Assembly: GCF_000384375.1 (NCBI RefSeq) | Contig: NZ_ARVX01000001.1 | Coordinates: 744,001 to 808,000 of the forward strand | Length of the DNA stretch: 64,000 nt | From: Methylotenera versatilis 79 | GTDB taxonomy: Bacteria > Pseudomonadota > Gammaproteobacteria > Burkholderiales > Methylophilaceae | Direction of reading: 5' to 3' | Shown here: in pieces, positions 1-64,000 of the stretch | How positions within the stretch are numbered: the first letter of the stretch is position 1 | Layout of the letters: each line of letters opens with the position of its first letter | Notes under the pieces: model-generated | The model's database searches: none | The model's input: only the letters and a program-made list of their open reading frames with translations | Told to the model about the DNA's origin: nothing | Position numbers and translations under genes: made by a program

Positions 1-2221
<2,221 letters not shown>

Positions 2222-2275
2222 TTAGTACATATACGACAGCAACAACCATGCCACATGGTTGAATCACCCAATACT

Positions 2276-2349
2276 ATCATAATTAAAATCGGAGAAAAAA
2301 CCTGTACGCAGTATGACGTATTAACGCATATTCACTGCTCGATTATCAT
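2276..2349. promoter_or_regulatory. Bidirectional activator site and divergent promoters
   Basis: The 16-mer TACGCAGTATGACGTA lies at 2305-2320 and fits the palindrome TACGYN6RCGTA. On the plus strand, 23 nt after it, is TATCAT (2344-2349), a -10-like hexamer in front of the TonB-receptor gene at 2377. On the minus strand, again 23 nt after it, is TATGAT (2281-2276) in front of the permease-kinase gene at 2200. The site would be centred near -43 of both promoters, a normal place for a class II activator. The same site and spacing recur at 4530, 22469 and 24409. Confidence 0.7.
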
Positions 2350-2376
2350 CAAAAAATCATTCATCTTAAGTAAGTT

Positions 2377-4449
2377 ATGGCCCGTAAAAACAAACCGTCG
2401 TTTTATTCAAGTGCATACCTAGTCTTATTATCTACAAACGTTCTCGCTGAATCATTTAATCTTGAGCAGATTCAATTTGAAAGTATTAAAACCGAAGATA
2501 TCAAAGTCACTGCCGTTCGCGAAAATTTAATCGGCATTGCGGATACCGCCAGCGAAGGCGTGATCAGTAACCACCGCATCAGTAATATCCCACACTCTCG
2601 CCCTGGTGAAGTGTTAGAGCAAGTGCCTGGCTTGATTGTTAGCCAGCATTCGGGCGATGGCAAAGCCAATCAATATTATTTGCGTGGCTTTAATCTCGAT
2701 CACGGTACCGATTTTGCCGTTTGGTTAGATGGTATGCCGCTTAATATGCCGACACATGCGCACGGCCAAGGTTATATTGATTCTAATTGGTTAATGCCAG
2801 AATTAATTGACAGTTTGGAATTTAAAAAAGGTGCTTATCATGCGGAACAGGGCGATTTTTCAGCAGCTGGCTCAACACATTTGCACTACGCCAAAACATT
2901 ACCGCAATCTATTGCAAAACTCACGCTTGGCAGTTATGGTTTTCAACGTTTGTTTAACGCAGGTTCGCAAGGTATCACAGATGGTCAATTTTTATACGCC
3001 GTAGAAGCACAAGGTTATGATGGCGCTTGGGATAATAGCCAAAATCTTAAAAAATTCAATGGCTTGCTGCGTTACAGCACGGGTACTGAAGAACATGGCT
3101 GGAATATCACGGCAATGGGTTATAACTCAAAATGGGATGCCACAGACCAAGTGCCAAAACGTGCTATTAACGCTGGCTTAATCAACCGCTTTGGCGCAAT
3201 CGACACCTCGGATGGCGGCGAAACCAGCCGATACAGCTTATCTGCCGATTGGCATGATGGCGTATGGCAAGCTAATGCTTATGCGATTCATTACAAACTG
3301 GATTTATTTTCTAACTTTACCTACTTTTTGGATGACTCAATAAACGGCGACCAATTTGAACAAGCCGATAAGCGCAATGTATTTGGCGGTGCAGTTATAC
3401 GCAGTTTTAATGCGAATATTGCAGACTTGGAAACCAGTCATCAAATCGGTCTACAAGGCCGTTACGATGATATTGGCAATGTCGGTTTGTATCGCACAGT
3501 TGCACGCCAACGCTTAAGCACAACCAGAGAAGATGCCGTAAAACAAGGCAGTGTTGGCTTATGGTGGCAAGGCAACTGGCAGATTTTGCCAAATCTACGC
3601 GCCAGCACGGGCTTGCGTGAAGATATTTATAAATTTGATATTGATAGCAATATCGCTGAAAACTCGGGTAAAGCGCACAGTAATATTTTCAGTCCAAAGC
3701 TGGGTTTAGCTTGGCAGGCATCCAAACAGCACGAGTTTTATGTCAATTGGGGACGTGGCTTTCACAGCAACGATGCTCGAGGCTCAACTATTCGTGTTGA
3801 CCCAGTTTCTGGCGATGCAGCTGAGAAAGTGAATCCTCTCGTAAAAGCTATTAGTAAAGAATTGGGCTGGCGCGCTAATCCTATTGGAAATTGGCAAACT
3901 ACATTGGCTTTATTTCAGTTGGATATTGACTCGGAATTATTGTTTATAGGCGATGCCGGTGCAACCGAAGCCAGCCGACCTAGCCGCAGAGTGGGCGTAG
4001 AGTGGACGAATTACATTCCTATCAATAGTTGGAGTTATATTGATGCTGACTTTGCCATCGCCCGTGCGCGTTTTAAAGATTCAGATGAAGTGGGTGACTA
4101 TATTCCTGGCTCAATCGCCAAAACGGCCTCTATTGGCATTGCCATCAATCATCCAAGCGGTTGGTCTGCCTCTACGCGTTTGCGCTATTTTGGGCCGCGC
4201 GCGTTGATAGAAGATAACAGTGTGAGATCGAATAGCTCGTTACTGACCAACGCGCGCATTGGCTACCAAATTAGTTCTAAAATCAATCTGTCGTTGGATA
4301 TATTTAATCTGTTTAACCGCAAAGTATCTGATATTGATTATCTGTATACCTCGCGCTTAAAAGGCGAAGCGGCTGATGGCGTAAAGGATATTCATACACA
4401 TCCCGTCGAACCAAGAATGGCAAGGCTTAGCTTGTCACTTGACTATTGA
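2377..4449 (+). CDS. TonB-dependent outer-membrane receptor
   Basis: This 690-residue protein starts with a signal peptide ending near the VLA at residues 22-24. A plug domain follows (about 60-170), with the usual pattern of a VPG turn and an LRGF motif, and then a long beta-barrel ending in an aromatic residue (LSLDY). TonB-dependent receptors bring scarce metals or metal chelates across the outer membrane, using energy from TonB/ExbBD. The ligand cannot be read from sequence. The position between a permease-kinase and a urease cluster, and the shared activator site upstream, make a nickel complex a reasonable guess, since urease needs nickel. The plug contains His-rich HAHGQG near residue 130. 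A remnant of a HupE/UreJ permease gene touches its 3' end. Confidence 0.9.
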   Translation: MARKNKPSFYSSAYLVLLSTNVLAESFNLEQIQFESIKTEDIKVTAVRENLIGIADTASEGVISNHRISNIPHSRPGEVLEQVPGLIVSQHSGDGKANQYYLRGFNLDHGTDFAVWLDGMPLNMPTHAHGQGYIDSNWLMPELIDSLEFKKGAYHAEQGDFSAAGSTHLHYAKTLPQSIAKLTLGSYGFQRLFNAGSQGITDGQFLYAVEAQGYDGAWDNSQNLKKFNGLLRYSTGTEEHGWNITAMGYNSKWDATDQVPKRAINAGLINRFGAIDTSDGGETSRYSLSADWHDGVWQANAYAIHYKLDLFSNFTYFLDDSINGDQFEQADKRNVFGGAVIRSFNANIADLETSHQIGLQGRYDDIGNVGLYRTVARQRLSTTREDAVKQGSVGLWWQGNWQILPNLRASTGLREDIYKFDIDSNIAENSGKAHSNIFSPKLGLAWQASKQHEFYVNWGRGFHSNDARGSTIRVDPVSGDAAEKVNPLVKAISKELGWRANPIGNWQTTLALFQLDIDSELLFIGDAGATEASRPSRRVGVEWTNYIPINSWSYIDADFAIARARFKDSDEVGDYIPGSIAKTASIGIAINHPSGWSASTRLRYFGPRALIEDNSVRSNSSLLTNARIGYQISSKINLSLDIFNLFNRKVSDIDYLYTSRLKGEAADGVKDIHTHPVEPRMARLSLSLDY

Positions 4450-4527
4450 TTAACCAGCCATCAGCAAATAGCCACCAACCAACATCATTCCGCACAATGC
4501 AGCATAAATAAAGTTGATCAGAAAAAT
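4450..4527 (-). pseudogene. 3' remnant of a hupE/ureJ-like permease gene
   Basis: Read on the minus strand, about 25 codons before the TAA at 4452-4450 encode a hydrophobic tail with CGMMLVGGYLLMAG at its end. This matches the tail pattern of the intact HupE/UreJ at 9824-10390 (CMILLGGYALL). The upstream part of the gene is missing: the conserved activator site begins at 4530, so the break is at about 4528. The DNA is clearly diverged from the intact copy, so it is not a recent duplicate. Its convergence on the TonB-receptor gene suggests that a receptor/hupE pair existed before the ureE-D cluster arrived here. Confidence 0.55.
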
Positions 4528-4529
4528 TG

Positions 4530-4575
4530 TACGTAATATGACGTATAGATTATGCCTTCAAGCTTTTACTATACT
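4530..4575 (+). promoter_or_regulatory. Activator site and promoter of the first urease cluster
   Basis: The 16-mer TACGTAATATGACGTA is at 4530-4545, followed 24 nt later by TATACT (4570-4575), a good -10 hexamer. Transcription would begin near 4582, just upstream of the ureE start. This is the second of four copies of the palindrome TACGYN6RCGTA. Confidence 0.65.
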
Positions 4576-4603
4576 TAACTCAAGTAAAACTAGGGTGATT
4601 AAT

Positions 4604-5059
4604 TTGATTACTTATACCAACATCATAGGCAGTAGCGCTCAAGAGGCTTACTCAGACAAACTTCATGATCTTGATCATGCAGATAAGTTAGATTTCATTA
4701 GTTTATCGAGCGACAATATTCAACGAAAAAGATTAAAAGTCGTTTCATATAAGGGCAAAGAATGTGGTATTGCATTACCGCGCGAACAAAAGCTTTACGA
4801 CGGCGCCATCCTAAGTTTAGCTGCTGATTACGCACTTGTCGTGCGTTGTGCAGATGCAAAATGGTTACGCTGTACGCCCATAGATAATGCCGCCGCATTA
4901 GAGCTAGGCTATTTTGCTGGCAATATGCATTGGTCTGTGCGCTTCGACAAAAATATTCTAGAAATAGCACTAAAAGGCAAACTTCAAGATTACCAAGAAA
5001 GATTGAAACATTTATGCATCGACGGTCGTATTACATTGGCACTTGATGATGCTCAATAA
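4604..5059 (+). CDS. ureE: Urease accessory protein UreE (nickel chaperone), cluster 1
   Basis: UreE hands nickel to the UreFGD-apo-urease complex. Evidence is mainly its place directly before ureF in a complete urease cluster, its size and its weak UreE-like pattern; sequence similarity to the second UreE of this window is low. The open frame runs back to 4514, but that would cover the promoter. I prefer TTG at 4604 (about 151 residues), which has AGGGTGA five bases upstream; GTG at 4595 is the alternative. It lacks the His-rich C-terminal tail seen in the cluster 2 UreE, so it may bind less nickel. The end overlaps the start of ureF. Confidence 0.75.
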   Translation: MITYTNIIGSSAQEAYSDKLHDLDHADKLDFISLSSDNIQRKRLKVVSYKGKECGIALPREQKLYDGAILSLAADYALVVRCADAKWLRCTPIDNAAALELGYFAGNMHWSVRFDKNILEIALKGKLQDYQERLKHLCIDGRITLALDDAQ

Positions 5060-5762
5060 CCACCTTGGATTAATGCTGAGCTTACAACACAGCGATTCAT
5101 TTTTCCCAAGTGGTGCAACTGCATTTTCATGGGGACTAGAATCCCTTAATCGCGACAAAATTATTAGCGATACAAAATCTGTATCGCATTATATAGAAAC
5201 ACAATTATTGCATCGCTGGGTAAGTTTTGACCAAGCCATTATTAGTGCTGCATGGTATGCATCTCAAACTATTGAGCATCGTTCTAATTCAAACTTGATG
5301 AAGATTTTTGAAATTGATGCATTTGCAGAGGCAATGACTTTATCAGAATCAGTCAGAACAGGGTCGCGCAGACTCGGTCAAACATTGATGACTGTACACG
5401 TAAAATTAGGCACTCCAAGTGCTATTAAGTTACATGCGCATATTGTTGCAAACGCTAACACGCACTACCCACATCTTGCAGTCACCCAAGGCTATCTATG
5501 GGCTAAATTAGGAGTGAGTGAGCTAGAGTCCCGTGCCATTTCAGCGCATACCCTTTGTACCAGTGCGACAAGTGCAGCACTTAGGCTGGGCTTAATAGGC
5601 CATATTGATGCACAGCGCATTCTTATGCACATGCATACACAGATTGTTAAGGCGCTTGATTTGCCTGCACCAGCATTATCGAATATTTCATCAAGTACAT
5701 TAGCTGTTGATATCGGTAACTTACGTCACGAAGCGCTTGATGCAAGAATGTTCGCCAATTAA
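5046..5762 (+). CDS. ureF: Urease accessory protein UreF, cluster 1
   Basis: UreF acts as a scaffold or GTPase-gating protein that links UreD-bound urease to UreG during nickel insertion. The family signature near the N-terminus is clear: a run like LQHSDSFFPSGATAFSWGLE, the usual D-x-x-x-P-x-G-x-x-x-S-x-G-L-E pattern. Length (about 238) is normal. ATG at 5046 or 5049 are both possible; each overlaps the ureE stop (5057-5059), which points to translational coupling. The gap to ureAB is 21 bases. Confidence 0.88.
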   Translation: MMLNNHLGLMLSLQHSDSFFPSGATAFSWGLESLNRDKIISDTKSVSHYIETQLLHRWVSFDQAIISAAWYASQTIEHRSNSNLMKIFEIDAFAEAMTLSESVRTGSRRLGQTLMTVHVKLGTPSAIKLHAHIVANANTHYPHLAVTQGYLWAKLGVSELESRAISAHTLCTSATSAALRLGLIGHIDAQRILMHMHTQIVKALDLPAPALSNISSSTLAVDIGNLRHEALDARMFAN

Positions 5763-5783
5763 TTTTAAATCTCGAAAGTTGTT

Positions 5784-6482
5784 ATGTTATTAACCCCAAC
5801 TGAATACGAACGCCTCACTTTATTTGGTGCAGCTGAGCTTGCGCGCAAACGACTTGCCAAAGGGTTAAAACTTAATTATCCAGAAGCTGTTGCTATCATT
5901 TCAGATGAGCTATTAGAAGGTGCCAGAGAAGGCAAGTCAGTGGCTGAACTGATTGGATATGGATCAACCATTCTCAATCAAGATGATGTCTTGTCTGGCA
6001 TTGCAAATATGTTACCGATGCTACAAGTAGAAGGTTCTTTTCCCGACGGGACCAAACTCATCACAGTACATGAACCTTTACGGCCAGGGTTACAAAAACC
6101 AATTGAGAACTACCGCATTCCAGGTGAAATCATTACCGCAGAAGGTGATATAGAATTAAATGTTGGGCGCTTACGTGCCACCGTTAAAGCAATGAATATG
6201 GGAGATCGCCCGATACAAATCGGCAGTCATTTTCATTTTTTTGAAGTTAATCGTGCATTGCAATTTGAAAGAAATTTGGCATACGGCATGCATTTAGATA
6301 TCCCGGCTGGTACTGCGGTGCGTTTTGAGCCTGGAGATGAAAAAACTGTTGAACTAGTGGCTTTCGGTGGAACACGTGAGATTTTTGGATTAAACAGCTT
6401 AGTCGATGGCCCGCTAGATCAAAGTGGTCAGCGTGAAAAAGCCTTAGAAAACGCACGCAATAATGGCTTTAGGGGTGCATGA
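5784..6482 (+). CDS. ureAB: Fused urease gamma/beta subunit, cluster 1
   Basis: This 232-residue protein joins the gamma subunit (residues 1 to about 100, starting LTPTEYERL and carrying KLNYPEAVA and [11 protein letters not shown]) to the beta subunit (about 110-232, with [19 protein letters not shown] and GTAVRFEPG). The fusion and the C-terminal extension ending [10 protein letters not shown] resemble Helicobacter UreA, not the separate UreA and UreB of most proteobacteria, which cluster 2 here has. It forms the structural core with UreC. Its stop overlaps the start of ureC (ATGA), so the two are probably translated together. The gene is intact. Confidence 0.95.
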
Positions 6483-8194
6483 TGGCAAAAATGTCACGGA
6501 AAGATTATGCAGCGATGTTTGGCCCGACGAAAGGCGATGCTGTGCGACTAGGAGATACTTCATTATTAGCAGAAGTTGAACATGATTTTACCGTTGCAGG
6601 TGATGAGTGTCTGCATGGTGGTGGTAAAACGCTACGCGATGGCATGGGGATGATGGGAGGCTTAGACAGTGCGCAAGGCTCACTGGATATGCTTATTTGT
6701 AACGCCCTTGTGATTGACCCTGTGTTAGGCATCATAAAAGGTGATATAGGCATTAAAGCTGGAAAAATAGTTGCTATAGGCAAGGCCGGTAACCCACAAA
6801 CGATGGAAGGTGTTCATCCAGATTTGATTTGTGGGGCCGCCACAACAGTACGTGATGCCGAAGGTATGATTGCCACGCCTGGTGGCATTGACGTGCATGT
6901 GCATTTTGATTCAGCACAGCTTTGTGAGCATGCATTATCTTCAGGCCTGACAACGCTCATTGGCGGTTCATTAGGCCCCATTACAGTTGGCATTGATTGC
7001 GGAGGCGAGTGGAATGTTGCGCGGATGCACGAAGCATCTGAGCAATGGCCGCTAAATTTTGGTTTTCTTGGTCGCGGCAACTCTAGTAAACCGCTATCTT
7101 TAATTGATCAACTCCATGGTGGATGCCTTGGCCTAAAAATTCATGAGGACTGGGGAGCGATGCCTGCCGTGATTGACACTTGCTTAACAGTGGCTGACCA
7201 ATACGACTTCCAAGTGCAATTACACTCAGACACTTTAAATGAATCTGGATTTCTTGAAGATACTTTAGCTGCAATCAAAGACCGCACCATACACATGTAT
7301 CACACTGAAGGTGCGGGCGGGGGGCATGCGCCAGACATTATTGCTGTAGCAGGCAAAGAAAACTGTTTACCCTCTTCCACCAACCCAACTAATCCGTACA
7401 CCATCAATACTTTTGATGAGCATTTAGACATGATTATGGTTTGTCACCATTTAAACCCTGCAGTAGCAGAGGATGTGGCCTTTGCGGAATCTCGCATACG
7501 TGCACAAACCATTGCGGCAGAAGATATCTTACATGACATGGGTGCAATCTCTATGTTGGGGTCTGATAGTCAAGGCATGGGACGGATTAATGAAGTGATT
7601 AGTCGGACTTGGCAGTTGGCTTCTAAAATGAAAGATCAGCGTGGTCGACTACCTGAAGAAGCCAGTGCAATTGGAGATAACGAACGCATTAAACGCTACA
7701 TCGCAAAGTATACAATCAACGCTGCCCGTACTTTTGGCATTGCCGACACCATAGGTTCATTAGAGTCAGGAAAATTGGCCGACATCGTATTGTGGCGCCC
7801 TGCTTTTTTTGGGGTAAAACCTGAAGTCATCGTAAAAGGTGGTTTTATTGCTTGGGGTGCTATGGGCGATTCTGCAGCATCTCTCATGACGTGTGAACCC
7901 ATTGCAATGCGTCCTCAGTGGGGTGCTTTCGGAAAAGCACCTGCTTCCTTATCCGTTAATTTTGTAAACCAACTCGCCATTGATTCCGATTTGCGCAAAA
8001 AATTAGGGCTAACACGACAGCTGGTAGCGGCACACGGAACACGAAATCTAAAAAAACAAGACATGTTGCACAATAGTGCTTGTCCCAATATAACGGTCAA
8101 TCCACAAACATTTGATGTGATGGTTGATGGGAAAATCATTTATTGCGAGCCTGCGCACGAAGTACCCTTAAGTCGTCGCTATATGTTTAGGTAA
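6479..8194 (+). CDS. ureC: Urease alpha subunit (catalytic), cluster 1
   Basis: UreC carries the di-nickel site that hydrolyses urea to ammonia and carbamate. All expected metal and catalytic residues are visible: HVH (His140, His142), the carbamylated Lys in GLKIHEDWG, His in [11 protein letters not shown], His in [13 protein letters not shown], Cys-His in MVCHHLNP, Arg in ESRIRAQT and Asp in GSDSQGMGR. Length (571) is normal. It differs clearly from the second UreC here: the segment after the first His pair has [16 protein letters not shown] where classical ureases have a [10 protein letters not shown]...CTPGPW pattern. This divergent lineage fits the fused gamma/beta partner. Start is ATG at 6479, or 6482 in the same frame. 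Confidence 0.96.
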
Positions 8195-8198
8195 TACT

Positions 8199-8849
8199 AT
8201 GAATAATTTAGCTACCCCTCCTTTCAGTGTCACAAGCTTAGGTTCTGCGCGCGTGGGCATTGGCGGCCCAGTAGGTTCTGGTAAAACCAGATTATTGGAA
8301 CAGCTCATCCCCATTTTACAAAATAGAGGCGTTAATTTTGCCATTATTACTAATGACTTAGTCACGCGTGAGGATGCAGAACGCATCAAACGTAGCGGTC
8401 TTATTGATACGGCTCGGGTACTGGCTGTGGAAACAGGCGCCTGCCCGCACACCGCCATTCGAGAAGACCCAACGCTTAACATGCAAGCAGCAGATGAATT
8501 AGATAAAAAATTTGCTGGCCTAGAACTAGTTCTCATTGAGTCTGGAGGTGATAACTTAGCATCTTCATTTTCATTAGACTTAGTCGACTATTGGATTTTT
8601 GTCATTGATGTAGCGGCTGGTGATGATATACCCCGTAAGCGTGGCTTAGGCGTTGTAACTTGCGATTTACTTGTCATTAATAAATTTGATTTAGCGCCTT
8701 ATGTGAATGTTGACCTGACCCGTATGGTAAAAGAGGCCAACGAAGTCAGAAATGGCAAACCAGTAGTATTAACTAACTGCGCAACAGGAGAAGGCGTTAG
8801 CGAAGTTGCTGAAAGTATTATTGCTAGTGTACTGTTCCAAAAAAACTAA
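8199..8849 (+). CDS. ureG: Urease accessory GTPase UreG, cluster 1
   Basis: UreG is the SIMIBI-class GTPase that carries nickel and powers urease activation. The P-loop GGPVGSGKT is at about residues 22-30, the nickel-binding Cys-Pro-His appears in [14 protein letters not shown], and ESGGDNL and NKFDLAP are the later nucleotide motifs. Length is 216. It is a diverged paralogue of the UreG at 10400-11062: the [13 protein letters not shown] stretch replaces [13 protein letters not shown]. It sits four bases after ureC and three bases before ureD. Confidence 0.94.
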
Positions 8850-8852
8850 CTT

Positions 8853-9770
8853 ATGCCACTAGCTGAAGCAAAATCCCCACCTATTAACGCTACTTCTATA
8901 GGCCTAATTATAGAACAGCAACGAAAGGAAATGGCTACACCTCAAGTTAATTTACAATTCAGCTTAAGCCCAAAAGGAATAAGCTACTTATCATTACAAC
9001 TTGCCAAATATCCCTTTCACGTAGGTAGGCTACTCAAAAATTCAAGTACTCCCGAAGAGATGGCCATGCTGTTTTTACAATCTACATCTGGAGGATTATT
9101 TGAGCACGATCGCATAGGTCTAAAAATCACAGCAAAAACAAAAGCAGTAGCTTCTGTAAAACATGCAGCAGCCACTGTTGTTCACAGCATGCAACAAGGT
9201 CAAGCAATATCACGCCTGAACATTGTTGCGGAAGTTGGATCTTACCTTGAGTACACAGGCAACCTAAACATTTTGTTTCCTAAAAGCAATCTAGTTAACC
9301 AGATTGATGTTGAGCTTCACCCTAATGCAATAACGCTAATCTCTGATGCTTACTTAGTCCACGACCCTGAACAACAAGCTAACTATTTTGAACAATTAGA
9401 TACAACGATTAACGTGTATAACCATCATCATCAATTACTCGTCAAAGATCGTTTCTTACTCAGCGGCGTACAATTAGCTAGTCAGTTGCAAGCGGTTGAC
9501 AAAAAGTTTGATACTCACGCCAGCCTTTATTTACTTACACCAAACTGCACAACTGAGGAAAACGCAGTCTTGCTAAAAATCATTAACGAATCAATAACGA
9601 ATGCTGAACTCAGCAAAAAAGAGGCTTATTTCGGTTCAGGTATTTTACCCAACCAATGTGGTGTATTTGTACGCCTGATGACACGCAGCGGTCAATCTAT
9701 ACAAAAACTAAACAATGAAATAGCTAATAAACTTAGAAATACCTACCTTAAAGGCATCGACAAATCTTGA
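8853..9770 (+). CDS. ureD: Urease accessory protein UreD, cluster 1
   Basis: UreD (UreH in Helicobacter) binds apo-urease first and opens a path for nickel. The 305-residue protein keeps family patterns such as LLFLQSTSGGLFEHDRIG-like (residues 70-90) and a late GSGILPNQCGVFVRLM stretch, but is otherwise quite different from cluster 2 UreD. The first 26 residues are weakly conserved in type, so a start at the internal Met at about 8931 is possible. It is the last gene of the plus-strand urease operon. Confidence 0.85.
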   Translation: MPLAEAKSPPINATSIGLIIEQQRKEMATPQVNLQFSLSPKGISYLSLQLAKYPFHVGRLLKNSSTPEEMAMLFLQSTSGGLFEHDRIGLKITAKTKAVASVKHAAATVVHSMQQGQAISRLNIVAEVGSYLEYTGNLNILFPKSNLVNQIDVELHPNAITLISDAYLVHDPEQQANYFEQLDTTINVYNHHHQLLVKDRFLLSGVQLASQLQAVDKKFDTHASLYLLTPNCTTEENAVLLKIINESITNAELSKKEAYFGSGILPNQCGVFVRLMTRSGQSIQKLNNEIANKLRNTYLKGIDKS

Positions 9771-9778
9771 CTATATAA

Positions 9779-9813
9779 TGAGGTGAGTGCTTCAGCTTCA
9801 AAACATCACCTCA
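9779..9813. terminator. Inverted repeat between convergent ureD and ureJ
   Basis: TGAGGTGA (9779-9786) pairs with TCACCTCA (9806-9813) across a 19-nt loop. It lies in the 53-bp gap between two convergent operons, so a shared terminator is likely, but there is no long T-run. Confidence 0.4.
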
Positions 9814-9823
9814 ACAATCCTAG

Positions 9824-10390
9824 TTAAAGCAAAGCATAGCCACCTAGCAATATCATGCAAAGTGCCAAAACATTTTGTATATATTGAAAAACTTTAGTGT
9901 GTAAAGTGCCAATTAGAATACCAACACCATGCAATAGAGCCGTTGCTATTAACATTCCAGTCATTACATTTAATCCAGACTGCATATTAAGTTCCACTCC
10001 ATGTGCCATGCCATGAAATATGGCGAATAGAGAAACAAGGCCTAAACGAATCGAAGCATTGATGGGTAAATTAACCATCAATAATAACCCCATTGCCATC
10101 ACACTTGCAGCAACACTCGTTTCAACACCAGAGAATCGGTATCCTGTAAAGCTTAAAATAAAGCCTAAAATCATGGATAAACTAAAAGCTAGCGGCAACT
10201 TCCAGCATGCTTTTTCATCAGTTTTAACTGCCCATATTCCCACGGCAACCATCACAAGTAGATGATCCCAACCCGTCAAAGGGTGCATAAAACCTGCGTA
10301 TGCGCTCTCCAAACCATGTCCTGGATGAGCAAAAGCCAGACTTGAAAAGCCCAACAATAAAGCAGTACTTAACGATAGATATTTTTTCAC
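9824..10390 (-). CDS. ureJ: HupE/UreJ-family nickel permease
   Basis: A small membrane protein (188 residues) with a signal-like first helix ending AFAHPGHG, then about six membrane segments. Family marks are HPLTGWDHLLVMVAVGIWA (residues 36-54) and FHGMAHGVE (about 123-131), where conserved His and Asp residues are thought to bind metal. HupE/UreJ proteins import nickel for hydrogenase or urease. It is the last gene of the urt-ure operon on the minus strand, nine bases after ureG. A second, broken copy is at 4450-4527. Confidence 0.9.
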   Translation of the reverse strand: MKKYLSLSTALLLGFSSLAFAHPGHGLESAYAGFMHPLTGWDHLLVMVAVGIWAVKTDEKACWKLPLAFSLSMILGFILSFTGYRFSGVETSVAASVMAMGLLLMVNLPINASIRLGLVSLFAIFHGMAHGVELNMQSGLNVMTGMLIATALLHGVGILIGTLHTKVFQYIQNVLALCMILLGGYALL

Positions 10391-10399
10391 ATTACTCTC

Positions 10400-11062
10400 C
10401 TAAAGAAATAAACCTTGTTTTTCAATAAACTTAACAATCTCTTCCAAACCTTGCCCGATTTTTAGATTAGTAAAAATAAATGGGCGTTCACCGCGCATGC
10501 GTTTGGCATCTCTGTCCATCACCTCTAACGATGCGCCCACCATTGGCGCTAAATCTATTTTATTGATAATCAGCAAATCCGATTTTGTGATGCCTGGCCC
10601 GCCTTTGCGTGGGATTTTTTCGCCAGCTGCCACATCGATCACATAAATGGTCAAATCGGATAATTCGGGGCTGAAAGTTGCGGCTAGATTATCACCACCA
10701 CTTTCTACGAAAACGATATCCAAGCCAGGAAAACGTTTACAAAGTTGCGCAACCGCTTCGAGATTCATCGATGCGTCTTCACGGATTGCGGTATGCGGAC
10801 AACCGCCAGTTTCTACGCCAATGATACGTTCTGGTGCTAATGCTTCATTACGCGTTAAAAATTCTGCGTCTTCTTTGGTGTAAATATCATTGGTCACCAC
10901 GGCGATATTCAGCTCTTCACGCAAACGTTTGCAAAGTGACAGCGTTAGTGCTGTTTTGCCTGAGCCAACTGGGCCGCCGATACCGACACGTAACGGTTCT
11001 ACGTTTGATTGAATGGGCGACTGTTTTAAACTGTCTTGTAATATTTCTGCGGGTTTATTCAT
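10400..11062 (-). CDS. ureG: Urease accessory GTPase UreG, cluster 2
   Basis: A classical UreG of 220 residues. It has the P-loop GGPVGSGKT, the nickel-site [32 protein letters not shown] and NKIDLAP. The open frame extends upstream to 11197, but that part overlaps ureF; the ATG at 11062 lies just after the ureF stop and gives the normal N-terminus MNKPAE. It supplies GTP-driven nickel delivery for the cluster 2 urease. Confidence 0.95.
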
Positions 11063-11066
11063 CTGT

Positions 11067-11780
11067 TTATGACCTAAATAAGCGGCTATATTGTGTTTCG
11101 TGGCGGCACCCAGCAATGGTAAGCCCAGGTGTAAAGTTACTGATTTCAGCATCATCCAAGCGCATCGCATCTGCAACGATTTCAGGCAATAATGCACCCA
11201 ATTCCAGTAATATTTTCTGCCCTGCTACTTGCCCAAGCGGCACTGTTTTCATGGCGGCGCTGACTTGATTTTCTACCCAAGACCAAGCATACGCCTGCAA
11301 CATATCTGGCGCGGAAATTGCCCATAAATGCGTGATACCAGCGTAAACGCTTGGAAATGCAGGGTTAACTAAACTATTAATTTTGAGCATAAAATCTGCT
11401 GGCAAACTGCCTAAATCATTCAGCAAGCGGCACAGCGAATAACCCATTTGCCGTGTTTCTGCCAATGCTTCGCTGGTATCGCGCCCTGCTTGAAAATACG
11501 CATCCCAATCTTTAACCGCCGCCATATCATCTAATTGCCACGCTTGATATTGCCGATAAAGTACAGGCAGTTCATATCTGCCTTGATAAATAACCAGCGC
11601 ATCACTGATCCAAGTTTTGGCGCTGGCTAAATCGCTCACCTCACCGCATTCAATCGCCCATTCAAGCCCTTGCGAATAACTATATGCACCTACAGGCAAC
11701 ATTGGGCTGGCCAATTGCAGTAAGCGACTTAACGCAATATTTGAGGCAATATTTTGTGACTTAGTGTTTTGTGTATGCAT
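11067..11780 (-). CDS. ureF: Urease accessory protein UreF, cluster 2
   Basis: This 237-residue protein has the UreF signature [25 protein letters not shown] near residues 20-45, and [12 protein letters not shown] in the middle. It works with UreD and UreG in urease activation. It is only distantly related to the UreF at 5046-5762, which shows that each urease brought its own accessory set. The gap to ureE is six bases. Confidence 0.94.
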
Positions 11781-11786
11781 ATTTAA

Positions 11787-12287
11787 TTAACCATGTCGCC
11801 GTAATCGTGCGGAAGGTAATCTCGATAAATTATCATCGTCATCGTGATGCTGATGTCCGCCACCATAAGCGCCCGCCTCTGGCTCAAATGGCGCATGTCG
11901 GTCAGTCGTTGTCATGCCGAGGCCGATTAACATTTCTTTCAGCACATGGTCTTGCTCCAAACGCAACCAGTCATCGCCCACTTGCAAAGGCACATGTCGA
12001 TTACCCAAATGGTATGCCGCACACATTAACGCTTGCTGCGTTTCAGCCCTGACATCTGTCACGGGTTGTTCAGCCGCGACGATTTGCACTACTTTGCCAT
12101 TTTCCGCTTTAAGCAAATCGCCACCACGCAATATCGTGCCACGGTCTAGCATTAACGCTGCTTCAATGCCAGATTTCAAAGTCACACGCAAACGGCTTTT
12201 TTGCCGTAAATCGAATGGCAATATCAAGTAATCATCGACTGGATGAGAGGTATTACTTGCTGGTAAACGTTGGGTAATATTGAGCAT
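11787..12287 (-). CDS. ureE: Urease accessory protein UreE with His-rich tail, cluster 2
   Basis: UreE is the nickel store and chaperone. The 166-residue form starting MLNITQRLP at 12287 is chosen; the longer open frame runs into ureC and has no support. The central part has the family pattern AYHLGNRHVPLQ, and the C-terminus carries GGGHQHHDDDD, a nickel-binding tail of the kind seen in Klebsiella UreE. This contrasts with the tail-less UreE of cluster 1. Confidence 0.94.
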   Translation of the reverse strand: MLNITQRLPASNTSHPVDDYLILPFDLRQKSRLRVTLKSGIEAALMLDRGTILRGGDLLKAENGKVVQIVAAEQPVTDVRAETQQALMCAAYHLGNRHVPLQVGDDWLRLEQDHVLKEMLIGLGMTTTDRHAPFEPEAGAYGGGHQHHDDDDNLSRLPSARLRRHG

Positions 12288-12294
12288 GAGCAAT

Positions 12295-13998
12295 TTAAAA
12301 CAAGAAATAACGTTGAGCCATCGGCAGAATACTAGCAGGCTCACAGGCCAATAAAATGCCATCCGCCCGCACAATATAGGTTTCTGGATCCACATCGATT
12401 TTAGGCATCCAGCCATTATGAATCATATCGGCTTTTCTTACCGTTCGAGTGCCACTGACTGGTACTAATGTTTTATTTAAACCAAGCGCTTGTACCGCTG
12501 GATTTTTTAAACCTGCCTGCGATACGAAAGTGACGGAAGTTTTTAGCCCACCGCCATAAGCGCCAAACATAGGACGATAATGCACAGGCTGTGGCGTTGG
12601 AATAGACGCATTTGGGTCGCCCATTGCTGCTGCCGCAATCATGCCGCCTTTTAAAATAATGGATGGCTTAACACCAAAAAATGCAGGTCGCCACAGCACT
12701 AAATCGGCTAATTTACCCACTTCGATAGAGCCGACTGTATCGGCGATACCATGTGTTAAAGCAGGGTTAATCGTATATTTAGCGATATAACGCTTCACGC
12801 GAAAATTGTCATTACGCGCAGAATCTTCTGCCAGTGCACCGCGTTGTACTTTCATCTTGTGCGCTGTTTGCCAAGTGCGAATCACCACTTCACCAACACG
12901 ACCCATCGCTTGTGAGTCAGACGACATCATCGAAAATGCGCCCAAATCATGCAAAATATCCTCAGCGGCAATGGTTTCGCGGCGGATGCGGCTTTCAGCA
13001 AAAGCGATATCTTCTGCGATTGCGGGGTCTAAATGATGGCAAACCATCAGCATATCTAAATGTTCATCGATGGTATTGACGGTAAACGGGCGAGTGGGAT
13101 TGGTTGAAGATGGCAAAACATTGGCATACCCAGCGGCTTTGATAATATCTGGCGCATGCCCGCCGCCAGCACCTTCCGTATGAAAGGTATGAATTGTGCG
13201 ATCTTTAAATGCGGCAATCGTGGTTTCCACAAAGCCGGATTCATTCAACGTATCTGAATGAATCGCCACTTGCACGTCCATTTCTTCTGCCACATTCAGA
13301 CAATTATCAATGGCCGCTGGCGTTGTGCCCCAATCCTCATGCAATTTAAGACCAATCACACCAGCTTCAACCTGTTCACGCAACGGTTCTGGCAAACTGA
13401 CGTTGCCTTTGCCTAAAAAACCTAGATTCATAGGAAAGGCATCGGCAGCTTGTAACATACGATGAATATGCCATGGGCCTGGCGTGCAAGTGGTAGCAAA
13501 AGTCCCAGTCGCCGGGCCTGTGCCGCCGCCCAGCATAGTAGTCACGCCAGACATCAGCGCCTCTTCGATTTGTTGCGGGCAGATAAAGTGGATATGCGAA
13601 TCGATACCGCCCGCTGTCACAATCATGCCTTCACCGGCAATGATTTCGGTACCAGCACCAATTGGTATCGTCACTGCTGGCTGAATATCAGGATTGCCTG
13701 CTTTACCGATGGCAGAGATGCGTCCATTTTTGAGCCCGATATCTGCTTTAACGATGCCCCAATGGTCAATAATCAATGCATTGGTAATGACTGTATCTGC
13801 CACATCTTTTGCGCACAATTGACTTTGGCCCATGCCATCACGAATCACTTTTCCGCCGCCAAATTTCACTTCTTCGCCGTAGATTGTGTAATCGCGTTCT
13901 ACTTCAATCCATAAATCGGTATCTGCCAAGCGCATTCTGTCGCCCATGGTTGGCCCGAACATTTCCGCATAAGCACGTTTGTCGATTTTTAAACTCAT
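12295..13998 (-). CDS. ureC: Urease alpha subunit (catalytic), cluster 2
   Basis: A classical 567-residue urease alpha subunit. The active-site motifs are all present: [30 protein letters not shown] (carbamylated Lys), [36 protein letters not shown] (flap Cys-His), [13 protein letters not shown] and [12 protein letters not shown]. It works with the separate UreA and UreB and is the housekeeping-type urease of beta- and gammaproteobacteria. The start overlaps the end of ureB by four bases. Confidence 0.97.
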
Positions 13999-14303
13999 TT
14001 CAACGCACCCATCACTTTGCCAGAGAAACCATACACTTTGCGCTCACCGCTTAAAGCCACTAATTGCACAGTGCGCGTTTGTCCTGGCTCAAAACGTACA
14101 GCTGTGCCAGCAGCAATATCCAACCTAAATCCATAGGCACGTTTTCGCTCAAAAGTTAACGCTTCATTTGTCTCAAAAAAATGAAAATGTGAGCCGACCT
14201 GTATCGGCCTGTCGCCCGTATTCGCCACATCTATCGTAATCGATTCACGACCTACGTTAAGACTGATTTCGCCCGCTTCTATAAGCATTTCGCCTGGAAT
14301 CAT
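13995..14303 (-). CDS. ureB: Urease beta subunit, cluster 2
   Basis: This 102-residue protein starts [13 protein letters not shown] and contains [17 protein letters not shown] and [14 protein letters not shown], the standard beta-subunit motifs. It has no C-terminal extension, unlike the beta half of the fused subunit at 5784-6482. It sits nine bases after ureA and overlaps ureC. Confidence 0.96.
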
Positions 14304-14312
14304 GATTTGCCT

Positions 14313-14615
14313 TTAGGGTATTGGATGATGAACGGTAACTAATTTCGTTCCATCTGGGAACGTCGCTTCTATTTGAATATCTGGAATCATTTCCGCGATA
14401 CCTTCCATCACATCCTCGCGCGTCAACAAAGTGGCGCCATAACCCATCAAATACGCCACGGTTTGACCATCACGCGCACCTTCCATAATAGCGGCAGAAA
14501 TATAAGCGATCGCTTCAGGATAATTCAATTTCAGACCACGCGCTTTGCGTCTTTCTGCCAGCAGGCCAGCAGTAAAAATCAATAATTTATCTTTTTCTCT
14601 GGGGGTTAATTCCAT
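14313..14615 (-). CDS. ureA: Urease gamma subunit, cluster 2
   Basis: A 100-residue gamma subunit starting [14 protein letters not shown], with [16 protein letters not shown] and [16 protein letters not shown] at the end. Length and motifs are standard. It is the first structural subunit gene after ureD in the minus-strand operon; the 50-bp gap upstream shows no clear hairpin. Confidence 0.97.
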
Positions 14616-14665
14616 CGTTTAATGCTTTCGCTAGTACTTTTCTTCGTTTGATTATTGTTAAGTTT

Positions 14666-15571
14666 TTAAGTATTCCAAATACGTGGTCTTGCGGCTGAAC
14701 GGCTTGCGTACCACGGTCGTAATATCTGCCAAAGCCCCTCAAAATAATGCCTTGCCGACTGCGCAGACATGCCGATGTAGCGCGCTGAAAAAATTTCGGG
14801 CAGCGCGCTTACACCAAACTTAGCTTTGCTATCTGATGCGTTATCTATTTCTAATTGTTGGCATTTCGCGAACAACTCTGTTGGCACAGCACCCGCCGCG
14901 ATCACAAAACTGGCACTGACAACATTACCGCCCAAACCAATTGCTGAATGAAAAAATCGGTCATTGGCGTGTAAATGTGCGCTTTCTTGCCAAATGATTT
15001 TATCAGCGCGTTTAATCATTAATTTTTGATTCAATTTGCCTGTCAGCCAACTTTCACCTTTTGCCAGCCTGCCAAAACATAAAATCTCCCAGCCAGCGTA
15101 ACAAGCCTCTCGACCTAAGTTAATGTCAGCTGAAAAGTTAACTATTGAGCCATCAAATAAAATATTTTCTTGCGGCAACCACTCTAAACTGGATTTTTCA
15201 GCCAAATCGAACTGCAAATGCTGGCTGGCCGCTGCGCCGTTCGCTTTGTACCATTTACCTGCACCTGGCGTTGTCAGCAAGACGCAGGCATTGGTTTGCA
15301 CATTCACATTCAGTATTAATTCATCACCGCCCGCAACACCGCCTGGCGGGTGAATGATAATGCCGTGGCACAGCGTATCACCTTCTGGATACAGCGTTTT
15401 CTGTATCACTAATGGGCCATTATGCTGCCTTTTTGCTAGATAGCTGCGGCCATTTTTTTCACTGAAATCTAGTGTTAAGTTCGCCAACCAATGCACAGGT
15501 TTTGCACTAACAGCGTCAGCGCCTAAAGGTTTTTGCGCATTTGTGGCAACACTTAAATAATCATCATCCAT
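14666..15571 (-). CDS. ureD: Urease accessory protein UreD, cluster 2
   Basis: UreD binds apo-urease and recruits UreF and UreG. The protein has the family stretches ILHPPGGVAGGDEL-like (around residue 85-100), TTPGAGKWYKANG and LEWLPQENILFDGS. Start is uncertain: ATG at 15571 (about 301 residues) is given; the frame also offers a TTG at 15589. It lies 40 bases after urtE, so urea import and the cluster 2 urease are probably one transcription unit. Confidence 0.93.
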   Translation of the reverse strand: MDDDYLSVATNAQKPLGADAVSAKPVHWLANLTLDFSEKNGRSYLAKRQHNGPLVIQKTLYPEGDTLCHGIIIHPPGGVAGGDELILNVNVQTNACVLLTTPGAGKWYKANGAAASQHLQFDLAEKSSLEWLPQENILFDGSIVNFSADINLGREACYAGWEILCFGRLAKGESWLTGKLNQKLMIKRADKIIWQESAHLHANDRFFHSAIGLGGNVVSASFVIAAGAVPTELFAKCQQLEIDNASDSKAKFGVSALPEIFSARYIGMSAQSARHYFEGLWQILRPWYASRSAARPRIWNT

Positions 15572-15611
15572 GCCTTTATGATGCCACAAAATACTTGAAT
15601 AACTGCATCAA

Positions 15612-16301
15612 TTAAACCGACAAATATCCTTTAATTTTGGCGGCATCCACTTCGCCACGCTTGTCTTCATGAATGAACTTGCCTTTATCAATCACAATAA
15701 TACGGTCGGCAACTTCCATGGTAAAACTTAACACTTGTTCAGACACAATAATGGTGATTTCACGCATTTTTCGAATCTCGTTTAACACTTTTGCGATATC
15801 TTTAATAATCGACGGTTGAATACCTTCAGTCGGCTCATCTAATAACAGCACTTTAGGATTCGTCACCAGCGCACGCGCAATGGCTAATTGCTGTTGCTGA
15901 CCGCCAGAAAGATTGCCGCCTTTGCGATGGCGCATGTCATACAGCACCGGGAACAGCGCAAAAATGTCTTCCGGAATCTCACGCGTTTTCGATTTCTCTA
16001 ATCCAGTTTCGATATTCTCTTGCACCGTCATGCTAGGAAAAATCATGCGGCCTTGTGGCACATAGGCCAAACCTTTTGCCACGCGCTCATAACTATCCGC
16101 ACCCTGCAGATTTTCACCATCCACGGTTGCCCTGCTGCTTTTGCTTGGCAAGATACCCATTAATGATTTAAACAACGTGGTTTTGCCCATGCCGTTGCGA
16201 CCCATAATCGCTAATGTTTCATTTTTTTCTGCCTTAAAATTCAAGCCATGAATCACTTGGCTTTGGCCATAACTGACTTGTAGATTTTCAATTTCAATCA
16301 T
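15612..16301 (-). CDS. urtE: Urea ABC transporter ATP-binding protein UrtE
   Basis: One of the two ATPases of the Urt importer, LivF type. It has Walker A GRNGMGKTT, the signature LSGGQQQQLAIARAL and Walker B VLLLDEPTEGIQPS. The GMGK Walker A and EGIQPSI string are typical of UrtE among the branched-chain amino-acid ATPases. ATG at 16301 gives the normal MIEIENLQVSYG start (229 residues); a start eight codons upstream is less likely. Confidence 0.95.
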   Translation of the reverse strand: MIEIENLQVSYGQSQVIHGLNFKAEKNETLAIMGRNGMGKTTLFKSLMGILPSKSSRATVDGENLQGADSYERVAKGLAYVPQGRMIFPSMTVQENIETGLEKSKTREIPEDIFALFPVLYDMRHRKGGNLSGGQQQQLAIARALVTNPKVLLLDEPTEGIQPSIIKDIAKVLNEIRKMREITIIVSEQVLSFTMEVADRIIVIDKGKFIHEDKRGEVDAAKIKGYLSV

Positions 16302-16350
16302 ATTTAATCCCTTCAATCTAACCAATATCGATGTGTTAATGACCTTGGTT

Positions 16351-17094
16351 CTAATGGCCTAGGTACACTTCAATGACTTTTTCATCTGCTTGCACTTTGT
16401 CCATCGCACCTTCTGCCAGAATCTTGCCTTGGTGCAATACAGTGACTTTATGTGCGATTTTTTTCACAAATTCCATATCATGCTCAATCACGATCACAGA
16501 ACGGTTTTTGCAGATCTTATTCAATAAATCCGCCGTTTGGTCGCGCTCTTTCGCACTCATGCCAGCGACTGGTTCATCCAGCATCAACAACTCTGGGTCT
16601 TGCATCAGCAGCATGCCGATTTCCAGCCATTGTTTCTGCCCATGACTGAGCAACGCCGCTTCCATGTCCAGAAAATCCGTTAACATGATTTCATCGGCAA
16701 TTTTTTTAACCTGCGAAACCACTTCTTCTGAACGTTTGAAAAACAAGCTGCCCCAAACACCACGACCTTTTGGATAAGAAACTTCCAGGTTTTGATATAC
16801 CGACAGATTTTCGTAGATAGAAGGCGTTTGGAACTTACGCCCTACACCAGCACGTACGATTTCGTGCTCTGATAATTTAGTCAGCTCAGTATTCCTGAAC
16901 TTGATAGAGCCTGAGGTGGATTTTGTTTTACCGCAAATCAAATCCAGCACGGTGGTTTTACCTGCACCGTTTGGGCCAATCACTACACGTAACTCGTTTT
17001 TATCGATATACATGGTCAGGTTATCAACCGCTTTAAAACCATCAAACGATACCGTTAAATCTTCAATCGCTAGGACAAAGTCTGTGTTGCTCAT
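16351..17094 (-). CDS. urtD: Urea ABC transporter ATP-binding protein UrtD
   Basis: The second Urt ATPase, LivG type, 247 residues. Walker A is GPNGAGKTT, followed by a GVGRKFQTPSIYENLSV stretch typical of UrtD. The signature region reads LSHGQKQWLEIGML instead of LSGGQ, which is usual for UrtD, and Walker B is LLMLDEPVAGMS. Its start overlaps the end of urtC by four bases. Confidence 0.95.
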   Translation of the reverse strand: MSNTDFVLAIEDLTVSFDGFKAVDNLTMYIDKNELRVVIGPNGAGKTTVLDLICGKTKSTSGSIKFRNTELTKLSEHEIVRAGVGRKFQTPSIYENLSVYQNLEVSYPKGRGVWGSLFFKRSEEVVSQVKKIADEIMLTDFLDMEAALLSHGQKQWLEIGMLLMQDPELLMLDEPVAGMSAKERDQTADLLNKICKNRSVIVIEHDMEFVKKIAHKVTVLHQGKILAEGAMDKVQADEKVIEVYLGH

Positions 17095-18266
17095 GCTTTT
17101 GCTCCCATCTCTTTAATCTCGTTTGCAGGTATTACTTCCGCTGTTTTTACAGGCGCTAAAGCTAAAGGTTCTGTGTCAGATAGTTTGCGTAAAAATTTAG
17201 ATTTCTTCGCGTACTTTTCATAGATTCCAGCTAAACCATTGGGGAAAAACATCACCACAGCGATAAACAAGCCGCCCATTAAGAATAACCATAATTCAGG
17301 ATAGGTTTCTGAGAACACGGTTTTGCCGTAGTTAACCAACAACGTGCCGTAAACCGCGCCAATCAAGGACATACGGCCGCCAACCGCGCAAAAGATCACC
17401 ATTTCAATGGATGGCACGATGCCGACAAATGACGGTGACATAAAGCCAACTTGCAAAGTGAACATCGCACCACCGACTGCTGAAATCATGGCTGCTACAC
17501 AGAAGATGAATATCTTGAAATTCGATACGTCGTAGCCAGAAAAACGTACGCGCTCTTCTTTATCGCGCATGGCTAACAGCAACATACCGAACTTACTATT
17601 CAAGATGTATTTCGACAGCAAGATTGAGCCAATTAACAAAATACCGTTGAGGTAATAAAGAATGTATTTAGCGCTATCGGTGCGCGTATCCCAGCCCAGC
17701 ACAGTTTTAAGGTCTGTAATACCGTTAACTCCGCCTGTTAGGCCTTGTTGACCAACGATTAAGATACTTAGAATCAACGCAATCGCTTGGGTAATAATCG
17801 CAAAATATACACCGCCCACGCGACGCTTAAACATGGCAAAACCAATGAAATAAGCAAACAAAGCCGGTATCACTAATATCGCCAAGATGGTCAAAGGCAG
17901 ACTTTGGAAAGGATGCCAAAACCAAGGTAGCTCGGTGATTTGGTTCCAATCCATAAAATCTGGAATACCTGGCGTGGTTTGGATTTTGGTCGTAATCGGA
18001 TCTGAGGCTTCTAGCTTCATGAACATCGCCATGCCGTAGCCGCCTAAGCCGAAGAAGATACCTTGGCCTAAACTTAAAATACCGCCATTACCCCACAACA
18101 ACACTAAACTCACCGCCACAAAAGCGTAGGTTAAGTATTTTCCCACCAGATTCAATCTGAAAATATCGACGCCTAGCGGCAGTACGACGAATATCAAGGC
18201 GGCTAACAATGCGAGTCCGATTGCGCCCTGCTTACCGCCAACTAATTTACTTAAGGATGCATTCAC
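17091..18266 (-). CDS. urtC: Urea ABC transporter permease UrtC
   Basis: A 391-residue inner-membrane permease of the LivM type with about ten hydrophobic segments. Recognisable stretches are LVLLWGNGGILSLGQGIFFGLGGYGMAMF, GGVYFAIITQAIAL and GLTGGVNGITDL. It pairs with UrtB to form the channel of the urea importer. The C-terminal 40 residues are hydrophilic. It begins 15 bases after the urtB stop. Confidence 0.94.
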   Translation of the reverse strand: MNASLSKLVGGKQGAIGLALLAALIFVVLPLGVDIFRLNLVGKYLTYAFVAVSLVLLWGNGGILSLGQGIFFGLGGYGMAMFMKLEASDPITTKIQTTPGIPDFMDWNQITELPWFWHPFQSLPLTILAILVIPALFAYFIGFAMFKRRVGGVYFAIITQAIALILSILIVGQQGLTGGVNGITDLKTVLGWDTRTDSAKYILYYLNGILLIGSILLSKYILNSKFGMLLLAMRDKEERVRFSGYDVSNFKIFIFCVAAMISAVGGAMFTLQVGFMSPSFVGIVPSIEMVIFCAVGGRMSLIGAVYGTLLVNYGKTVFSETYPELWLFLMGGLFIAVVMFFPNGLAGIYEKYAKKSKFLRKLSDTEPLALAPVKTAEVIPANEIKEMGAKA

Positions 18267-18281
18267 GTTAATTCTCCCGTT

Positions 18282-19199
18282 TTATTTGCGCAATTTAGAT
18301 GCGAACAAGCCTTCTGGCTTCATCATCAATATGCCGACAATCACTAGCAAAGTAGTCACCTTGCCCATTGAACTGGTCATAAAGAATTGAAGGATTGATT
18401 GTGCTTGTGCGATACCGAAAGCGGATGCAATCGTACCCATTAAGCTAGCTGCGCCACCGAACACCACGACCATAAAGCTATCTACAATATAAAGCGTACC
18501 TGTGGTTGGGCCTGTAGAAGCAATGGTGGTAAACGCTGCACCAGCGACACCTGCAATGCCGCAACCTAAAGCAAACGTCACGCGATCTACTTTTTTGGTA
18601 TTGATACCAACTGCACCTGCCATCACACGATTCTGCACAGTCGCACGCACTCTTAAACCCCAGCGTGAGCGATACATAAAGATATAAACACCTGCAGTCA
18701 CTAACAATGCCAGAACCATCACAAAAACGCCGTTAATCGGAATATCAATATCGGGCGTTGGCTTAAATGAGCCTAACATCCATTCTGGAAGTTCAGCGCT
18801 CATCTCTTTCGCGCCAAAACTGGAACGAAATGCCTGTTGCATCACCAAACTCAAACCCCATGTTGCCAATAAGGTATCTAAAGGTCGCTTATAGAGATGC
18901 CGAATCATGATGAATTCGACAAAATATCCCAGCGCAAAGGCTAAGATAAACGCCAACACGATGGCAATGAGAAAGTAATAATTGACAAAACCATAAGTGG
19001 CTGCCACTTTTGACAGCATCACTGTTGTGTACGCGCCTATGGTCATAAACTCACCATGCGCCATGTTAATCACGCCCATTTGGCCGAAAATAATGGCAAG
19101 ACCTAATGCCATGAGTAGCAGCACTGTAAACATGCTCAGGCCAGAAAACCCCTGCATGATCATAATATTGCCTATATCACCCATTGAATAACCAAACAT
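18282..19199 (-). CDS. urtB: Urea ABC transporter permease UrtB
   Basis: A 305-residue LivH-type permease. It has GLAIIFGQMGVINMAHGEFMTIGAY near residues 32-56, LATWGLSLVMQQ, and RVRATVQNRVMAGAVGINT, all typical of UrtB. It is the short form without the periplasmic N-terminal extension that many proteobacterial UrtB proteins have. A good ribosome site (AGGAGG) precedes the start. A stem-loop in the 112-bp gap separates it from urtA. Confidence 0.93.
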   Translation of the reverse strand: MFGYSMGDIGNIMIMQGFSGLSMFTVLLLMALGLAIIFGQMGVINMAHGEFMTIGAYTTVMLSKVAATYGFVNYYFLIAIVLAFILAFALGYFVEFIMIRHLYKRPLDTLLATWGLSLVMQQAFRSSFGAKEMSAELPEWMLGSFKPTPDIDIPINGVFVMVLALLVTAGVYIFMYRSRWGLRVRATVQNRVMAGAVGINTKKVDRVTFALGCGIAGVAGAAFTTIASTGPTTGTLYIVDSFMVVVFGGAASLMGTIASAFGIAQAQSILQFFMTSSMGKVTTLLVIVGILMMKPEGLFASKLRK

Positions 19200-19263
19200 A
19201 TGGCCTCCTACTTAATTACTACTAAAAAATAATGTTGCTGCTACGCTTATTCACTTGCAGACT

Positions 19264-19289
19264 GCGACAGCCTATATCTAAGCTGCCGC
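19264..19289 (-). other. Stem-loop between urtA and urtB
   Basis: On the minus strand GCGGCAGC and GCTGTCGC form an eight-pair stem (one G-U) around a ten-base loop. No T-run follows, so it is more likely an RNA-stabilising or partial-stop hairpin that raises urtA expression over the rest of the operon, as is common after binding-protein genes. Confidence 0.5.
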
Positions 19290-19311
19290 GTCTTTAAACT
19301 AACTTAATAGA

Positions 19312-20556
19312 CTATTGATAACCTTTTGGGAACGGATCTGGTTTGATGTAGCCAGATGTGTAAACAATCTTAGCTTGACCATCTTTTTGCCACTGACCGA
19401 TACGCAATTTGGTTGTTAAGTGGTGATTTGCTTCCACAGTCACAGGGCCTTCTGGCGCATCTTTAAGTACATAACCAGGTAATGCAGCTTGCACTTTATC
19501 TACATCAAAACTACCAGCACGCTCAACAGCAGCTTTGTATAACCATGGGCCTAAATATGCGGCTTGTGTTACATCACCAATCACAGATTTATCACCCCAT
19601 TTCTTTTTGAATTCCGCAACAAATTTCTTGTTGATCGGTGTATCAATCGATTGGAAGTATTTCATTGCAGAATAGAAGCCAGCTAAGTTCTCACCACCAA
19701 TGCCTAACACTTCATCTTCAGTCACTGAAATAGTTAACATGGTTTGTTTAGCAGAATTTAAACCCGCTGCATTCAATTGTTTAAACCAAGCCACATTACT
19801 ACCGCCCACTACCGCTGCGTAAATCACGTCAGGTTTTTTCAGTTTGATTTTGTTAATCACAGAACCGAATTGTGTATCACCCAACGCAATGTATTCTTCA
19901 CCGACGACTGAGCCTTTTAGGTTTTTCTCAATATGTTTACGCGCGATTTTCATTGAAGTACGCGGCCAGATGTAATCAGAACCAATCAAGTAAAAAGTTT
20001 TGGCTTTTTTCTCTTTTGTAATCCAATCCAACCCGGCAATAATTTGTTGAGTCGCTTCTTGGCCTGTGTAGAACACGTTTTTAGATTGCTCTAAGCCTTC
20101 GTAGAACGTTGGGTAAAATAACAAGCCGTTTTCTTTTTCAAACACTGGCAGCGCCGCTTTACGTGAAGCTGATGTCCAGCAACCCATAACAGAAGCGACC
20201 TTGTCTGATGCCAATAATTTCTTGGCTTTTTCAGCAAATGTTGGCCAATCAGAAGCGCCATCTTCTTGGATCACTTCAATCTTGCGGCCTAAGATACCGC
20301 CCAAAGAGTTGATTTGGTCAATGGCTAATTTTTCAGCTTGAATCGAACCTGTTTCACTGATGGCCATCGTGCCAGTCGCTGAGTGCAAGATACCGACTTT
20401 TACCACCGTATCCGTTACAGCTAAACCTGTCGTATTTACTTTTGCTGTTGGATAATCTGCAGCAAATGCGTTAGTTGTAATTAAGCCAGCGGCTAGTAAT
20501 GCGCCGACTAGCGCGCCACCCACTTTCATAAAGCCACGTCTGTTCAAAGTACTCAT
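19312..20556 (-). CDS. urtA: Urea ABC transporter substrate-binding protein UrtA
   Basis: A 414-residue periplasmic binding protein. The N-terminus STLNRRGFMKVGG is a twin-arginine signal followed by a hydrophobic helix ending NAFA, so it should be exported folded by Tat. The mature part begins with VGILHSATGTMAISETG, typical of UrtA/FmdD among branched-chain amino-acid-type binding proteins, and contains IQEDGASDWPTFAEKA and GCWTSASRKAALP. FmdD, an amide-binding relative, is the main alternative given the fmd genes next door. It is the first gene of the urt operon. Confidence 0.92.
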   Translation of the reverse strand: MSTLNRRGFMKVGGALVGALLAAGLITTNAFAADYPTAKVNTTGLAVTDTVVKVGILHSATGTMAISETGSIQAEKLAIDQINSLGGILGRKIEVIQEDGASDWPTFAEKAKKLLASDKVASVMGCWTSASRKAALPVFEKENGLLFYPTFYEGLEQSKNVFYTGQEATQQIIAGLDWITKEKKAKTFYLIGSDYIWPRTSMKIARKHIEKNLKGSVVGEEYIALGDTQFGSVINKIKLKKPDVIYAAVVGGSNVAWFKQLNAAGLNSAKQTMLTISVTEDEVLGIGGENLAGFYSAMKYFQSIDTPINKKFVAEFKKKWGDKSVIGDVTQAAYLGPWLYKAAVERAGSFDVDKVQAALPGYVLKDAPEGPVTVEANHHLTTKLRIGQWQKDGQAKIVYTSGYIKPDPFPKGYQ

Positions 20557-20660
20557 TACGATCTCCTAATATTAAAAAAACCACCATTTATGACAAAATA
20601 AAACCTAACTACTTAACCTGCTAAACACTTTAAAAACTTACTTTTCACCCATTTAATTCC

Positions 20661-20676
20661 TACGTTTAATTGCTCA
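20661..20676 (-). promoter_or_regulatory. Degenerate copy of the activator site upstream of urtA
   Basis: On the minus strand TGAGCAATTAAACGTA matches the consensus read from the four better sites at 11 of 16 positions and lies about 105 bases before urtA. Only one half-site is intact, and the -10 candidate (TAAGTT, about 20 nt on) is weak. It may be chance. Confidence 0.25.
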
Positions 20677-20716
20677 AATTAACTGGTTAACTCCTTAATA
20701 TTTCATTGCTCAATAT

Positions 20717-21055
20717 CTAATGCGATAACATCCAAGGTCTTGCTGTCTTTTTGGTTTGCATTTGCAAAGCCGCCTTACCTGTTTCCTGGTTCACTTTTGT
20801 GCTTGTTTTGCACGTATGTGATCCAGCACAACCGCAACTTGAACGTTTCGCTACTTTTGGATCATGCGCAGATTTTTCATTTCGCTCATGTGCCACACGC
20901 TGTGTTTTATCCATTACCGCTAAGCGAGGCGCAGACATAATGCGTGGGCTTTCGCAACCACATTCATCACAACATGCTGGCTCACTCGATTCACTCATTT
21001 TTCTAAGCGCAGTAAAAACACCGCAGGTATCACATTCATATTCATAAACTGGCAT
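20717..21055 (-). CDS. fmdB: FmdB-family zinc-ribbon protein
   Basis: A 112-residue protein starting MPVYEYECDTCGVF, with a second CDECGCESPR pair: the zinc ribbon of the FmdB family, thought to be regulatory. A third Cys group (CGCAGSHTC) lies near residue 75, followed by a basic tail. In Methylophilus the fmdB gene likewise follows fmdA, the formamidase gene; the exact role is unknown. It is 11 bases after fmdA, so it is probably co-transcribed. Confidence 0.9.
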   Translation of the reverse strand: MPVYEYECDTCGVFTALRKMSESSEPACCDECGCESPRIMSAPRLAVMDKTQRVAHERNEKSAHDPKVAKRSSCGCAGSHTCKTSTKVNQETGKAALQMQTKKTARPWMLSH

Positions 21056-21066
21056 GCCATCACTCC

Positions 21067-22290
21067 TTAGCTAGTTTTAGCAGTATCAATGCCTTGCTTG
21101 ACCATCACTTTAGGTCCGTCCGCATTTGGCTTCATATCAAAGTCAAATATCTCTGTCGGTAACCATAAAGTCGCACATGCATTCGGAATATCGACAATGC
21201 CGCTGATATGGCCTTCGATTGGTGCTGTGCCTAAAATCGACAGAGCTTGCGCGCCGGTGTAGCCAAATTTCTTCATATACTCAATGGCGTTTAAACAAGC
21301 TTGGCGATAAGCTTCATTTACATCTAAGTAAAGCTGCTTGCCTTGTTCGTTAACTGAAATGCCTTCAAAAATGATGTAGTCTTTATAAGTTGGTGTGAGC
21401 ACGCTAGGTTCGAAAATTGGATTTTTAACGCCATATTTCTTCACGCCATCTTTAATTAAGCTGACTTTGATATCTAAATAACCGGCCATCTCAATCGCGC
21501 CGCAGAACGTAATTTCGCCATCGCCTTGTGAAAAGTGCAGGTCGCCCATTGAAAGGCCACCGTCTTTTACATACACAGGGAAATAAACCTTTGAACCTTT
21601 GGTTAGATTTTTGATATCGCAATTACCACCATGCTCACGTGGCGGCACAGTACGCGCACCTTCAAGCGCCGCTTTTGCAGCAGCATCGCCAGACATTTTG
21701 CCCATCACAGCTGATTTTGGATTTGGTGGCAATGCTAAACCTGGCACGCGATCTGGCTCGGTTGCAATCAAATCACCTTCACGTTTATTCCATGTGTCTA
21801 ATAGCTCTTTTGAAGGCAAGCAGCCAATTAAACCTGGATGCATAATGCCGGCGAATTTAACATTTGGCACATGACGTGAAGTGGTATAAATACCGTGAAA
21901 ATCCCAAATCGATTTACGCGCTTCAGGATATTGGTCAACTAAGAAACCGCCGCCATTTTCTTTAGCGAAAATACCGTTAAAACCCCATTGGCTCTCTTCA
22001 AATGTGCCAACATCTAAAATCTCAACCACCATTAAATCGCCTGGCTCCGCACCTTCAACACCAATCGGGCCGCTTAGATAATGCACTTGCGTTAAATCGA
22101 CATCACGTACATCGTTGGCGCTGTCGTTATTGCCAATCTGGCCGCCAGTCCAATCCATACATTCCACGCGGAATTCGTCGCCCGGTTTTACCATGGCAAT
22201 CATGGGTAAATCTGGGTGCCAACGGTTATGAATCTGGCCGTCTTGTTCCCAAGGTTTTTTGTCTAAATCTAACTTAACTAATGTTTTCAT
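21067..22290 (-). CDS. fmdA: Formamidase (acetamidase/formamidase family)
   Basis: FmdA hydrolyses formamide to formate and ammonia; a methylotroph can use both, the ammonia for nitrogen and the formate for NADH. The 407-residue protein has the family stretches NRWHPDLPMIAMVKPGDEFRVE, YLSGPIGVEGAEPGDLMVVEI and MGDLHFSQGDGEITFCGAIE. ATG at 22290 has a strong GGAGGAAACAA upstream; the longer frame is not needed. A copy of the conserved activator site with a -10 lies about 150 bases upstream. Confidence 0.95.
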   Translation of the reverse strand: MKTLVKLDLDKKPWEQDGQIHNRWHPDLPMIAMVKPGDEFRVECMDWTGGQIGNNDSANDVRDVDLTQVHYLSGPIGVEGAEPGDLMVVEILDVGTFEESQWGFNGIFAKENGGGFLVDQYPEARKSIWDFHGIYTTSRHVPNVKFAGIMHPGLIGCLPSKELLDTWNKREGDLIATEPDRVPGLALPPNPKSAVMGKMSGDAAAKAALEGARTVPPREHGGNCDIKNLTKGSKVYFPVYVKDGGLSMGDLHFSQGDGEITFCGAIEMAGYLDIKVSLIKDGVKKYGVKNPIFEPSVLTPTYKDYIIFEGISVNEQGKQLYLDVNEAYRQACLNAIEYMKKFGYTGAQALSILGTAPIEGHISGIVDIPNACATLWLPTEIFDFDMKPNADGPKVMVKQGIDTAKTS

Positions 22291-22439
22291 TTGTTTCCTC
22301 CAACTTAAATTCAGTGACATTCAAAAATTACAATCAACAGTAAGTTTCCTCACTCTTTAAAAACCGCTGTGTTTAAGGTCTTTAAAGTATTTCAAAGAAG
22401 ACTCGTGGTTAATAATTCAATGAGTTTTTCTATATGCTT

Positions 22440-22484
22440 AGATTAGTGATGCAGAGGGATGATTGAAATACGTCAAAGTGCGTA
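22440..22484 (-). promoter_or_regulatory. Activator site and promoter of fmdA
   Basis: The minus-strand 16-mer TACGCACTTTGACGTA (22484-22469) is followed after 23 nt by TAATCT (22445-22440). The stretch between site and -10 is similar to the fmdC promoter at 24380-24424 (the CCCTYTGC and TAATCTA words are shared), so the two promoters look homologous. In the plus direction the hexamer at the same spacing (TGAACT) is poor. Confidence 0.65.
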
Positions 22485-22554
22485 GTTGATTGTTGCGATT
22501 TAATGCTTGAACTGTGTTAATTTCAGCATAAATATTTATTCATAAGGTAGCAAA

Positions 22555-23025
22555 ATGCATCTAGAAAATAGCCCAGCAAAAACCACGCTAAAACTTTCAA
22601 AAAGGCCTAAAAACGCCCGTATTTATTTACTTGCATTTATTTCATGCTGCTCAATTTTTGAAGCGACAGCAGCTGACTGGACGTCAATCAGTAAGACAAA
22701 ACAAGATGAAGTTCTGGTGGATATGGACTCTTATAATGAGTCTGCAGGTATTCCTTATATCAGCACAAAAACGCTATTTGTAAAGCCGCAAAACTACCGC
22801 AAAAATGCGCTTAAATTTAGTTACAAAGAAAGCCATTCCACCACCCAATTTAATTGCGCGCTGCACACGTTTAAAACTAACGCTACGCAGTTTTTTGATG
22901 CGAATAAAAAATTGGTAGGCAGCGAAAAAGGCGACGATTCTTTTAAACCAATTACCGCAGGCTCAAAAGATGCTTCACTTGAAAGCCTTGTTTGCCAAGT
23001 GCATAAAATGGTTGGCGGAAATTAA
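22555..23025 (+). CDS. Exported surface-adhesin-E-like protein
   Basis: A 156-residue protein with a charged N-terminus, one hydrophobic stretch (about 22-40) and a signal-peptidase site near TAA-DW. The mature part (DWTSISKTKQDEVLVDMDSYN) resembles the small surface-adhesin protein E domain found widely in betaproteobacteria. It has two Cys (CALH and CQVH) that may form a disulfide. Function is unknown. It is divergent from fmdA and shares that intergenic region; whether it shares regulation is unclear. Confidence 0.65.
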   Translation: MHLENSPAKTTLKLSKRPKNARIYLLAFISCCSIFEATAADWTSISKTKQDEVLVDMDSYNESAGIPYISTKTLFVKPQNYRKNALKFSYKESHSTTQFNCALHTFKTNATQFFDANKKLVGSEKGDDSFKPITAGSKDASLESLVCQVHKMVGGN

Positions 23026-23071
23026 CTACTTAAAAAGTTAACCAATTAAATGGGTTAACTTTTTAAGTAGT
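23025..23071. terminator. Perfect 19-bp inverted repeat after the adhesin-like gene
   Basis: ACTACTTAAAAAGTTAACC at 23025-23043 is exactly reversed at 23053-23071, around a nine-base loop. It starts at the stop codon of the upstream gene. The A/T-rich stem gives T-runs in both directions, so it may end transcription both ways. A shorter relative with the AAAAGTTAAC core is at 33679-33709. Confidence 0.6.
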
Positions 23072-23080
23072 ACAAACACT

Positions 23081-23106
23081 AAAGCCCAAACGTTAATTTG
23101 GGCTTT
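23081..23106. terminator. Rho-independent terminator between convergent genes
   Basis: AAAGCCCAAA (23081-23090) pairs with TTTGGGCTTT (23097-23106) around a six-base loop. It lies just past the fmdC stop codon, and the two hairpins in this 112-bp gap separate the two convergent transcripts. Confidence 0.7.
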
Positions 23107-23137
23107 AGCTGTGGTTAAAACTGACTTACGCTAAGAA

Positions 23138-24295
23138 TTAGAACTGGAATTGCAATGCGACATTGATTGCGTTGATAGAATCAGCATCCGACACTTTTGT
23201 TTTTGAAATAGCTGCTGTGATCAAAGCGTTGTACGGCTCAATAATATAGTTAGTACCAATCTCATATTTCTTTGTTTCGCCATTTACAAATGCTGTGGTA
23301 GTCGCATCTGAATCAAACTTTTGATAGCGCGCAAATGGCATAAATTGACCCCAACCAGCTTTTGCATTAAACAAATATGCTACGCCAGCTGAGTAGGCCT
23401 TACCTTGTTCACTTAAGAAAATGTCGTCTGTGTCGTAATCATAATAAGCCGCTTCTGCTGAGAATGTACCTGGTCCTACATTTTTCTTCTCTAGCAAAAA
23501 GTCTACGCTGTAAGAAGTGTAATCACCTGCAATACCTGGCACTGCAACCACGCCATCTTTTTTGCTGCGGCCTGCAATACCTATGGCTAAAATATCTTTC
23601 GCACCGAAGTAGTTACCCGTGCCGTAATAACCCGGTTCAGCATCCCAAAAGTCATATTGCAATCGGCCTGCATACATTAACTTGTCTTTAGTACCTTGTG
23701 TTTCTGATAACGCAGTAATGCCCGGGCTAAATCTAAAAATATTATCGCCTTCAAACGCACCGAATGAGTAGGCTAATTTGCTATCAAACGCGCTACCAAC
23801 AAGCGCAACACCTTCATCACGGCCAATAATACCGCCGTTCCAGCCGTAGCGAGAGGCGATATTAGACCAATAACCACCGCCCATTGAGTAATAAGGACCC
23901 GCCATATTGGCACGATCACTCGGGGATAAGAAGCGACCTGCCCAAATGGCGATATCATCTGTTAATTGAAACTGTACATTGGCATCAATTATTTCAATGT
24001 TACCGCCCGCGCCACCACCTGATTTTTCAGTATTTAACATACCTTTAATATATTTGTTCATTGAACCAGAAATGTAGATACGCGCACTGTCCAAAGAGAA
24101 ATCGTTTGAGCGATCACTACCATTTGCAGCGCCATCTTCTACACTGCTATAACTACCAATTGCCCCGAAACCAACACTGATGTATTTATCTTCACCAAAT
24201 GTAATGGTTCCAGCCGCTTGTGCTTGAATCGCTGAAATACTCAATGTTGCTAATACTGCTGATGTGAGTAGACTTTTTTTCAAAATTAAATTCAT
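23138..24295 (-). CDS. fmdC: Outer-membrane porin FmdC-like (amides/urea)
   Basis: A 385-residue beta-barrel porin. ATG at 24295 gives a clean signal peptide (MNLILKKSLLTSAVLATL..., cleaved near AQA-AG); the longer frame is rejected. The mature part is rich in alternating beta strands and Gly/Tyr and ends INVALQFQF, with the C-terminal Phe required by the barrel assembly machine. In Methylophilus, FmdC is a porin for short-chain amides and urea. Its location beside fmdA and its matching promoter support the same role here, but the name rests on context and general type, not on an alignment. Confidence 0.8.
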   Translation of the reverse strand: MNLILKKSLLTSAVLATLSISAIQAQAAGTITFGEDKYISVGFGAIGSYSSVEDGAANGSDRSNDFSLDSARIYISGSMNKYIKGMLNTEKSGGGAGGNIEIIDANVQFQLTDDIAIWAGRFLSPSDRANMAGPYYSMGGGYWSNIASRYGWNGGIIGRDEGVALVGSAFDSKLAYSFGAFEGDNIFRFSPGITALSETQGTKDKLMYAGRLQYDFWDAEPGYYGTGNYFGAKDILAIGIAGRSKKDGVVAVPGIAGDYTSYSVDFLLEKKNVGPGTFSAEAAYYDYDTDDIFLSEQGKAYSAGVAYLFNAKAGWGQFMPFARYQKFDSDATTTAFVNGETKKYEIGTNYIIEPYNALITAAISKTKVSDADSINAINVALQFQF

Positions 24296-24379
24296 TTCTA
24301 TGCCCCTATAGATTGATAACAGTTGTAAATACTTAATAGCTAGCGCATCCAGCATTTCAGATGCATTTGTCATGTGGCT

Positions 24380-24453
24380 AGATTAGCGATAGCAAAGGGC
24401 GAGTTAAATACGTCATATTGCGTAGTCAATTCTAGGGAGATTAGTCGTATATT
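24380..24453. promoter_or_regulatory. Bidirectional activator site between fmdC and a lipoprotein gene
   Basis: The plus-strand 16-mer TACGTCATATTGCGTA is at 24409-24424. On the minus strand, 23 nt away, is TAATCT (24385-24380), which would serve fmdC. On the plus strand, again 23 nt away, is TATATT (24448-24453), which would serve the lipoprotein gene at 24503. This is the second site in the window with matched -10 hexamers on both sides. Confidence 0.68.
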
Positions 24454-24502
24454 GTAGTCACTTTAAATTGACGTTTTTACGTAGAAAATTGGGTGTATTA
24501 AG

Positions 24503-25084
24503 ATGTTAACTATCAGAAAAATGTTATGGCTGATGGCCATCACAATCGTGCTGACTGCTTGTGGTGAATTCTCATATAAACGCGGCGCAAACGTTGCCCA
24601 GCTTGAAAACACCAGACAATCGTGCCAAGCAAAAGGTAGCGCTGAAGCGATTGAAAAATGTATGGAAGACAACGGCTGGACGATTCAGCAATTAGATTCT
24701 TTTGAAATATTCACCGAAGCAGAACCAAAAATCGATGAACAAAATGAAGTTGTAGCAGCTGAAAATACCAGCGAGTTAACCATTGAAAATGCGCAAAAAA
24801 TTGGTGCGCCTCAAGCAGTTGTTGTAGATAAACAACAAACATCTACTAAAACAAATGCAAAACCCAAAACAAAAGTCGCACCGTCTAATCCATTAGATAC
24901 CTATGTAGTCAGTTCTTGGTGGAAATCGGGCGTAAAACCAGATGCGTTTCAAGTTGACAGCGATAGTTGTGTTGAAAAATTAGGTGAAGCGCATAAACCG
25001 ATAGGCAAAACCCAAACGGTCACGGTTGGCTTTATCAGTTGCATGAATGAAAAAGGCTGGAAAGCGCTGAAAAAATTGCATTAA
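24503..25084 (+). CDS. Lipoprotein with repeated CMxxxGW module
   Basis: A 193-residue lipoprotein: the signal ends with the lipobox LTAC (Cys20). Two similar modules follow, C-x(12)-CMEDNGW at about 41-60 and C-...-ISCMNEKGW at about 152-186, joined by a Lys/Thr/Pro-rich linker. A related module (CGSG...QCMHNKGY) occurs in the lipoprotein at 31838-32182. Function is unknown. It is divergent from fmdC and has its own well-spaced -10 from the same activator site, so it may belong to the urea/amide regulon. Confidence 0.75.
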   Translation: MLTIRKMLWLMAITIVLTACGEFSYKRGANVAQLENTRQSCQAKGSAEAIEKCMEDNGWTIQQLDSFEIFTEAEPKIDEQNEVVAAENTSELTIENAQKIGAPQAVVVDKQQTSTKTNAKPKTKVAPSNPLDTYVVSSWWKSGVKPDAFQVDSDSCVEKLGEAHKPIGKTQTVTVGFISCMNEKGWKALKKLH

Positions 25085-25267
25085 AATTGGATGCCAAATA
25101 AATACTCCACGATTTTTAACGCATTTAAATTAACGGAGTTAACACTGATAATTAATCAGAAAAATTAATCGCGTAAAAGTCATTTTCTGCAGCGCTTGTA
25201 TCTAACCTCAAGCTCGACTCTGCTCGCCACATAACACCTCTGCACAAAATTTTGTTAAGCTTGTCTG

Positions 25268-28200
25268 ATGCTGAATAAAATTAAAAAAATCTTTATTAAC
25301 ACGCCAACAAAAATCATTGCTGGTCTGTTTATTTTTTATATTTTATTCAGTTACTTTGCGATTAATCCGCTTGCCAAGCGTATCGTACCTTGGTTTGCTG
25401 AGAACAAATTAGTCAGCCACGCCAGTGTGCAAAAGGTAGCTTTTGATCCATTTCGTTTAAAAACCACCATAGAACAATTTAAGCTGACAGAAAATAATGG
25501 TGCGCCGTTATTCGGTTTTGAAAAGTTGGTGGTGGATTTTGAAGTAAGCGGTTTGTTGGATTGGGCATGGAAATTTAAAGAAATCAGCATAACTGCACCG
25601 CAGGCAAATATTGCGATTTCACCCAAAGGAAAGCTTAATTGGGCCGATTTAATCGCAAAGTTGAATGAAGATAAATCGCCGCCAAGCAAGACTATTCCGC
25701 GTGTCGTGATTGGGCTTTTATCTGTTAAGCAGTCAAATGTTCAGTATATCGATGCGAATCGTGACACGCCTTTTAAAGCGGAACTAGCACCGCTGAGCTT
25801 TGAATTAGAACGTTTTTCTACGCTGCCAAAAGACCGCGGCGATTATTTGATTGCGGCAAAATTACCTGCGCAAGGCGGTTCGCTTAAGTGGAAAGGTGAT
25901 ATCGGCGTCAATCCTGTTGCTTCCAAAGGCTTTATCGCTTTTGACCATCTTCAACTAGTTAACCTAGTGAATATTGTCAAAAATGTCGATTTGCCATTTA
26001 GGCCATCTGATGGCGATATTCAGGCCAGTTTTTCTTATGATTTTTCACTGCCCAATGACAAACCCAAAATAACCTTGCAAAACATCGCGCTAACACTGAA
26101 TGATTTAGCGGGAAAAGTGATGCCTGCTGTTGAGTTGTCGCTAAAACAGGCCAGCGCCAAGTTGCCACTTTTAGATTTTGCTATGCCAGCTAATCCACAA
26201 GATAAGCCACAACTTAACTTTAAAAATTTGAATATTAAATTTACCGACTTAAGTCTAAAACAAGGCCAAGAAAATAATCAGGCGAATAGTAAAGTCGCCT
26301 TGTTAACGCTGCCGCAAATAGATATTAATCAGGTAGATTTTGATTTGGCTGCAAGAAACGTAAACGTTGCGCAGATTTTGTTAGCACGCGGCGCAATCAG
26401 TGCGAACAGAAACCAAGCTGGCGTCGTTAATTGGCAACAGGCGTTTGTAAACAATGATGTGAGCGTCCAACAAAACCCGGCTATTCAAGAGGATAAAAAC
26501 GCAGATTCAGTAGAAAAACCGTTCAGCGTAAATATTGCGGATTTTCAGCTTCAACACTGGCTTGCCACGTATGAAGACCATGGTTTTGTACATCCACTTA
26601 ACGTTGATATCGCAGATATCAATCTTGGATTTGCGTTCGCAATGCCAGAAGGCAATATAGCAATCCATCAGCTACAAAGTAACATCAATGGCTTGTCAGC
26701 AAAATCTGCTTTATATAAAACACCGATTGTGACGCTGGATAAATTGGATCTTAACCAAGCAGATATTAGCTTAGCAAACCAAAAAGTGGATGTGGAATCA
26801 ATTCAGTTATCTGGGTTAAAAACACAAGTGCTTAAAGAAGCGAATAAACCGCTTAATTGGCAATCAATTTTAGAAACTGTGCCAAATAAATCTGCTAAAA
26901 CCCAAACGGTTTCAAACAATAAATCCGCAAGTAAACAAGATAAAAAACCTGACTGGGATTTATCGCTAAAAAAACTGGCTTTGGATAATGCCAACTTGCA
27001 TTTTGAAGACCATAGTTTAAAAACGCCAGTGATACTGGATGTTGAAAAAGTGGCTATTGAGTTGCGCGATGCTTCACTGGATCAATCGCGCAGTTTGCCA
27101 ATAAAAGCTGCGTTTCACGTGAAACAAGGCGGCCAATTTACAGCGCAAGGCAAATTCACGCCGGCACCATTAAAAGCAGATTTAAATATTAAATTAACCC
27201 AGTTTGCACTTAAGCCTTTTGCGCCATATATTAGCCAGCTGGCCTTACTTAAACTGAATGATGGTAATGCAAATATTTCAGGTAAATTAGCGGTAAAACA
27301 AGCTAAAAACTTGGCTGTTTCGTTTGATGGTGGCTTTAGTGTAAACAAATTTTCTTTACTTGAAGAAGCCACCTCTGCGCCATTCTTGGGCTGGGAGCGC
27401 GTCAGCAGCGATAGTTTAAGCGTTTCGCTAGCGCCCGACCGTGTCCATTTGACTGAGTTGCAGGTGAAAAACCTAGTGAGTAAATTTATTATTCATGAAG
27501 ACAAAAGCATGAATATCACGCGTATTTTACGCAATCAGCCCGCCTCTGCTGTATCGGTTACAAACGATTCAGCCAAGCAAAATTTAACTAATCAAGCCAG
27601 TGAAACTAACGCTTCAACAGTGTTAAATAATACAGATATTGCCAAGCCTGCAGTGCAAGTTGCGATTGTGGAGAAAACGCCTGAAACATCGCCAGTATCA
27701 TCCACGAAAAATGCCAGTTCAACAGACGCTTTTCCAGTCAGTATTGATACCGTGCGCATTGAAAATGCCGAGTTGGAATTTGCCGATCTTTCTCTGATAC
27801 CGCAATTTGGCGCACATATTAATTCACTCTCTGGCGTGATTAACGGTGTATCGACCAGCCCGACTGCCATTGCACAAGCGGAGTTGGATGGAAAGGTAGA
27901 TGATTATGGATCTGCGCGTATTCGTGGTTCGTTACAACCTTTTCAGGCGACTAACTTTACTGACCTTAAATTAAGCTTTAAGAATCTAGAAATGAATCGT
28001 CTAACACCCTATTCTGGTAAATTTGCTGGCAGGCGTATTGATTCTGGCAAGTTGTCTGTAGATTTAGAATACAAAATCAAGCAACGCCAACTAGCGGGAG
28101 AAAATAAATTTATCCTGAATAAATTAAAGCTAGGTGAAAAAGTAGACAGCGCAGAAGCTGCCAATTTACCGCTAGATTTAGCCATCGCTATTTTGGAAGA

Positions 28201-28984
28201 TAGCGACGGAATCATTGATTTGGATCTGCCAATTTCTGGCAGCTTGGATGACCCACAATTTAGCTATGGCAAAATTGTGTGGAAAGCGATTAAAAACGTG
28301 TTGACCAAAATAATCACATCGCCTTTCCGCGCGCTGGGTAAACTGTTTGGCGCAGATGCAGACAAACTAGAGGCCATTTCATTTGATGCAGGTAGCGCAA
28401 CACTGGCACCACCAGAGCAGGAAAAATTAAAAACCATTCAACAGGCTTTAAGTAAGCGCCAAGGACTCGCGCTTGGCATTATCCCAAGCTATGACAGTGC
28501 CGGGGATTCACGCGCACTGCAAGAAACGTTGCTTCGTCGCAAAGTTGCACAGGAAATGGGCTTAAAGTTGGACGATGGTCAAAAACCTGGTCCAATTGAT
28601 TTAACGAATCCTAAAACGCAAAAAGCGGTGGACGCGTTGTACGATACTTTGACTAAAAAGAGCTTGTTGAAAAAACTAGCCGCTAAATTAGAAAAGCCTG
28701 AAGAAGGACATTATGAAGAGGCTTTAGAAAAGCTGACTGCCAGCATAGTGATTACCGAGTCCGAGCTCCAAGCGCTGGCAAAATCGCGTGGTGATGCGAT
28801 ACAAAAAGGTTTATTAGATGCAGGTATTCCAGCTGAACGGCTGCATATTGATGCGCCGACTAAAGTTACAGCAGATGCAAAAGCGATTAATACTAAACTA
28901 ACATTGGATGTTGCCGCTAAAAACAATCATGCTGAACCAGTTACGCCAGCTACCACTCCATCATCCACCGAAAAAGTTGAATAA
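25268..28984 (+). CDS. DUF748 (AsmA-like) envelope protein
   Basis: A 1238-residue protein with one N-terminal membrane segment (about 15-32) and a very long periplasmic part built of repeating beta-strand units. The N-terminal block (VSHASVQKVAFDPFRLKTTIEQF, LLDWAWKFKEISITAP) and the block ending at about 1010 are typical of DUF748, a relative of AsmA/TamB-type proteins thought to help lipid movement between membranes or envelope assembly. The C-terminal 170 residues (FDAGSATL...SKRQGLALGI) resemble an OmpA-like tail seen in this family. A Ser/Thr/Asn-rich linker lies at about 770-820. No partner gene is next to it. Confidence 0.85.
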   Translation: MLNKIKKIFINTPTKIIAGLFIFYILFSYFAINPLAKRIVPWFAENKLVSHASVQKVAFDPFRLKTTIEQFKLTENNGAPLFGFEKLVVDFEVSGLLDWAWKFKEISITAPQANIAISPKGKLNWADLIAKLNEDKSPPSKTIPRVVIGLLSVKQSNVQYIDANRDTPFKAELAPLSFELERFSTLPKDRGDYLIAAKLPAQGGSLKWKGDIGVNPVASKGFIAFDHLQLVNLVNIVKNVDLPFRPSDGDIQASFSYDFSLPNDKPKITLQNIALTLNDLAGKVMPAVELSLKQASAKLPLLDFAMPANPQDKPQLNFKNLNIKFTDLSLKQGQENNQANSKVALLTLPQIDINQVDFDLAARNVNVAQILLARGAISANRNQAGVVNWQQAFVNNDVSVQQNPAIQEDKNADSVEKPFSVNIADFQLQHWLATYEDHGFVHPLNVDIADINLGFAFAMPEGNIAIHQLQSNINGLSAKSALYKTPIVTLDKLDLNQADISLANQKVDVESIQLSGLKTQVLKEANKPLNWQSILETVPNKSAKTQTVSNNKSASKQDKKPDWDLSLKKLALDNANLHFEDHSLKTPVILDVEKVAIELRDASLDQSRSLPIKAAFHVKQGGQFTAQGKFTPAPLKADLNIKLTQFALKPFAPYISQLALLKLNDGNANISGKLAVKQAKNLAVSFDGGFSVNKFSLLEEATSAPFLGWERVSSDSLSVSLAPDRVHLTELQVKNLVSKFIIHEDKSMNITRILRNQPASAVSVTNDSAKQNLTNQASETNASTVLNNTDIAKPAVQVAIVEKTPETSPVSSTKNASSTDAFPVSIDTVRIENAELEFADLSLIPQFGAHINSLSGVINGVSTSPTAIAQAELDGKVDDYGSARIRGSLQPFQATNFTDLKLSFKNLEMNRLTPYSGKFAGRRIDSGKLSVDLEYKIKQRQLAGENKFILNKLKLGEKVDSAEAANLPLDLAIAILEDSDGIIDLDLPISGSLDDPQFSYGKIVWKAIKNVLTKIITSPFRALGKLFGADADKLEAISFDAGSATLAPPEQEKLKTIQQALSKRQGLALGIIPSYDSAGDSRALQETLLRRKVAQEMGLKLDDGQKPGPIDLTNPKTQKAVDALYDTLTKKSLLKKLAAKLEKPEEGHYEEALEKLTASIVITESELQALAKSRGDAIQKGLLDAGIPAERLHIDAPTKVTADAKAINTKLTLDVAAKNNHAEPVTPATTPSSTEKVE

Positions 28985-29047
28985 ACTCATGCACTAATTG
29001 CATAAGATGATTGATTAACACAGACTTAACACTTTTTTTGCTCTAAT

Positions 29048-29953
29048 TTATTCAATATCCCAATATGGTTCTGCGCCAAAACGCTCTATCAAAAAATCAA
29101 TCAACACGCGAATTTTCAATGGCAAATTGCGCTTAGGCAAATACAACGCATACACATGTTGATAGACAGGAATATATTCTGACAATACGGATTTTAAGCG
29201 TTTAGCCTGAATATCTTTACCAATAATAAACGTGGGTAATAGGGCCAAACCAAATCCACCTAACACCACTTGCGATAACGCTTCATCATCATTGATGCGC
29301 AATCTGCCGGAAACAGGCACGGAGACTTCGCCGCCTGGCCCATTGAATCTCCATAGGCCTTTGTCGCCAGAATGGATGTAATCTAAACAATTGTGGCTGA
29401 CTAAATCTTGCGGAACCAGTGGCGTACCAAACTCCTCAAAATAATCGGGTGTTGCGCATAGTTTGCGGCGAATGGGCGCTAATTTTCTGGCGATTAATGC
29501 TTGTGGTAAATCATGCGTAACGGTGATGACAACGTCATAACCTTCTTCCGCCAGATCAACGACTCGGTCGGTAATCGTCATATCGATATTCAACTCAGGA
29601 TAACGGCGCATAAATTCACCGATCGCTGGCGCGATATGTAGCGTACCGAATGCAACTGAAACCGCGACTTTTAGCACGCCGCGCGGCTGCGCATTTAGGC
29701 TATCAATCATTTCTTGCGCTTCATCTGCCTCATAACTAATGCGCATGCAGTAATCAAAAAACGCTTTGCCAACCTCAGTCAAACTGAGATGACGCGTACT
29801 ACGATTAAGCAAGCTGGCACCTAGCGCTTGTTCTAATTTCGCCACTGCTTTACTGACAGATGATCGGGAAACGCCAAGCTTTCTAGCTGCCGCAGAAAAG
29901 CTTTGTTCATTTACGACATCTGCAAAAATAATCATTAAATTCAAATCATACAT
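29048..29953 (-). CDS. LysR-family transcriptional regulator
   Basis: A 301-residue LysR protein. Winged helix-turn-helix at residues 1-60 (FADVVNEQSFSAAARKLGVSRSSVSKAVAKLE), then the substrate-binding region beginning near 90 (GVLKVAVSVAFGTLHIAP). The binding half is of the CrgA/AaeR-like group that often regulates efflux or oxidoreductase genes. It is divergent from the membrane-linked Rnk-like gene, with an imperfect palindrome (GTTCATTTGAAC at 30021-30032) in the gap that could be its operator. The effector is unknown. Confidence 0.93.
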   Translation of the reverse strand: MYDLNLMIIFADVVNEQSFSAAARKLGVSRSSVSKAVAKLEQALGASLLNRSTRHLSLTEVGKAFFDYCMRISYEADEAQEMIDSLNAQPRGVLKVAVSVAFGTLHIAPAIGEFMRRYPELNIDMTITDRVVDLAEEGYDVVITVTHDLPQALIARKLAPIRRKLCATPDYFEEFGTPLVPQDLVSHNCLDYIHSGDKGLWRFNGPGGEVSVPVSGRLRINDDEALSQVVLGGFGLALLPTFIIGKDIQAKRLKSVLSEYIPVYQHVYALYLPKRNLPLKIRVLIDFLIERFGAEPYWDIE

Positions 29954-30118
29954 AGGCTTAATTGTAGGCGTTATTTAAGTGTAATTAGCATCTTATTGTA
30001 GCGCTATAGGAAACAATTATGTTCATTTGAACGGACTAATTTAATCAACAGATTGGTATTACTATTCAACTTGCCTAATGAATGTGACTTATTTTTTAGG
30101 ACTTATTACTTATGAGCA

Positions 30119-30904
30119 ATGGATACAGTGATGAATATACCGATAGATATAACAACGGAACTTGAAAATCTAATCATTTCAGATACCGACTATGTTCAGC
30201 TATCTAAGCTTAACAATAATGGATTGTTGGGTTATGAATTTGGTCGCGCGATTGTCGTTCCAGCAAATAAAGTACCGCGAAACGTCATCAGAATGAATTC
30301 ACGTGTTGTTTATTTAGATGAAAGTACGGGAATAAAACGAGACATAAAACTGGTTTTTCCAGAAGACGTAGATTTGAACACTGGAAAAATTTCTGTACTT
30401 TCGCCACTTGGCGCAGCGTTATTAGGGCTTAAAGAGAGGCAAACCTTTGATTGGCCAACCTCCAATGACCCTTTAAAACGATTAACAATTATGCGTGTAA
30501 CAAAAATGAGTTATTGGGAGAATTTTATGATGAGCAAAGCGTTAAGTAGCACCAAAGTATTTGTCGGTTCTTATGTTTTTTTTATGATGCTCACCTATTA
30601 TCTAGCACAATTAGGTGCACAATCGCCTTTTCTACAAGGTCTAGATGTTGCAGGCGCTAGCGTATATAACTTTCCATTTTTCTTACACTTAAGCGCGATG
30701 CTGATTCTTTTATGGATATGCTTTGTGAGAGGCGCAATCATCGGTGAAAGATGGCTTGTGTTGTTGCCAATGGTCGTATTTGCATTTGAATTGATACCAA
30801 AGCTCAGCACCATTCCTGTAGTTCCAACCATCTATCACTTGCTGGCAATTGTCGTTGGCGCGGCATGCCCGATTGTTTCAGCGTTGGATAAATCAACCAC
30901 TTAG
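30119..30904 (+). CDS. Membrane protein with N-terminal GreA/GreB-C-terminal (Rnk-like) domain
   Basis: Residues about 1-120 match the pattern of Rnk, the nucleoside diphosphate kinase regulator, and of the GreA/GreB C-terminal domain: NVIRMNSRVVYLD, IKLVFPEDVDLNTGKISVLSPLGAALLGLKERQTFDWP. Those domains bind RNA polymerase. Here the domain is followed by about four hydrophobic segments (roughly 148-166, 183-203, 207-225, 230-252), so it should be tied to the inner membrane. I do not know a function for this arrangement. ATG at 30131 is an alternative start. Divergent from a LysR gene. Confidence 0.8.
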   Translation: MDTVMNIPIDITTELENLIISDTDYVQLSKLNNNGLLGYEFGRAIVVPANKVPRNVIRMNSRVVYLDESTGIKRDIKLVFPEDVDLNTGKISVLSPLGAALLGLKERQTFDWPTSNDPLKRLTIMRVTKMSYWENFMMSKALSSTKVFVGSYVFFMMLTYYLAQLGAQSPFLQGLDVAGASVYNFPFFLHLSAMLILLWICFVRGAIIGERWLVLLPMVVFAFELIPKLSTIPVVPTIYHLLAIVVGAACPIVSALDKSTT

Positions 30905-30973
30905 TGATGTTAAGTAGATTCAGCAATATTAAACAAATATAGTTTTTTGGTATTTTCCAATAACTGAATACAA

Positions 30974-31024
30974 ATGAATGACGACTTTTCTCTATTGGCA
31001 AGATGACCTAAAGTAGTCATTCAT
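30974..31024. terminator. Long inverted repeat between convergent genes
   Basis: ATGAATGACGACT (30974-30986) pairs with AGTAGTCATTCAT (31012-31024), with one mismatch and a 25-base loop. It lies between the Rnk-like gene and the VF530-like gene, so it could be a two-way terminator; T-runs are weak. Confidence 0.4.
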
Positions 31025-31039
31025 GTTTTATATGCTTTA

Positions 31040-31282
31040 TTAATTATCATTGTTTTCTAAGCGTTTCATCGACAAATACAACTGTTCCACTTTTTCACGC
31101 GCCCAAGGCGTTTTGCGTAAAAACTTAAGACTTGATTGAATACTTGGGTCGTTATTAAAGCAATTAACTGGTATTCGTTCAGCCAATCCATCCCATCCAT
31201 AATGCTCAAACAATGCCGTCACTAGCACTTCTAAAGTTATGCCGTGTAAGGGATTATTGTGTTGTTTAGTATGTATAGTCAT
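31040..31282 (-). CDS. VF530-family DNA-binding protein
   Basis: An 80-residue protein with the family core [29 protein letters not shown] followed by [25 protein letters not shown]. This closely follows the VF530 (DUF2132) pattern, a small helical protein reported to bind DNA, of unknown role. Single gene; full length. Confidence 0.9.
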
Positions 31283-31604
31283 TCATTTCTGTCTGTATTT
31301 CGTTGTGCTATTTCAAATTACAGAAATATCAATCAAGCCTGCATGTCAGACTCTTCTAGGGTAGATATAAATCAATTAGCCAGCCAAGACCCTGTAAATA
31401 TTGTTTCTAAGGTATTAACGCCATCAACTTTGCAAATACTTCGTGATGTGAGATAGATAGTTGGCTAACCATAGAGTTTAAATTGTTTTCGACTTATGCT
31501 GCGCAATTGTAAATTTCAATTATCAAAAATACTGTTGTACTATGCTTAGAATCTAAAAGTTGGCTGAAATTTAAAAGCCATCTAACCTAATAAGAATAAT
31601 ACAA
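31283..31604. other. Region with no confident gene
   Basis: These 322 bases separate the VF530-like gene from the small exported-protein gene at 31605. An ORF on the plus strand (31259-31456) overlaps the VF530 start and has no recognisable similarity. An inner reading from the ATG at 31343 (37 codons) also cannot be supported. A promoter for the gene at 31605 is expected near 31540 (TACTATGCTTAGAAT) but is not certain. Confidence 0.4.
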
Positions 31605-31841
31605 ATGAAAACAATCAACAGGCTTGTGCTTTGCCTTGCACTTTCTTTCTTAATTTTTCCCGTACTTACTATTGCTGCTGATATCAATCAGATAGACACC
31701 AATATACAAGAGCAAATCCGACAGCAAGAACGTCAACGTTTACTACGACAGCAGCAAGAGTTGAAGCCTAACGCGCGTGATTTTGGTGAGCACATTAAAG
31801 GTTTAGCACCTGTGGCAACTTTATTAAAGGGTGAAAATTGA
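31605..31841 (+). CDS. Small exported protein, possible cut-down two-partner-secretion transporter N-terminus
   Basis: A 78-residue protein with a clear signal peptide (ending TIAA-DI) followed by a Gln/Arg-rich helix (EQIRQQERQRLLRQQQELKP). That helix resembles the start of FhaC/ShlB-type outer-membrane transporters, but the POTRA and barrel parts are missing. It may be a true short periplasmic protein or the remnant of a larger gene. Its stop overlaps the TTG start of the next gene, which argues that the pair is real and translated together. Confidence 0.5.
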   Translation: MKTINRLVLCLALSFLIFPVLTIAADINQIDTNIQEQIRQQERQRLLRQQQELKPNARDFGEHIKGLAPVATLLKGEN

Positions 31842-32182
31842 AACAATCGCACTTAACCTGGCTAATATTAACTACTCTACTATCAGCCTGTTGTACGCTC
31901 GAATGCATAGCCCCGGTTGATCGTAATATCAAACCTTATGGTGCTCACTGGATCAAGGAAGGAATGACTAAGGAGAGTCGGTTGGACGACACGCTAGCAT
32001 GCGGAAGTGGTAGAACTGAATACGTACTATTCTCTGATGAGAAAATTAACACCGCCAAACAATCGGAAGATCCTAATGACATCAAAGGATATTTGCGGTT
32101 AAGAGATTACTGGGGGCAGTGTATGCACAATAAGGGCTACGTCTATCTAGAGCATTGTGATACTCGATGCCAGTATCCGTGA
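31838..32182 (+). CDS. Small Cys-rich lipoprotein
   Basis: A 114-residue protein starting at TTG (31838), overlapping the previous gene by four bases. The lipobox LLSAC gives a lipid-anchored Cys near residue 18, directly followed by a second Cys. The mature part has six further Cys and the module ACGSG...YWGQCMHNKGYVYLEHC, similar to the CMxxxGW repeats of the lipoprotein at 24503. Function unknown; probably co-expressed with the 78-residue exported protein. Confidence 0.65.
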   Translation: MKQSHLTWLILTTLLSACCTLECIAPVDRNIKPYGAHWIKEGMTKESRLDDTLACGSGRTEYVLFSDEKINTAKQSEDPNDIKGYLRLRDYWGQCMHNKGYVYLEHCDTRCQYP

Positions 32183-32307
32183 TAAGAATAATTGCTGCGT
32201 AACCATAAAGGAGCAGGTCACGACTGCAGAAAAATAATAGTGATCTGTTCCCTAGTTACAAAAAAATAAACTAGTACTATATTTTCTAAAGATACAAAGA
32301 TACTTTT

Positions 32308-33600
32308 ATGCGAGTGCTTATATTAGGGTCAGGTGTTGTGGGGGTTACCAGTGCGTATTATCTGGCAAAAAAAGGCTTTGATGTCACGGTAATCGATCGT
32401 CAGCCTAGCGTAGGCTTGGAAACCAGTTTTGCCAATGCGGGGCAAATCTCGCCTGGTTATTCAGCCCCTTGGGCCGCACCAGGGGTACCAGCCAAAGCGG
32501 CAAAATGGTTGTTTCAGCGCCACTCACCTCTTGCAGTAAAATCAGATGGCACGCTCTGGCAACTGCAATGGATATTTAAGCTTTTGCAAAACTGCACGGC
32601 ACAACGTTATGACCTGAATAAAGAGCGCATGGTGCGTTTAGCAGAATATAGCCGCGATTGTTTAGATACCTTGCGTGGTGAGATTGGCATCAATTACGAA
32701 GCCCGAACACAAGGCACGCTGCAAGTATTTCGCACCATTAAACAGTTAGAGGCGGAAGCAAAAGATATAGTGGTATTAAGCCGACTAGGGGTGCCGTTCG
32801 AGCACCTTGACCCAGAGGGTTGTGTGCTGGTTGAGCCTGGATTGGCTGCAGTTAAAGATAAGTTATTAGGGGGTCTGCGTTTACCTAATGATGAAACAGG
32901 CGACTGCCAACTTTTTACGACGCAGCTAGCCATTAAAGCGCAGGCGCTTGGTGTTAAGTTTATTCAAAACGTAACGATTAATCAGTTAATCACTATTAAC
33001 AATAAATTAAGCGGCGTAGAAATCAGCACTGAAAGTGGACAAGAAACGTTGCAAGCTGATCAATATGTAGTTGCACTCGGTAGCTACTCCCGTCAGTTAT
33101 TGCTGGGTTTAGGGTTACAAATACCCGTGTACCCCGTTAAAGGTTATTCACTCACCGTACCAATTATTAACGATGCATTAGCGCCAGTTTCTACTGTCAT
33201 GGATGAAACCTATAAAGTCGCGATTACGCGATTTGATAACCGCATTCGAGTCGGCGGCATGGCGGAATTAGCAGGCTTTGATCTGAGTTTGAATCCACGT
33301 CGCCGTGAAACTTTAGAGATGGTGTTAAACGGCTTATTTCCCAATGCTGGCGATACATCAAAAGCCAGTTTTTGGACAGGTTTGCGCCCAATGACGCCAG
33401 ATGGCACGCCTATTATTGGTCGCGCTTCCAATCTACCCCAGCATGATAATCTATGGCTGAACACTGGCCACGGTACCTTAGGTTGGACAATGGCTTGCGG
33501 CTCTGGGCAATTATTGGCAGATTTGTTGGCTAACCAGCAGACCGCGATTCAAAGTGACGATTTTGCGCTCAATCGGTATAAGCATGGTCATGCTGCCTGA
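32308..33600 (+). CDS. dadA: D-amino acid dehydrogenase small subunit type (DadA)
   Basis: A 430-residue FAD-dependent DAO-family enzyme. The FAD-binding fold opens the protein ([29 protein letters not shown]), followed by [21 protein letters not shown], a DadA hallmark. The C-terminal FAD region reads [14 protein letters not shown] and [18 protein letters not shown]. It oxidises D-amino acids (D-alanine type) to 2-oxo acids and ammonia, passing electrons to the respiratory chain. No racemase gene is beside it. Length is typical. Confidence 0.94.
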
Positions 33601-33677
33601 GGGAATAGCAGTAATAGACAGACCACGATCCATGATGAAATTACTCTAAATTATTAGCAATATTGTTGGCTTCACAC

Positions 33678-33710
33678 AAAAAGTTAACACTTTTATTAGG
33701 TTAACTTTTA
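33678..33710. terminator. Inverted repeat with AAAAGTTAAC core
   Basis: AAAAGTTAAC (33679-33688) pairs with GTTAACTTTT (33700-33709) around an 11-base loop, in the convergent gap between dadA and the RND adaptor gene. The same core forms the inner stem of the hairpin at 23025-23071. Confidence 0.55.
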
Positions 33711-33727
33711 ATACGAATATTTATTAA

Positions 33728-34930
33728 TCACTCTTGCTGTTTCTCAGCAACATTCACATGGTCGCCGTTTTTAATTCCATCGGGCGGATTTTCTATTACA
33801 CGATCAGTTGCCGCTATACCGGAATACAGTTCGATGGTTTTACCGAAATCATGCGCGATAGTAATTGTTTTAACGGTCACTTTGTTATCTGCATCTACAA
33901 CAGCAACACGTAAACCTGTTTGGTCGAATATTAACGCACTGGCAGGTACGCTAAGTGCGGTCTTATTATTCGGCAAATCTAGGCTAACATTGGCATAACC
34001 GCCTGGCAATAATTCGCCAGCTGCGTTATCTACTGCTAACTGCATTAAAGTTGTGCCAGATGTAGCGTTAATCGAACCCGAGGTGGATGCTACCGTTGCA
34101 ATATAGCTTTTATCTTGATGTTCTGGCACTGTGATTTTTGCTTTGGTGCCTTGTTTAATCGTGCCAACATAGTTTTGTGGCACGTTGACGTATAGGCGTA
34201 ATTTGCGTGTATCCGAAATTTCAAATAATGGCAGATCGGTAGCGCTGCCGCCGGCATTAATCAGTGCACCAGTATCGGTATTACGCGCGGTAACTGAGCC
34301 AGCGAACGGCGCAACAATTCGCGTAAAACTTTTTAATGCAAGAATGCGGTTAACATTGGCTTGCGCGGCGTTTAGCATGCCTTGTTTACTTGTGTAATCA
34401 CCTGTTTTTTCATCTACTTCCTGTTTGGAAATAGATTGCGTTAATAGCATTTCTTGCCAGCGTTTGGCAGTGGTTTCAGCCAAGCCAACATTCGCTTGAG
34501 CACTGGCTAAATCAGCTTTTGCCTGAAGTAATTGCTGGTCTAGATCCGGCGTTTCAATCTCGCCTAATAACTGCCCCGCTTTTACTTGCGTACCGATATC
34601 GACCTTCCAGCTTTTTAAGTACCCACTTACGCGCGCATATATTGGTGCGCGTGCGTAAGCTTCAAAACGGCCGGGCAAATCAAGCGTTGCACCTTCACCT
34701 GCGCCAGTTGGCAACCCTACACTCACTGTCGGCAACGCTTGTTTATCTGTCCACTCTTTAAGATTGGTATCATTATGGGCGCGTGTAGTCACGCCTAATG
34801 CAACGACAATGATGGCAATGATGGCAATGATTACCAGCACAATACCGCTGATGCGCAAGGTTTTGTTTGATAAGCCAGTGGCCTGATTATTAGTGGTTTG
34901 GTTACCAGAGGTTTTGTTATTAGACTGCAT
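33728..34930 (-). CDS. RND efflux periplasmic adaptor
   Basis: A membrane-fusion protein of 400 residues if started at ATG 34930 (MQSNNKTSG). One membrane anchor lies at about 27-48. The lipoyl-like half (LPGRFEAYARAPIYARVSGYLKSWKVDIGTQVKAGQLLGEIE) is followed by an alpha-hairpin coiled coil (about 150-210) and beta-barrel domains. It links the inner-membrane RND pump to an outer-membrane channel. The N-terminus has two NQT-rich stretches of low complexity. Its start overlaps the end of the pump gene... so pump and adaptor are co-transcribed, pump first, the reverse of the usual acrA-acrB order. Confidence 0.92.
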   Translation of the reverse strand: MQSNNKTSGNQTTNNQATGLSNKTLRISGIVLVIIAIIAIIVVALGVTTRAHNDTNLKEWTDKQALPTVSVGLPTGAGEGATLDLPGRFEAYARAPIYARVSGYLKSWKVDIGTQVKAGQLLGEIETPDLDQQLLQAKADLASAQANVGLAETTAKRWQEMLLTQSISKQEVDEKTGDYTSKQGMLNAAQANVNRILALKSFTRIVAPFAGSVTARNTDTGALINAGGSATDLPLFEISDTRKLRLYVNVPQNYVGTIKQGTKAKITVPEHQDKSYIATVASTSGSINATSGTTLMQLAVDNAAGELLPGGYANVSLDLPNNKTALSVPASALIFDQTGLRVAVVDADNKVTVKTITIAHDFGKTIELYSGIAATDRVIENPPDGIKNGDHVNVAEKQQE

Positions 34931-37900
34931 GAAATTCTCCAGTTGAATCGGGGTTAGATTGACTGTGGTCAGATTTTGTGTGACCAGATGGACCGTTATA
35001 GCGTCTATGTACGATGCTGAATACGACAGGAACGAAAAGCAGTGTGGCAATAGTGGCAAAAATCAAACCACCAATCACCGCGCGGCCTAAAGGCGCATTT
35101 TGTTCTCCGCCTTCACCTAAACCTAATGCCATAGGCGCCATACCAATAATCATGGCTAGTGCCGTCATTAATACTGGGCGGAAGCGTACAAATCCAGCAT
35201 CAATCGCTGCAGCAGTGGCATCGCCCAATTGCTCTAGTCGTTCACGCGCAAAACTAATCACTAATACGCTATTTGCAGTTGCAACGCCCATGCACATAAT
35301 CGCACCGGTTAGCGCTGGTACTGATAACGGCGTGTAGGTGGCGAACAGCATCCATACGATACCTGCCAATGCCGCTGGCAATGCTGAAATAATCACAAAT
35401 GGATCGCTCCATGATTGGAAGTTAACCACAATTAATAGGTAAATTAATACGATTGCGCCCAGCAAGCCGTACAACAAACCAGAGAAAGCGTTATCCATGG
35501 TTTTTACTTGACCTAACAACGCAACCGTTGAACCTTTTGGTACTTGGTCGGCGGTATCTGCAATAATCTGACGAATATCTTTTGCCACAGCGCCTAAATC
35601 GCGATCTTGCGTGGTTGCATTGATTTGCACCATTGATTGAATATCATATTGGCTGACCACCGCGTTGCCCGTGCTACGCTTAAATGTTGCCAACGCACCT
35701 AATGTTTGTGGTGCGCCGCCTGCACTGCTAATGGGTAAATTGGCTAACGAATTTAAACTATCCAGCAGATATTGCGGTGTTTGTAACACGATAGGATAAG
35801 ACACATTATTGACTGGATTCAGCCAAAAAGTAGGCGCAACCTGCGAACTACCTGCCAGATTGACAACCAAGCTGTTGGTGACATCTCTAGCACTAATACC
35901 TACCGCTTGTGAGCGCGTGCGATCAACATTGATATCAAATACAGGGCTTGTGCGCGATTGCTGAATACGCACATCGGCCACGCCAGGAACTAAGCGAATC
36001 TTAGTCAGCAATTTATTCGCGTAATCAAAATTATCGTCTAGTTTGCCGCCGCGTATTTGCAGATCAATAGGCGCTGGCGATCCGAAATTCAATATCTGGC
36101 TGACAATATCCGCAGGCGGGAACGAAAATACCGTGCCCGGGAATTGCTTAGGCAACACTTCGCGTAATTTACGCACATAATCCGCCGTTGGTGCGTGATC
36201 ATGTGTAAGTGCAATCTGTATGTCGCCATCTTGCGCACCAATCAAGCCAGTATTGTTATAAGTCATATTAATACTACTGATCGGTATGCCGATATTATCG
36301 ACAATCGTCACAATCTCTTTAGGCGGAATGACCTTTTTAATCGCTTCTTGAATCAGTGCAAAACGTGCAGCAGTATCTTCCACACGAGTGCCAACAGGCA
36401 CACGCGCATGCATTAATATCTGCCCGCTATCGACGACCGGGAAAAAATTACGGCCCAAAAATGGAATCAGTAAGAATGACAACATGACCACCGCTAAAAA
36501 GCCGATGACAAAGATGCGGCGATGTGCAACGGCTAGCTCTAGTATATTTTTATAACCTGCACGAAAGCGTTCAAACCGTGCTTCAAAACCGCGCTGAAAA
36601 TGCACAAGCGGATTTTTTGTCGGCGTCATTACTGTGCCGTGCTCGTCAGTATGCGGCGCGTGCTTTTGCAGTAAATAATTCGCCATTGTTGGCACTAGCG
36701 TACGTGACAAAATAAATGAACTCACCATGGCGAACATCACTGCTTCCGCCATCGGCACGAATAAGAAGCGTGATACACCTTCTAAAAAGAACATGGGTAC
36801 GAATACGATACAAATACACAACAGCGACACAAAAGCTGGCGTGACGATTTGCGCTGCGCCATCTAAGATAGATTCTTCAACTTCTTTGCCTTGTTCTAAA
36901 TGCCAGTTGATATTCTCAATCGTCACTGTGGCATCATCGACCAATATACCTACTGCAAGCGCCAAGCCACCCAAAGTCATAATATTGAGCGTTTCGCCAA
37001 TTACAGAAAGGCCAATGATTGCACCTAAAATAGACAGCGGAATCGAAGTAGCAATGATGATGGTGGAACGCCAGCTACCTAAGAATAGCAATATCATTAA
37101 ACTGGTCAGAGCGGCAGCTAGAATGCCTTCGTAAGCCACGCCACTGATTGCGGCACGGACAAATAGCGATTGATCGTTGATTGGCGTGGCGACCAAGTTT
37201 TCCGGCAGGCTAGGTTTGATTTCTATCAGCTTTTCTTTGATACCAGAAACGATATCCAGCGTAGAGATGGCGCCATTTTTAAGCACAGACATCAATACGG
37301 AACGATTGCCATCCACGTGCACGATATTGGTCTGTGGTGGATTGCCATCACGCACCTGCGCGACATCACGGATATAAACCGTTGCGCCATTAACCACTTT
37401 AACAGGCAGATTTCCTAAATCTTCAATTGCAGAGGCTGAGTTATTCAGGTTTAGTGTGTATTCAAAACTGCCTATTTTTTGTGTACCAACAGGCAATATT
37501 AAATTTTGTGCGGCCAGCGCGTTGGCCACATCTTGCGCAGAAAGCCCGCGCGCTTGAATGGCATCTGGATTCAAGTCTATTTGTACCTGACGACTTTTAC
37601 CACCAAACGGGAATGGCACGCCTGCGCCAGGCACAGTCACCAAACGCACACGCACTGCGTTGAGGCCTAAATCCGCCAGATTTTGTTCAGACAAACCTTT
37701 ACCTGATAAGGCGATTTGCAAAATTGGCACCGTAGAAGCGCTGTAGTTCAGAATCAATGGCGGTGTCGTACCAGTGGGCATTTGACGCGTAACGACTTGT
37801 GAAATAGCCGTTACCTGCGCATTTGCAGTGGCAATATTAACACCTGGCTGAAAGAAGATTTTAACAATACCGAAACCGGTGTATGAATTGGCTTCAATGT

Positions 37901-38141
37901 GCTCAATATCATTCACCGTAGTGGTGAGTACACGTTGATACAGTGTGGTAATGCGCCCAGCCATATCGTCGGCTGGCAAACCAGCGTATTGCCAAGCGAC
38001 CGCAATGACTGGAATACGAATCTCAGGAAAAATATCGACAGGACTACGTAGCGCCGCCAAAGTGCCTGCGATGAGCATCAATAATGCCATGACCACAAAG
38101 GTGTACGGGCGCTTTAAAGCGATACTAACTACGTTGAACAT
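34920..38141 (-). CDS. RND multidrug/solvent efflux pump, inner-membrane component
   Basis: A 1073-residue AcrB/MexF-class proton-driven exporter. The first membrane helix (RPYTFVVMALLMLIAGTLAAL) is followed by the porter domain, and the 12-helix core includes the RND motif GLALAVGILVDDATVTIENI with the two proton-relay Asp residues. The hydrophilic loops are of the hydrophobe/amphiphile exporter type. Substrates cannot be told from the sequence. No outer-membrane TolC-type gene is present in the cluster, so a channel encoded elsewhere must be used. Confidence 0.94.
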   Translation of the reverse strand: MFNVVSIALKRPYTFVVMALLMLIAGTLAALRSPVDIFPEIRIPVIAVAWQYAGLPADDMAGRITTLYQRVLTTTVNDIEHIEANSYTGFGIVKIFFQPGVNIATANAQVTAISQVVTRQMPTGTTPPLILNYSASTVPILQIALSGKGLSEQNLADLGLNAVRVRLVTVPGAGVPFPFGGKSRQVQIDLNPDAIQARGLSAQDVANALAAQNLILPVGTQKIGSFEYTLNLNNSASAIEDLGNLPVKVVNGATVYIRDVAQVRDGNPPQTNIVHVDGNRSVLMSVLKNGAISTLDIVSGIKEKLIEIKPSLPENLVATPINDQSLFVRAAISGVAYEGILAAALTSLMILLFLGSWRSTIIIATSIPLSILGAIIGLSVIGETLNIMTLGGLALAVGILVDDATVTIENINWHLEQGKEVEESILDGAAQIVTPAFVSLLCICIVFVPMFFLEGVSRFLFVPMAEAVMFAMVSSFILSRTLVPTMANYLLQKHAPHTDEHGTVMTPTKNPLVHFQRGFEARFERFRAGYKNILELAVAHRRIFVIGFLAVVMLSFLLIPFLGRNFFPVVDSGQILMHARVPVGTRVEDTAARFALIQEAIKKVIPPKEIVTIVDNIGIPISSINMTYNNTGLIGAQDGDIQIALTHDHAPTADYVRKLREVLPKQFPGTVFSFPPADIVSQILNFGSPAPIDLQIRGGKLDDNFDYANKLLTKIRLVPGVADVRIQQSRTSPVFDINVDRTRSQAVGISARDVTNSLVVNLAGSSQVAPTFWLNPVNNVSYPIVLQTPQYLLDSLNSLANLPISSAGGAPQTLGALATFKRSTGNAVVSQYDIQSMVQINATTQDRDLGAVAKDIRQIIADTADQVPKGSTVALLGQVKTMDNAFSGLLYGLLGAIVLIYLLIVVNFQSWSDPFVIISALPAALAGIVWMLFATYTPLSVPALTGAIMCMGVATANSVLVISFARERLEQLGDATAAAIDAGFVRFRPVLMTALAMIIGMAPMALGLGEGGEQNAPLGRAVIGGLIFATIATLLFVPVVFSIVHRRYNGPSGHTKSDHSQSNPDSTGEFHAV

Positions 38142-38449
38142 ATCAACCTTTTAAAAATATGGTTTAGGCAAACTGAGAATATCGATTAAAAATATAGGTT
38201 AATTAAATGACAGGCTAAATATCCACAGCCATTTAATAACACAAGTTTTTTGATCTTCAAGTCACACGTATAAGTATGATTTAACTTGAATTATTCAACT
38301 ATATATTTCGGGAATTATCTTAAAGTTAAGCTGTTAAGTGACACAAAACTCGACACGAAGTTCGTAAAAAATTCGCAAAAAAAAATTTAGCTCTCATTCA
38401 TCCGTTAACTGTATCGTAAACAGACAACGATGTAAATTTGTCTCAATTT
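38142..38449. other. Upstream region of the RND operon
   Basis: These 308 bases separate the RND pump gene from the PAS-GGDEF-EAL gene on the same strand. They are A/T-rich and end with one copy of a 47-bp repeat (38404-38450). A promoter for the pump operon must lie here, but no single -35/-10 pair stands out. Confidence 0.5.
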
Positions 38450-38450
38450 T
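38404..38450 (-). repeat. 47-bp repeat, copy A (43 of 47 bases shared with copy B)
   Basis: This segment matches 56097-56143 with four mismatches. It contains an inverted repeat, AGACAA-N10-TTGTCT, and a GTTAACTGTAT word at the low-coordinate end. Both copies lie upstream of a minus-strand gene (the RND pump here, an MHYT-GGDEF gene for copy B) and next to c-di-GMP genes. An operator for a common regulator is the simplest explanation; a small repeat element is the other. Confidence 0.75.
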
Positions 38451-40393
38451 TAAATTTTGTTTTTACCAAAATTAAGTTTCTCGAACTCATCGGCAGGAAT
38501 AGGTTTAGAAAATAAGTAACCTTGGCCAAAATCACAGCCTGCTGCTATCAATAAATCTTTTTGCTGTTGCGTTTCAATGCCTTCAGCGATTACTTTTTTG
38601 CCTAGCTTATGTGCCATGACGATAATCGCCTCACATAACACCATATCGCTAGAACCTGGATGGATATTAGAAGTGAATGACCTATCTATTTTTACATAAT
38701 CAATATCGAATTTTCTTAAATAAGCCAGTGAGGAATAGCCCGTACCAAAATCATCGATTGATACCTGAATGCCGACTTTACTGTAACTTTCTAACTGAGT
38801 GATTACCGCATCACGCGCATCCAGCAATAGGCCTTCGGTAATCTCAATACAAATACTATTACCAGGCAATCCTAATGCTTGTAGATGTTTGACCCAATTC
38901 AGATGATATTTGAGATTAGCCCGAAACTGCACCGGCGAACGATTAACGCTAATTTGAAAATCTGGCTGATGCGCGCGCCATTTAATGACTTGTTGCACAG
39001 CCTCGGCAAATACCCAATCACCAATTTCAATGATCATGCCTGTATCTTCTGCAATGGGAATAAACTCAACTGGGCTAACCAAACCACGCAGCGGATGTTG
39101 CCAACGGATTAACGCTTCAGCTTTATGAATTTCGCCGGACGCGAGATTGACAATAGGCTGGTAATATAATCTAAACTGCTCTGCAGCCACTGCGCCGCGC
39201 AAATCGTTGCTTAAATGCATACGGATCAATGCAGCATCTTGCATGGATGAGGTGAAATAGTGATAGCGATTTCTACCTTGCTCTTTGGCTGCATACATTG
39301 CTTGATCTGCATTTTTAAGCAGTACATCTACCTCAGTACCATCCACTGGATAAACGCTGATGCCGATACTGGTAGTGATATACACAACTTCGCCGCCCAA
39401 GTGAAACGGCTCAGTAAATTTATCTAAGATATTTTGCGCAATTCGTTCCGTGCTAATTTGATTATTGAGATTATTCAATATCACGGTGAATTCATCGCCA
39501 CCCATACGCGCAACAGTGTCGTCTTCTCTCACGCAATTGACTAGACGTTCCGCCACTTCTTTCAGCAACAAATCACCCATATCATGCCCGAGCGTATCGT
39601 TGATTTCTTTGAAGCGGTCTAAATCCAAATACATCAAAGTGACGAATTGGTTGTTGCGCTGAATCTTTTTAATCTCATGTTGAAAACGGTCTAGAAATAA
39701 AGTGCGGTTTGGCAGATTAGTCACTTGATCATAATGTGCCAGGCGAATCACTTGCGCTTCCGCTTTTTTTCTCTCAGTGATATCCGTATGGGTACCAATC
39801 ATGCGTAAAGGCTTACCATCTGCGGCATAGCTGATTACCATGCCACGGCTTAGTGTCCATTTCCAGCTGCCATCTTTGCATTTAAGGCGAAATTCAGACA
39901 CATAGATATCTCGTTCGCCTTTTAGATAAGCCTGCGTGTCTGCTAATTGATGCGCGGCGTCATCCTCATGCACAAGCCTGCGCCCTGCAGTGGCAGTTTC
40001 CTCAAGCTCATTATCAGTATAGCCGTAGATTTTTTTCCATCTAACTGAGCGGAACACTTCGTCCGTGACCAGATTCCAATCCCAAACACCATCCCCAGCA
40101 CCTTCTAACGCGAATTTCCACCTATCTTCGCTAACATGCAAAGAAGCTTCAATATCGACATATTCTTGTATTGTTTTTCTTACCAAGAAATAAAGCAGAA
40201 AAGCTGTAAGCGTAATATATGCCCAGCCTTTATAAATACTGTATTGAGTGTATTGTTCTTGCGAAGAGACTAGCGCAAAAAGGATTTTATCGCTAAAAAA
40301 TATCCAAAAAAGACCAAACAAAAAATAGATAACAAATATGCGTAAAGCAATTAAGTGCGGTGTAGATGAAGTTTTTTGCCAAAAACTTTTCAC
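38450..40393 (-). CDS. Membrane PAS-GGDEF-EAL cyclic-di-GMP protein
   Basis: A 647-residue signalling protein. Two membrane helices (about 16-36 and 53-71) are followed by a PAS domain (about 85-210, ending ITERKKAEAQ), a GGDEF domain with an intact MGGDEF motif near 300 and an EAL domain with EALIRW, NRSPVQF and DDFGTGYSS. Both catalytic motifs look complete, so it could make or break down c-di-GMP. It is followed on the same strand by the RND operon; whether they are connected is unknown. Confidence 0.94.
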   Translation of the reverse strand: MKSFWQKTSSTPHLIALRIFVIYFLFGLFWIFFSDKILFALVSSQEQYTQYSIYKGWAYITLTAFLLYFLVRKTIQEYVDIEASLHVSEDRWKFALEGAGDGVWDWNLVTDEVFRSVRWKKIYGYTDNELEETATAGRRLVHEDDAAHQLADTQAYLKGERDIYVSEFRLKCKDGSWKWTLSRGMVISYAADGKPLRMIGTHTDITERKKAEAQVIRLAHYDQVTNLPNRTLFLDRFQHEIKKIQRNNQFVTLMYLDLDRFKEINDTLGHDMGDLLLKEVAERLVNCVREDDTVARMGGDEFTVILNNLNNQISTERIAQNILDKFTEPFHLGGEVVYITTSIGISVYPVDGTEVDVLLKNADQAMYAAKEQGRNRYHYFTSSMQDAALIRMHLSNDLRGAVAAEQFRLYYQPIVNLASGEIHKAEALIRWQHPLRGLVSPVEFIPIAEDTGMIIEIGDWVFAEAVQQVIKWRAHQPDFQISVNRSPVQFRANLKYHLNWVKHLQALGLPGNSICIEITEGLLLDARDAVITQLESYSKVGIQVSIDDFGTGYSSLAYLRKFDIDYVKIDRSFTSNIHPGSSDMVLCEAIIVMAHKLGKKVIAEGIETQQQKDLLIAAGCDFGQGYLFSKPIPADEFEKLNFGKNKI

Positions 40394-40543
40394 ACTATTA
40401 ATCCTTGACTAATGTTTAACGCACTATATTGGCTGTATATCATTAATTTTAAACTCAATTGTATTCAGTACGTTTATTCTAAAATAGTTTAAAACTAATG
40501 TGTAAATGAAGAGATGGTTGGGCGGGGATTAATCATTGAATGA

Positions 40544-42841
40544 TTAATCCACTTCTAACAATTCATTCAGTTCTGAAATGGATATTGGTGGACTAAATAA
40601 GTAACCCTGAAAGTGCTCGCAGCCTTTATTTAACAATAACTCTAGCTGCTCTTTTGTTTCAACACCTTCAGCAATCACATTTAATTCTAAGCTTTTTGCC
40701 ATCGCAATAATGGTCCGTACAATCGCTCTATCACTGCTATCGACAACTAGGTCGCGCACAAACGATTGGTCGATTTTCAACTGTACCAAAGGTAGTCTTT
40801 TAAGATACTGTAAGCACGAATAACCCGTGCCAAAATCATCCAAAGAAAACTGAATACCAACGTCATTTAATGCACTCATGGTGGCAATCGTTTCTTCAAT
40901 GTTTTCAAGCAAAAAACTTTCCGTGAGTTCCAGTTTGAGCTGTAGTGGATTAATAGCATGACGTTTAATTGTTTCGGTCAGCTGGGTTACAAAAGCCGCT
41001 TGATGAAATTGCTTAGCACTGACATTGACAGAAAGTGTTAAATCACGCGTTTTTGCATTTTTTTGCCAAGTTTTTAGCTGTTCACAAGCCGTTTCTATGA
41101 CCCATTGTCCGATAGGTAAAATTAAGCCCGTTTCTTCAGCAAGCGGAATAAACTCCGCTGGCGACATAAATCCACGCTCAGGATGTAACCAGCGAATAAG
41201 CGTTTCAGCACCTAATATGCGATTGTGACGATCCACTTGAATTTGATAGAACAGCTGAAATTGCTGATTTTCAAGCGCTTTTCTCAATTCGTGCTCTATG
41301 TCAACACGGCTGTTTACAGCCTCTTGCATCTGCGGATCAAAAAAGCGTAGTGTGTTGCGTCCTGCTTTTTTGGCTTGATACATGGCAATGTCCGCATGTT
41401 TCAATAACTCTTCCAAAGATTGATCATGGCCTTTAAAAATCACTACGCCAATACTTGCGGTGCTTTGGTATTCTTTTTCACCAAGTTGGTAAGGTTGTTT
41501 GAGTGATGCTAAAATCCTTTCACCAACAATCTCTGCTTGGGTCGCCGCAGTGGTGTCTTGGTTGCTTAAATCCTCGATTAATACCACGAATTCATCACCA
41601 CCCAAACGTGCAACAGTGTCATCTCCATGTAGGCAAGTGGTTAGGCGTGCTGCAACTTGGCGTAATAGCGAGTCGCCAGCATCATGTCCATGTGAATCAT
41701 TTAGTATCTTAAAGTTGTCTAAATCGAGAAATAACAGTGCGCCATCTTTGCCACTACGGGCGCTGGTTGCTAGTGCCAGCTTGAGTCGATCCAGTAAAAG
41801 CTGTCTATTGGGTAACTGCGTGAGAGAGTCGTAGAAAGCTAAATTCTCAATGATATATTCTGCTTTTTTGCGTTCGCTAATATCTTGAACGATAGCAATA
41901 CCGCCCACCACATTTTCAAACGTGTCTAGAGAAGGTGCGCAAATCAACGATATCCAAATGTTCGCATCGCTGTAAGTTGCATTATAACGACCCTCGTAAT
42001 GTCCAATTTCGCCTAACAATGCTCTTTCTAATGCGGGAAAAGCGAGTTGATCCTTAAGTGATTTTAAATTCACGCCTGCAATATTTTCTACTGAGTTTTC
42101 CAGAAGGTCAGCGAAGCGCTTATTACAAAATGTGATGATATATTGCGTATCGTAATGAAAAATACCCACTGGCGAATGGTTAAGTAGCAATCTATATCGT
42201 TCTTCACTAGACCTTACTGCCTCTTCACGCGCGGCCGCTTCAACATGTAACGTGATATTTTCGCGTATGTTACGGTTAATATGCCACGTGCTTGCAAGCA
42301 TAAAGCCAAAATACAATAAGATTGCCACACCCATTGAAATCAATATGCCGTCTCCGATAACAAATAATCGAAGCATAACTGGCACAATAATTAAACATGC
42401 AAAGGTAATTGCGCAAACCAAATCTGCAGAAAACGCGATAATACCGCCCGCAGTTAAGCCTGCCAGCATAAAGATTAAAAATAATTGATGTTGTGGATAA
42501 TCAGCGGGGAAAAGTAAGATGCCAGCCGAGCCCCAGATAGCACCAACAATAAAAATCAAAAAACGATATTTTTTTAGCCAGCCGCTATTTGTAGTAGATT
42601 CGTTTGTATCAGAACGAGCATAAGCAAAAATAAGCACCGCTCTGGCAAATGAGAAAAAAAGAACCAGCGCAAGCCATGGGTAAATAATGGTAGAGCTAAT
42701 GACTTCGCGCAGCACATAGGCAAGCACACAAGCCAATAATATACTCGCCATCAAAGAAGCTCTGCCTGCATAAAAGAGCTGTTTTGTGAGTTTTGATTGA
42801 ACTATGGATTCTTTATCAATGGCGCTGATATTCTTATTCAT
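40544..42841 (-). CDS. Membrane PAS-GGDEF-EAL cyclic-di-GMP protein
   Basis: A 765-residue protein with about six membrane helices in the first 190 residues (a sensor of the MASE type), a PAS domain (about 210-330), a GGDEF domain with RLGGDEF, and an EAL domain in which the signature reads AETLIRW instead of EAL. The later motifs (SVNVSAKQF, DDFGTGYSCLQYLKRL, EGVET) are intact. The E-to-L triad retains the metal-binding Glu, so activity is possible. It is related to, but not a copy of, the next gene on the strand. Confidence 0.93.
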   Translation of the reverse strand: MNKNISAIDKESIVQSKLTKQLFYAGRASLMASILLACVLAYVLREVISSTIIYPWLALVLFFSFARAVLIFAYARSDTNESTTNSGWLKKYRFLIFIVGAIWGSAGILLFPADYPQHQLFLIFMLAGLTAGGIIAFSADLVCAITFACLIIVPVMLRLFVIGDGILISMGVAILLYFGFMLASTWHINRNIRENITLHVEAAAREEAVRSSEERYRLLLNHSPVGIFHYDTQYIITFCNKRFADLLENSVENIAGVNLKSLKDQLAFPALERALLGEIGHYEGRYNATYSDANIWISLICAPSLDTFENVVGGIAIVQDISERKKAEYIIENLAFYDSLTQLPNRQLLLDRLKLALATSARSGKDGALLFLDLDNFKILNDSHGHDAGDSLLRQVAARLTTCLHGDDTVARLGGDEFVVLIEDLSNQDTTAATQAEIVGERILASLKQPYQLGEKEYQSTASIGVVIFKGHDQSLEELLKHADIAMYQAKKAGRNTLRFFDPQMQEAVNSRVDIEHELRKALENQQFQLFYQIQVDRHNRILGAETLIRWLHPERGFMSPAEFIPLAEETGLILPIGQWVIETACEQLKTWQKNAKTRDLTLSVNVSAKQFHQAAFVTQLTETIKRHAINPLQLKLELTESFLLENIEETIATMSALNDVGIQFSLDDFGTGYSCLQYLKRLPLVQLKIDQSFVRDLVVDSSDRAIVRTIIAMAKSLELNVIAEGVETKEQLELLLNKGCEHFQGYLFSPPISISELNELLEVD

Positions 42842-43158
42842 TATTGTTCATACATGCAATGCTCAGATGACAAAAGAGTTTTTCCTACTTATGGACAAGT
42901 CTAATGGATTATGCCTTAAGTGTTTTATTGGCTCAATAAGCTACAGAAATATAAATCTTCCATTTTGGGCAACATACATTTTTGCTTGATTTTTAGTGTT
43001 AAGTTTAGCCTTTCGCCGTTATCAACCGACCGACTAAATAATCATTATTGATCTTTTAATTTAACATCTTGAATTAAAATAAAAACAGTTTTCTACTATC
43101 AAATTAAGCATACTGGCTCCATATATCAATTAGATACTTTTGGAGTAATACTATTTTG
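42842..43158. other. Divergent intergenic region, no gene seen
   Basis: About 315 A/T-rich bases lie between the start of the GGDEF-EAL gene and the start of the luciferase-like gene. I found no reading frame with support, no RNA gene and no strong hairpin. It must hold two divergent promoters. Confidence 0.5.
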
Positions 43159-44169
43159 ATGATTCACAATAAAGACAATCCAATGCCACGCTTCTCTGTT
43201 CTTGATCTTTCTCCTATTACAGAAGGTAGTGATGCAACACAATCTTTTAAGAACACTTTAAATCTGGCTCAACACGTTGAGCGCTTGGGCTACAAGCGAT
43301 ATTGGCTGGCAGAACATCATGGCATGCCAGGTATTGCCAGCGCTGCCACATCCGTTCTTGTTGGGCATGTTGCAGCAGGCACATCAACTATCCGCGTTGG
43401 TGCAGGTGGCATCATGTTGCCCAATCATTCACCCCTAGTTATTGCTGAACAGTTTGGCACTTTGGAGTCCTTGTTTCCAGGGCGTATTGATCTTGGGCTA
43501 GGACGTGCGCCAGGCTCAGATCAGATTACGGCGCATGCTTTGCGTCGAAACCTGGCATCCGATTCAGATGCTTTTCCGCAAGATGTGATGGAATTAATCG
43601 ATTACTTTTCTGCCGAACCGCAAGGTCATGTTCAAGCAGTGCCTGGAACTGGCCTTAACGTGCCAATCTGGATTCTAGGTTCCAGCCTTTTTGGCGCGCA
43701 ATTGGCTGCTGCGCTGGGATTGCCCTATGCATTTGCATCGCACTTTGCGCCAGCACAAATGCTGCAAGCGATTGAAATTTATCGCAATACCTTCCGTCCA
43801 TCACAACAACTTGCTAAACCGCATGTGATGCTTGGTTTCAATGTTTTTGCCGCAGATACAGATGAAGAAGCGCACTTAATTGCTTCTTCCATGCAACAGG
43901 CATTTATCAACTTGCGTAGCGGACGACCCACAAAACTGCCGCCGCCAATAGCTGGGTTTTTGAACCACATTGGTGGAGCTGAGCGTGCAATGCTTAACCA
44001 AGTATTATCATGCTCAGCAATAGGTTCTGAACAGAAAATATTAGATGAAATAAAGGCTTTTATTGCTAAGACTGAAGCAGATGAGTTAATGATTACCTCG
44101 CAGATTTTCGATCATGCTGCACGTCTTAAATCGTATGAAATTACCGCGGGTGTTTACGATAGATTATAG
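43159..44169 (+). CDS. Luciferase-like flavin monooxygenase (LLM class)
   Basis: A bacterial-luciferase-like TIM-barrel protein of about 336 residues. The start of the conserved part, [49 protein letters not shown], is the mark of the MsnO8/LLM subgroup, which uses reduced [18 protein letters not shown] and [17 protein letters not shown] are also typical. The substrate is unknown. Start is uncertain: TTG 43156 has the better-spaced GGAG, ATG 43159 follows it, and ATG at 43183 would give the family-like [11 protein letters not shown]. Confidence 0.9.
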
Positions 44170-44226
44170 GTTTTAAACATGTTATAAAAAGACATTCGAG
44201 TATTAAAGTCGGCAAGAAGAAAACTT

Positions 44227-45591
44227 ATGCACGCAAAACATAAAGAAAATTCAGCTTCAATTTCTGACTTAACTCCTCAACCTATTTCTTTGGCACAAGC
44301 TTTTTTATATTGGCTCAAACTAGGCTTCATCAGTTTTGGTGGCCCAGCAGGTCAAATTTCTATCATGCATCATGATTTGGTAGAGAAAAAACGTTGGATC
44401 TCAGAGAAACGTTTTTTACATGCACTGAATTACTGCATGATCTTACCAGGTCCAGAGGCACAACAATTAGCTACCTACATTGGCTGGCTCATGCATCGTA
44501 CTTGGGGCGGTATTATTGCAGGTGTGCTATTCGTGCTGCCTTCGTTCTTCATTTTAACTGGACTAGCATGGGTATATATGGCTTACGGATCTGTTCCAGC
44601 CGTAGCTGGTACTTTATATGGCATTAAACCTGCTGTTGTGGCAATCGTATTATTTGCTGCTTATCGTATTGGCTCTAGAGCATTAAACAATTATGTACTT
44701 TGGTCAATTGCTACCTTAGCTTTTATTGCCATATTCGCCCTCAAACTACCATTTCCTATGATTGTATTAGCAGCAGGCTTAATTGGACATTTAGGCGGGC
44801 GAATTACACCGCAATATTTCAAGGTCGGCGGTGGTCATGGCGGCGGCAATAAAAACTTCGGGCGCGCATTGATTGATGATGATACGCCAACGCCTGTACA
44901 TGCTTATTTTAGCTGGAAGAAAATGGCAGTGATTGCCCTCATCGGATTGGTCATCTGGTCGATAGCCATGCTTTTCCTGATATTCACTTATGGATGGAAT
45001 GCTGCCTTTACGCAAATGGGTTGGTTTTTTACCAAAGCTGCCTTAATGACTTTTGGCGGCGCTTATGCGGTTTTACCTTATGTCTATCAAGGTGCAGTTG
45101 AGCATTATCACTGGTTAAATCCCGCTCAAATGATGGATTGTTTAGCACTTGGCGAAACGACACCTGGCCCGTTAATCATGGTGGTGACTTTTGTCGGTTT
45201 TGTGGGTGGCTGGATTAATCAAATATTTGGCCCAAATGCCGTATTCGCTTCAGCTTTCGTAGCAGCATCAATTGTGACGTTTTTTACTTTCTTACCCAGT
45301 TTTGTATTCATTTTTATTGGCGCACCTTTCATTGAGTCCACACATGGCAATCTTAAATTTACCGCACCATTGAGTGCTATTACCGCCGCCGTGGTGGGCG
45401 TGATCTTCAATCTCGCCTTGTTCTTTGCCTATCATGTGTTTTGGCCGTTAGGTTTAACAGGCCAAGTAGACTTGTTCTCCATCGCACTGACTGCTGTCGC
45501 AACAATAGCGTTACTTCGCTTTAAAGTGAATGTCATCCCAGTCATCGTTGTGAGTGGGATTCTTGGTATGTTGTTTAAACTGCTCACCTAA
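44227..45591 (+). CDS. chrA: Chromate transporter, CHR family (ChrA-like)
   Basis: A long-chain CHR protein (454 residues) made of two homologous membrane halves. The N half has FLYWLKLGFISFGGPAGQISIMHHDLVEKKRWISEKRFLHALNYCMILPGPEAQQLATYIGW, and the C half has FFTKAALMTFGGAYAVLPYVYQGAVEHYHWL and CLALGETTPGPLIMVVTFVGF. CHR proteins export chromate; sulfate-linked roles are also proposed. It is 57 bases after the luciferase-like gene and may be co-transcribed with it. Confidence 0.94.
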   Translation: MHAKHKENSASISDLTPQPISLAQAFLYWLKLGFISFGGPAGQISIMHHDLVEKKRWISEKRFLHALNYCMILPGPEAQQLATYIGWLMHRTWGGIIAGVLFVLPSFFILTGLAWVYMAYGSVPAVAGTLYGIKPAVVAIVLFAAYRIGSRALNNYVLWSIATLAFIAIFALKLPFPMIVLAAGLIGHLGGRITPQYFKVGGGHGGGNKNFGRALIDDDTPTPVHAYFSWKKMAVIALIGLVIWSIAMLFLIFTYGWNAAFTQMGWFFTKAALMTFGGAYAVLPYVYQGAVEHYHWLNPAQMMDCLALGETTPGPLIMVVTFVGFVGGWINQIFGPNAVFASAFVAASIVTFFTFLPSFVFIFIGAPFIESTHGNLKFTAPLSAITAAVVGVIFNLALFFAYHVFWPLGLTGQVDLFSIALTAVATIALLRFKVNVIPVIVVSGILGMLFKLLT

Positions 45592-45690
45592 ATCAAAAGC
45601 GCTAAATTGACTGCTTGGATTCGCTTATTGAGCTTCGTTAATTGTTATCCATACAAATTACTTATTATCAGCATTCTAAATTAAACCTTT

Positions 45691-46740
45691 TCAAGCTGGT
45701 TTGATAGGTATTAGTAAATCATGCCCGCCAGAAACACTCTTAAATGATGAGTTGATTTGTTCATGAGGCACACCAAGAGATATTGCACTGGTAACATTCA
45801 GCCTTTCAACTTGGTCATGATTTAACACCACGCTCAAAGCACCTAAAGTTGCATCTAATTGAGCAGCCGTTCTTGAACCTAGTATTGGAATAATGCTTGT
45901 AGTCGATCTATCAGCTTTGTGCATTAACCATGCAATTGCAATATGCGTTGCGGTTGTATTCAACTCGTTTGCGACAGCAAGAATCGTATCCAATAATAGC
46001 GTTTCTTTTTGGGTTTTTTCTGTGTGAACCAACATCCCCAATTTAGTTAACCGAGAATTATCGGTAGTTTCTCGATACTTGCCTGTTAGAAACCCGCCGC
46101 CTAATGGCGACCATGTTGTGATGGCTAATCCTAGCGATTCAGCCATCGGAATTAACTCTCGGTCTGGTGTACGTTCTGCCAAACTGTATTCAATTTGGAT
46201 AGCGACGATAGGCGACCATCCACGTAGATCTGCCATTAAATCGGCGCGCGCGATGCGCCAAGCTGGAAAATTAGATAATCCTGCATATAGAATTTTTCCT
46301 GAGCGTACCAAATCATCAAACCCACGCATTATTTCTTCCATTGGGGTAACACCATCACTGATATGTGCCCAATAAAGATCAATATAATCAGTTTTTAAAC
46401 GCTTCAAGCTTTCTTCTACTGCGCGCACCATGTTCTTCCGACTGTTACCTGTTTTAGATAAACCATCTCCTAATTGAGTCGCATTTGTGTACTTTGTTGC
46501 TACAACGAACTGATCTCTATCGGCAGCAATAAAGTCACCTAATAAGGTTTCAGATTCACCACGTTGGTACACATTCGCCGTATCAAAAAAATTTCCACCA
46601 GCATTCACGTAGCCATCAAAAATCTTTTTAGCCTCTTCAGGTTCAGCACCATGGCCCCAACCTGTTCCAAAATTGCCAGTACCAAGTGCAAGCTCAGAAA
46701 CTCTTAAACCAGAATTTCTACCAAATACTCTATATTTCAT
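45691..46740 (-). CDS. Aldo/keto reductase
   Basis: A 349-residue NADPH-dependent aldo/keto reductase of the YajO/Kv-beta-like group. The catalytic set can be read: Asp in NFFDTANVY, Tyr in the same stretch (the VYQRGESE box), Lys in VATKYTNA, and His in DLYWAHISD. The C-terminal part AIAWLMHKADRSTTSIIPILGSRTAAQ matches the cofactor-binding loop. The gene is nine bases from the TetR regulator upstream on the same strand, so the two form an operon. Confidence 0.93.
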   Translation of the reverse strand: MKYRVFGRNSGLRVSELALGTGNFGTGWGHGAEPEEAKKIFDGYVNAGGNFFDTANVYQRGESETLLGDFIAADRDQFVVATKYTNATQLGDGLSKTGNSRKNMVRAVEESLKRLKTDYIDLYWAHISDGVTPMEEIMRGFDDLVRSGKILYAGLSNFPAWRIARADLMADLRGWSPIVAIQIEYSLAERTPDRELIPMAESLGLAITTWSPLGGGFLTGKYRETTDNSRLTKLGMLVHTEKTQKETLLLDTILAVANELNTTATHIAIAWLMHKADRSTTSIIPILGSRTAAQLDATLGALSVVLNHDQVERLNVTSAISLGVPHEQINSSFKSVSGGHDLLIPIKPA

Positions 46741-46749
46741 ATTGATTCC

Positions 46750-47337
46750 TTAATGCTGTGGATTATTTCTCTGTATTTGCGCATTTTTTGAAACCTCAAG
46801 TATCTCTTCAGATAGTTCACCAGTACCCGCAGCTCTAGCTAATATCAGTGCACCAAGCCATTGAGAAAACGTGGTGATTGCATTTGCACGCTGTTCTTCA
46901 ACAGTTTCTCCAGGGATGATTTTTGATAAGAGCGCAATGGTTGATTCGACGCCCTCTTCAAATACTTTTTTCACAGCATCATCGTGACGTGGGACTTCAT
47001 TCGCTAATGTAGATAACACACAAGTTGTTGCTAGTTCATCCCTATTTTGAGTTGAAAGATAAGAGTTTGCGATTCGACTCAACGGATCTTTAATATCTGG
47101 ATTGGAAATATGCTCTTCCCAACGCTTAAGTGTTTTATCGCATGCACGCTGACAGGCTTGAGCCACTAAATCTTCTTTTGATTCAAAGCTTTTGTAGAAT
47201 CCGCCGACAGTTAACCCAGCATTTTTCATCAAATCGGCTACTCCAATACCATCAAAACCATGTTCCCTAAACAACTTGGCAGCAGTATCTAGTACTAACT
47301 CTTTGTTCTCGACTGATTTGGCTCTACTTACTCTCAT
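46750..47337 (-). CDS. TetR-family transcriptional repressor
   Basis: A 195-residue TetR protein. The DNA-binding domain is at residues 10-55 (VLDTAAKLFREHGFDGIGVADLMKNAGLTVGGFYKSFESKEDLV), in the form seen in regulators of reductive detoxification genes. The C-terminal part binds an unknown ligand. It precedes the aldo/keto reductase, which it probably controls. Confidence 0.93.
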   Translation of the reverse strand: MRVSRAKSVENKELVLDTAAKLFREHGFDGIGVADLMKNAGLTVGGFYKSFESKEDLVAQACQRACDKTLKRWEEHISNPDIKDPLSRIANSYLSTQNRDELATTCVLSTLANEVPRHDDAVKKVFEEGVESTIALLSKIIPGETVEEQRANAITTFSQWLGALILARAAGTGELSEEILEVSKNAQIQRNNPQH

Positions 47338-47437
47338 CGCATTCCCTCATAATCAACTCTATATTTAGCTATAAAAACATATTAAGCTAAGGATTAAGTA
47401 ATCATTAAAATCACTTAATTTATCCTTTTGATGCTCA

Positions 47438-47938
47438 TTATTTTAAAAGAGATTTTACGGCATCAATACCCGCTTGTGCACAGGCCGCATCTTGTTCAGG
47501 CATACCGCCACTAACACCAACCGCACCTAAAAAGTCTTTGCCTGCGCTAAATGGAATGCCGCCCGCTAATGTTACAAAGCCAGGTAAGTTTGCCAAACCA
47601 GGTGCTGGACCACCTTTTTTATCTTTGCCAAATGAGAACTCCTCTAAAAGGCTTGTAGGCAATTGCATGCCTGCTGAATTGACTGCTTTTAATCTTGATA
47701 GCTCTGCTGATGCAATATAAGCGCCATTCATTCGTTCAAAATAAATTGGATTTGCGCCTGCATCTACAACTGTCACACTCATTTTCCAGCCTTCTTTCAC
47801 CGCTTTAGCTTGGCAGCCTGCAGCAATTTTTTGCGCTGTTTCAAGGTTTAATACAGGCGCGCTATCAAATGCATTGGCTTGAAAGCTTGCAGCTGATGTT
47901 ACTAATGCTAAGCCCATGATTAAATGTTTTAAATTCAT
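47438..47938 (-). CDS. Exported GlcG/HbpS-family protein
   Basis: A 166-residue protein from ATG 47938, which has AAAGGATAAAGAA upstream; the longer frame is not supported. A signal peptide (ending NAFD) leads a GlcG/HbpS domain: LNLETAQKIAAGCQAKAVKEGWKMSVTVVDAGANPIYFERMNGAY, and later GGIPFSAGKDFLGAVGVSGG. Family members bind haem or act as degradation-pathway accessories; its own role is unknown. A perfect palindrome lies 47 bases upstream. Confidence 0.88.
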   Translation of the reverse strand: MNLKHLIMGLALVTSAASFQANAFDSAPVLNLETAQKIAAGCQAKAVKEGWKMSVTVVDAGANPIYFERMNGAYIASAELSRLKAVNSAGMQLPTSLLEEFSFGKDKKGGPAPGLANLPGFVTLAGGIPFSAGKDFLGAVGVSGGMPEQDAACAQAGIDAVKSLLK

Positions 47939-48267
47939 TTCTTTATCCTTTAAGTTAGTTTGAACAATATGAAATGCCATAAATATTATGACCATAATCT
48001 AATAGTACAGATGCACTTAAAAGAAGTCAATTATATATTATGAATATAATCCAAATTAGTTAACCCCATAAAACATGGCGTTTTTTCAAGCTGAAAATGG
48101 CTAGATTAAAAGGATTAATTAAACAATTAATCACTATTTATCTAAGTGAGGAATTTAATTAAGGAACTGCGTGGATGAGCTTTTAATAAATTTTGAATGA
48201 TTGCTTTGTGTCGCCAAAGTATTTTTGACACTCATATTGATTTAATTAATACAGTGGCTAAATGAAT
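47939..48267. promoter_or_regulatory. Intergenic region with palindromic operator candidate
   Basis: This 329-bp gap upstream of the GlcG/HbpS-like gene contains ATTATGACCATAAT at 47985-47998, a perfect inverted repeat with a two-base centre, in a good place for a repressor. A second A/T-rich dyad (TTATATATTATGAATATAA) lies near 48030-48050. The rest, toward the ArsR stop, shows no gene. Confidence 0.45.
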
Positions 48268-48579
48268 TTAAATTTTTACAGTCGCTTTTAACACGGAATT
48301 TAAAACGCCTGGGTACTTCTGCTCAATTTCTTCAAGTCTCAAAGAGTTCATATGCTCTGTGCCTTCAATTACTGTTTCAACAAGGCCTGCACTTCTCAAA
48401 ATCTTGAAATGATGCGACATACTGGATTTCGGACGATTTAAGTCAATTTCTCCACAGGTCAATTTTCTACCAGCTTTCGCAAGCAGCGCAACAATCTCTA
48501 AACGAGTGGGGTCAGCAAGCGCATACATAATGTCCGTCAATTCAACTTGATCTATGGTGGGATGTTTGATTTGTCTCAT
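48268..48579 (-). CDS. ArsR-family winged-helix regulator
   Basis: A 103-residue ArsR-type repressor: MYALADPTRLEIVALLAKAGRKLTCGEIDLNRPKSSMSHHFKILRSAGLVETVIEGTEHMNSLR. The DNA-recognition helix (SSMSHHFKILRSAGL) is clear. There is no metal-binding CxC box, and only one Cys in the whole domain, so it may sense something other than metal, such as an electrophile or redox change. It is divergent from the Old Yellow Enzyme gene, its likely target. Confidence 0.92.
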   Translation of the reverse strand: MRQIKHPTIDQVELTDIMYALADPTRLEIVALLAKAGRKLTCGEIDLNRPKSSMSHHFKILRSAGLVETVIEGTEHMNSLRLEEIEQKYPGVLNSVLKATVKI

Positions 48580-48694
48580 CCATTTAATTTATCACATCTC
48601 TTGATAATATTCTATAGTTCTATTATATTCGAACAATGATACAATAACATTTAAAGTTTTAATTAATCATCTCTAATATCAACAAAGGATTACC

Positions 48695-49801
48695 ATGACC
48701 GATTTATTTTCTTCCTATCAACTAAAGGATGTCACGTTAAAAAATAGAATCGCTATCCCGCCCATGTGCCAATACATGGCGGTAGATGGATTAGTAAATG
48801 ACTGGCACAAAGTGCATTATGCAAGCTTGGCGCGCGGCGGTAGCGGATTGGTTATCGTTGAAGCAACAGCCGTGGCGCCAGAAGGACGCATTACGCCAAA
48901 TTGTTTAGGACTTTGGAATGATGACCAAGCGGATCAACTGCGTGAAATCGCATCAGCAATCAAAGCCGCAGGTGCTGTTCCAGGTATTCAGATCGCACAT
49001 GCTGGGCGTAAAGCCAGTGCCAATATTCCGTGGGAAGGCGATGACCATATACCCGCAACAGATGCACGTGCATGGCAAGCTATCGCGCCTTCTGCAATAG
49101 CATTCGGCGGTGATCTGCCACGCGTGCCGACAGAGATGACAATTGCTGATATCAAGCGGGTACAAAATGATTTTGTTGCCGCAACCCAACGTGCGCTTGA
49201 CGCAGGATTTGAATGGCTAGAACTACATATGGCGCACGGATATCTCGGTCAGAGCTTTTTCTCCCCTCATTCAAATCATAGAACAGATGAATATGGCGGC
49301 AACTATGAAAACAGAGCCAGATTCAGTCGGGAAACGATTTCTGCCGTCAGAAAAGTTTGGCCAGATAGTTTGCCCTTAACCGCTCGATTTGGTGTGCTGG
49401 AATTTGATGGCAAAGATGAAGAAACACTGACTGAATCTATTCAATTAGTGAATGACTGGCGGGAATTAGGATTAGATATGCTGAGTGTCAGCGTGGGATT
49501 CACCATACCAGAAACCAATATTCCATGGGGTCCAGCATTCATGGCTCCTATTGCCCAGCGTGTACGTAATGAGGCTAAGATACCTGTTTCGTCGGCATGG
49601 GGATTTGGTGCACCTAAATTGGCTGATCAAGCCGTGCGTAACGAGCAGTTAGACTTAGTGATGATAGGACGCGCTCATTTGGAGAATCCTCATTGGCCCT
49701 ATCAAGCGGCCAAAGAATTAGGTAGAGAAAGTCCCGCTTGGATTCTACCGCCGCCTTATGCGCATTGGTTATCTCGATATAGAAGCCCGACAGCGGAGTA
49801 A
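48695..49801 (+). CDS. NADH:flavin oxidoreductase / Old Yellow Enzyme (YqjM-like)
   Basis: A 368-residue FMN-dependent ene-reductase. It opens with LKDVTLKNRIAIPPMCQYMAVDG, the YqjM form with a redox-sensing Cys, has the active-site pair HMAH (in LELHMAHGYLGQSFFSPHSNHRTDEYGG), and IQIAHAGRKAS for flavin binding. It reduces activated alkenes with NAD(P)H and usually serves in electrophile detoxification. The ArsR gene is divergent; GTTC-TATTATATTC-GAAC (48617-48634) in the gap may be the operator. Confidence 0.94.
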   Translation: MTDLFSSYQLKDVTLKNRIAIPPMCQYMAVDGLVNDWHKVHYASLARGGSGLVIVEATAVAPEGRITPNCLGLWNDDQADQLREIASAIKAAGAVPGIQIAHAGRKASANIPWEGDDHIPATDARAWQAIAPSAIAFGGDLPRVPTEMTIADIKRVQNDFVAATQRALDAGFEWLELHMAHGYLGQSFFSPHSNHRTDEYGGNYENRARFSRETISAVRKVWPDSLPLTARFGVLEFDGKDEETLTESIQLVNDWRELGLDMLSVSVGFTIPETNIPWGPAFMAPIAQRVRNEAKIPVSSAWGFGAPKLADQAVRNEQLDLVMIGRAHLENPHWPYQAAKELGRESPAWILPPPYAHWLSRYRSPTAE

Positions 49802-49897
49802 GCGAGTAAACTAATTTGGGTTAGACATCTTGTTATATCACAACCCATTCAAGCGTCTGTGGTCGCATATTGTCTTTTCTGAACTAAGATAATTCAG

Positions 49898-49915
49898 CCC
49901 CAAAAGGGGTGTTTT
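49898..49915 (+). terminator. Rho-independent terminator after the Old Yellow Enzyme gene
   Basis: CCCC-AAAA-GGGG (49898-49909) followed by TGTTTT. Short but G/C-rich, in the convergent gap before csaA. A nine-base long-range repeat (CATTCAAGC at 49846, GCTTGAATG at 49926) brackets it. Confidence 0.5.
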
Positions 49916-49949
49916 AACGCGCCCTGCTTGAATGAGTTATTAGCCACAA

Positions 49950-50288
49950 TCACAGAAGTTTGGTCCCAAGAGGAACTGATTGATCGGGCACGCATAGCAC
50001 GACCTCGCCACGCTCATTGTGAAAGCCAGTGACCAAACACTCGGACATCAGCGGGCCAATTTGCTTCTTCGGGAAATTGACAACCGCTACTACCAGCTTG
50101 CCGATAAGATCTTCTGGACGATAGATAGCCGTAATCTGTGCACTGGACTTTTTTATCCCGAGTTCTTCCCCGAAATCTACATGCAGGACGTAGGCCGGCT
50201 TCTTAGCTTCTTGGAACACCGCAGCATTGACGACACGGCCAACACGTAGCTCCACTTTAGTGAAATCATCCCAAGTAATTGTTTGCAT
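49950..50288 (-). CDS. csaA: CsaA-like tRNA-binding-domain protein
   Basis: A 112-residue single EMAP/tRNA-binding OB-fold protein, from ATG 50288 (GGGAGAGTTA upstream). It reads ITWDDFTKVELRVGRVVNAAVFQEAKKPAYVLHVDFGEELGIKKSSAQIT and ends VVLCVPDQSVPLGTKL, the full CsaA pattern. CsaA is described as a secretion-related chaperone in Bacillus; in proteobacteria the role is unclear. It lies 72 bases after leuA. Confidence 0.92.
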   Translation of the reverse strand: MQTITWDDFTKVELRVGRVVNAAVFQEAKKPAYVLHVDFGEELGIKKSSAQITAIYRPEDLIGKLVVAVVNFPKKQIGPLMSECLVTGFHNERGEVVLCVPDQSVPLGTKLL

Positions 50289-50360
50289 TAACTCTCCCAA
50301 CACGGTTAAACACCATTTTAAACCTTCGATTACGTCTCAAAGTGGATATTTTATCAACAT

Positions 50361-52028
50361 TCACCCCATCCGATGAATACCGCTTACCAAGGCTTTAATC
50401 GAAGCTGTCACAATGTTAGCGTCTATTCCTACACCATAACAGTCCTTAAAATTACCTCTGGTCTCTGGTGAAATCTCTATAAAAGCACAAGAGCTTGCAT
50501 CGGCTCCCTCAGCCCCTGGATTCATTGAACGTTGCTCGTAACTGCGAACATTAATATTTAATCCTGCACTTTTAAATGCATTAACAGCAGCATCGATAGG
50601 CCCATTACCTTCACCTGTAAGGTCATGTGGATTACCATCAATTTCGACATGTAAACGAATTCCTTGAGTATCACCATGCTCAAAAAGATGATGTTCCCGA
50701 TACTTAATCGTTTTATTGTCTTCAAAATAGGTAGCTGAAAAAAGTTTCCAGATATCTGCAGCAACCATTTCCCCTCCATGGCCATCCGTATGTTTCTGCA
50801 CTACACCAGCAAATTCAACTTGCAATCTACGCGGCATCACAATGCCATATTCACTCTCTAACAAATATGCAATGCCACCTTTACCAGATTGACTATTTAC
50901 GCGTATCACCGAGTCATAGTTACGCCCGACATCTTTAGGATCTATCGGAAGGTAAGGCACATTCCAAAGTTCATCTGGCTTTTGTACAGCCAAACCTTTT
51001 TTAATCGCATCCTGATGTGACCCGGAAAAGGCGGTAAAAACTAAATCACCCACATAAGGATGACGTGGATGTATCGGTAACTGGTTACAATCTTCGACGG
51101 TGCGAGCAATCTCGTTAATGTCGGAGAAATCAAGGCCCGGTGAAACGCCTTGTGTATACATATTTAAAGCCATTGTCACTATATCAACGTTACCAGTTCG
51201 TTCACCATTACCAAAAAGGCAGCCTTCTACACGGTCAGCGCCTGCCATTAACGCAAGTTCTGCTGCTGCAACTGCAGTGCCTCTATCATTATGTGTATGA
51301 AGACTTAAAATAATGCTATCACGCCTTGCAAGATGGCGATGCATCCATTCAATCTGGTCGGCATAAATATTAGGCGTAGACACTTCAACTGTCGTCGGTA
51401 AATTGATAATTACCTTGTTCTCTGGTGTCGCACCCCATACTTCAGTCACTGCATTACAAACCTCTAATGCGAAATCAAGCTCAGTCGCAGTGAATGTTTC
51501 AGGGCTATATTCAAGTATCCATTCCGTTTCTGGTTGCTCAGATGCTAATTGTTTGATTAATTGCACGGATGCCACCACCATACTAACAACCTCATCCTTA
51601 GTCATACCAAAGACGATTTCACGGAAAGGCTTTGAGGTGGCGTTATATAAATGCACAATCGCACGGCGCGCACCTCTTAACGATTCCATCGTGCTAATAA
51701 TCAAATGCTCGCGTGCTGGAGTTAACACCTCAATAGTAACATCACCAGGAATATGATTGCCTTCAATAAGCGTTCGCACAAAGCCGAAATCTGTTTTTGA
51801 GGCTGAAGGAAATGCCACTTCAATTTCTTTGAAACCAATATCACATAGCATACGAAACATGCGCATTTTTCGTTCTGCATTCATGGGTTCAAAAAGCGAT
51901 TGATTGCCATCACGCAAGTCTGTACTCAACCAGATTGGCGTTTTGGTGATGGTTCGGTTCGGCCACTGACGATCGGTCAAGTTTACTGGCGGAAATGCTC
52001 TGTATTTATTAGTTGGATTCTGCAACAT
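50361..52028 (-). CDS. leuA: 2-isopropylmalate synthase, LeuA2 type
   Basis: LeuA makes 2-isopropylmalate from acetyl-CoA and 2-oxoisovalerate, the first committed step to leucine. The 555-residue protein is of the long LeuA2 type (as in actinobacteria), marked by [41 protein letters not shown]. It has the metal-binding [17 protein letters not shown] and [14 protein letters not shown], and a C-terminal regulatory domain (about 435-555) for leucine. The divergent Lrp-type gene and a hairpin over its ribosome site may control it. Confidence 0.96.
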
Positions 52029-52036
52029 TGAAACTG

Positions 52037-52065
52037 CTCCTAGTTAATTCTGTAAAATCTAGGAG
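52037..52065 (-). promoter_or_regulatory. Hairpin over the leuA ribosome binding site
   Basis: On the minus strand CTCCTAG (52065-52059) pairs with CTAGGAG (52043-52037) around a 15-base loop. The second arm contains the leuA Shine-Dalgarno AGGAG, ten bases before the ATG, so folding would hide it. No leader peptide rich in leucine was seen (a six-codon MPTQFT reading precedes). Confidence 0.5.
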
Positions 52066-52184
52066 TGAAATTTTAAGTGAATTGCGTTGGCATGTGCTTG
52101 CGTTATATGGCAATAATAACTATCTATTAGCAACAATATTTCATAATATAATATATTATTAGAATAATTAACTAGAGGAATACT

Positions 52185-52652
52185 ATGCAATTAGATCGTT
52201 ATGATTTGCATATACTGCAGGTGCTTCAGGAAGATGGTCGTATCAGTAATCAAGACTTAGCTGATCGCATCAAGCTTTCGGCTTCTCCCTGCCTCCGCCG
52301 AGTCAAAATTCTAGAAGAATCAGGACTAATAACTGGTTACCACGCATTTATTGATGCAAAAAAACTAGGTCTATCGTTGATGGCACTTATTCACATTTCT
52401 ATGGATCAACATACGCCTGAGCGTTTTACCAATTTCGAAGAAAACATAAACCAAATGGCAGAGGTGCTGGAGTGTCTATTAATAACAGGACAAGATGCTG
52501 ACTATCAACTTAAGGTAGTAGTAAAAGATATGGATGCATATCAGGACTTACTACTTAATCAAATAACAAGAATCACTGGCGTGACGGGTGTGCGATCTAG
52601 CTTTGTACTGCGCAAAATAATCAATAAAACTGCATTGCCATTACCTATATAA
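52185..52652 (+). CDS. Lrp/AsnC-family transcriptional regulator
   Basis: A 155-residue Lrp-type protein. The N-terminal helix-turn-helix (DRYDLHILQVLQEDGRISNQDLADRIKLSASPCLRRVKILEESGLI) is followed by the ligand-binding RAM domain (MALIHISMDQHTPERF, LLITGQDADYQLKVVVKDMDAY). It is divergent from leuA over a 156-bp gap, which holds a very A/T-rich dyad (TAATATAATATATTATTA, near 52145-52162), a likely Lrp site. Sensing of a branched-chain or other amino acid is expected but the ligand is unknown. Confidence 0.94.
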   Translation: MQLDRYDLHILQVLQEDGRISNQDLADRIKLSASPCLRRVKILEESGLITGYHAFIDAKKLGLSLMALIHISMDQHTPERFTNFEENINQMAEVLECLLITGQDADYQLKVVVKDMDAYQDLLLNQITRITGVTGVRSSFVLRKIINKTALPLPI

Positions 52653-52680
52653 ATTACATAAAAATTTAATCCTGCGGACG

Positions 52681-52704
52681 CATATTGTTTCCGCTTTCAA
52701 TATG
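52681..52704. terminator. Short inverted repeat after the Lrp gene
   Basis: CATATTG (52681-52687) and CAATATG (52698-52704) with a ten-base loop, in a convergent gap. No T-run; weak evidence for a terminator. Confidence 0.3.
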
Positions 52705-52802
52705 GCATTGTTAAAGAGATATAAAATCTTAGTTTCTACTTTATATCCTCAATCACCATGTTTTAAGATATTCGCAGTTACTAAATTTTCTATCCAACAG
52801 CT

Positions 52803-54035
52803 TTATTCTGATATGAGGAACTGGTTGTCATCTGTTCTAATGTAAAAGACCCCTTGAGGATCTATTTTCAGCGCTCTAATCCTATATCCCGTTAATACGG
52901 GCTCTGCGTAAACGAAATTCGCGCCCTCCTTCTTAGCCCGATATAGGGTTTTAGAAGCCATACCGGCAAAAAAATAATTATTATCCCAATAGTCATTTTT
53001 GCCAGTGCTGGCATATTTAGCAATGGGTCCGATTCCTATCGATGGTAGAAATGTCATGACAGGCTTTTCATAACCCTCATGGCTATTAAATTGATTGCCA
53101 TAATAATTGCCCATTCCATCTCTTTCATAAATGGTTCCATAACTCACAATTGGCCAACCATAATTTTTATTTCGCTTGATGAGATTAATCTCATCTCCCC
53201 CTCTAGGACCGTGCTCAGTTAGCCAAAGCTCATTCGACTCTCGATCATACATAAGTCCGCCTGACGGTGATCTAAGTCCTGACGCAAAGACTTCGGCATT
53301 CAGTCGTTTTAAATCGATACGAATAACTTTGCCGATAGAAGTGGTGTTGTCTTGCACACGTTCCGGTTTAGAAAAATCTCCTATACTCAAATATAAAATG
53401 TGATCATTTTCCCCCACAGCTAACTTTCCACCCACTTGATGACCTAATATAGGCTCCTTGATGGCGGGTCGACTTAAATATATTTCTCTTTTAAAGATAA
53501 GCTCGTGAGCTTCTTTATCCAATTCAAATTCGGATACCGCTAACCTCACTCCATTAAATTGATCGTCCCAAACGGTATAGGCGACGAAAAGTGAATTATT
53601 GATCAGTAATGAATCCTTAACACCTGATAGGTCTCTACAATAAACCACATTCTTAGCATCACTTTCTACTGTAGATTTCTCATTTCCAGGGATGAACTTG
53701 GATAATTTCTTTCCCGTTTTAGTTAACACTATTTCGCTATCCAATTTCGCAAAATGGATATCGCCACACTTACTTATAAAAAGATACTGTGCTTCATCAA
53801 GTTTCTCAAAAGGACCCATTGGGTAACCGTCTTCAAATGGCAAAGAAAATTCTTTGAGGTTTGAAGTACCGAAAACTGACTGAATTCGAACAGGCTCTTT
53901 TTCGATTTTAGGTGCATCAGTCATTAATAAAGTAGGCAAGTTTGAATCAATATCATTACTTGTTATGCCAGATGTTGCGATACAGCTTTGAAAAGCGAGA
54001 AAAAATACCACTACAAACAGAACAATTTTCTGCAT
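52803..54035 (-). CDS. Exported PQQ-dependent sugar-dehydrogenase-like protein
   Basis: A 410-residue beta-propeller of the glucose/sorbosone dehydrogenase (YliI/Asd) type. The signal peptide ends near FQSCIATSG, possibly a lipoprotein site. Family marks include LAVGENDHILYLSIGDFSKPERVQDNTTSIGKVIRID and LWLTEHGPRGGDEINLIKRNKNYGWPIVSYG. Many relatives bind PQQ and oxidise sugars; the PQQ ligands cannot be judged by eye. Stands alone, its upstream gap ending in a terminator for the previous gene. Confidence 0.85.
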   Translation of the reverse strand: MQKIVLFVVVFFLAFQSCIATSGITSNDIDSNLPTLLMTDAPKIEKEPVRIQSVFGTSNLKEFSLPFEDGYPMGPFEKLDEAQYLFISKCGDIHFAKLDSEIVLTKTGKKLSKFIPGNEKSTVESDAKNVVYCRDLSGVKDSLLINNSLFVAYTVWDDQFNGVRLAVSEFELDKEAHELIFKREIYLSRPAIKEPILGHQVGGKLAVGENDHILYLSIGDFSKPERVQDNTTSIGKVIRIDLKRLNAEVFASGLRSPSGGLMYDRESNELWLTEHGPRGGDEINLIKRNKNYGWPIVSYGTIYERDGMGNYYGNQFNSHEGYEKPVMTFLPSIGIGPIAKYASTGKNDYWDNNYFFAGMASKTLYRAKKEGANFVYAEPVLTGYRIRALKIDPQGVFYIRTDDNQFLISE

Positions 54036-54209
54036 TAATACCCCTGATGTTTTTTACATTTTGATTAGAAAATATTTGGAATAATGATGAGTAATTTAAT
54101 CATAGTGATACAGCTTATATCACTGCACTAAAATTACATTTATAAAGATTTTCGTTTAGTTTTGATTAAATTTTCATCAAAGTGTTTCGATTTACAACTA
54201 AATGTTAAC

Positions 54210-54233
54210 AAAAAAAGCCACCTAACGGTGGCT
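54210..54233 (-). terminator. Rho-independent terminator of the MHYT-GGDEF gene
   Basis: AGCCACC-TAAC-GGTGGCT (54216-54233) preceded on the plus strand by a run of A, which reads as seven T after the hairpin on the minus strand. It follows the MHYT-GGDEF stop by about 55 bases. Confidence 0.85.
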
Positions 54234-54287
54234 CAATTAATGGTTAATTATATTTCTGCGTCTTACACAAGCATCGCCAGTTTAAAT

Positions 54288-55979
54288 TTAAGGAGTGCTT
54301 ACTTCTAGGTTTTTTTTCATGGAGGAGTTAAAGAATCGCAATGCGTTACGTCCGGAATTCTTCGCTTTATACATGGCTAAATCAGCCTGTTTAAGTAAGT
54401 CATCCACACTGTACGTATTGCCGCAAAATAGACATACTCCAATACTGCCGCTAATACAGTACTCATTATCTTGTAAAAAATAGGGCTGGTTAATCATTGC
54501 ACCAATCTTTTTCCCAACGATATTAGCTTCGATAGTTGCTCCTTTTATATCCTCGCTGAGGCCTTCCAACATCACCACAAATTCGTCACCACCTAACCGT
54601 GTGACGGTATCACCCTCGCGTACACTGTCCTGTAAGCGATATGCCACTTCCATCAATAGCATATCGCCAAAATTATGCCCTAAAGTGTCATTAAGTGTTT
54701 TGAAATGGTCGAGGTCGATGAACATAACTGCACCATAGCGGTGACTTCTCACACTACCGACAATTGCCTGCTGTAATCTATCTTGTAACAGGCGTCGATT
54801 GGGTAGTTGAGTAAGTGGATCATGAAAGGCAAGAAGCAAAATATTCTCCTGAGCCTCTTTAAACTCGCGGATGTCAGAAATTGCAGCGACGAAATTCGTG
54901 ACCTGACCATCAGAGTTGGAAACTGCCGTTATCGTAAGCCGATAGGGATTAATTACACCATCCTTACGCTTGCTCCAAACTTCACCTACCCAACATTTAT
55001 CATCCCGTAATGCTTTTAAAATATCTTGGTAAAACTGTTCATCATGGCGCTCGGAAATAAGCATTGTAGTTGTCTTGCCTAAAACTTCTTCCGTACTATA
55101 GCCAGTCAATTGAGTGAAAGACTTGTTAACGCGTAAAATCACGTTATTAGCATCAGTGACCATCACGCCTTCCTGCACTTCAAAAGCACTGGCAGCAATT
55201 TGCAACTCCTTCTGCTGTGCTTCTAATTGAGCATGAGCTAATCGTACGTTGTCCAGCGCCATATGCCGGTCAAGTGAATTAGCAAAGCCGCCCCCGCTGA
55301 AAAGAAGAAAGCAACCAGAGGTGACAATTAAAGCCAATAAATGGGGTTCGATTTGCAAACCACCAATTGAGCAGATACTGCCAGGCGCAAAAATAGCCCC
55401 CGCCATTGCAGTGTAGTGCATACCTGCAATTGCAAAGCCCATAATCACCGCGCCTAACAAGTGCTGAATGAGTGGATGCAATCCAGTTTTTTCACCAGCA
55501 TATACAATAAGAAGCGCGCCAATAGCGGCCGTAATGGCAATGACAACGGAAAGAACGAATATCGTTGGATTGTAGCTGATCGCGGGTTGCATTTTGAGCG
55601 CTGCCATGCCCGTGTAATGCATCGCGGTGATGCCTAATCCCATAAAGAAACCGCCGATTACAATTTTTTTCAACTGCAGTTTTGGGCTTCGCAGCAAATA
55701 GAAACCGAGAAGGGCGGCAGCGATAGCAGGTAATACTGAGATAAAAGTCAGACGACTGTCATAAGCAACAGGGATAGTTAAATGAAAAGCAAGCATACCG
55801 ATAAAATGCATCGACCAGATTGCCATGCCCAGAGTCAAACCACCGGCCATCATCCACGCCATAGCTTGATATCCAGTACTTTCCCGCATACGCTCAGCAT
55901 GAGAAAGTGCTGTGAAGGAGCCAAACATGGCTATCAACACAGATAAGGCTATAAGATTACCGTTCCAGCTAATCGGCAA
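54288..55979 (-). CDS. MHYT-PAS-GGDEF diguanylate cyclase
   Basis: A 563-residue membrane protein. The first 230 residues contain seven helices with the three MHYT repeats (MHFIGMLAF, MHYTGMAAL, MHYTAMAGA), a domain proposed to sense a diatomic gas through copper. A PAS domain (about 265-385) and a GGDEF domain (LTQLPNRRLLQDRL, RLGGDEFVVML) follow; there is no EAL domain. It would synthesise c-di-GMP. Copy B of the 47-bp repeat lies about 120 bases upstream. Confidence 0.94.
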   Translation of the reverse strand: MPISWNGNLIALSVLIAMFGSFTALSHAERMRESTGYQAMAWMMAGGLTLGMAIWSMHFIGMLAFHLTIPVAYDSRLTFISVLPAIAAALLGFYLLRSPKLQLKKIVIGGFFMGLGITAMHYTGMAALKMQPAISYNPTIFVLSVVIAITAAIGALLIVYAGEKTGLHPLIQHLLGAVIMGFAIAGMHYTAMAGAIFAPGSICSIGGLQIEPHLLALIVTSGCFLLFSGGGFANSLDRHMALDNVRLAHAQLEAQQKELQIAASAFEVQEGVMVTDANNVILRVNKSFTQLTGYSTEEVLGKTTTMLISERHDEQFYQDILKALRDDKCWVGEVWSKRKDGVINPYRLTITAVSNSDGQVTNFVAAISDIREFKEAQENILLLAFHDPLTQLPNRRLLQDRLQQAIVGSVRSHRYGAVMFIDLDHFKTLNDTLGHNFGDMLLMEVAYRLQDSVREGDTVTRLGGDEFVVMLEGLSEDIKGATIEANIVGKKIGAMINQPYFLQDNEYCISGSIGVCLFCGNTYSVDDLLKQADLAMYKAKNSGRNALRFFNSSMKKNLEVSTP

Positions 55980-56096
55980 GGGCTTGTCTCCCTAAAACTC
56001 AAATATTTTTACAATAACCCAGTAATACTAGCTTGTAATCCACAAATCTTGTAGGTTCTCTTAAAAGACTAAATTTCGTTTATTTAAGAACAACGA

Positions 56097-56143
56097 GTTA
56101 ACTGTATATTAAAAAGACAATGATGTAAATTTGTCTCAATTTT
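56097..56143 (-). repeat. 47-bp repeat, copy B
   Basis: Shares 43 of 47 bases with 38404-38450, including AGACAA-N10-TTGTCT. Copy B lies about 118 bases upstream of the MHYT-GGDEF gene on the same strand. Confidence 0.75.
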
Positions 56144-56432
56144 CTAGATAATCCTACTTAATTTTCACAAAAATATTAACTATTGGCTCGTACCTGCTGA
56201 CGAATCAATCCAAATATCCCTGATTCCAAAGTACCTAAGCATAAGTCTCACCTATCGAGACTACCTCATGGAGGATTGGTCATATTTGGTCAAAGTCGTT
56301 CTTTGTAGCTTTTCTAATATTCATACTAATCAACCTGCAAATGGTATATACAATGACTATTATAAAGCTCAGTAAGTTAATTATTATTAGGATTTGATTT
56401 CGTTGTAGACAATTCACATAAGATATCTAAAT

Positions 56433-56491
56433 GTCTGCTTTGGGCCGAATTACAACGATTCAGTAATAAACATAAGCGGTCCAAAGCAGAC
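56433..56491. repeat. 11-bp inverted repeat with 37-base centre
   Basis: GTCTGCTTTGG (56433-56443) and CCAAAGCAGAC (56481-56491). A second, overlapping pair CGTTGTA (56401) / TACAACG (56451) allows another fold. It lies just after the MocR-type gene, so it could end its transcript, but has no T-run. A small mobile-element remnant or an attC-like fold is possible. Confidence 0.45.
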
Positions 56492-56519
56492 GTTGAAAAC
56501 AAGATTTATTGATATTTGT

Positions 56520-57998
56520 TTAGTTGTTTTTATTTGTGAAAGCATGTTTTAACCGAAGAGTACCCAACTCAAGCTCTTTCAAATTAAGGCTTCCAAACCC
56601 TAGCCTAATGCCATTAATAGATTTGTTAGTATGAGAAAATAATGAGGCTGGCAAAATTTTGACTTTCTCTTCCAATGCTTTATGTGTAAAGTTTTCTATA
56701 TCAATCGTTTCATTCAACTTCAGCCAAATAGCCAATCCTCCATTAGGAGAATTAAAGTTGATAAAATCTCCAAGCTCTTTTTGAAGCAACTCCATTAAAA
56801 AATTCCTTCTTTCGTTATAAGTTTTTAAGGTTCTGCGGATGTGTCTTTTGATCTCTCCCGACTCCATTAATGCTGCAACTGCTAGCTCGGTAATCGAGTT
56901 GCCTTGCCTGTCGATTAACATTACTTGTGATGAACAAGCATTGATGACTTCTTTTGTGGCGACTAAATATCCAACGCGTAATCCAGGCGCTAACACTTTT
57001 GAAAGCGAACCCACGTATATGATCCTGTCTGCATGACAGGTGCTTGCTAACGGAAAAACCGGGCGGTTATGAAAGTGGAACTCATGGTCATAGTCATCTT
57101 CGACAATGACAAAATCGTATTTTTCAGCAAGCATTACTAGTTTCATTCTTCGTTCCGCTGTCATCATCACAGTAGTGGGGAATTGATGATGTGGCGTGAC
57201 GTAGATCGCTCGAATTTTATGTAGTTTGCACAAGGCTTCCAGCTCTTCAACATCGAGCCCATCTCTGTCTATTCCAACAGACAATATCTTTGCACCACAC
57301 GATCTAAAAGCTTCTCTTGCGGGCGGATAACTTAATTCTTCGAAAACGACATAATCATTGTGGCTAACCAGCACGCGTGCTGCCAAAAATATACCCATCT
57401 GACTTCCGCGAGTGATACAAATGTTATCTACTTCTGAATTCAATCCTCTTTCCAAATTTAGCATATCTGAAAGGGCTTCACGTAACCTTAGATTACCTTT
57501 TGGATCTCCATAACCAAGTTTATTCGCTCTTACAGGTTCGATTAATGCATGTCGGAAAGCCTTTGACAATGTTTCAAAAGGTATCAATCGGGAGTCAGGG
57601 ATACCATCATTAAAATCAATGATTTGAGTTATATCGTGTTTTTCGTTCGATGAAAAATATTTCTCATATAAAGGTTCCAAGGGTTCTAACTGCTGCTGCG
57701 CCAACACCGTTATTGAATTTTTTGAACTAGAAAAATGCGGAAGTTTGGCTGACACAAATGTCCCGCGTCGACTTTCTGTTGTAAGCCATCCTTGGGCAAT
57801 CAACTCCTCATAAGCCAGAATGACTGTTTTTCTGTTGATATTTAATTTTGTTGCTAGTTCTCGAGTACCTGGCATCGCAGTCGAAGGTGCTAATCGACCT
57901 CTTTGAATTTCATCTGAAATTTGTTGTGCGATTTGCAAGTACACAACTACACCTGATGATTTTCTTACCTGTAATTTCAAATCCCAAGACCTCAACAT
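56520..57998 (-). CDS. MocR/PdxR-family regulator (GntR HTH plus aminotransferase domain)
   Basis: A 492-residue fusion regulator. A GntR winged helix (residues about 10-80, VYLQIAQQISDEIQRGRLAPSTAMPGTRELATKLNINRKTVILAYEELIAQGWL) is joined to a class-I aminotransferase fold with PLP-binding Lys in YVGSLSKVLAPGLRVGYLV and the Asp/Tyr box IVEDDYDHEFHF. Such regulators use PLP with an amine ligand as effector. It is divergent from mxaR, and the 178-bp gap holds ACTGGA repeats, so it may control the mxa genes, itself, or both. Confidence 0.94.
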   Translation of the reverse strand: MLRSWDLKLQVRKSSGVVVYLQIAQQISDEIQRGRLAPSTAMPGTRELATKLNINRKTVILAYEELIAQGWLTTESRRGTFVSAKLPHFSSSKNSITVLAQQQLEPLEPLYEKYFSSNEKHDITQIIDFNDGIPDSRLIPFETLSKAFRHALIEPVRANKLGYGDPKGNLRLREALSDMLNLERGLNSEVDNICITRGSQMGIFLAARVLVSHNDYVVFEELSYPPAREAFRSCGAKILSVGIDRDGLDVEELEALCKLHKIRAIYVTPHHQFPTTVMMTAERRMKLVMLAEKYDFVIVEDDYDHEFHFHNRPVFPLASTCHADRIIYVGSLSKVLAPGLRVGYLVATKEVINACSSQVMLIDRQGNSITELAVAALMESGEIKRHIRRTLKTYNERRNFLMELLQKELGDFINFNSPNGGLAIWLKLNETIDIENFTHKALEEKVKILPASLFSHTNKSINGIRLGFGSLNLKELELGTLRLKHAFTNKNN

Positions 57999-58049
57999 AT
58001 TCGCCCTTCAATTTTCTGGATTACTCAATAATAGCACCTCATTAAATTT

Positions 58050-58079
58050 TACTGGACCAGTAGAATTAATGAAACTGGA
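58050..58079. promoter_or_regulatory. Operator candidate between the MocR gene and mxaR
   Basis: TACTGGACCAGTA (58050-58062) is a perfect 13-bp palindrome, and a second ACTGGA (58074-58079) repeats its left half 23 bp on. MocR regulators often bind spaced direct repeats, so this fits autoregulation and/or control of mxaR. Confidence 0.5.
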
Positions 58080-58176
58080 TGTATTGAGCGAAATTACATT
58101 CTGTTACATTGCAGAAACGATTTGTAGCAAATGTATTTGTCACCAATAGTAATTTTTAATTTAACTAAGGATATCT

Positions 58177-59226
58177 ATGTCACTCACCATTGATTCGCAA
58201 TTATCAGATTGGCGTACCCATGCATTAAAGCTCGAAAAAGAGGTTAACAGTGTCATTGTGGGGCAAAAACATGCGATCCGCTTGATGAATACCGCAATTT
58301 TCGCACGCGGGCATGTCTTGCTTGACGGTGGTGTAGGCGTGGGTAAAACAACGTTACTGCAAGCGATAGCACGCGGAATCGGTGGTGCGTATGAGCGTAT
58401 TGAAGGAACGGTCGATTTGATGCCGAATGACTTGATCTACCACACATTTCTGGGTCCGGATGGTCGGCCACAAATTGATGAAGGCCCATTATTGCGCGCT
58501 GGTGAAAATTTATCGGTCTTCTTTTTTAATGAAATCAATAGAGCCCGACCTCAAGTGCATGCATTAATGCTGAGAGTAATGGCCGAGCGCCATTTGAGTG
58601 CATTTAAAAAAGAATATCGCATGCCGCATATGATTGTATTTGCGGATCGAAACCAAGTTGAAAAAAACGAAACATTTGAAATTCCCACAGCTGCTCGTGA
58701 CCGCTTCATGATGGAAATACCGATTGAAATACCTTCCGATCGTGAACTAAAAAAATCCTTGGTGTTTAATACAAAATTTCAAGATGCAGAAAAACTGACT
58801 CAGCAGGTAGAAAGTAACATTTTGCAGTTTGATCAGTTGAATGCTTTTTCCAGTCAGCTACAAAATCATATTCAATCAAGCGACGTATTAGAAGAGTATG
58901 CAATGGACTTGTGGGATGCCACTCAACACCCTGAAAAATTTGGCGTCAAGATGGAAAGTGTTGACATCACACGGCTGATTCAAACGGGCGCTAGTCCTCG
59001 CGGCATGGGTATGCTGCTGAAAGCAGCTAGAGTGAACGCCTGGCTGAATGGTCGTAATAGCATGTTCCCAGAAGATATCCACGCTATATTCCATGAAATT
59101 ATTTCGCACAGATTGGTCTTTAATTCCATGTATGAGAATCGCAGAACGGCTTTAGCAAGAGAGTTAACTGCAAATATCATGAGTACTGTTGCAGTTCCAA
59201 GTCAAGTTTTTAGCAAAGCCGCTTAG
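58177..59226 (+). CDS. mxaR: MoxR-family AAA ATPase MxaR
   Basis: A 349-residue AAA+ ATPase of the MoxR group. Walker A is GGVGVGKTT (about residues 50-58), Walker B is VFFFNEINRARP, and ASPRGMGMLLKAARV is the sensor-2 region. In methylotrophs, MxaR works with MxaS, A, C, K and L in making active methanol dehydrogenase, probably including calcium insertion. A ribosome site (AAGGATATCT) precedes the start. It heads the operon, with a 29-base gap to mxaS. Confidence 0.93.
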   Translation: MSLTIDSQLSDWRTHALKLEKEVNSVIVGQKHAIRLMNTAIFARGHVLLDGGVGVGKTTLLQAIARGIGGAYERIEGTVDLMPNDLIYHTFLGPDGRPQIDEGPLLRAGENLSVFFFNEINRARPQVHALMLRVMAERHLSAFKKEYRMPHMIVFADRNQVEKNETFEIPTAARDRFMMEIPIEIPSDRELKKSLVFNTKFQDAEKLTQQVESNILQFDQLNAFSSQLQNHIQSSDVLEEYAMDLWDATQHPEKFGVKMESVDITRLIQTGASPRGMGMLLKAARVNAWLNGRNSMFPEDIHAIFHEIISHRLVFNSMYENRRTALARELTANIMSTVAVPSQVFSKAA

Positions 59227-59255
59227 GCCACCCTTCCCAATTATTTGGAACTCCA

Positions 59256-60119
59256 ATGAGTGCTTCATATGCAAAAGCTTTTGAATATGTGATTCCCTGG
59301 AAATCGTCTAGCGTGCAACTAGGCGACCACCGGGGGACGCAGCGTGGCATAGGTTTAGAGTATCGCGGAAATGTCAATTTAGTAGACCACCCGGATGCGC
59401 GCCGTATGGATATCCGCCAGACAATTCGTGATCCATTCGAACAAGTACAGGTGAGGCAATTCAACCAGGAAAGCACAACCCCCATTTATGCGGTTTGTGA
59501 CTTATCTAGTTCCATGCAATTCAAAGGTGTCCAGAAAAAGTTAGATAAAGCCATTGAAATATCCACAGCAATAGCGAATTCCGCTTATCAAATTGGTGAT
59601 TTATTTAGTTTTATTGGCTACAACACCAAAGTGCTAGAGGAATTCACATTGCCATTGAGCCGCAACCTCCATCAGGCATCTGAAGTGATTGCAGAATTAC
59701 AACATTATCAATTAATGCGCATAGGTTCTGAAGGCATTTTGGATGTGCCTAACTATTTAGGGCAAAACAGAGGTTTAGTTTTCTGGATTTCAGATTTCCA
59801 TATGCCGTTAAGTATTATTGAACAAACACTTACTGCTATGTCATTGCATAAAGTCATCCCAGTGGCGATTTGGGATGACCAGGAGTACAAGAAACTACCT
59901 AAATTTGGATTTGAGACTTTTATCGATCCTGAAACAGGCTTCAATAAAACGCTTTTTTTAAGAAATGAAGTAAGGGCAGAGTTCATTAAAAAATTCCATC
60001 AACGCAGGCTTTCCCTCGAAGCCTTATTTTTGAAATTTGATTGCCCAGCTTTATTTATTCATGGCGATTACAAGCCAGAAATCATGACAAATTATTTTGA
60101 ACAAAATATGAATCTATGA
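59256..60119 (+). CDS. mxaS: DUF58 protein MxaS
   Basis: A 287-residue DUF58 protein, a von Willebrand A-like fold. It has the MIDAS-type DxSxS in VCDLSSSMQF at about residues 83-92 and WISDFHMPLS later. MoxR and DUF58 proteins nearly always occur as a pair and probably form a chaperone-like unit. Membership of the mxa set is from order and from the next genes. The end overlaps the start of mxaA (four bases). Confidence 0.9.
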   Translation: MSASYAKAFEYVIPWKSSSVQLGDHRGTQRGIGLEYRGNVNLVDHPDARRMDIRQTIRDPFEQVQVRQFNQESTTPIYAVCDLSSSMQFKGVQKKLDKAIEISTAIANSAYQIGDLFSFIGYNTKVLEEFTLPLSRNLHQASEVIAELQHYQLMRIGSEGILDVPNYLGQNRGLVFWISDFHMPLSIIEQTLTAMSLHKVIPVAIWDDQEYKKLPKFGFETFIDPETGFNKTLFLRNEVRAEFIKKFHQRRLSLEALFLKFDCPALFIHGDYKPEIMTNYFEQNMNL

Positions 60120-61087
60120 AAAAAATTACTCCCAAATTATCATCAATACTTATTGGCATGACCTTTTTAATGGCGGCAGTATTGTGTATGAATGCATCAG
60201 CAAAAGATGCTGTAGATTCAGTTTCAAACAAAGCGCTAATAGTTTCCGTTAGTAATCCAAACTCCAGTTATGGAATTCAAATAGGCGATGCGTTAGTCAG
60301 AAAAGTCATCATAAAAGCACCTTTGTCTTTTGAGTTAGCCGCTAATGATTTGCCCAAAAAAGGCAAAAAAGATAAGGGTATTGAGTTAACCGGCATTGAT
60401 GTCAAAACAGATGTTCAAAAGACACACACCTTTTATACTTTAAATTTACATTATCAGCCATTCAATTCCAGCACTACACCTGTAGTGATGAGTTTACCGG
60501 TTGAGAATTTCCGTATCACCCATGTCAAAAAATCAGGTAACACTCCTCAAAATATAGAATTGCCAGCTTGGAATTTCTGGTTTTCCCCCATCGTTATCGG
60601 AGGAATAGATACTGCAGAAAAAAATATGCAGCCAGACGTGAAGCCGCCTTTAGTTGAAAACAGGAAAGATCAAATATTACTTATCCTGTTTGCAGTTTTA
60701 TTGGTAGGAAGTGTATTAATCTTTGTATACATCAACGCAGATGGTCAATGGCTGCCATTCACAAGAGGCGCTTTTTCCAGGGCGCATAGACAGATTAAGC
60801 GTCTATCAAAAAAATCAGTGACGAAAACTGCAAAAGATGAAAAACAGGCCTTGGTCTACTTGCATGAAGCTTTTAATCAACATTACGGTGCAAACATATT
60901 CGCGCGTGATATTGACCATTTCATTCAGTTACGACCGACCTTCAAAAAAATGAAGGTCGATATAGAACAGTTTTTTGATGACTCTAACCATTCCTTGTAC
61001 GCCATAGAAACCAATGATAGTGCCAAAGTAATTGAGGGTTTATTAACGTTAAGTAAACAGCTTCGCCATTGCGAACGAGGTATTTAA
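60116..61087 (+). CDS. mxaA: MxaA, methanol dehydrogenase maturation protein
   Basis: A 323-residue membrane protein. A signal peptide (about 1-29), a periplasmic domain, one transmembrane helix (about 187-207) and a cytoplasmic tail rich in Lys and His. MxaA is needed for calcium insertion into methanol dehydrogenase in Methylobacterium. The name rests mainly on topology, size and its place between mxaS and mxaC. It is followed by mxaC with no gap. Confidence 0.85.
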   Translation: MKKITPKLSSILIGMTFLMAAVLCMNASAKDAVDSVSNKALIVSVSNPNSSYGIQIGDALVRKVIIKAPLSFELAANDLPKKGKKDKGIELTGIDVKTDVQKTHTFYTLNLHYQPFNSSTTPVVMSLPVENFRITHVKKSGNTPQNIELPAWNFWFSPIVIGGIDTAEKNMQPDVKPPLVENRKDQILLILFAVLLVGSVLIFVYINADGQWLPFTRGAFSRAHRQIKRLSKKSVTKTAKDEKQALVYLHEAFNQHYGANIFARDIDHFIQLRPTFKKMKVDIEQFFDDSNHSLYAIETNDSAKVIEGLLTLSKQLRHCERGI

Positions 61088-62053
61088 ATGGAGATTTTAA
61101 ATCCTTGGGCATTCGCTTTGTTGCCGATCATCGGTATCCCGTTTTGGCTGAAAGGCCATCAAGGCAAGATGTATACCTGGCTTGATTTATTGCCACAAGA
61201 TGAACTTTCGGAAAGGCTTAATCTGGCCATCAAAATCATTATGGCGCTGGTATTAACCTGCATCATCATTGCAATGGCTGGGCCACGTGGTCATGATGAA
61301 AAAGTGCAGCGCGCTGGTAAGGGGGCACAAACAGTCATGGTCATCGATCGCAGCGTTAGTATGGATCATCCCTTTGCAGGGGATTCTTCCGGAAATGCAG
61401 CGGAGATTAAATCTGTCGCCGCACGAAGAATTATTACGCAGTTTATTGACTCTCGCCCTGATGACATGATGGGTGTGGTCGGTTTTACTAACTCCGCTTT
61501 ATACGGCATTAAAATCACGACTAATCGTGATGCCATACATGCTGCGATTTTAGCCGCTACTAGCCCTTCTCTGAATCAAACCAATATCGGCGCAGGGTTA
61601 ACTGAAGCAGTCGGCTTGTTCGACCAGATTCAAAACTCAGGATCAAGAGCGATTATCTTGCTTTCTGATGGTGCCGGAAAACTTAGCCCGCGTATCAAGT
61701 TTTTATTGAGCGAGAGATTAAAGCGGCGCGGCTTGAGTATCTACTGGATCATGCTACGCGAGCCGGGCGAACCCAGCATATTCACAAAAGAAGTCTATGA
61801 TGAAGCTCGCGAACCGAATTCAATCGTGTTGCATAAGTATTTCCAGTCATTAGGCCTTAAATACAAAGCTTACGAAGCCGATAATCCGGAGACATTGGAA
61901 TCAGCCATTAACGATATTGATTCCCGTGAAAAAAAGACCATTAAATTTACCGAAATAATTGCCGGATATGACTATTCAAAAGTTTTCATCATCCTGGCAT
62001 TTGTATTAATTGCTTTGATGTTAGCCGTTAAAAACCTAAAGGTGCATGAATGA
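61088..62053 (+). CDS. mxaC: von Willebrand A protein MxaC
   Basis: A 321-residue inner-membrane protein with helices at about 7-18, 38-60 and 298-317, and a vWA domain between. The MIDAS motif DRSVSM lies in TVMVIDRSVSMDHPF (about 78-92), and ILLSDGAGKLSP is the later vWA loop. MxaC and MxaL are the two vWA partners of the mxa maturation set. It overlaps mxaK by four bases. Confidence 0.9.
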   Translation: MEILNPWAFALLPIIGIPFWLKGHQGKMYTWLDLLPQDELSERLNLAIKIIMALVLTCIIIAMAGPRGHDEKVQRAGKGAQTVMVIDRSVSMDHPFAGDSSGNAAEIKSVAARRIITQFIDSRPDDMMGVVGFTNSALYGIKITTNRDAIHAAILAATSPSLNQTNIGAGLTEAVGLFDQIQNSGSRAIILLSDGAGKLSPRIKFLLSERLKRRGLSIYWIMLREPGEPSIFTKEVYDEAREPNSIVLHKYFQSLGLKYKAYEADNPETLESAINDIDSREKKTIKFTEIIAGYDYSKVFIILAFVLIALMLAVKNLKVHE

Positions 62054-62613
62054 AAAACAGAATCGTCCGCATTAACCAAATAATAGGGCTCATTTTTTTG
62101 ACAGGATTAATTGGTACGAGTTATGAACTGTATCAATTTAAAAAAATTGAAAAAGTGAACAGGCAATTATTATCTGGCCAGGTTCTGGATATGGAAACTT
62201 ATCCATTCCACCAAAAATATTCTGATGCGTATCAACAGGCTAAATCGGGCAACTACAAGCATGCCATACAAGGGTTTGGCCAATTAATGGAGCCGCCTAA
62301 AAAAGATCAGGAAAATCAGTTTGAGATTGATAAAAAACTGAAATCACAGATCCATTTTAATATTGCTAATAACTTATTCCGGTCTGGCTTACAAAGATTA
62401 GTCAATGAAGATGGTGAACTTCAAGAGGAGGCTAAATTCAATTACTTGCAGGCAAAAGCATCCTATGAGCAAGCTTTAAAACTGGATCCTTATTCAAAAG
62501 CGTCAAAGTTTAATCTCAGCTTATTACTCTCCATCATTCCAAAAAATATCAAAACAGTCGCGCAAGATCCATCGGGTATGGAGATTAGTAATTTGCCACA
62601 AGGATTGCCATGA
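62050..62613 (+). CDS. mxaK: MxaK
   Basis: A 187-residue protein with one N-terminal membrane anchor (about 9-27) and a helical, tetratricopeptide-like periplasmic part (HFNIANNLFRSGLQRL, YLQAKASYEQALKLDPYSKASKFNLSLLL). It occupies the mxaK position between the two vWA genes; its exact task is unknown. Start and stop overlap both neighbours by four bases. Confidence 0.85.
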   Translation: MKNRIVRINQIIGLIFLTGLIGTSYELYQFKKIEKVNRQLLSGQVLDMETYPFHQKYSDAYQQAKSGNYKHAIQGFGQLMEPPKKDQENQFEIDKKLKSQIHFNIANNLFRSGLQRLVNEDGELQEEAKFNYLQAKASYEQALKLDPYSKASKFNLSLLLSIIPKNIKTVAQDPSGMEISNLPQGLP

Positions 62614-63584
62614 AAAATCTCATTTCAAAATTGAGGGCAAAATATGAAAGTGTTTTATTAGTATTAGCGTTGGTTTTTTTGCTACTAGCTTTAATCAAAC
62701 CCGATATACAACTCAAACAAGAGGTGCATAACTATCTGTTAGTGGCCGATGTTTCGCAAAGCATGAACGCGGAAGACATGAAAGTTGGCAATAAAGTCGT
62801 TAGCCGTTTAGCCTACTCGCAGCACATGATGAAACAAGTCGTAAAATCTTCACCTTGCGGGACTTACGTCAGCGTAGGAATTTTTGCGGCCGAGAATGTA
62901 GCGCTGCTTTTTATGCCTTTAGAGGTTTGTGCTAATTTCGATATCATTACAGATACCATCAATCATCTTGAATGGCGCATGGCATGGAGCGGTAATAGTC
63001 GCATGACGTTCGGGATCAAAGCGGCAGAAGCGACTTTCCAATACCTTAATATTCCCGCCCAGATGCTTTTCTTTACAGATGGCGATGAAGCGCCTAAAGC
63101 AAATGGCATTAATAAACTAGATATCAGCGATGTTCGCATCGGCAAAAATGTGATATTTGTGGGTGTTGGCGGTACTGACCCGGTCCCGATAAAACGTTTC
63201 AATGCTAACAATAAGTTTGTGGGTTATTGGGGTACAGATGCCGCTGCAGAAAGCGCTGGTGGGGGTATTATGTATAACGATGCTAGCAAAGATGATCCCG
63301 ATCCTCCTGTTGCATATGCTGAGTTTGATCGATTTTTATCGAAACAAGATACTGAACATTTAAAAGACATGGCTAGTGAAATTAAAGGACAATACATTGA
63401 AGGGTCTGATACACCCGGTTTTTACGAATTCGTGCAATCACAAACACCTGCTGCAAAATTTGTAACGGCTTATTCTATAAGATGGATATTATTACTTATT
63501 GCTGTTTTACTCGTACTATCCACTTATTTACCTGATTTACTTTCATATCGTTTAAATAAGAAAAAATTTAATAAGAGCCAATAG
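62610..63584 (+). CDS. mxaL: von Willebrand A protein MxaL
   Basis: A 324-residue inner-membrane vWA protein. Helix at about 12-31, MIDAS in LLVADVSQSMNAEDM (about 42-56), FFTDGDEAPKANG later, and a C-terminal helix (about 291-311). It is the second vWA partner of MxaC. It ends the run of overlapping mxa genes; mxaD, mxaE and mxaH, which follow in some methylotrophs, are not seen in the 150 bases after it. Confidence 0.9.
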   Translation: MKNLISKLRAKYESVLLVLALVFLLLALIKPDIQLKQEVHNYLLVADVSQSMNAEDMKVGNKVVSRLAYSQHMMKQVVKSSPCGTYVSVGIFAAENVALLFMPLEVCANFDIITDTINHLEWRMAWSGNSRMTFGIKAAEATFQYLNIPAQMLFFTDGDEAPKANGINKLDISDVRIGKNVIFVGVGGTDPVPIKRFNANNKFVGYWGTDAAAESAGGGIMYNDASKDDPDPPVAYAEFDRFLSKQDTEHLKDMASEIKGQYIEGSDTPGFYEFVQSQTPAAKFVTAYSIRWILLLIAVLLVLSTYLPDLLSYRLNKKKFNKSQ

Positions 63585-63734
63585 CATCCTTAAGGAACAT
63601 TCGACTACTGTATAAAACCAGTTATGTAATTTGATAATTATCATTACGCTGCAGTGAGACTTATATATAGCTCTAACAATCTTTTATTGAACAAACTAAT
63701 TTTGTAAATCTGAAGAATATTCTATTAGGAATCT

Positions 63735-64000
63735 ATGTTTATTGGTTTAAGTGCGTTCCCATTAACACCATTATTTAATGGTTTTTTAGATGAAGAAGCT
63801 TTCATTAAGCTTATTGTTCGGCTCACACAAGCAAAAGTAGATTCAATTGGCGCACTTGGTTCAACTGGGAACTACGCATACCTTTCGCGAAAGGAGCGTT
63901 ACCAGATAGCAAAAATTGCAGTTGATCATTCTGAAAATATCCCTGTCATGGTAAGTATCGGTGCTGTTAGAACATCGGATATCTTATTGCTGGCGGAAGA
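63735..64000 (+). CDS. Dihydrodipicolinate-synthase-family aldolase (partial)
   Basis: Open from ATG 63735 (TTAGGA four bases upstream) to the right edge, 88 codons. MFIGLSAFPLTPLFNGFLDEEAFIKLI, IGALGSTGNYAYLSRKERYQIAKIAVDHS and VMVSIGAVRT match the first third of the DapA/N-acetylneuraminate-lyase TIM-barrel family (the usual GTTGE loop reads GSTGNY). The substrate cannot be told; DapA proper, KDG aldolase and others are possible. The catalytic Lys lies beyond the window. Confidence 0.85.
   Translation, partial: MFIGLSAFPLTPLFNGFLDEEAFIKLIVRLTQAKVDSIGALGSTGNYAYLSRKERYQIAKIAVDHSENIPVMVSIGAVRTSDILLLAE

Follow-up and report, generated by a model that had tools for sequence, protein, structure and literature searches.

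A candidate operator for urea and amide genes, linked to a permease-like hybrid histidine kinase, in Methylotenera versatilis and other Betaproteobacteria

The palindrome TACGYN6RCGTA, which stands at a fixed distance from putative promoters in a 64-kb stretch of the Methylotenera versatilis genome (hereafter the window), is very probably the operator of a kinase/regulator two-component system that would activate a urea and amide regulon. On sequence evidence, the protein that binds it is most likely the REC-LuxR/GerE regulator encoded beside a permease-like kinase, just outside the window; because the genome encodes 11 GerE-type proteins, this regulator is assigned only through linkage and co-occurrence. 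The features concerned are collected in Table 1.

Table 1. Features around the palindromes. Positions are those of the window unless prefixed.
Feature	Position	Strand	Remarks
Hybrid histidine kinase, N-terminal part	1..2212	-	NCS1-permease-like membrane domain
Whole kinase gene	L013:12748-16212 = G000:C1:742748-746212		extends beyond the window
Response regulator, REC + LuxR/GerE, 315 aa	L013:11804-12751		directly downstream of kinase, outside the window
-10-like TATGAT, putative kinase promoter	2276..2281	-	23 nt from site
Candidate operator palindrome TACGCAGTATGACGTA	2305..2320	.	exact; common to divergent kinase and TonB-receptor promoters
-10-like TATCAT, putative TonB-receptor promoter	2344..2349	+	23 nt from site
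TonB-dependent receptor	2377..4449	+	Pfam Plug and barrel
Urease cluster 1: ureE, ureF, fused ureAB, ureC, ureG, ureD	4514..9770	+	ORFs; ureE and fused ureAB named from family search, others from sequence
Candidate operator palindrome TACGTAATATGACGTA	4530..4545	+	exact; before urease cluster 1
-10-like TATACT, ureE1	4570..4575	+	24 nt from site
fmdA-fmdB-urtABCDE-ureDABCEFGJ	9824..22320	-	ORFs; FmdA and UrtA named from family search, others from sequence
-10-like TAATCT, putative fmdA promoter	22440..22445	-	23 nt from site
Candidate operator palindrome	22469..22484	.	exact; between fmdA (-) and small Adhesin_E-type protein gene (+)
fmdC-type outer-membrane porin	23138..24373	-	NCBIfam porin_ExtI (92 bits, under the cut-off of 150); gene order as in fmdCABDEF
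-10-like TAATCT, putative fmdC promoter	24380..24385	-	23 nt from site
Candidate operator palindrome	24409..24424	.	exact; between fmdC (-) and lipoprotein gene (+)
-10-like TATATT, putative lipoprotein promoter	24448..24453	+	23 nt from site
Small lipoprotein	24503..25084	+	opposite fmdC in several relatives

An exact search with the pattern finds four sites in the window, at 2305, 4530, 22469 and 24409, just where the preliminary description had placed them, and agrees with its by-eye impression that the window holds no further full match. Dinucleotide shuffles of the window gave a mean of 0.16 exact sites, and none of 100 shuffles reached four. With one mismatch allowed the window has 6 sites where 4.4 are expected, which leaves the exact pattern as the only informative one here; one-mismatch searches were uninformative in the genome as well. 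The consensus is TACGTCAWWTGACGTA, with one half frequently TACGCAA. Three of the sites are plainly intergenic, while that at 4530 lies inside a TTG-extended ORF (ureE), a gene that probably begins downstream of the -10 element, near 4595.

The whole genome (2.60 Mb) contains 12 exact sites, about twice the 6.5 scaled from the window shuffles, and 14 matches to a reversed control pattern that is commoner in itself (455 versus 193 at one mismatch genome-wide); enrichment of the bare palindrome across the genome was looked for and not found. Scattered copies had been named in advance as a sign against a regulon, and the outcome is mixed: there are eight further copies, mostly within genes, at a density near background. 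Six lie inside ORFs; the other two are L009, in the 5' part of a mechanically called ORF with TAATAT at 23 nt, and L010, intergenic with TAACTT at 24 nt. In simulations that placed 12 sites at random, 0.17% of the runs had four of them within 22.1 kb.

The six -10-like hexamers proposed beforehand are all present, five at 23 nt from a site and one at 24 nt. On the plus side of the 22469 site there is no -10-like hexamer at this spacing. On the minus side of the 4530 site we find a TATGCT, absent from the preliminary description, at 23 nt and directed towards the end of the TonB gene (its 3' end); as it would serve no gene, a hexamer at 23 nt is by itself no proof of a promoter. Two features of the 4530 site depart from the 23-nt rule, the 24-nt spacing before ureE1 and this hexamer on the gene-less side. 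The six nucleotides after the site are, by eye, mostly TTT-, TTC- or TTG-like and not TTGACA, and so poor a -35 is as expected of activator-dependent promoters. By sequence, the order of site, 23 nt and -10 would fit CrbR-type promoters, in which an inverted repeat at about -52 to -36 from the start directly precedes the -35 region. The run from fmdA to ureJ is probably a single transcription unit read from the fmdA promoter.

Site and spacing recur together in other Betaproteobacteria, exact sites being found in Methylotenera, Methylophilus, Massilia, Duganella, Pseudoduganella, Azonexus, Dechloromonas and others. In these the combination precedes fmdC, urtA and fmdA, and within the family (Methylophilaceae) the permease-kinase; in some relatives it also stands before the genes of an aliphatic amidase and of a CynX-type transporter. 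For the spacing outside the family we dropped duplicate flanks and sites in annotated genes (annotation covered part of the loci only), leaving 70 sites or 139 site-orientations; TANNNT stands at offset 23 in 47 of these and at 24 in 9, and no other offset between 5 and 43 has it more than 3 times; TAATCT occurs at 23 nt in 23 of the 139 and at no other offset in that range. The family count, from which no rows were dropped and to which the window contributed its first 30 kb, has TANNNT at offset 23 in 43 of 78 site-orientations. Its next peaks are at 28 (21 of 78) and 33 (8), the former for the most part a further TANNNT that in one genus overlaps the first. As far as sequence comparison can tell, the relatives bear out one regulon, a fixed spacing and a class II-like position, and conservation, whose absence was to count against the proposal, speaks in its favour.

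Gene by gene, all 8 family rows for the TonB gene, among them two with a repeated genome, have an exact site upstream, and so have 7 of 27 family rows for fmdA, which directly follows fmdC in many of the others. Outside the family an exact site precedes fmdC within 500 bp in 9 of 11 rows (all 11 with one mismatch allowed) and lies within 500 bp of urtA in 16 of 29. For amiE the site is exact in five of nine genomes, has one mismatch in two and is absent in two; for cynX, where 11 of 20 places were examined, it is exact in five of six g14 genomes, has one mismatch in the sixth and is absent from all five examined genomes of other genera. A -10-like hexamer stands at 23 nt from nine of the ten exact amiE and cynX sites. 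Seven family genomes have the kinase without FmdA, and five of them keep the site at fmdC-urt, the other two being on contigs too short to tell. On these counts, the core of the proposed regulon is urea rather than formamide.

The site also follows the kinase. We compared urtA regions in 79 of 119 UrtA genomes, namely 39 of 46 with the kinase domain (40 regions) and 40 of 73 without it, these last being the highest-scoring listed; the kinase genomes left out were five of the family, G253 and G416. Within 2.5 kb of urtA, an exact site occurs in 22 of 40 kinase-genome regions and 0 of 40 kinase-free regions; within 600 bp the numbers are 18 and 0. Restricted to the high-scoring urtA type, the kinase genomes give 12 of 24, to be set beside the same 0 of 40. 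Lower-scoring urtA copies of kinase-free genomes have no site upstream (0 of 6). Where urtA is divergent from the kinase, the site stands in the gap between the two genes in all 13 regions. Eighteen of the 40 kinase regions have no exact site (two are shorter than 450 bp): 11 of these genomes carry one at the kinase-linked urtA and G301 in its second region, which leaves G227, G233, G263, G398, G410 and G456.

In the family, the composite of site, 23 nt and TANNNT is present in 49 of 50 kinase genomes against 18 of 137 without the kinase, a count that omits as kinase genomes the 14 of 64 matching genomes that match kinase domains only; G152, with a contig of 10.6 kb, has no composite. Summed by hand, the genomes with the kinase have 139 composite hits and 54 hits of the reversed control, those without it 28 and 91; of the 50 kinase genomes, 36 contain the control composite. 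Some kinase-free genomes, G117 and G129 among them, have look-alike sites, which we left out of consideration because they probably represent a different operator. FmdA accompanies the kinase in 43 of 50 genomes and occurs in 3 of 137 others (75-88% completeness), and across the Burkholderiales UrtA is found in 46 of 49 kinase genomes and 73 of 251 others; related genomes are not independent, and the Fisher values calculated here take no account of relatedness.

At the kinase gene the pattern depends on the family. Among 40 family loci, drawn from 40 of the 49 other kinase genomes, 25 carry an exact site no more than 260 nt from the kinase and four more one with a mismatch; 11 have no site before the kinase, nine of these following ureJ on the same strand, and nine of the 40 have no exact site in the stretch examined. 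The one-mismatch site of L027 lies inside ureJ and is doubtful. In a set of 80 kinase loci (10 from the family, several of them repeats, counted as family rows in the site-before-gene counts), 43 have no exact site in the flanks covered, which extend at most 10 kb in either direction, and many of the contigs are short or without urt genes; outside the family an exact site is likewise lacking in 40 of 70. There an exact site lies within 500 bp upstream of the kinase in just 3 of 69 rows, and where ureA and the kinase are divergent, as in many Comamonadaceae, none of 25 loci has an exact site before ureA and six have one with a mismatch, so autoregulation is not general.

The kinase consists of an NCS1-permease-like membrane domain, a Cys-rich linker, HisKA, HATPase and a receiver. 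It is a hybrid histidine kinase, with Pfam matches to HisKA, HATPase_c and receiver in 19 of 19 members and with His700 and Asp987 invariant in all 19. The regulator is of the NarL/FixJ (LuxR) type by Pfam Response_reg and GerE; its Asp62 is invariant in 18 of 18, and a match to it occurs in 78 of 80 loci, where much of the HTH is conserved. Pfam and PDB sequence searches yielded no usable match for the membrane domain. Among the 60 best of 355 PDB hits there was no transporter, and a further search was likewise read at its 60 best hits, of 272; we therefore modelled the structure of the domain and searched by fold. With this model (mean pLDDT 68.7, in a part with no Pfam match) the top five Foldseek hits are all CodB or Mhp1 (E 1.6e-6 to 2.5e-5, TM-score on target 0.66-0.74, 15-17% identity), so that by the model the domain would resemble these NCS1 transporters in fold, here fused to a kinase. 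SSF has no match in 19 members at E<=1, SLC5-type structures rank lower in the fold search, and the Pfam list for the 19 members contains no PAS or STAC family (Pfam may hold no STAC model); the sensor is not an SLC5/STAC kinase. The TonB receptor has no PDB sequence match at E<=0.001, so a nickel role for it would be a guess.

We propose that urea or short-chain amides would cause the kinase to phosphorylate the regulator, directly or via its own receiver. A regulator dimer would then bind the palindrome at about -51 to -36, touching the poor -35, and recruit RNA polymerase to the -10 element 23 nt downstream; in divergent regions one common site would drive both genes. The regulon would comprise uptake (the porin FmdC, the Urt ABC transporter and the TonB receptor), hydrolysis (ureases, formamidase and, in relatives, aliphatic amidase), a CynX-type transporter in relatives and, in the family, the two-component system itself.

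That the sites are chance palindromes in AT-rich intergenic DNA deserves next to no credence: the genome-wide density is near background, yet 0.16 sites are expected in the window against four seen, and conservation, spacing and kinase dependence contradict it. It is also improbable that another LuxR/NarL-type regulator binds the palindrome, with the linked kinase and regulator merely among its targets. The 11 GerE-type proteins and the rarity of the site at the kinase outside the family (3 of 69) would suit such a regulator, but the site follows the kinase in two samples and lies between kinase and divergent urtA in 13 of 13 cases, so any second regulator would need to have come and gone together with them. 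CrbR, itself of LuxR type, has as its operator an inverted repeat that matches the palindrome in length and position (PMC5715377), which also fits another regulator.

Slightly less probable again is that the bound regulator represses and the signal relieves repression. A site touching the -35 could block polymerase, but the sequence after it is not TTGACA, as for activator-dependent promoters, and CrbR, the most similar of the characterised systems, acts as an activator from its site at -52 to -36 (PMC5715377). A less distant, though still unlikely, alternative concerns the signal, which may be nitrogen limitation or another cell state, with the NCS1-like domain a transporter or anchor. High ammonia also represses the fmd genes, according to a review (PMC10781810), and activation in the CrbS/CbrA work is reported to be independent of transport through the SLC5 domain (PMC5715377). 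Against this, the named targets serve urea, small amides or, tentatively, cyanate, and not nitrogen supply in general, for which NtrC-type control would be expected.

The proposed activating system has analogues elsewhere. CrbS/CrbR (MxtR/ErdR) of Pseudomonas and Vibrio likewise pairs a transporter-like hybrid kinase with a LuxR-type regulator; its ACTU motif is an imperfect inverted repeat (listed site TACTACCATCGTCGAAT) immediately ahead of the sigma-70 promoter, at -52 to -36 relative to a mapped start (PMC5715377); here the start is predicted. The inner half-site bases differ (TACGAC-type versus TACGTC, on our own reading of the sites listed there), CrbS has SLC5, STAC and PAS in place of an NCS1-like domain and Cys-rich linker, and its targets are the acetate genes acs and actP and not urea/amide genes. 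RpuS/RpuR of Sinorhizobium, where an SLC5/STAC kinase and a LuxR-type regulator serve one transporter operon for pyruvate, differs in sensor domain, target and site, an imperfect direct repeat at -80 to -43 (PMC9100948). For Dechloromonas aromatica, a published table (PMC2907700) places a histidine kinase of 1131 aa and a receiver protein of 308 aa close to UrtA; these two are probably the same system. Among the matches listed in open-access PMC literature, we recognised no description of a urea two-component system of this kind.

The fmdCABDEF cluster of Methylophilus methylotrophus shares its gene order with fmdC-fmdA-fmdB-urtABC of many family loci, and its "putative positive regulator" we take to be FmdB. 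According to the review (PMC10781810), fmd is induced by formamide and urea, an induction attributed to Mills 1998, and repressed by high ammonia; its passages on these genes name that regulator alone and mention no two-component system. Our analysis predicts for them a specific sensor, its regulator and an operator, and points to target promoters in the genera listed above. The fixed spacing, and the company that the site keeps with kinase and regulator genes, suggest a conserved switch for the use of urea and similar small nitrogen compounds. A wider reading, which we offer tentatively and at somewhat less than even chance, is that an NCS1-fold permease became the urea/short-amide receptor of a hybrid kinase, an undescribed sensor class that with its regulator would supply the missing fmd control, and that across Betaproteobacteria this receptor controls porin, ABC uptake, ureases, formamidase, amidase and cyanate-type transport by way of a single conserved operator. 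If true, the NCS1-like fold would be a second transporter fold in a group of transporter-kinases known for SLC5, and the system would explain how many Betaproteobacteria coordinate urea use.

All four exact copies of the palindrome TACGYN6RCGTA that the preliminary description had placed at 2305, 4530, 22469 and 24409 were found, against 0.16 expected in the window, and its six -10-like hexamers are all present, five at 23 nt from a site and one at 24 nt. Three of the sites are plainly intergenic; the 4530 site lies inside a TTG-extended ORF, the true start of which is probably near 4595, and has an additional hexamer at 23 nt on the side facing no gene start. The gene for a small Adhesin_E-type protein between fmdA and fmdC shares the 22469 site, but on its side no -10-like hexamer stands 23 nt or 24 nt away. 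The two urease clusters of the window are adjacent; the first was not seen as a separate cluster in 40 family loci, which carry relatives of the second, and it may have been gained separately.

The motif search that had been proposed for the whole genome gave a divided answer, with 12 exact sites in 2.60 Mb. Six of the eight sites outside the window fall within ORFs and an intergenic one (locus L010) has no more than a weak hexamer, 24 nt away, and for this reason the signal is to be seen in clustering and position and not in the bare pattern across the genome. Four of the 12 sites lie inside 22.1 kb, an arrangement reached in 0.17% of simulations. One exact site (locus L009), with TAATAT at 23 nt, precedes a MOSC-domain gene, a possible distant regulon member, whose nearest NCBIfam model, 6-hydroxyaminopurine reductase, matches under its cut-off; similar combinations of site and hexamer occur in three genomes that carry the kinase gene (G166, G167 and G143).

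Within the Methylophilaceae the kinase is found in 50 of 187 genomes, not counting 14 more that match in the kinase domains only. The composite of the site, 23 nt and TANNNT is present in 49 of these 50 and in 18 of the other 137 (Fisher p ~1e-28, relatedness ignored). Its reversed control occurs in 36 of the 50 and so is common as well, but the summed matches, added by hand, diverge: 139 composites against 54 controls with the kinase, and 28 against 91 without it. Among the 18 kinase-free genomes with a composite, three are incomplete genomes with fmdA (G071, G131 and G171), and some of the others look like cases of a different operator. Two kinase-free genomes (G117 and G129) and one with the kinase (G145) have look-alike sites with CAGACG after them, probably the operator of another LuxR-type regulator. 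Of the 40 family loci examined, 25 have an exact site no more than 260 nt upstream of the kinase and four a one-mismatch site, one of them doubtful; 11 have none. In nine of these 11 the gene before the kinase, on its strand, is ureJ, and the kinase may be expressed by read-through. Nine of the 40 have no exact site anywhere in the stretch examined. A TonB receptor gene adjoining the kinase has an exact upstream site in 8/8 rows, and 43 of the 46 family genomes with FmdA also have the kinase.

Related genomes had been named as a further place to look, and the site and its 23-nt spacing do recur outside the family, tracking the kinase gene. A single GTDB genome scan gave 80 kinase loci, the named records including Massilia, Duganella, Azonexus, Dechloromonas, Polaromonas, Variovorax and Denitromonas. 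Outside the family, 16 of 29 urtA rows and 9 of 11 fmdC rows have an exact site no more than 500 bp away; upstream of the kinase there is one in only 3 of 69, and upstream of ureA in none of 25. An exact site occurs somewhere in 30 of 70 loci, many of these stretches ending short of the urt genes. Among 300 genomes of the Burkholderiales, 49 have the kinase membrane domain, 119 UrtA and 46 both. Exact sites lie within 2.5 kb upstream of urtA in 22 of 40 regions from genomes with the kinase against 0 of 40 from those without (reversed control, three and one), or in 12 of 24 against 0 of 40 for the high-scoring urtA type only. Several kinase genomes have an additional urtA divergent from the kinase, and all 13 such intergenic regions examined contain the site; the promoters of like-scoring urtA copies in kinase-free genomes lack it (6/6). 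For 139 non-family site-orientations, TANNNT falls at 23 nt in 47 and at 24 nt in nine, with no more than three cases at each of the remaining offsets between 5 and 43, while TAATCT occurs 23 times at 23 nt and never at other offsets. The sites, their spacing, their conservation and their dependence on the kinase gene are matters of observation.

Coordinates of the features discussed (L013 is the M. versatilis 79 stretch with the whole kinase gene)
Feature	Location	Remarks
Kinase, whole gene	L013:12748-16212	~1145 aa
Response regulator	L013:11804-12751	315 aa; overlaps end of kinase gene
Cys-rich linker of kinase	residues 513-550 (L013)	membrane domain to kinase
First urease cluster	window 4514-9770	fused ureAB
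Second urease cluster	window 9824-15589	
Adhesin_E-type protein gene	window 22555-23025	PF16747
Small lipoprotein gene	window 24503-25084	function unassigned
Site ahead of MOSC-domain gene	L009:1501	L009 is G000:C1:983986-987001
Kinase orthologue of G056	G056:C26:209552-212744	three pieces with stops; composite sites still nearby

An edge of the window falls within the kinase gene, so that only part of the gene is inside it. The kinase has HisKA, HATPase_c and receiver domains; in the regulator a receiver is joined to a GerE HTH. No Pfam family matches the membrane part of the window kinase at E<=1, and transporter families were absent from a Pfam search of all 19 orthologues. In a fold search with an AlphaFold model (22 sequences; mean pLDDT 68.7, pTM 0.67) the top five matches were all CodB or Mhp1, both NCS1 transporters; the earlier name 'permease-kinase' is therefore fair by predicted fold only and not by sequence family. 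The linker has invariant cysteines, shared across genera, and is possibly a metal or redox element. The proposed mechanism resembles that of CrbS/CrbR, but the Pfam search of the 19 orthologues listed neither an SLC5 domain nor STAC or PAS domains, so we do not class the system with it. Searches of the open-access PMC literature listed no recognised description of such a system.

The site lies directly upstream of the -35 place, where the letters are by eye not TTGACA-like, and a regulator dimer on the palindrome would stand in for -35 contacts. For CrbR the measured position is -52 to -36 relative to a start that was mapped (PMC5715377); that geometry is the same as the one predicted here from sequence. 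The binder, the sign of regulation, its signal and the start sites are what we infer.

In the Methylophilus-group genomes (g15) the composite precedes an aliphatic amidase gene (an NCBIfam equivalog match of 702 bits, the cut-off being 427); across the nine family genomes with this gene it has an exact site in five, one mismatch in two and none in two, both of genus g14. In g14 the composite precedes a CynX/NimT-type transporter gene, tentatively named from a match under the curated cut-off (five of six exact, one with one mismatch); in other genera none of five examined has the site. Nine of the ten exact amidase and cynX sites have the hexamer at 23 nt, the exception being cynX of G055. The small lipoprotein gene adjoins fmdC in most of loci L054, L055, L106, L124, L128, L298, L301 and L302, with an exact palindrome nearby save in L128, which has a one-mismatch site only. 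Urea or short amides are the most likely signal for the sensor: these are what the named targets serve, and in Methylophilus methylotrophus, according to PMC10781810, both urea and formamide act on the fmd genes. FmdA is missing from seven family kinase genomes. Two of these have contigs too short to judge (G072 and G152); the other five (G035, G038, G039, G046 and G107) keep fmdC and the urt genes, and in them the site stands between fmdC and a lipoprotein gene. This retention makes urea uptake and hydrolysis the shared core of the regulon.
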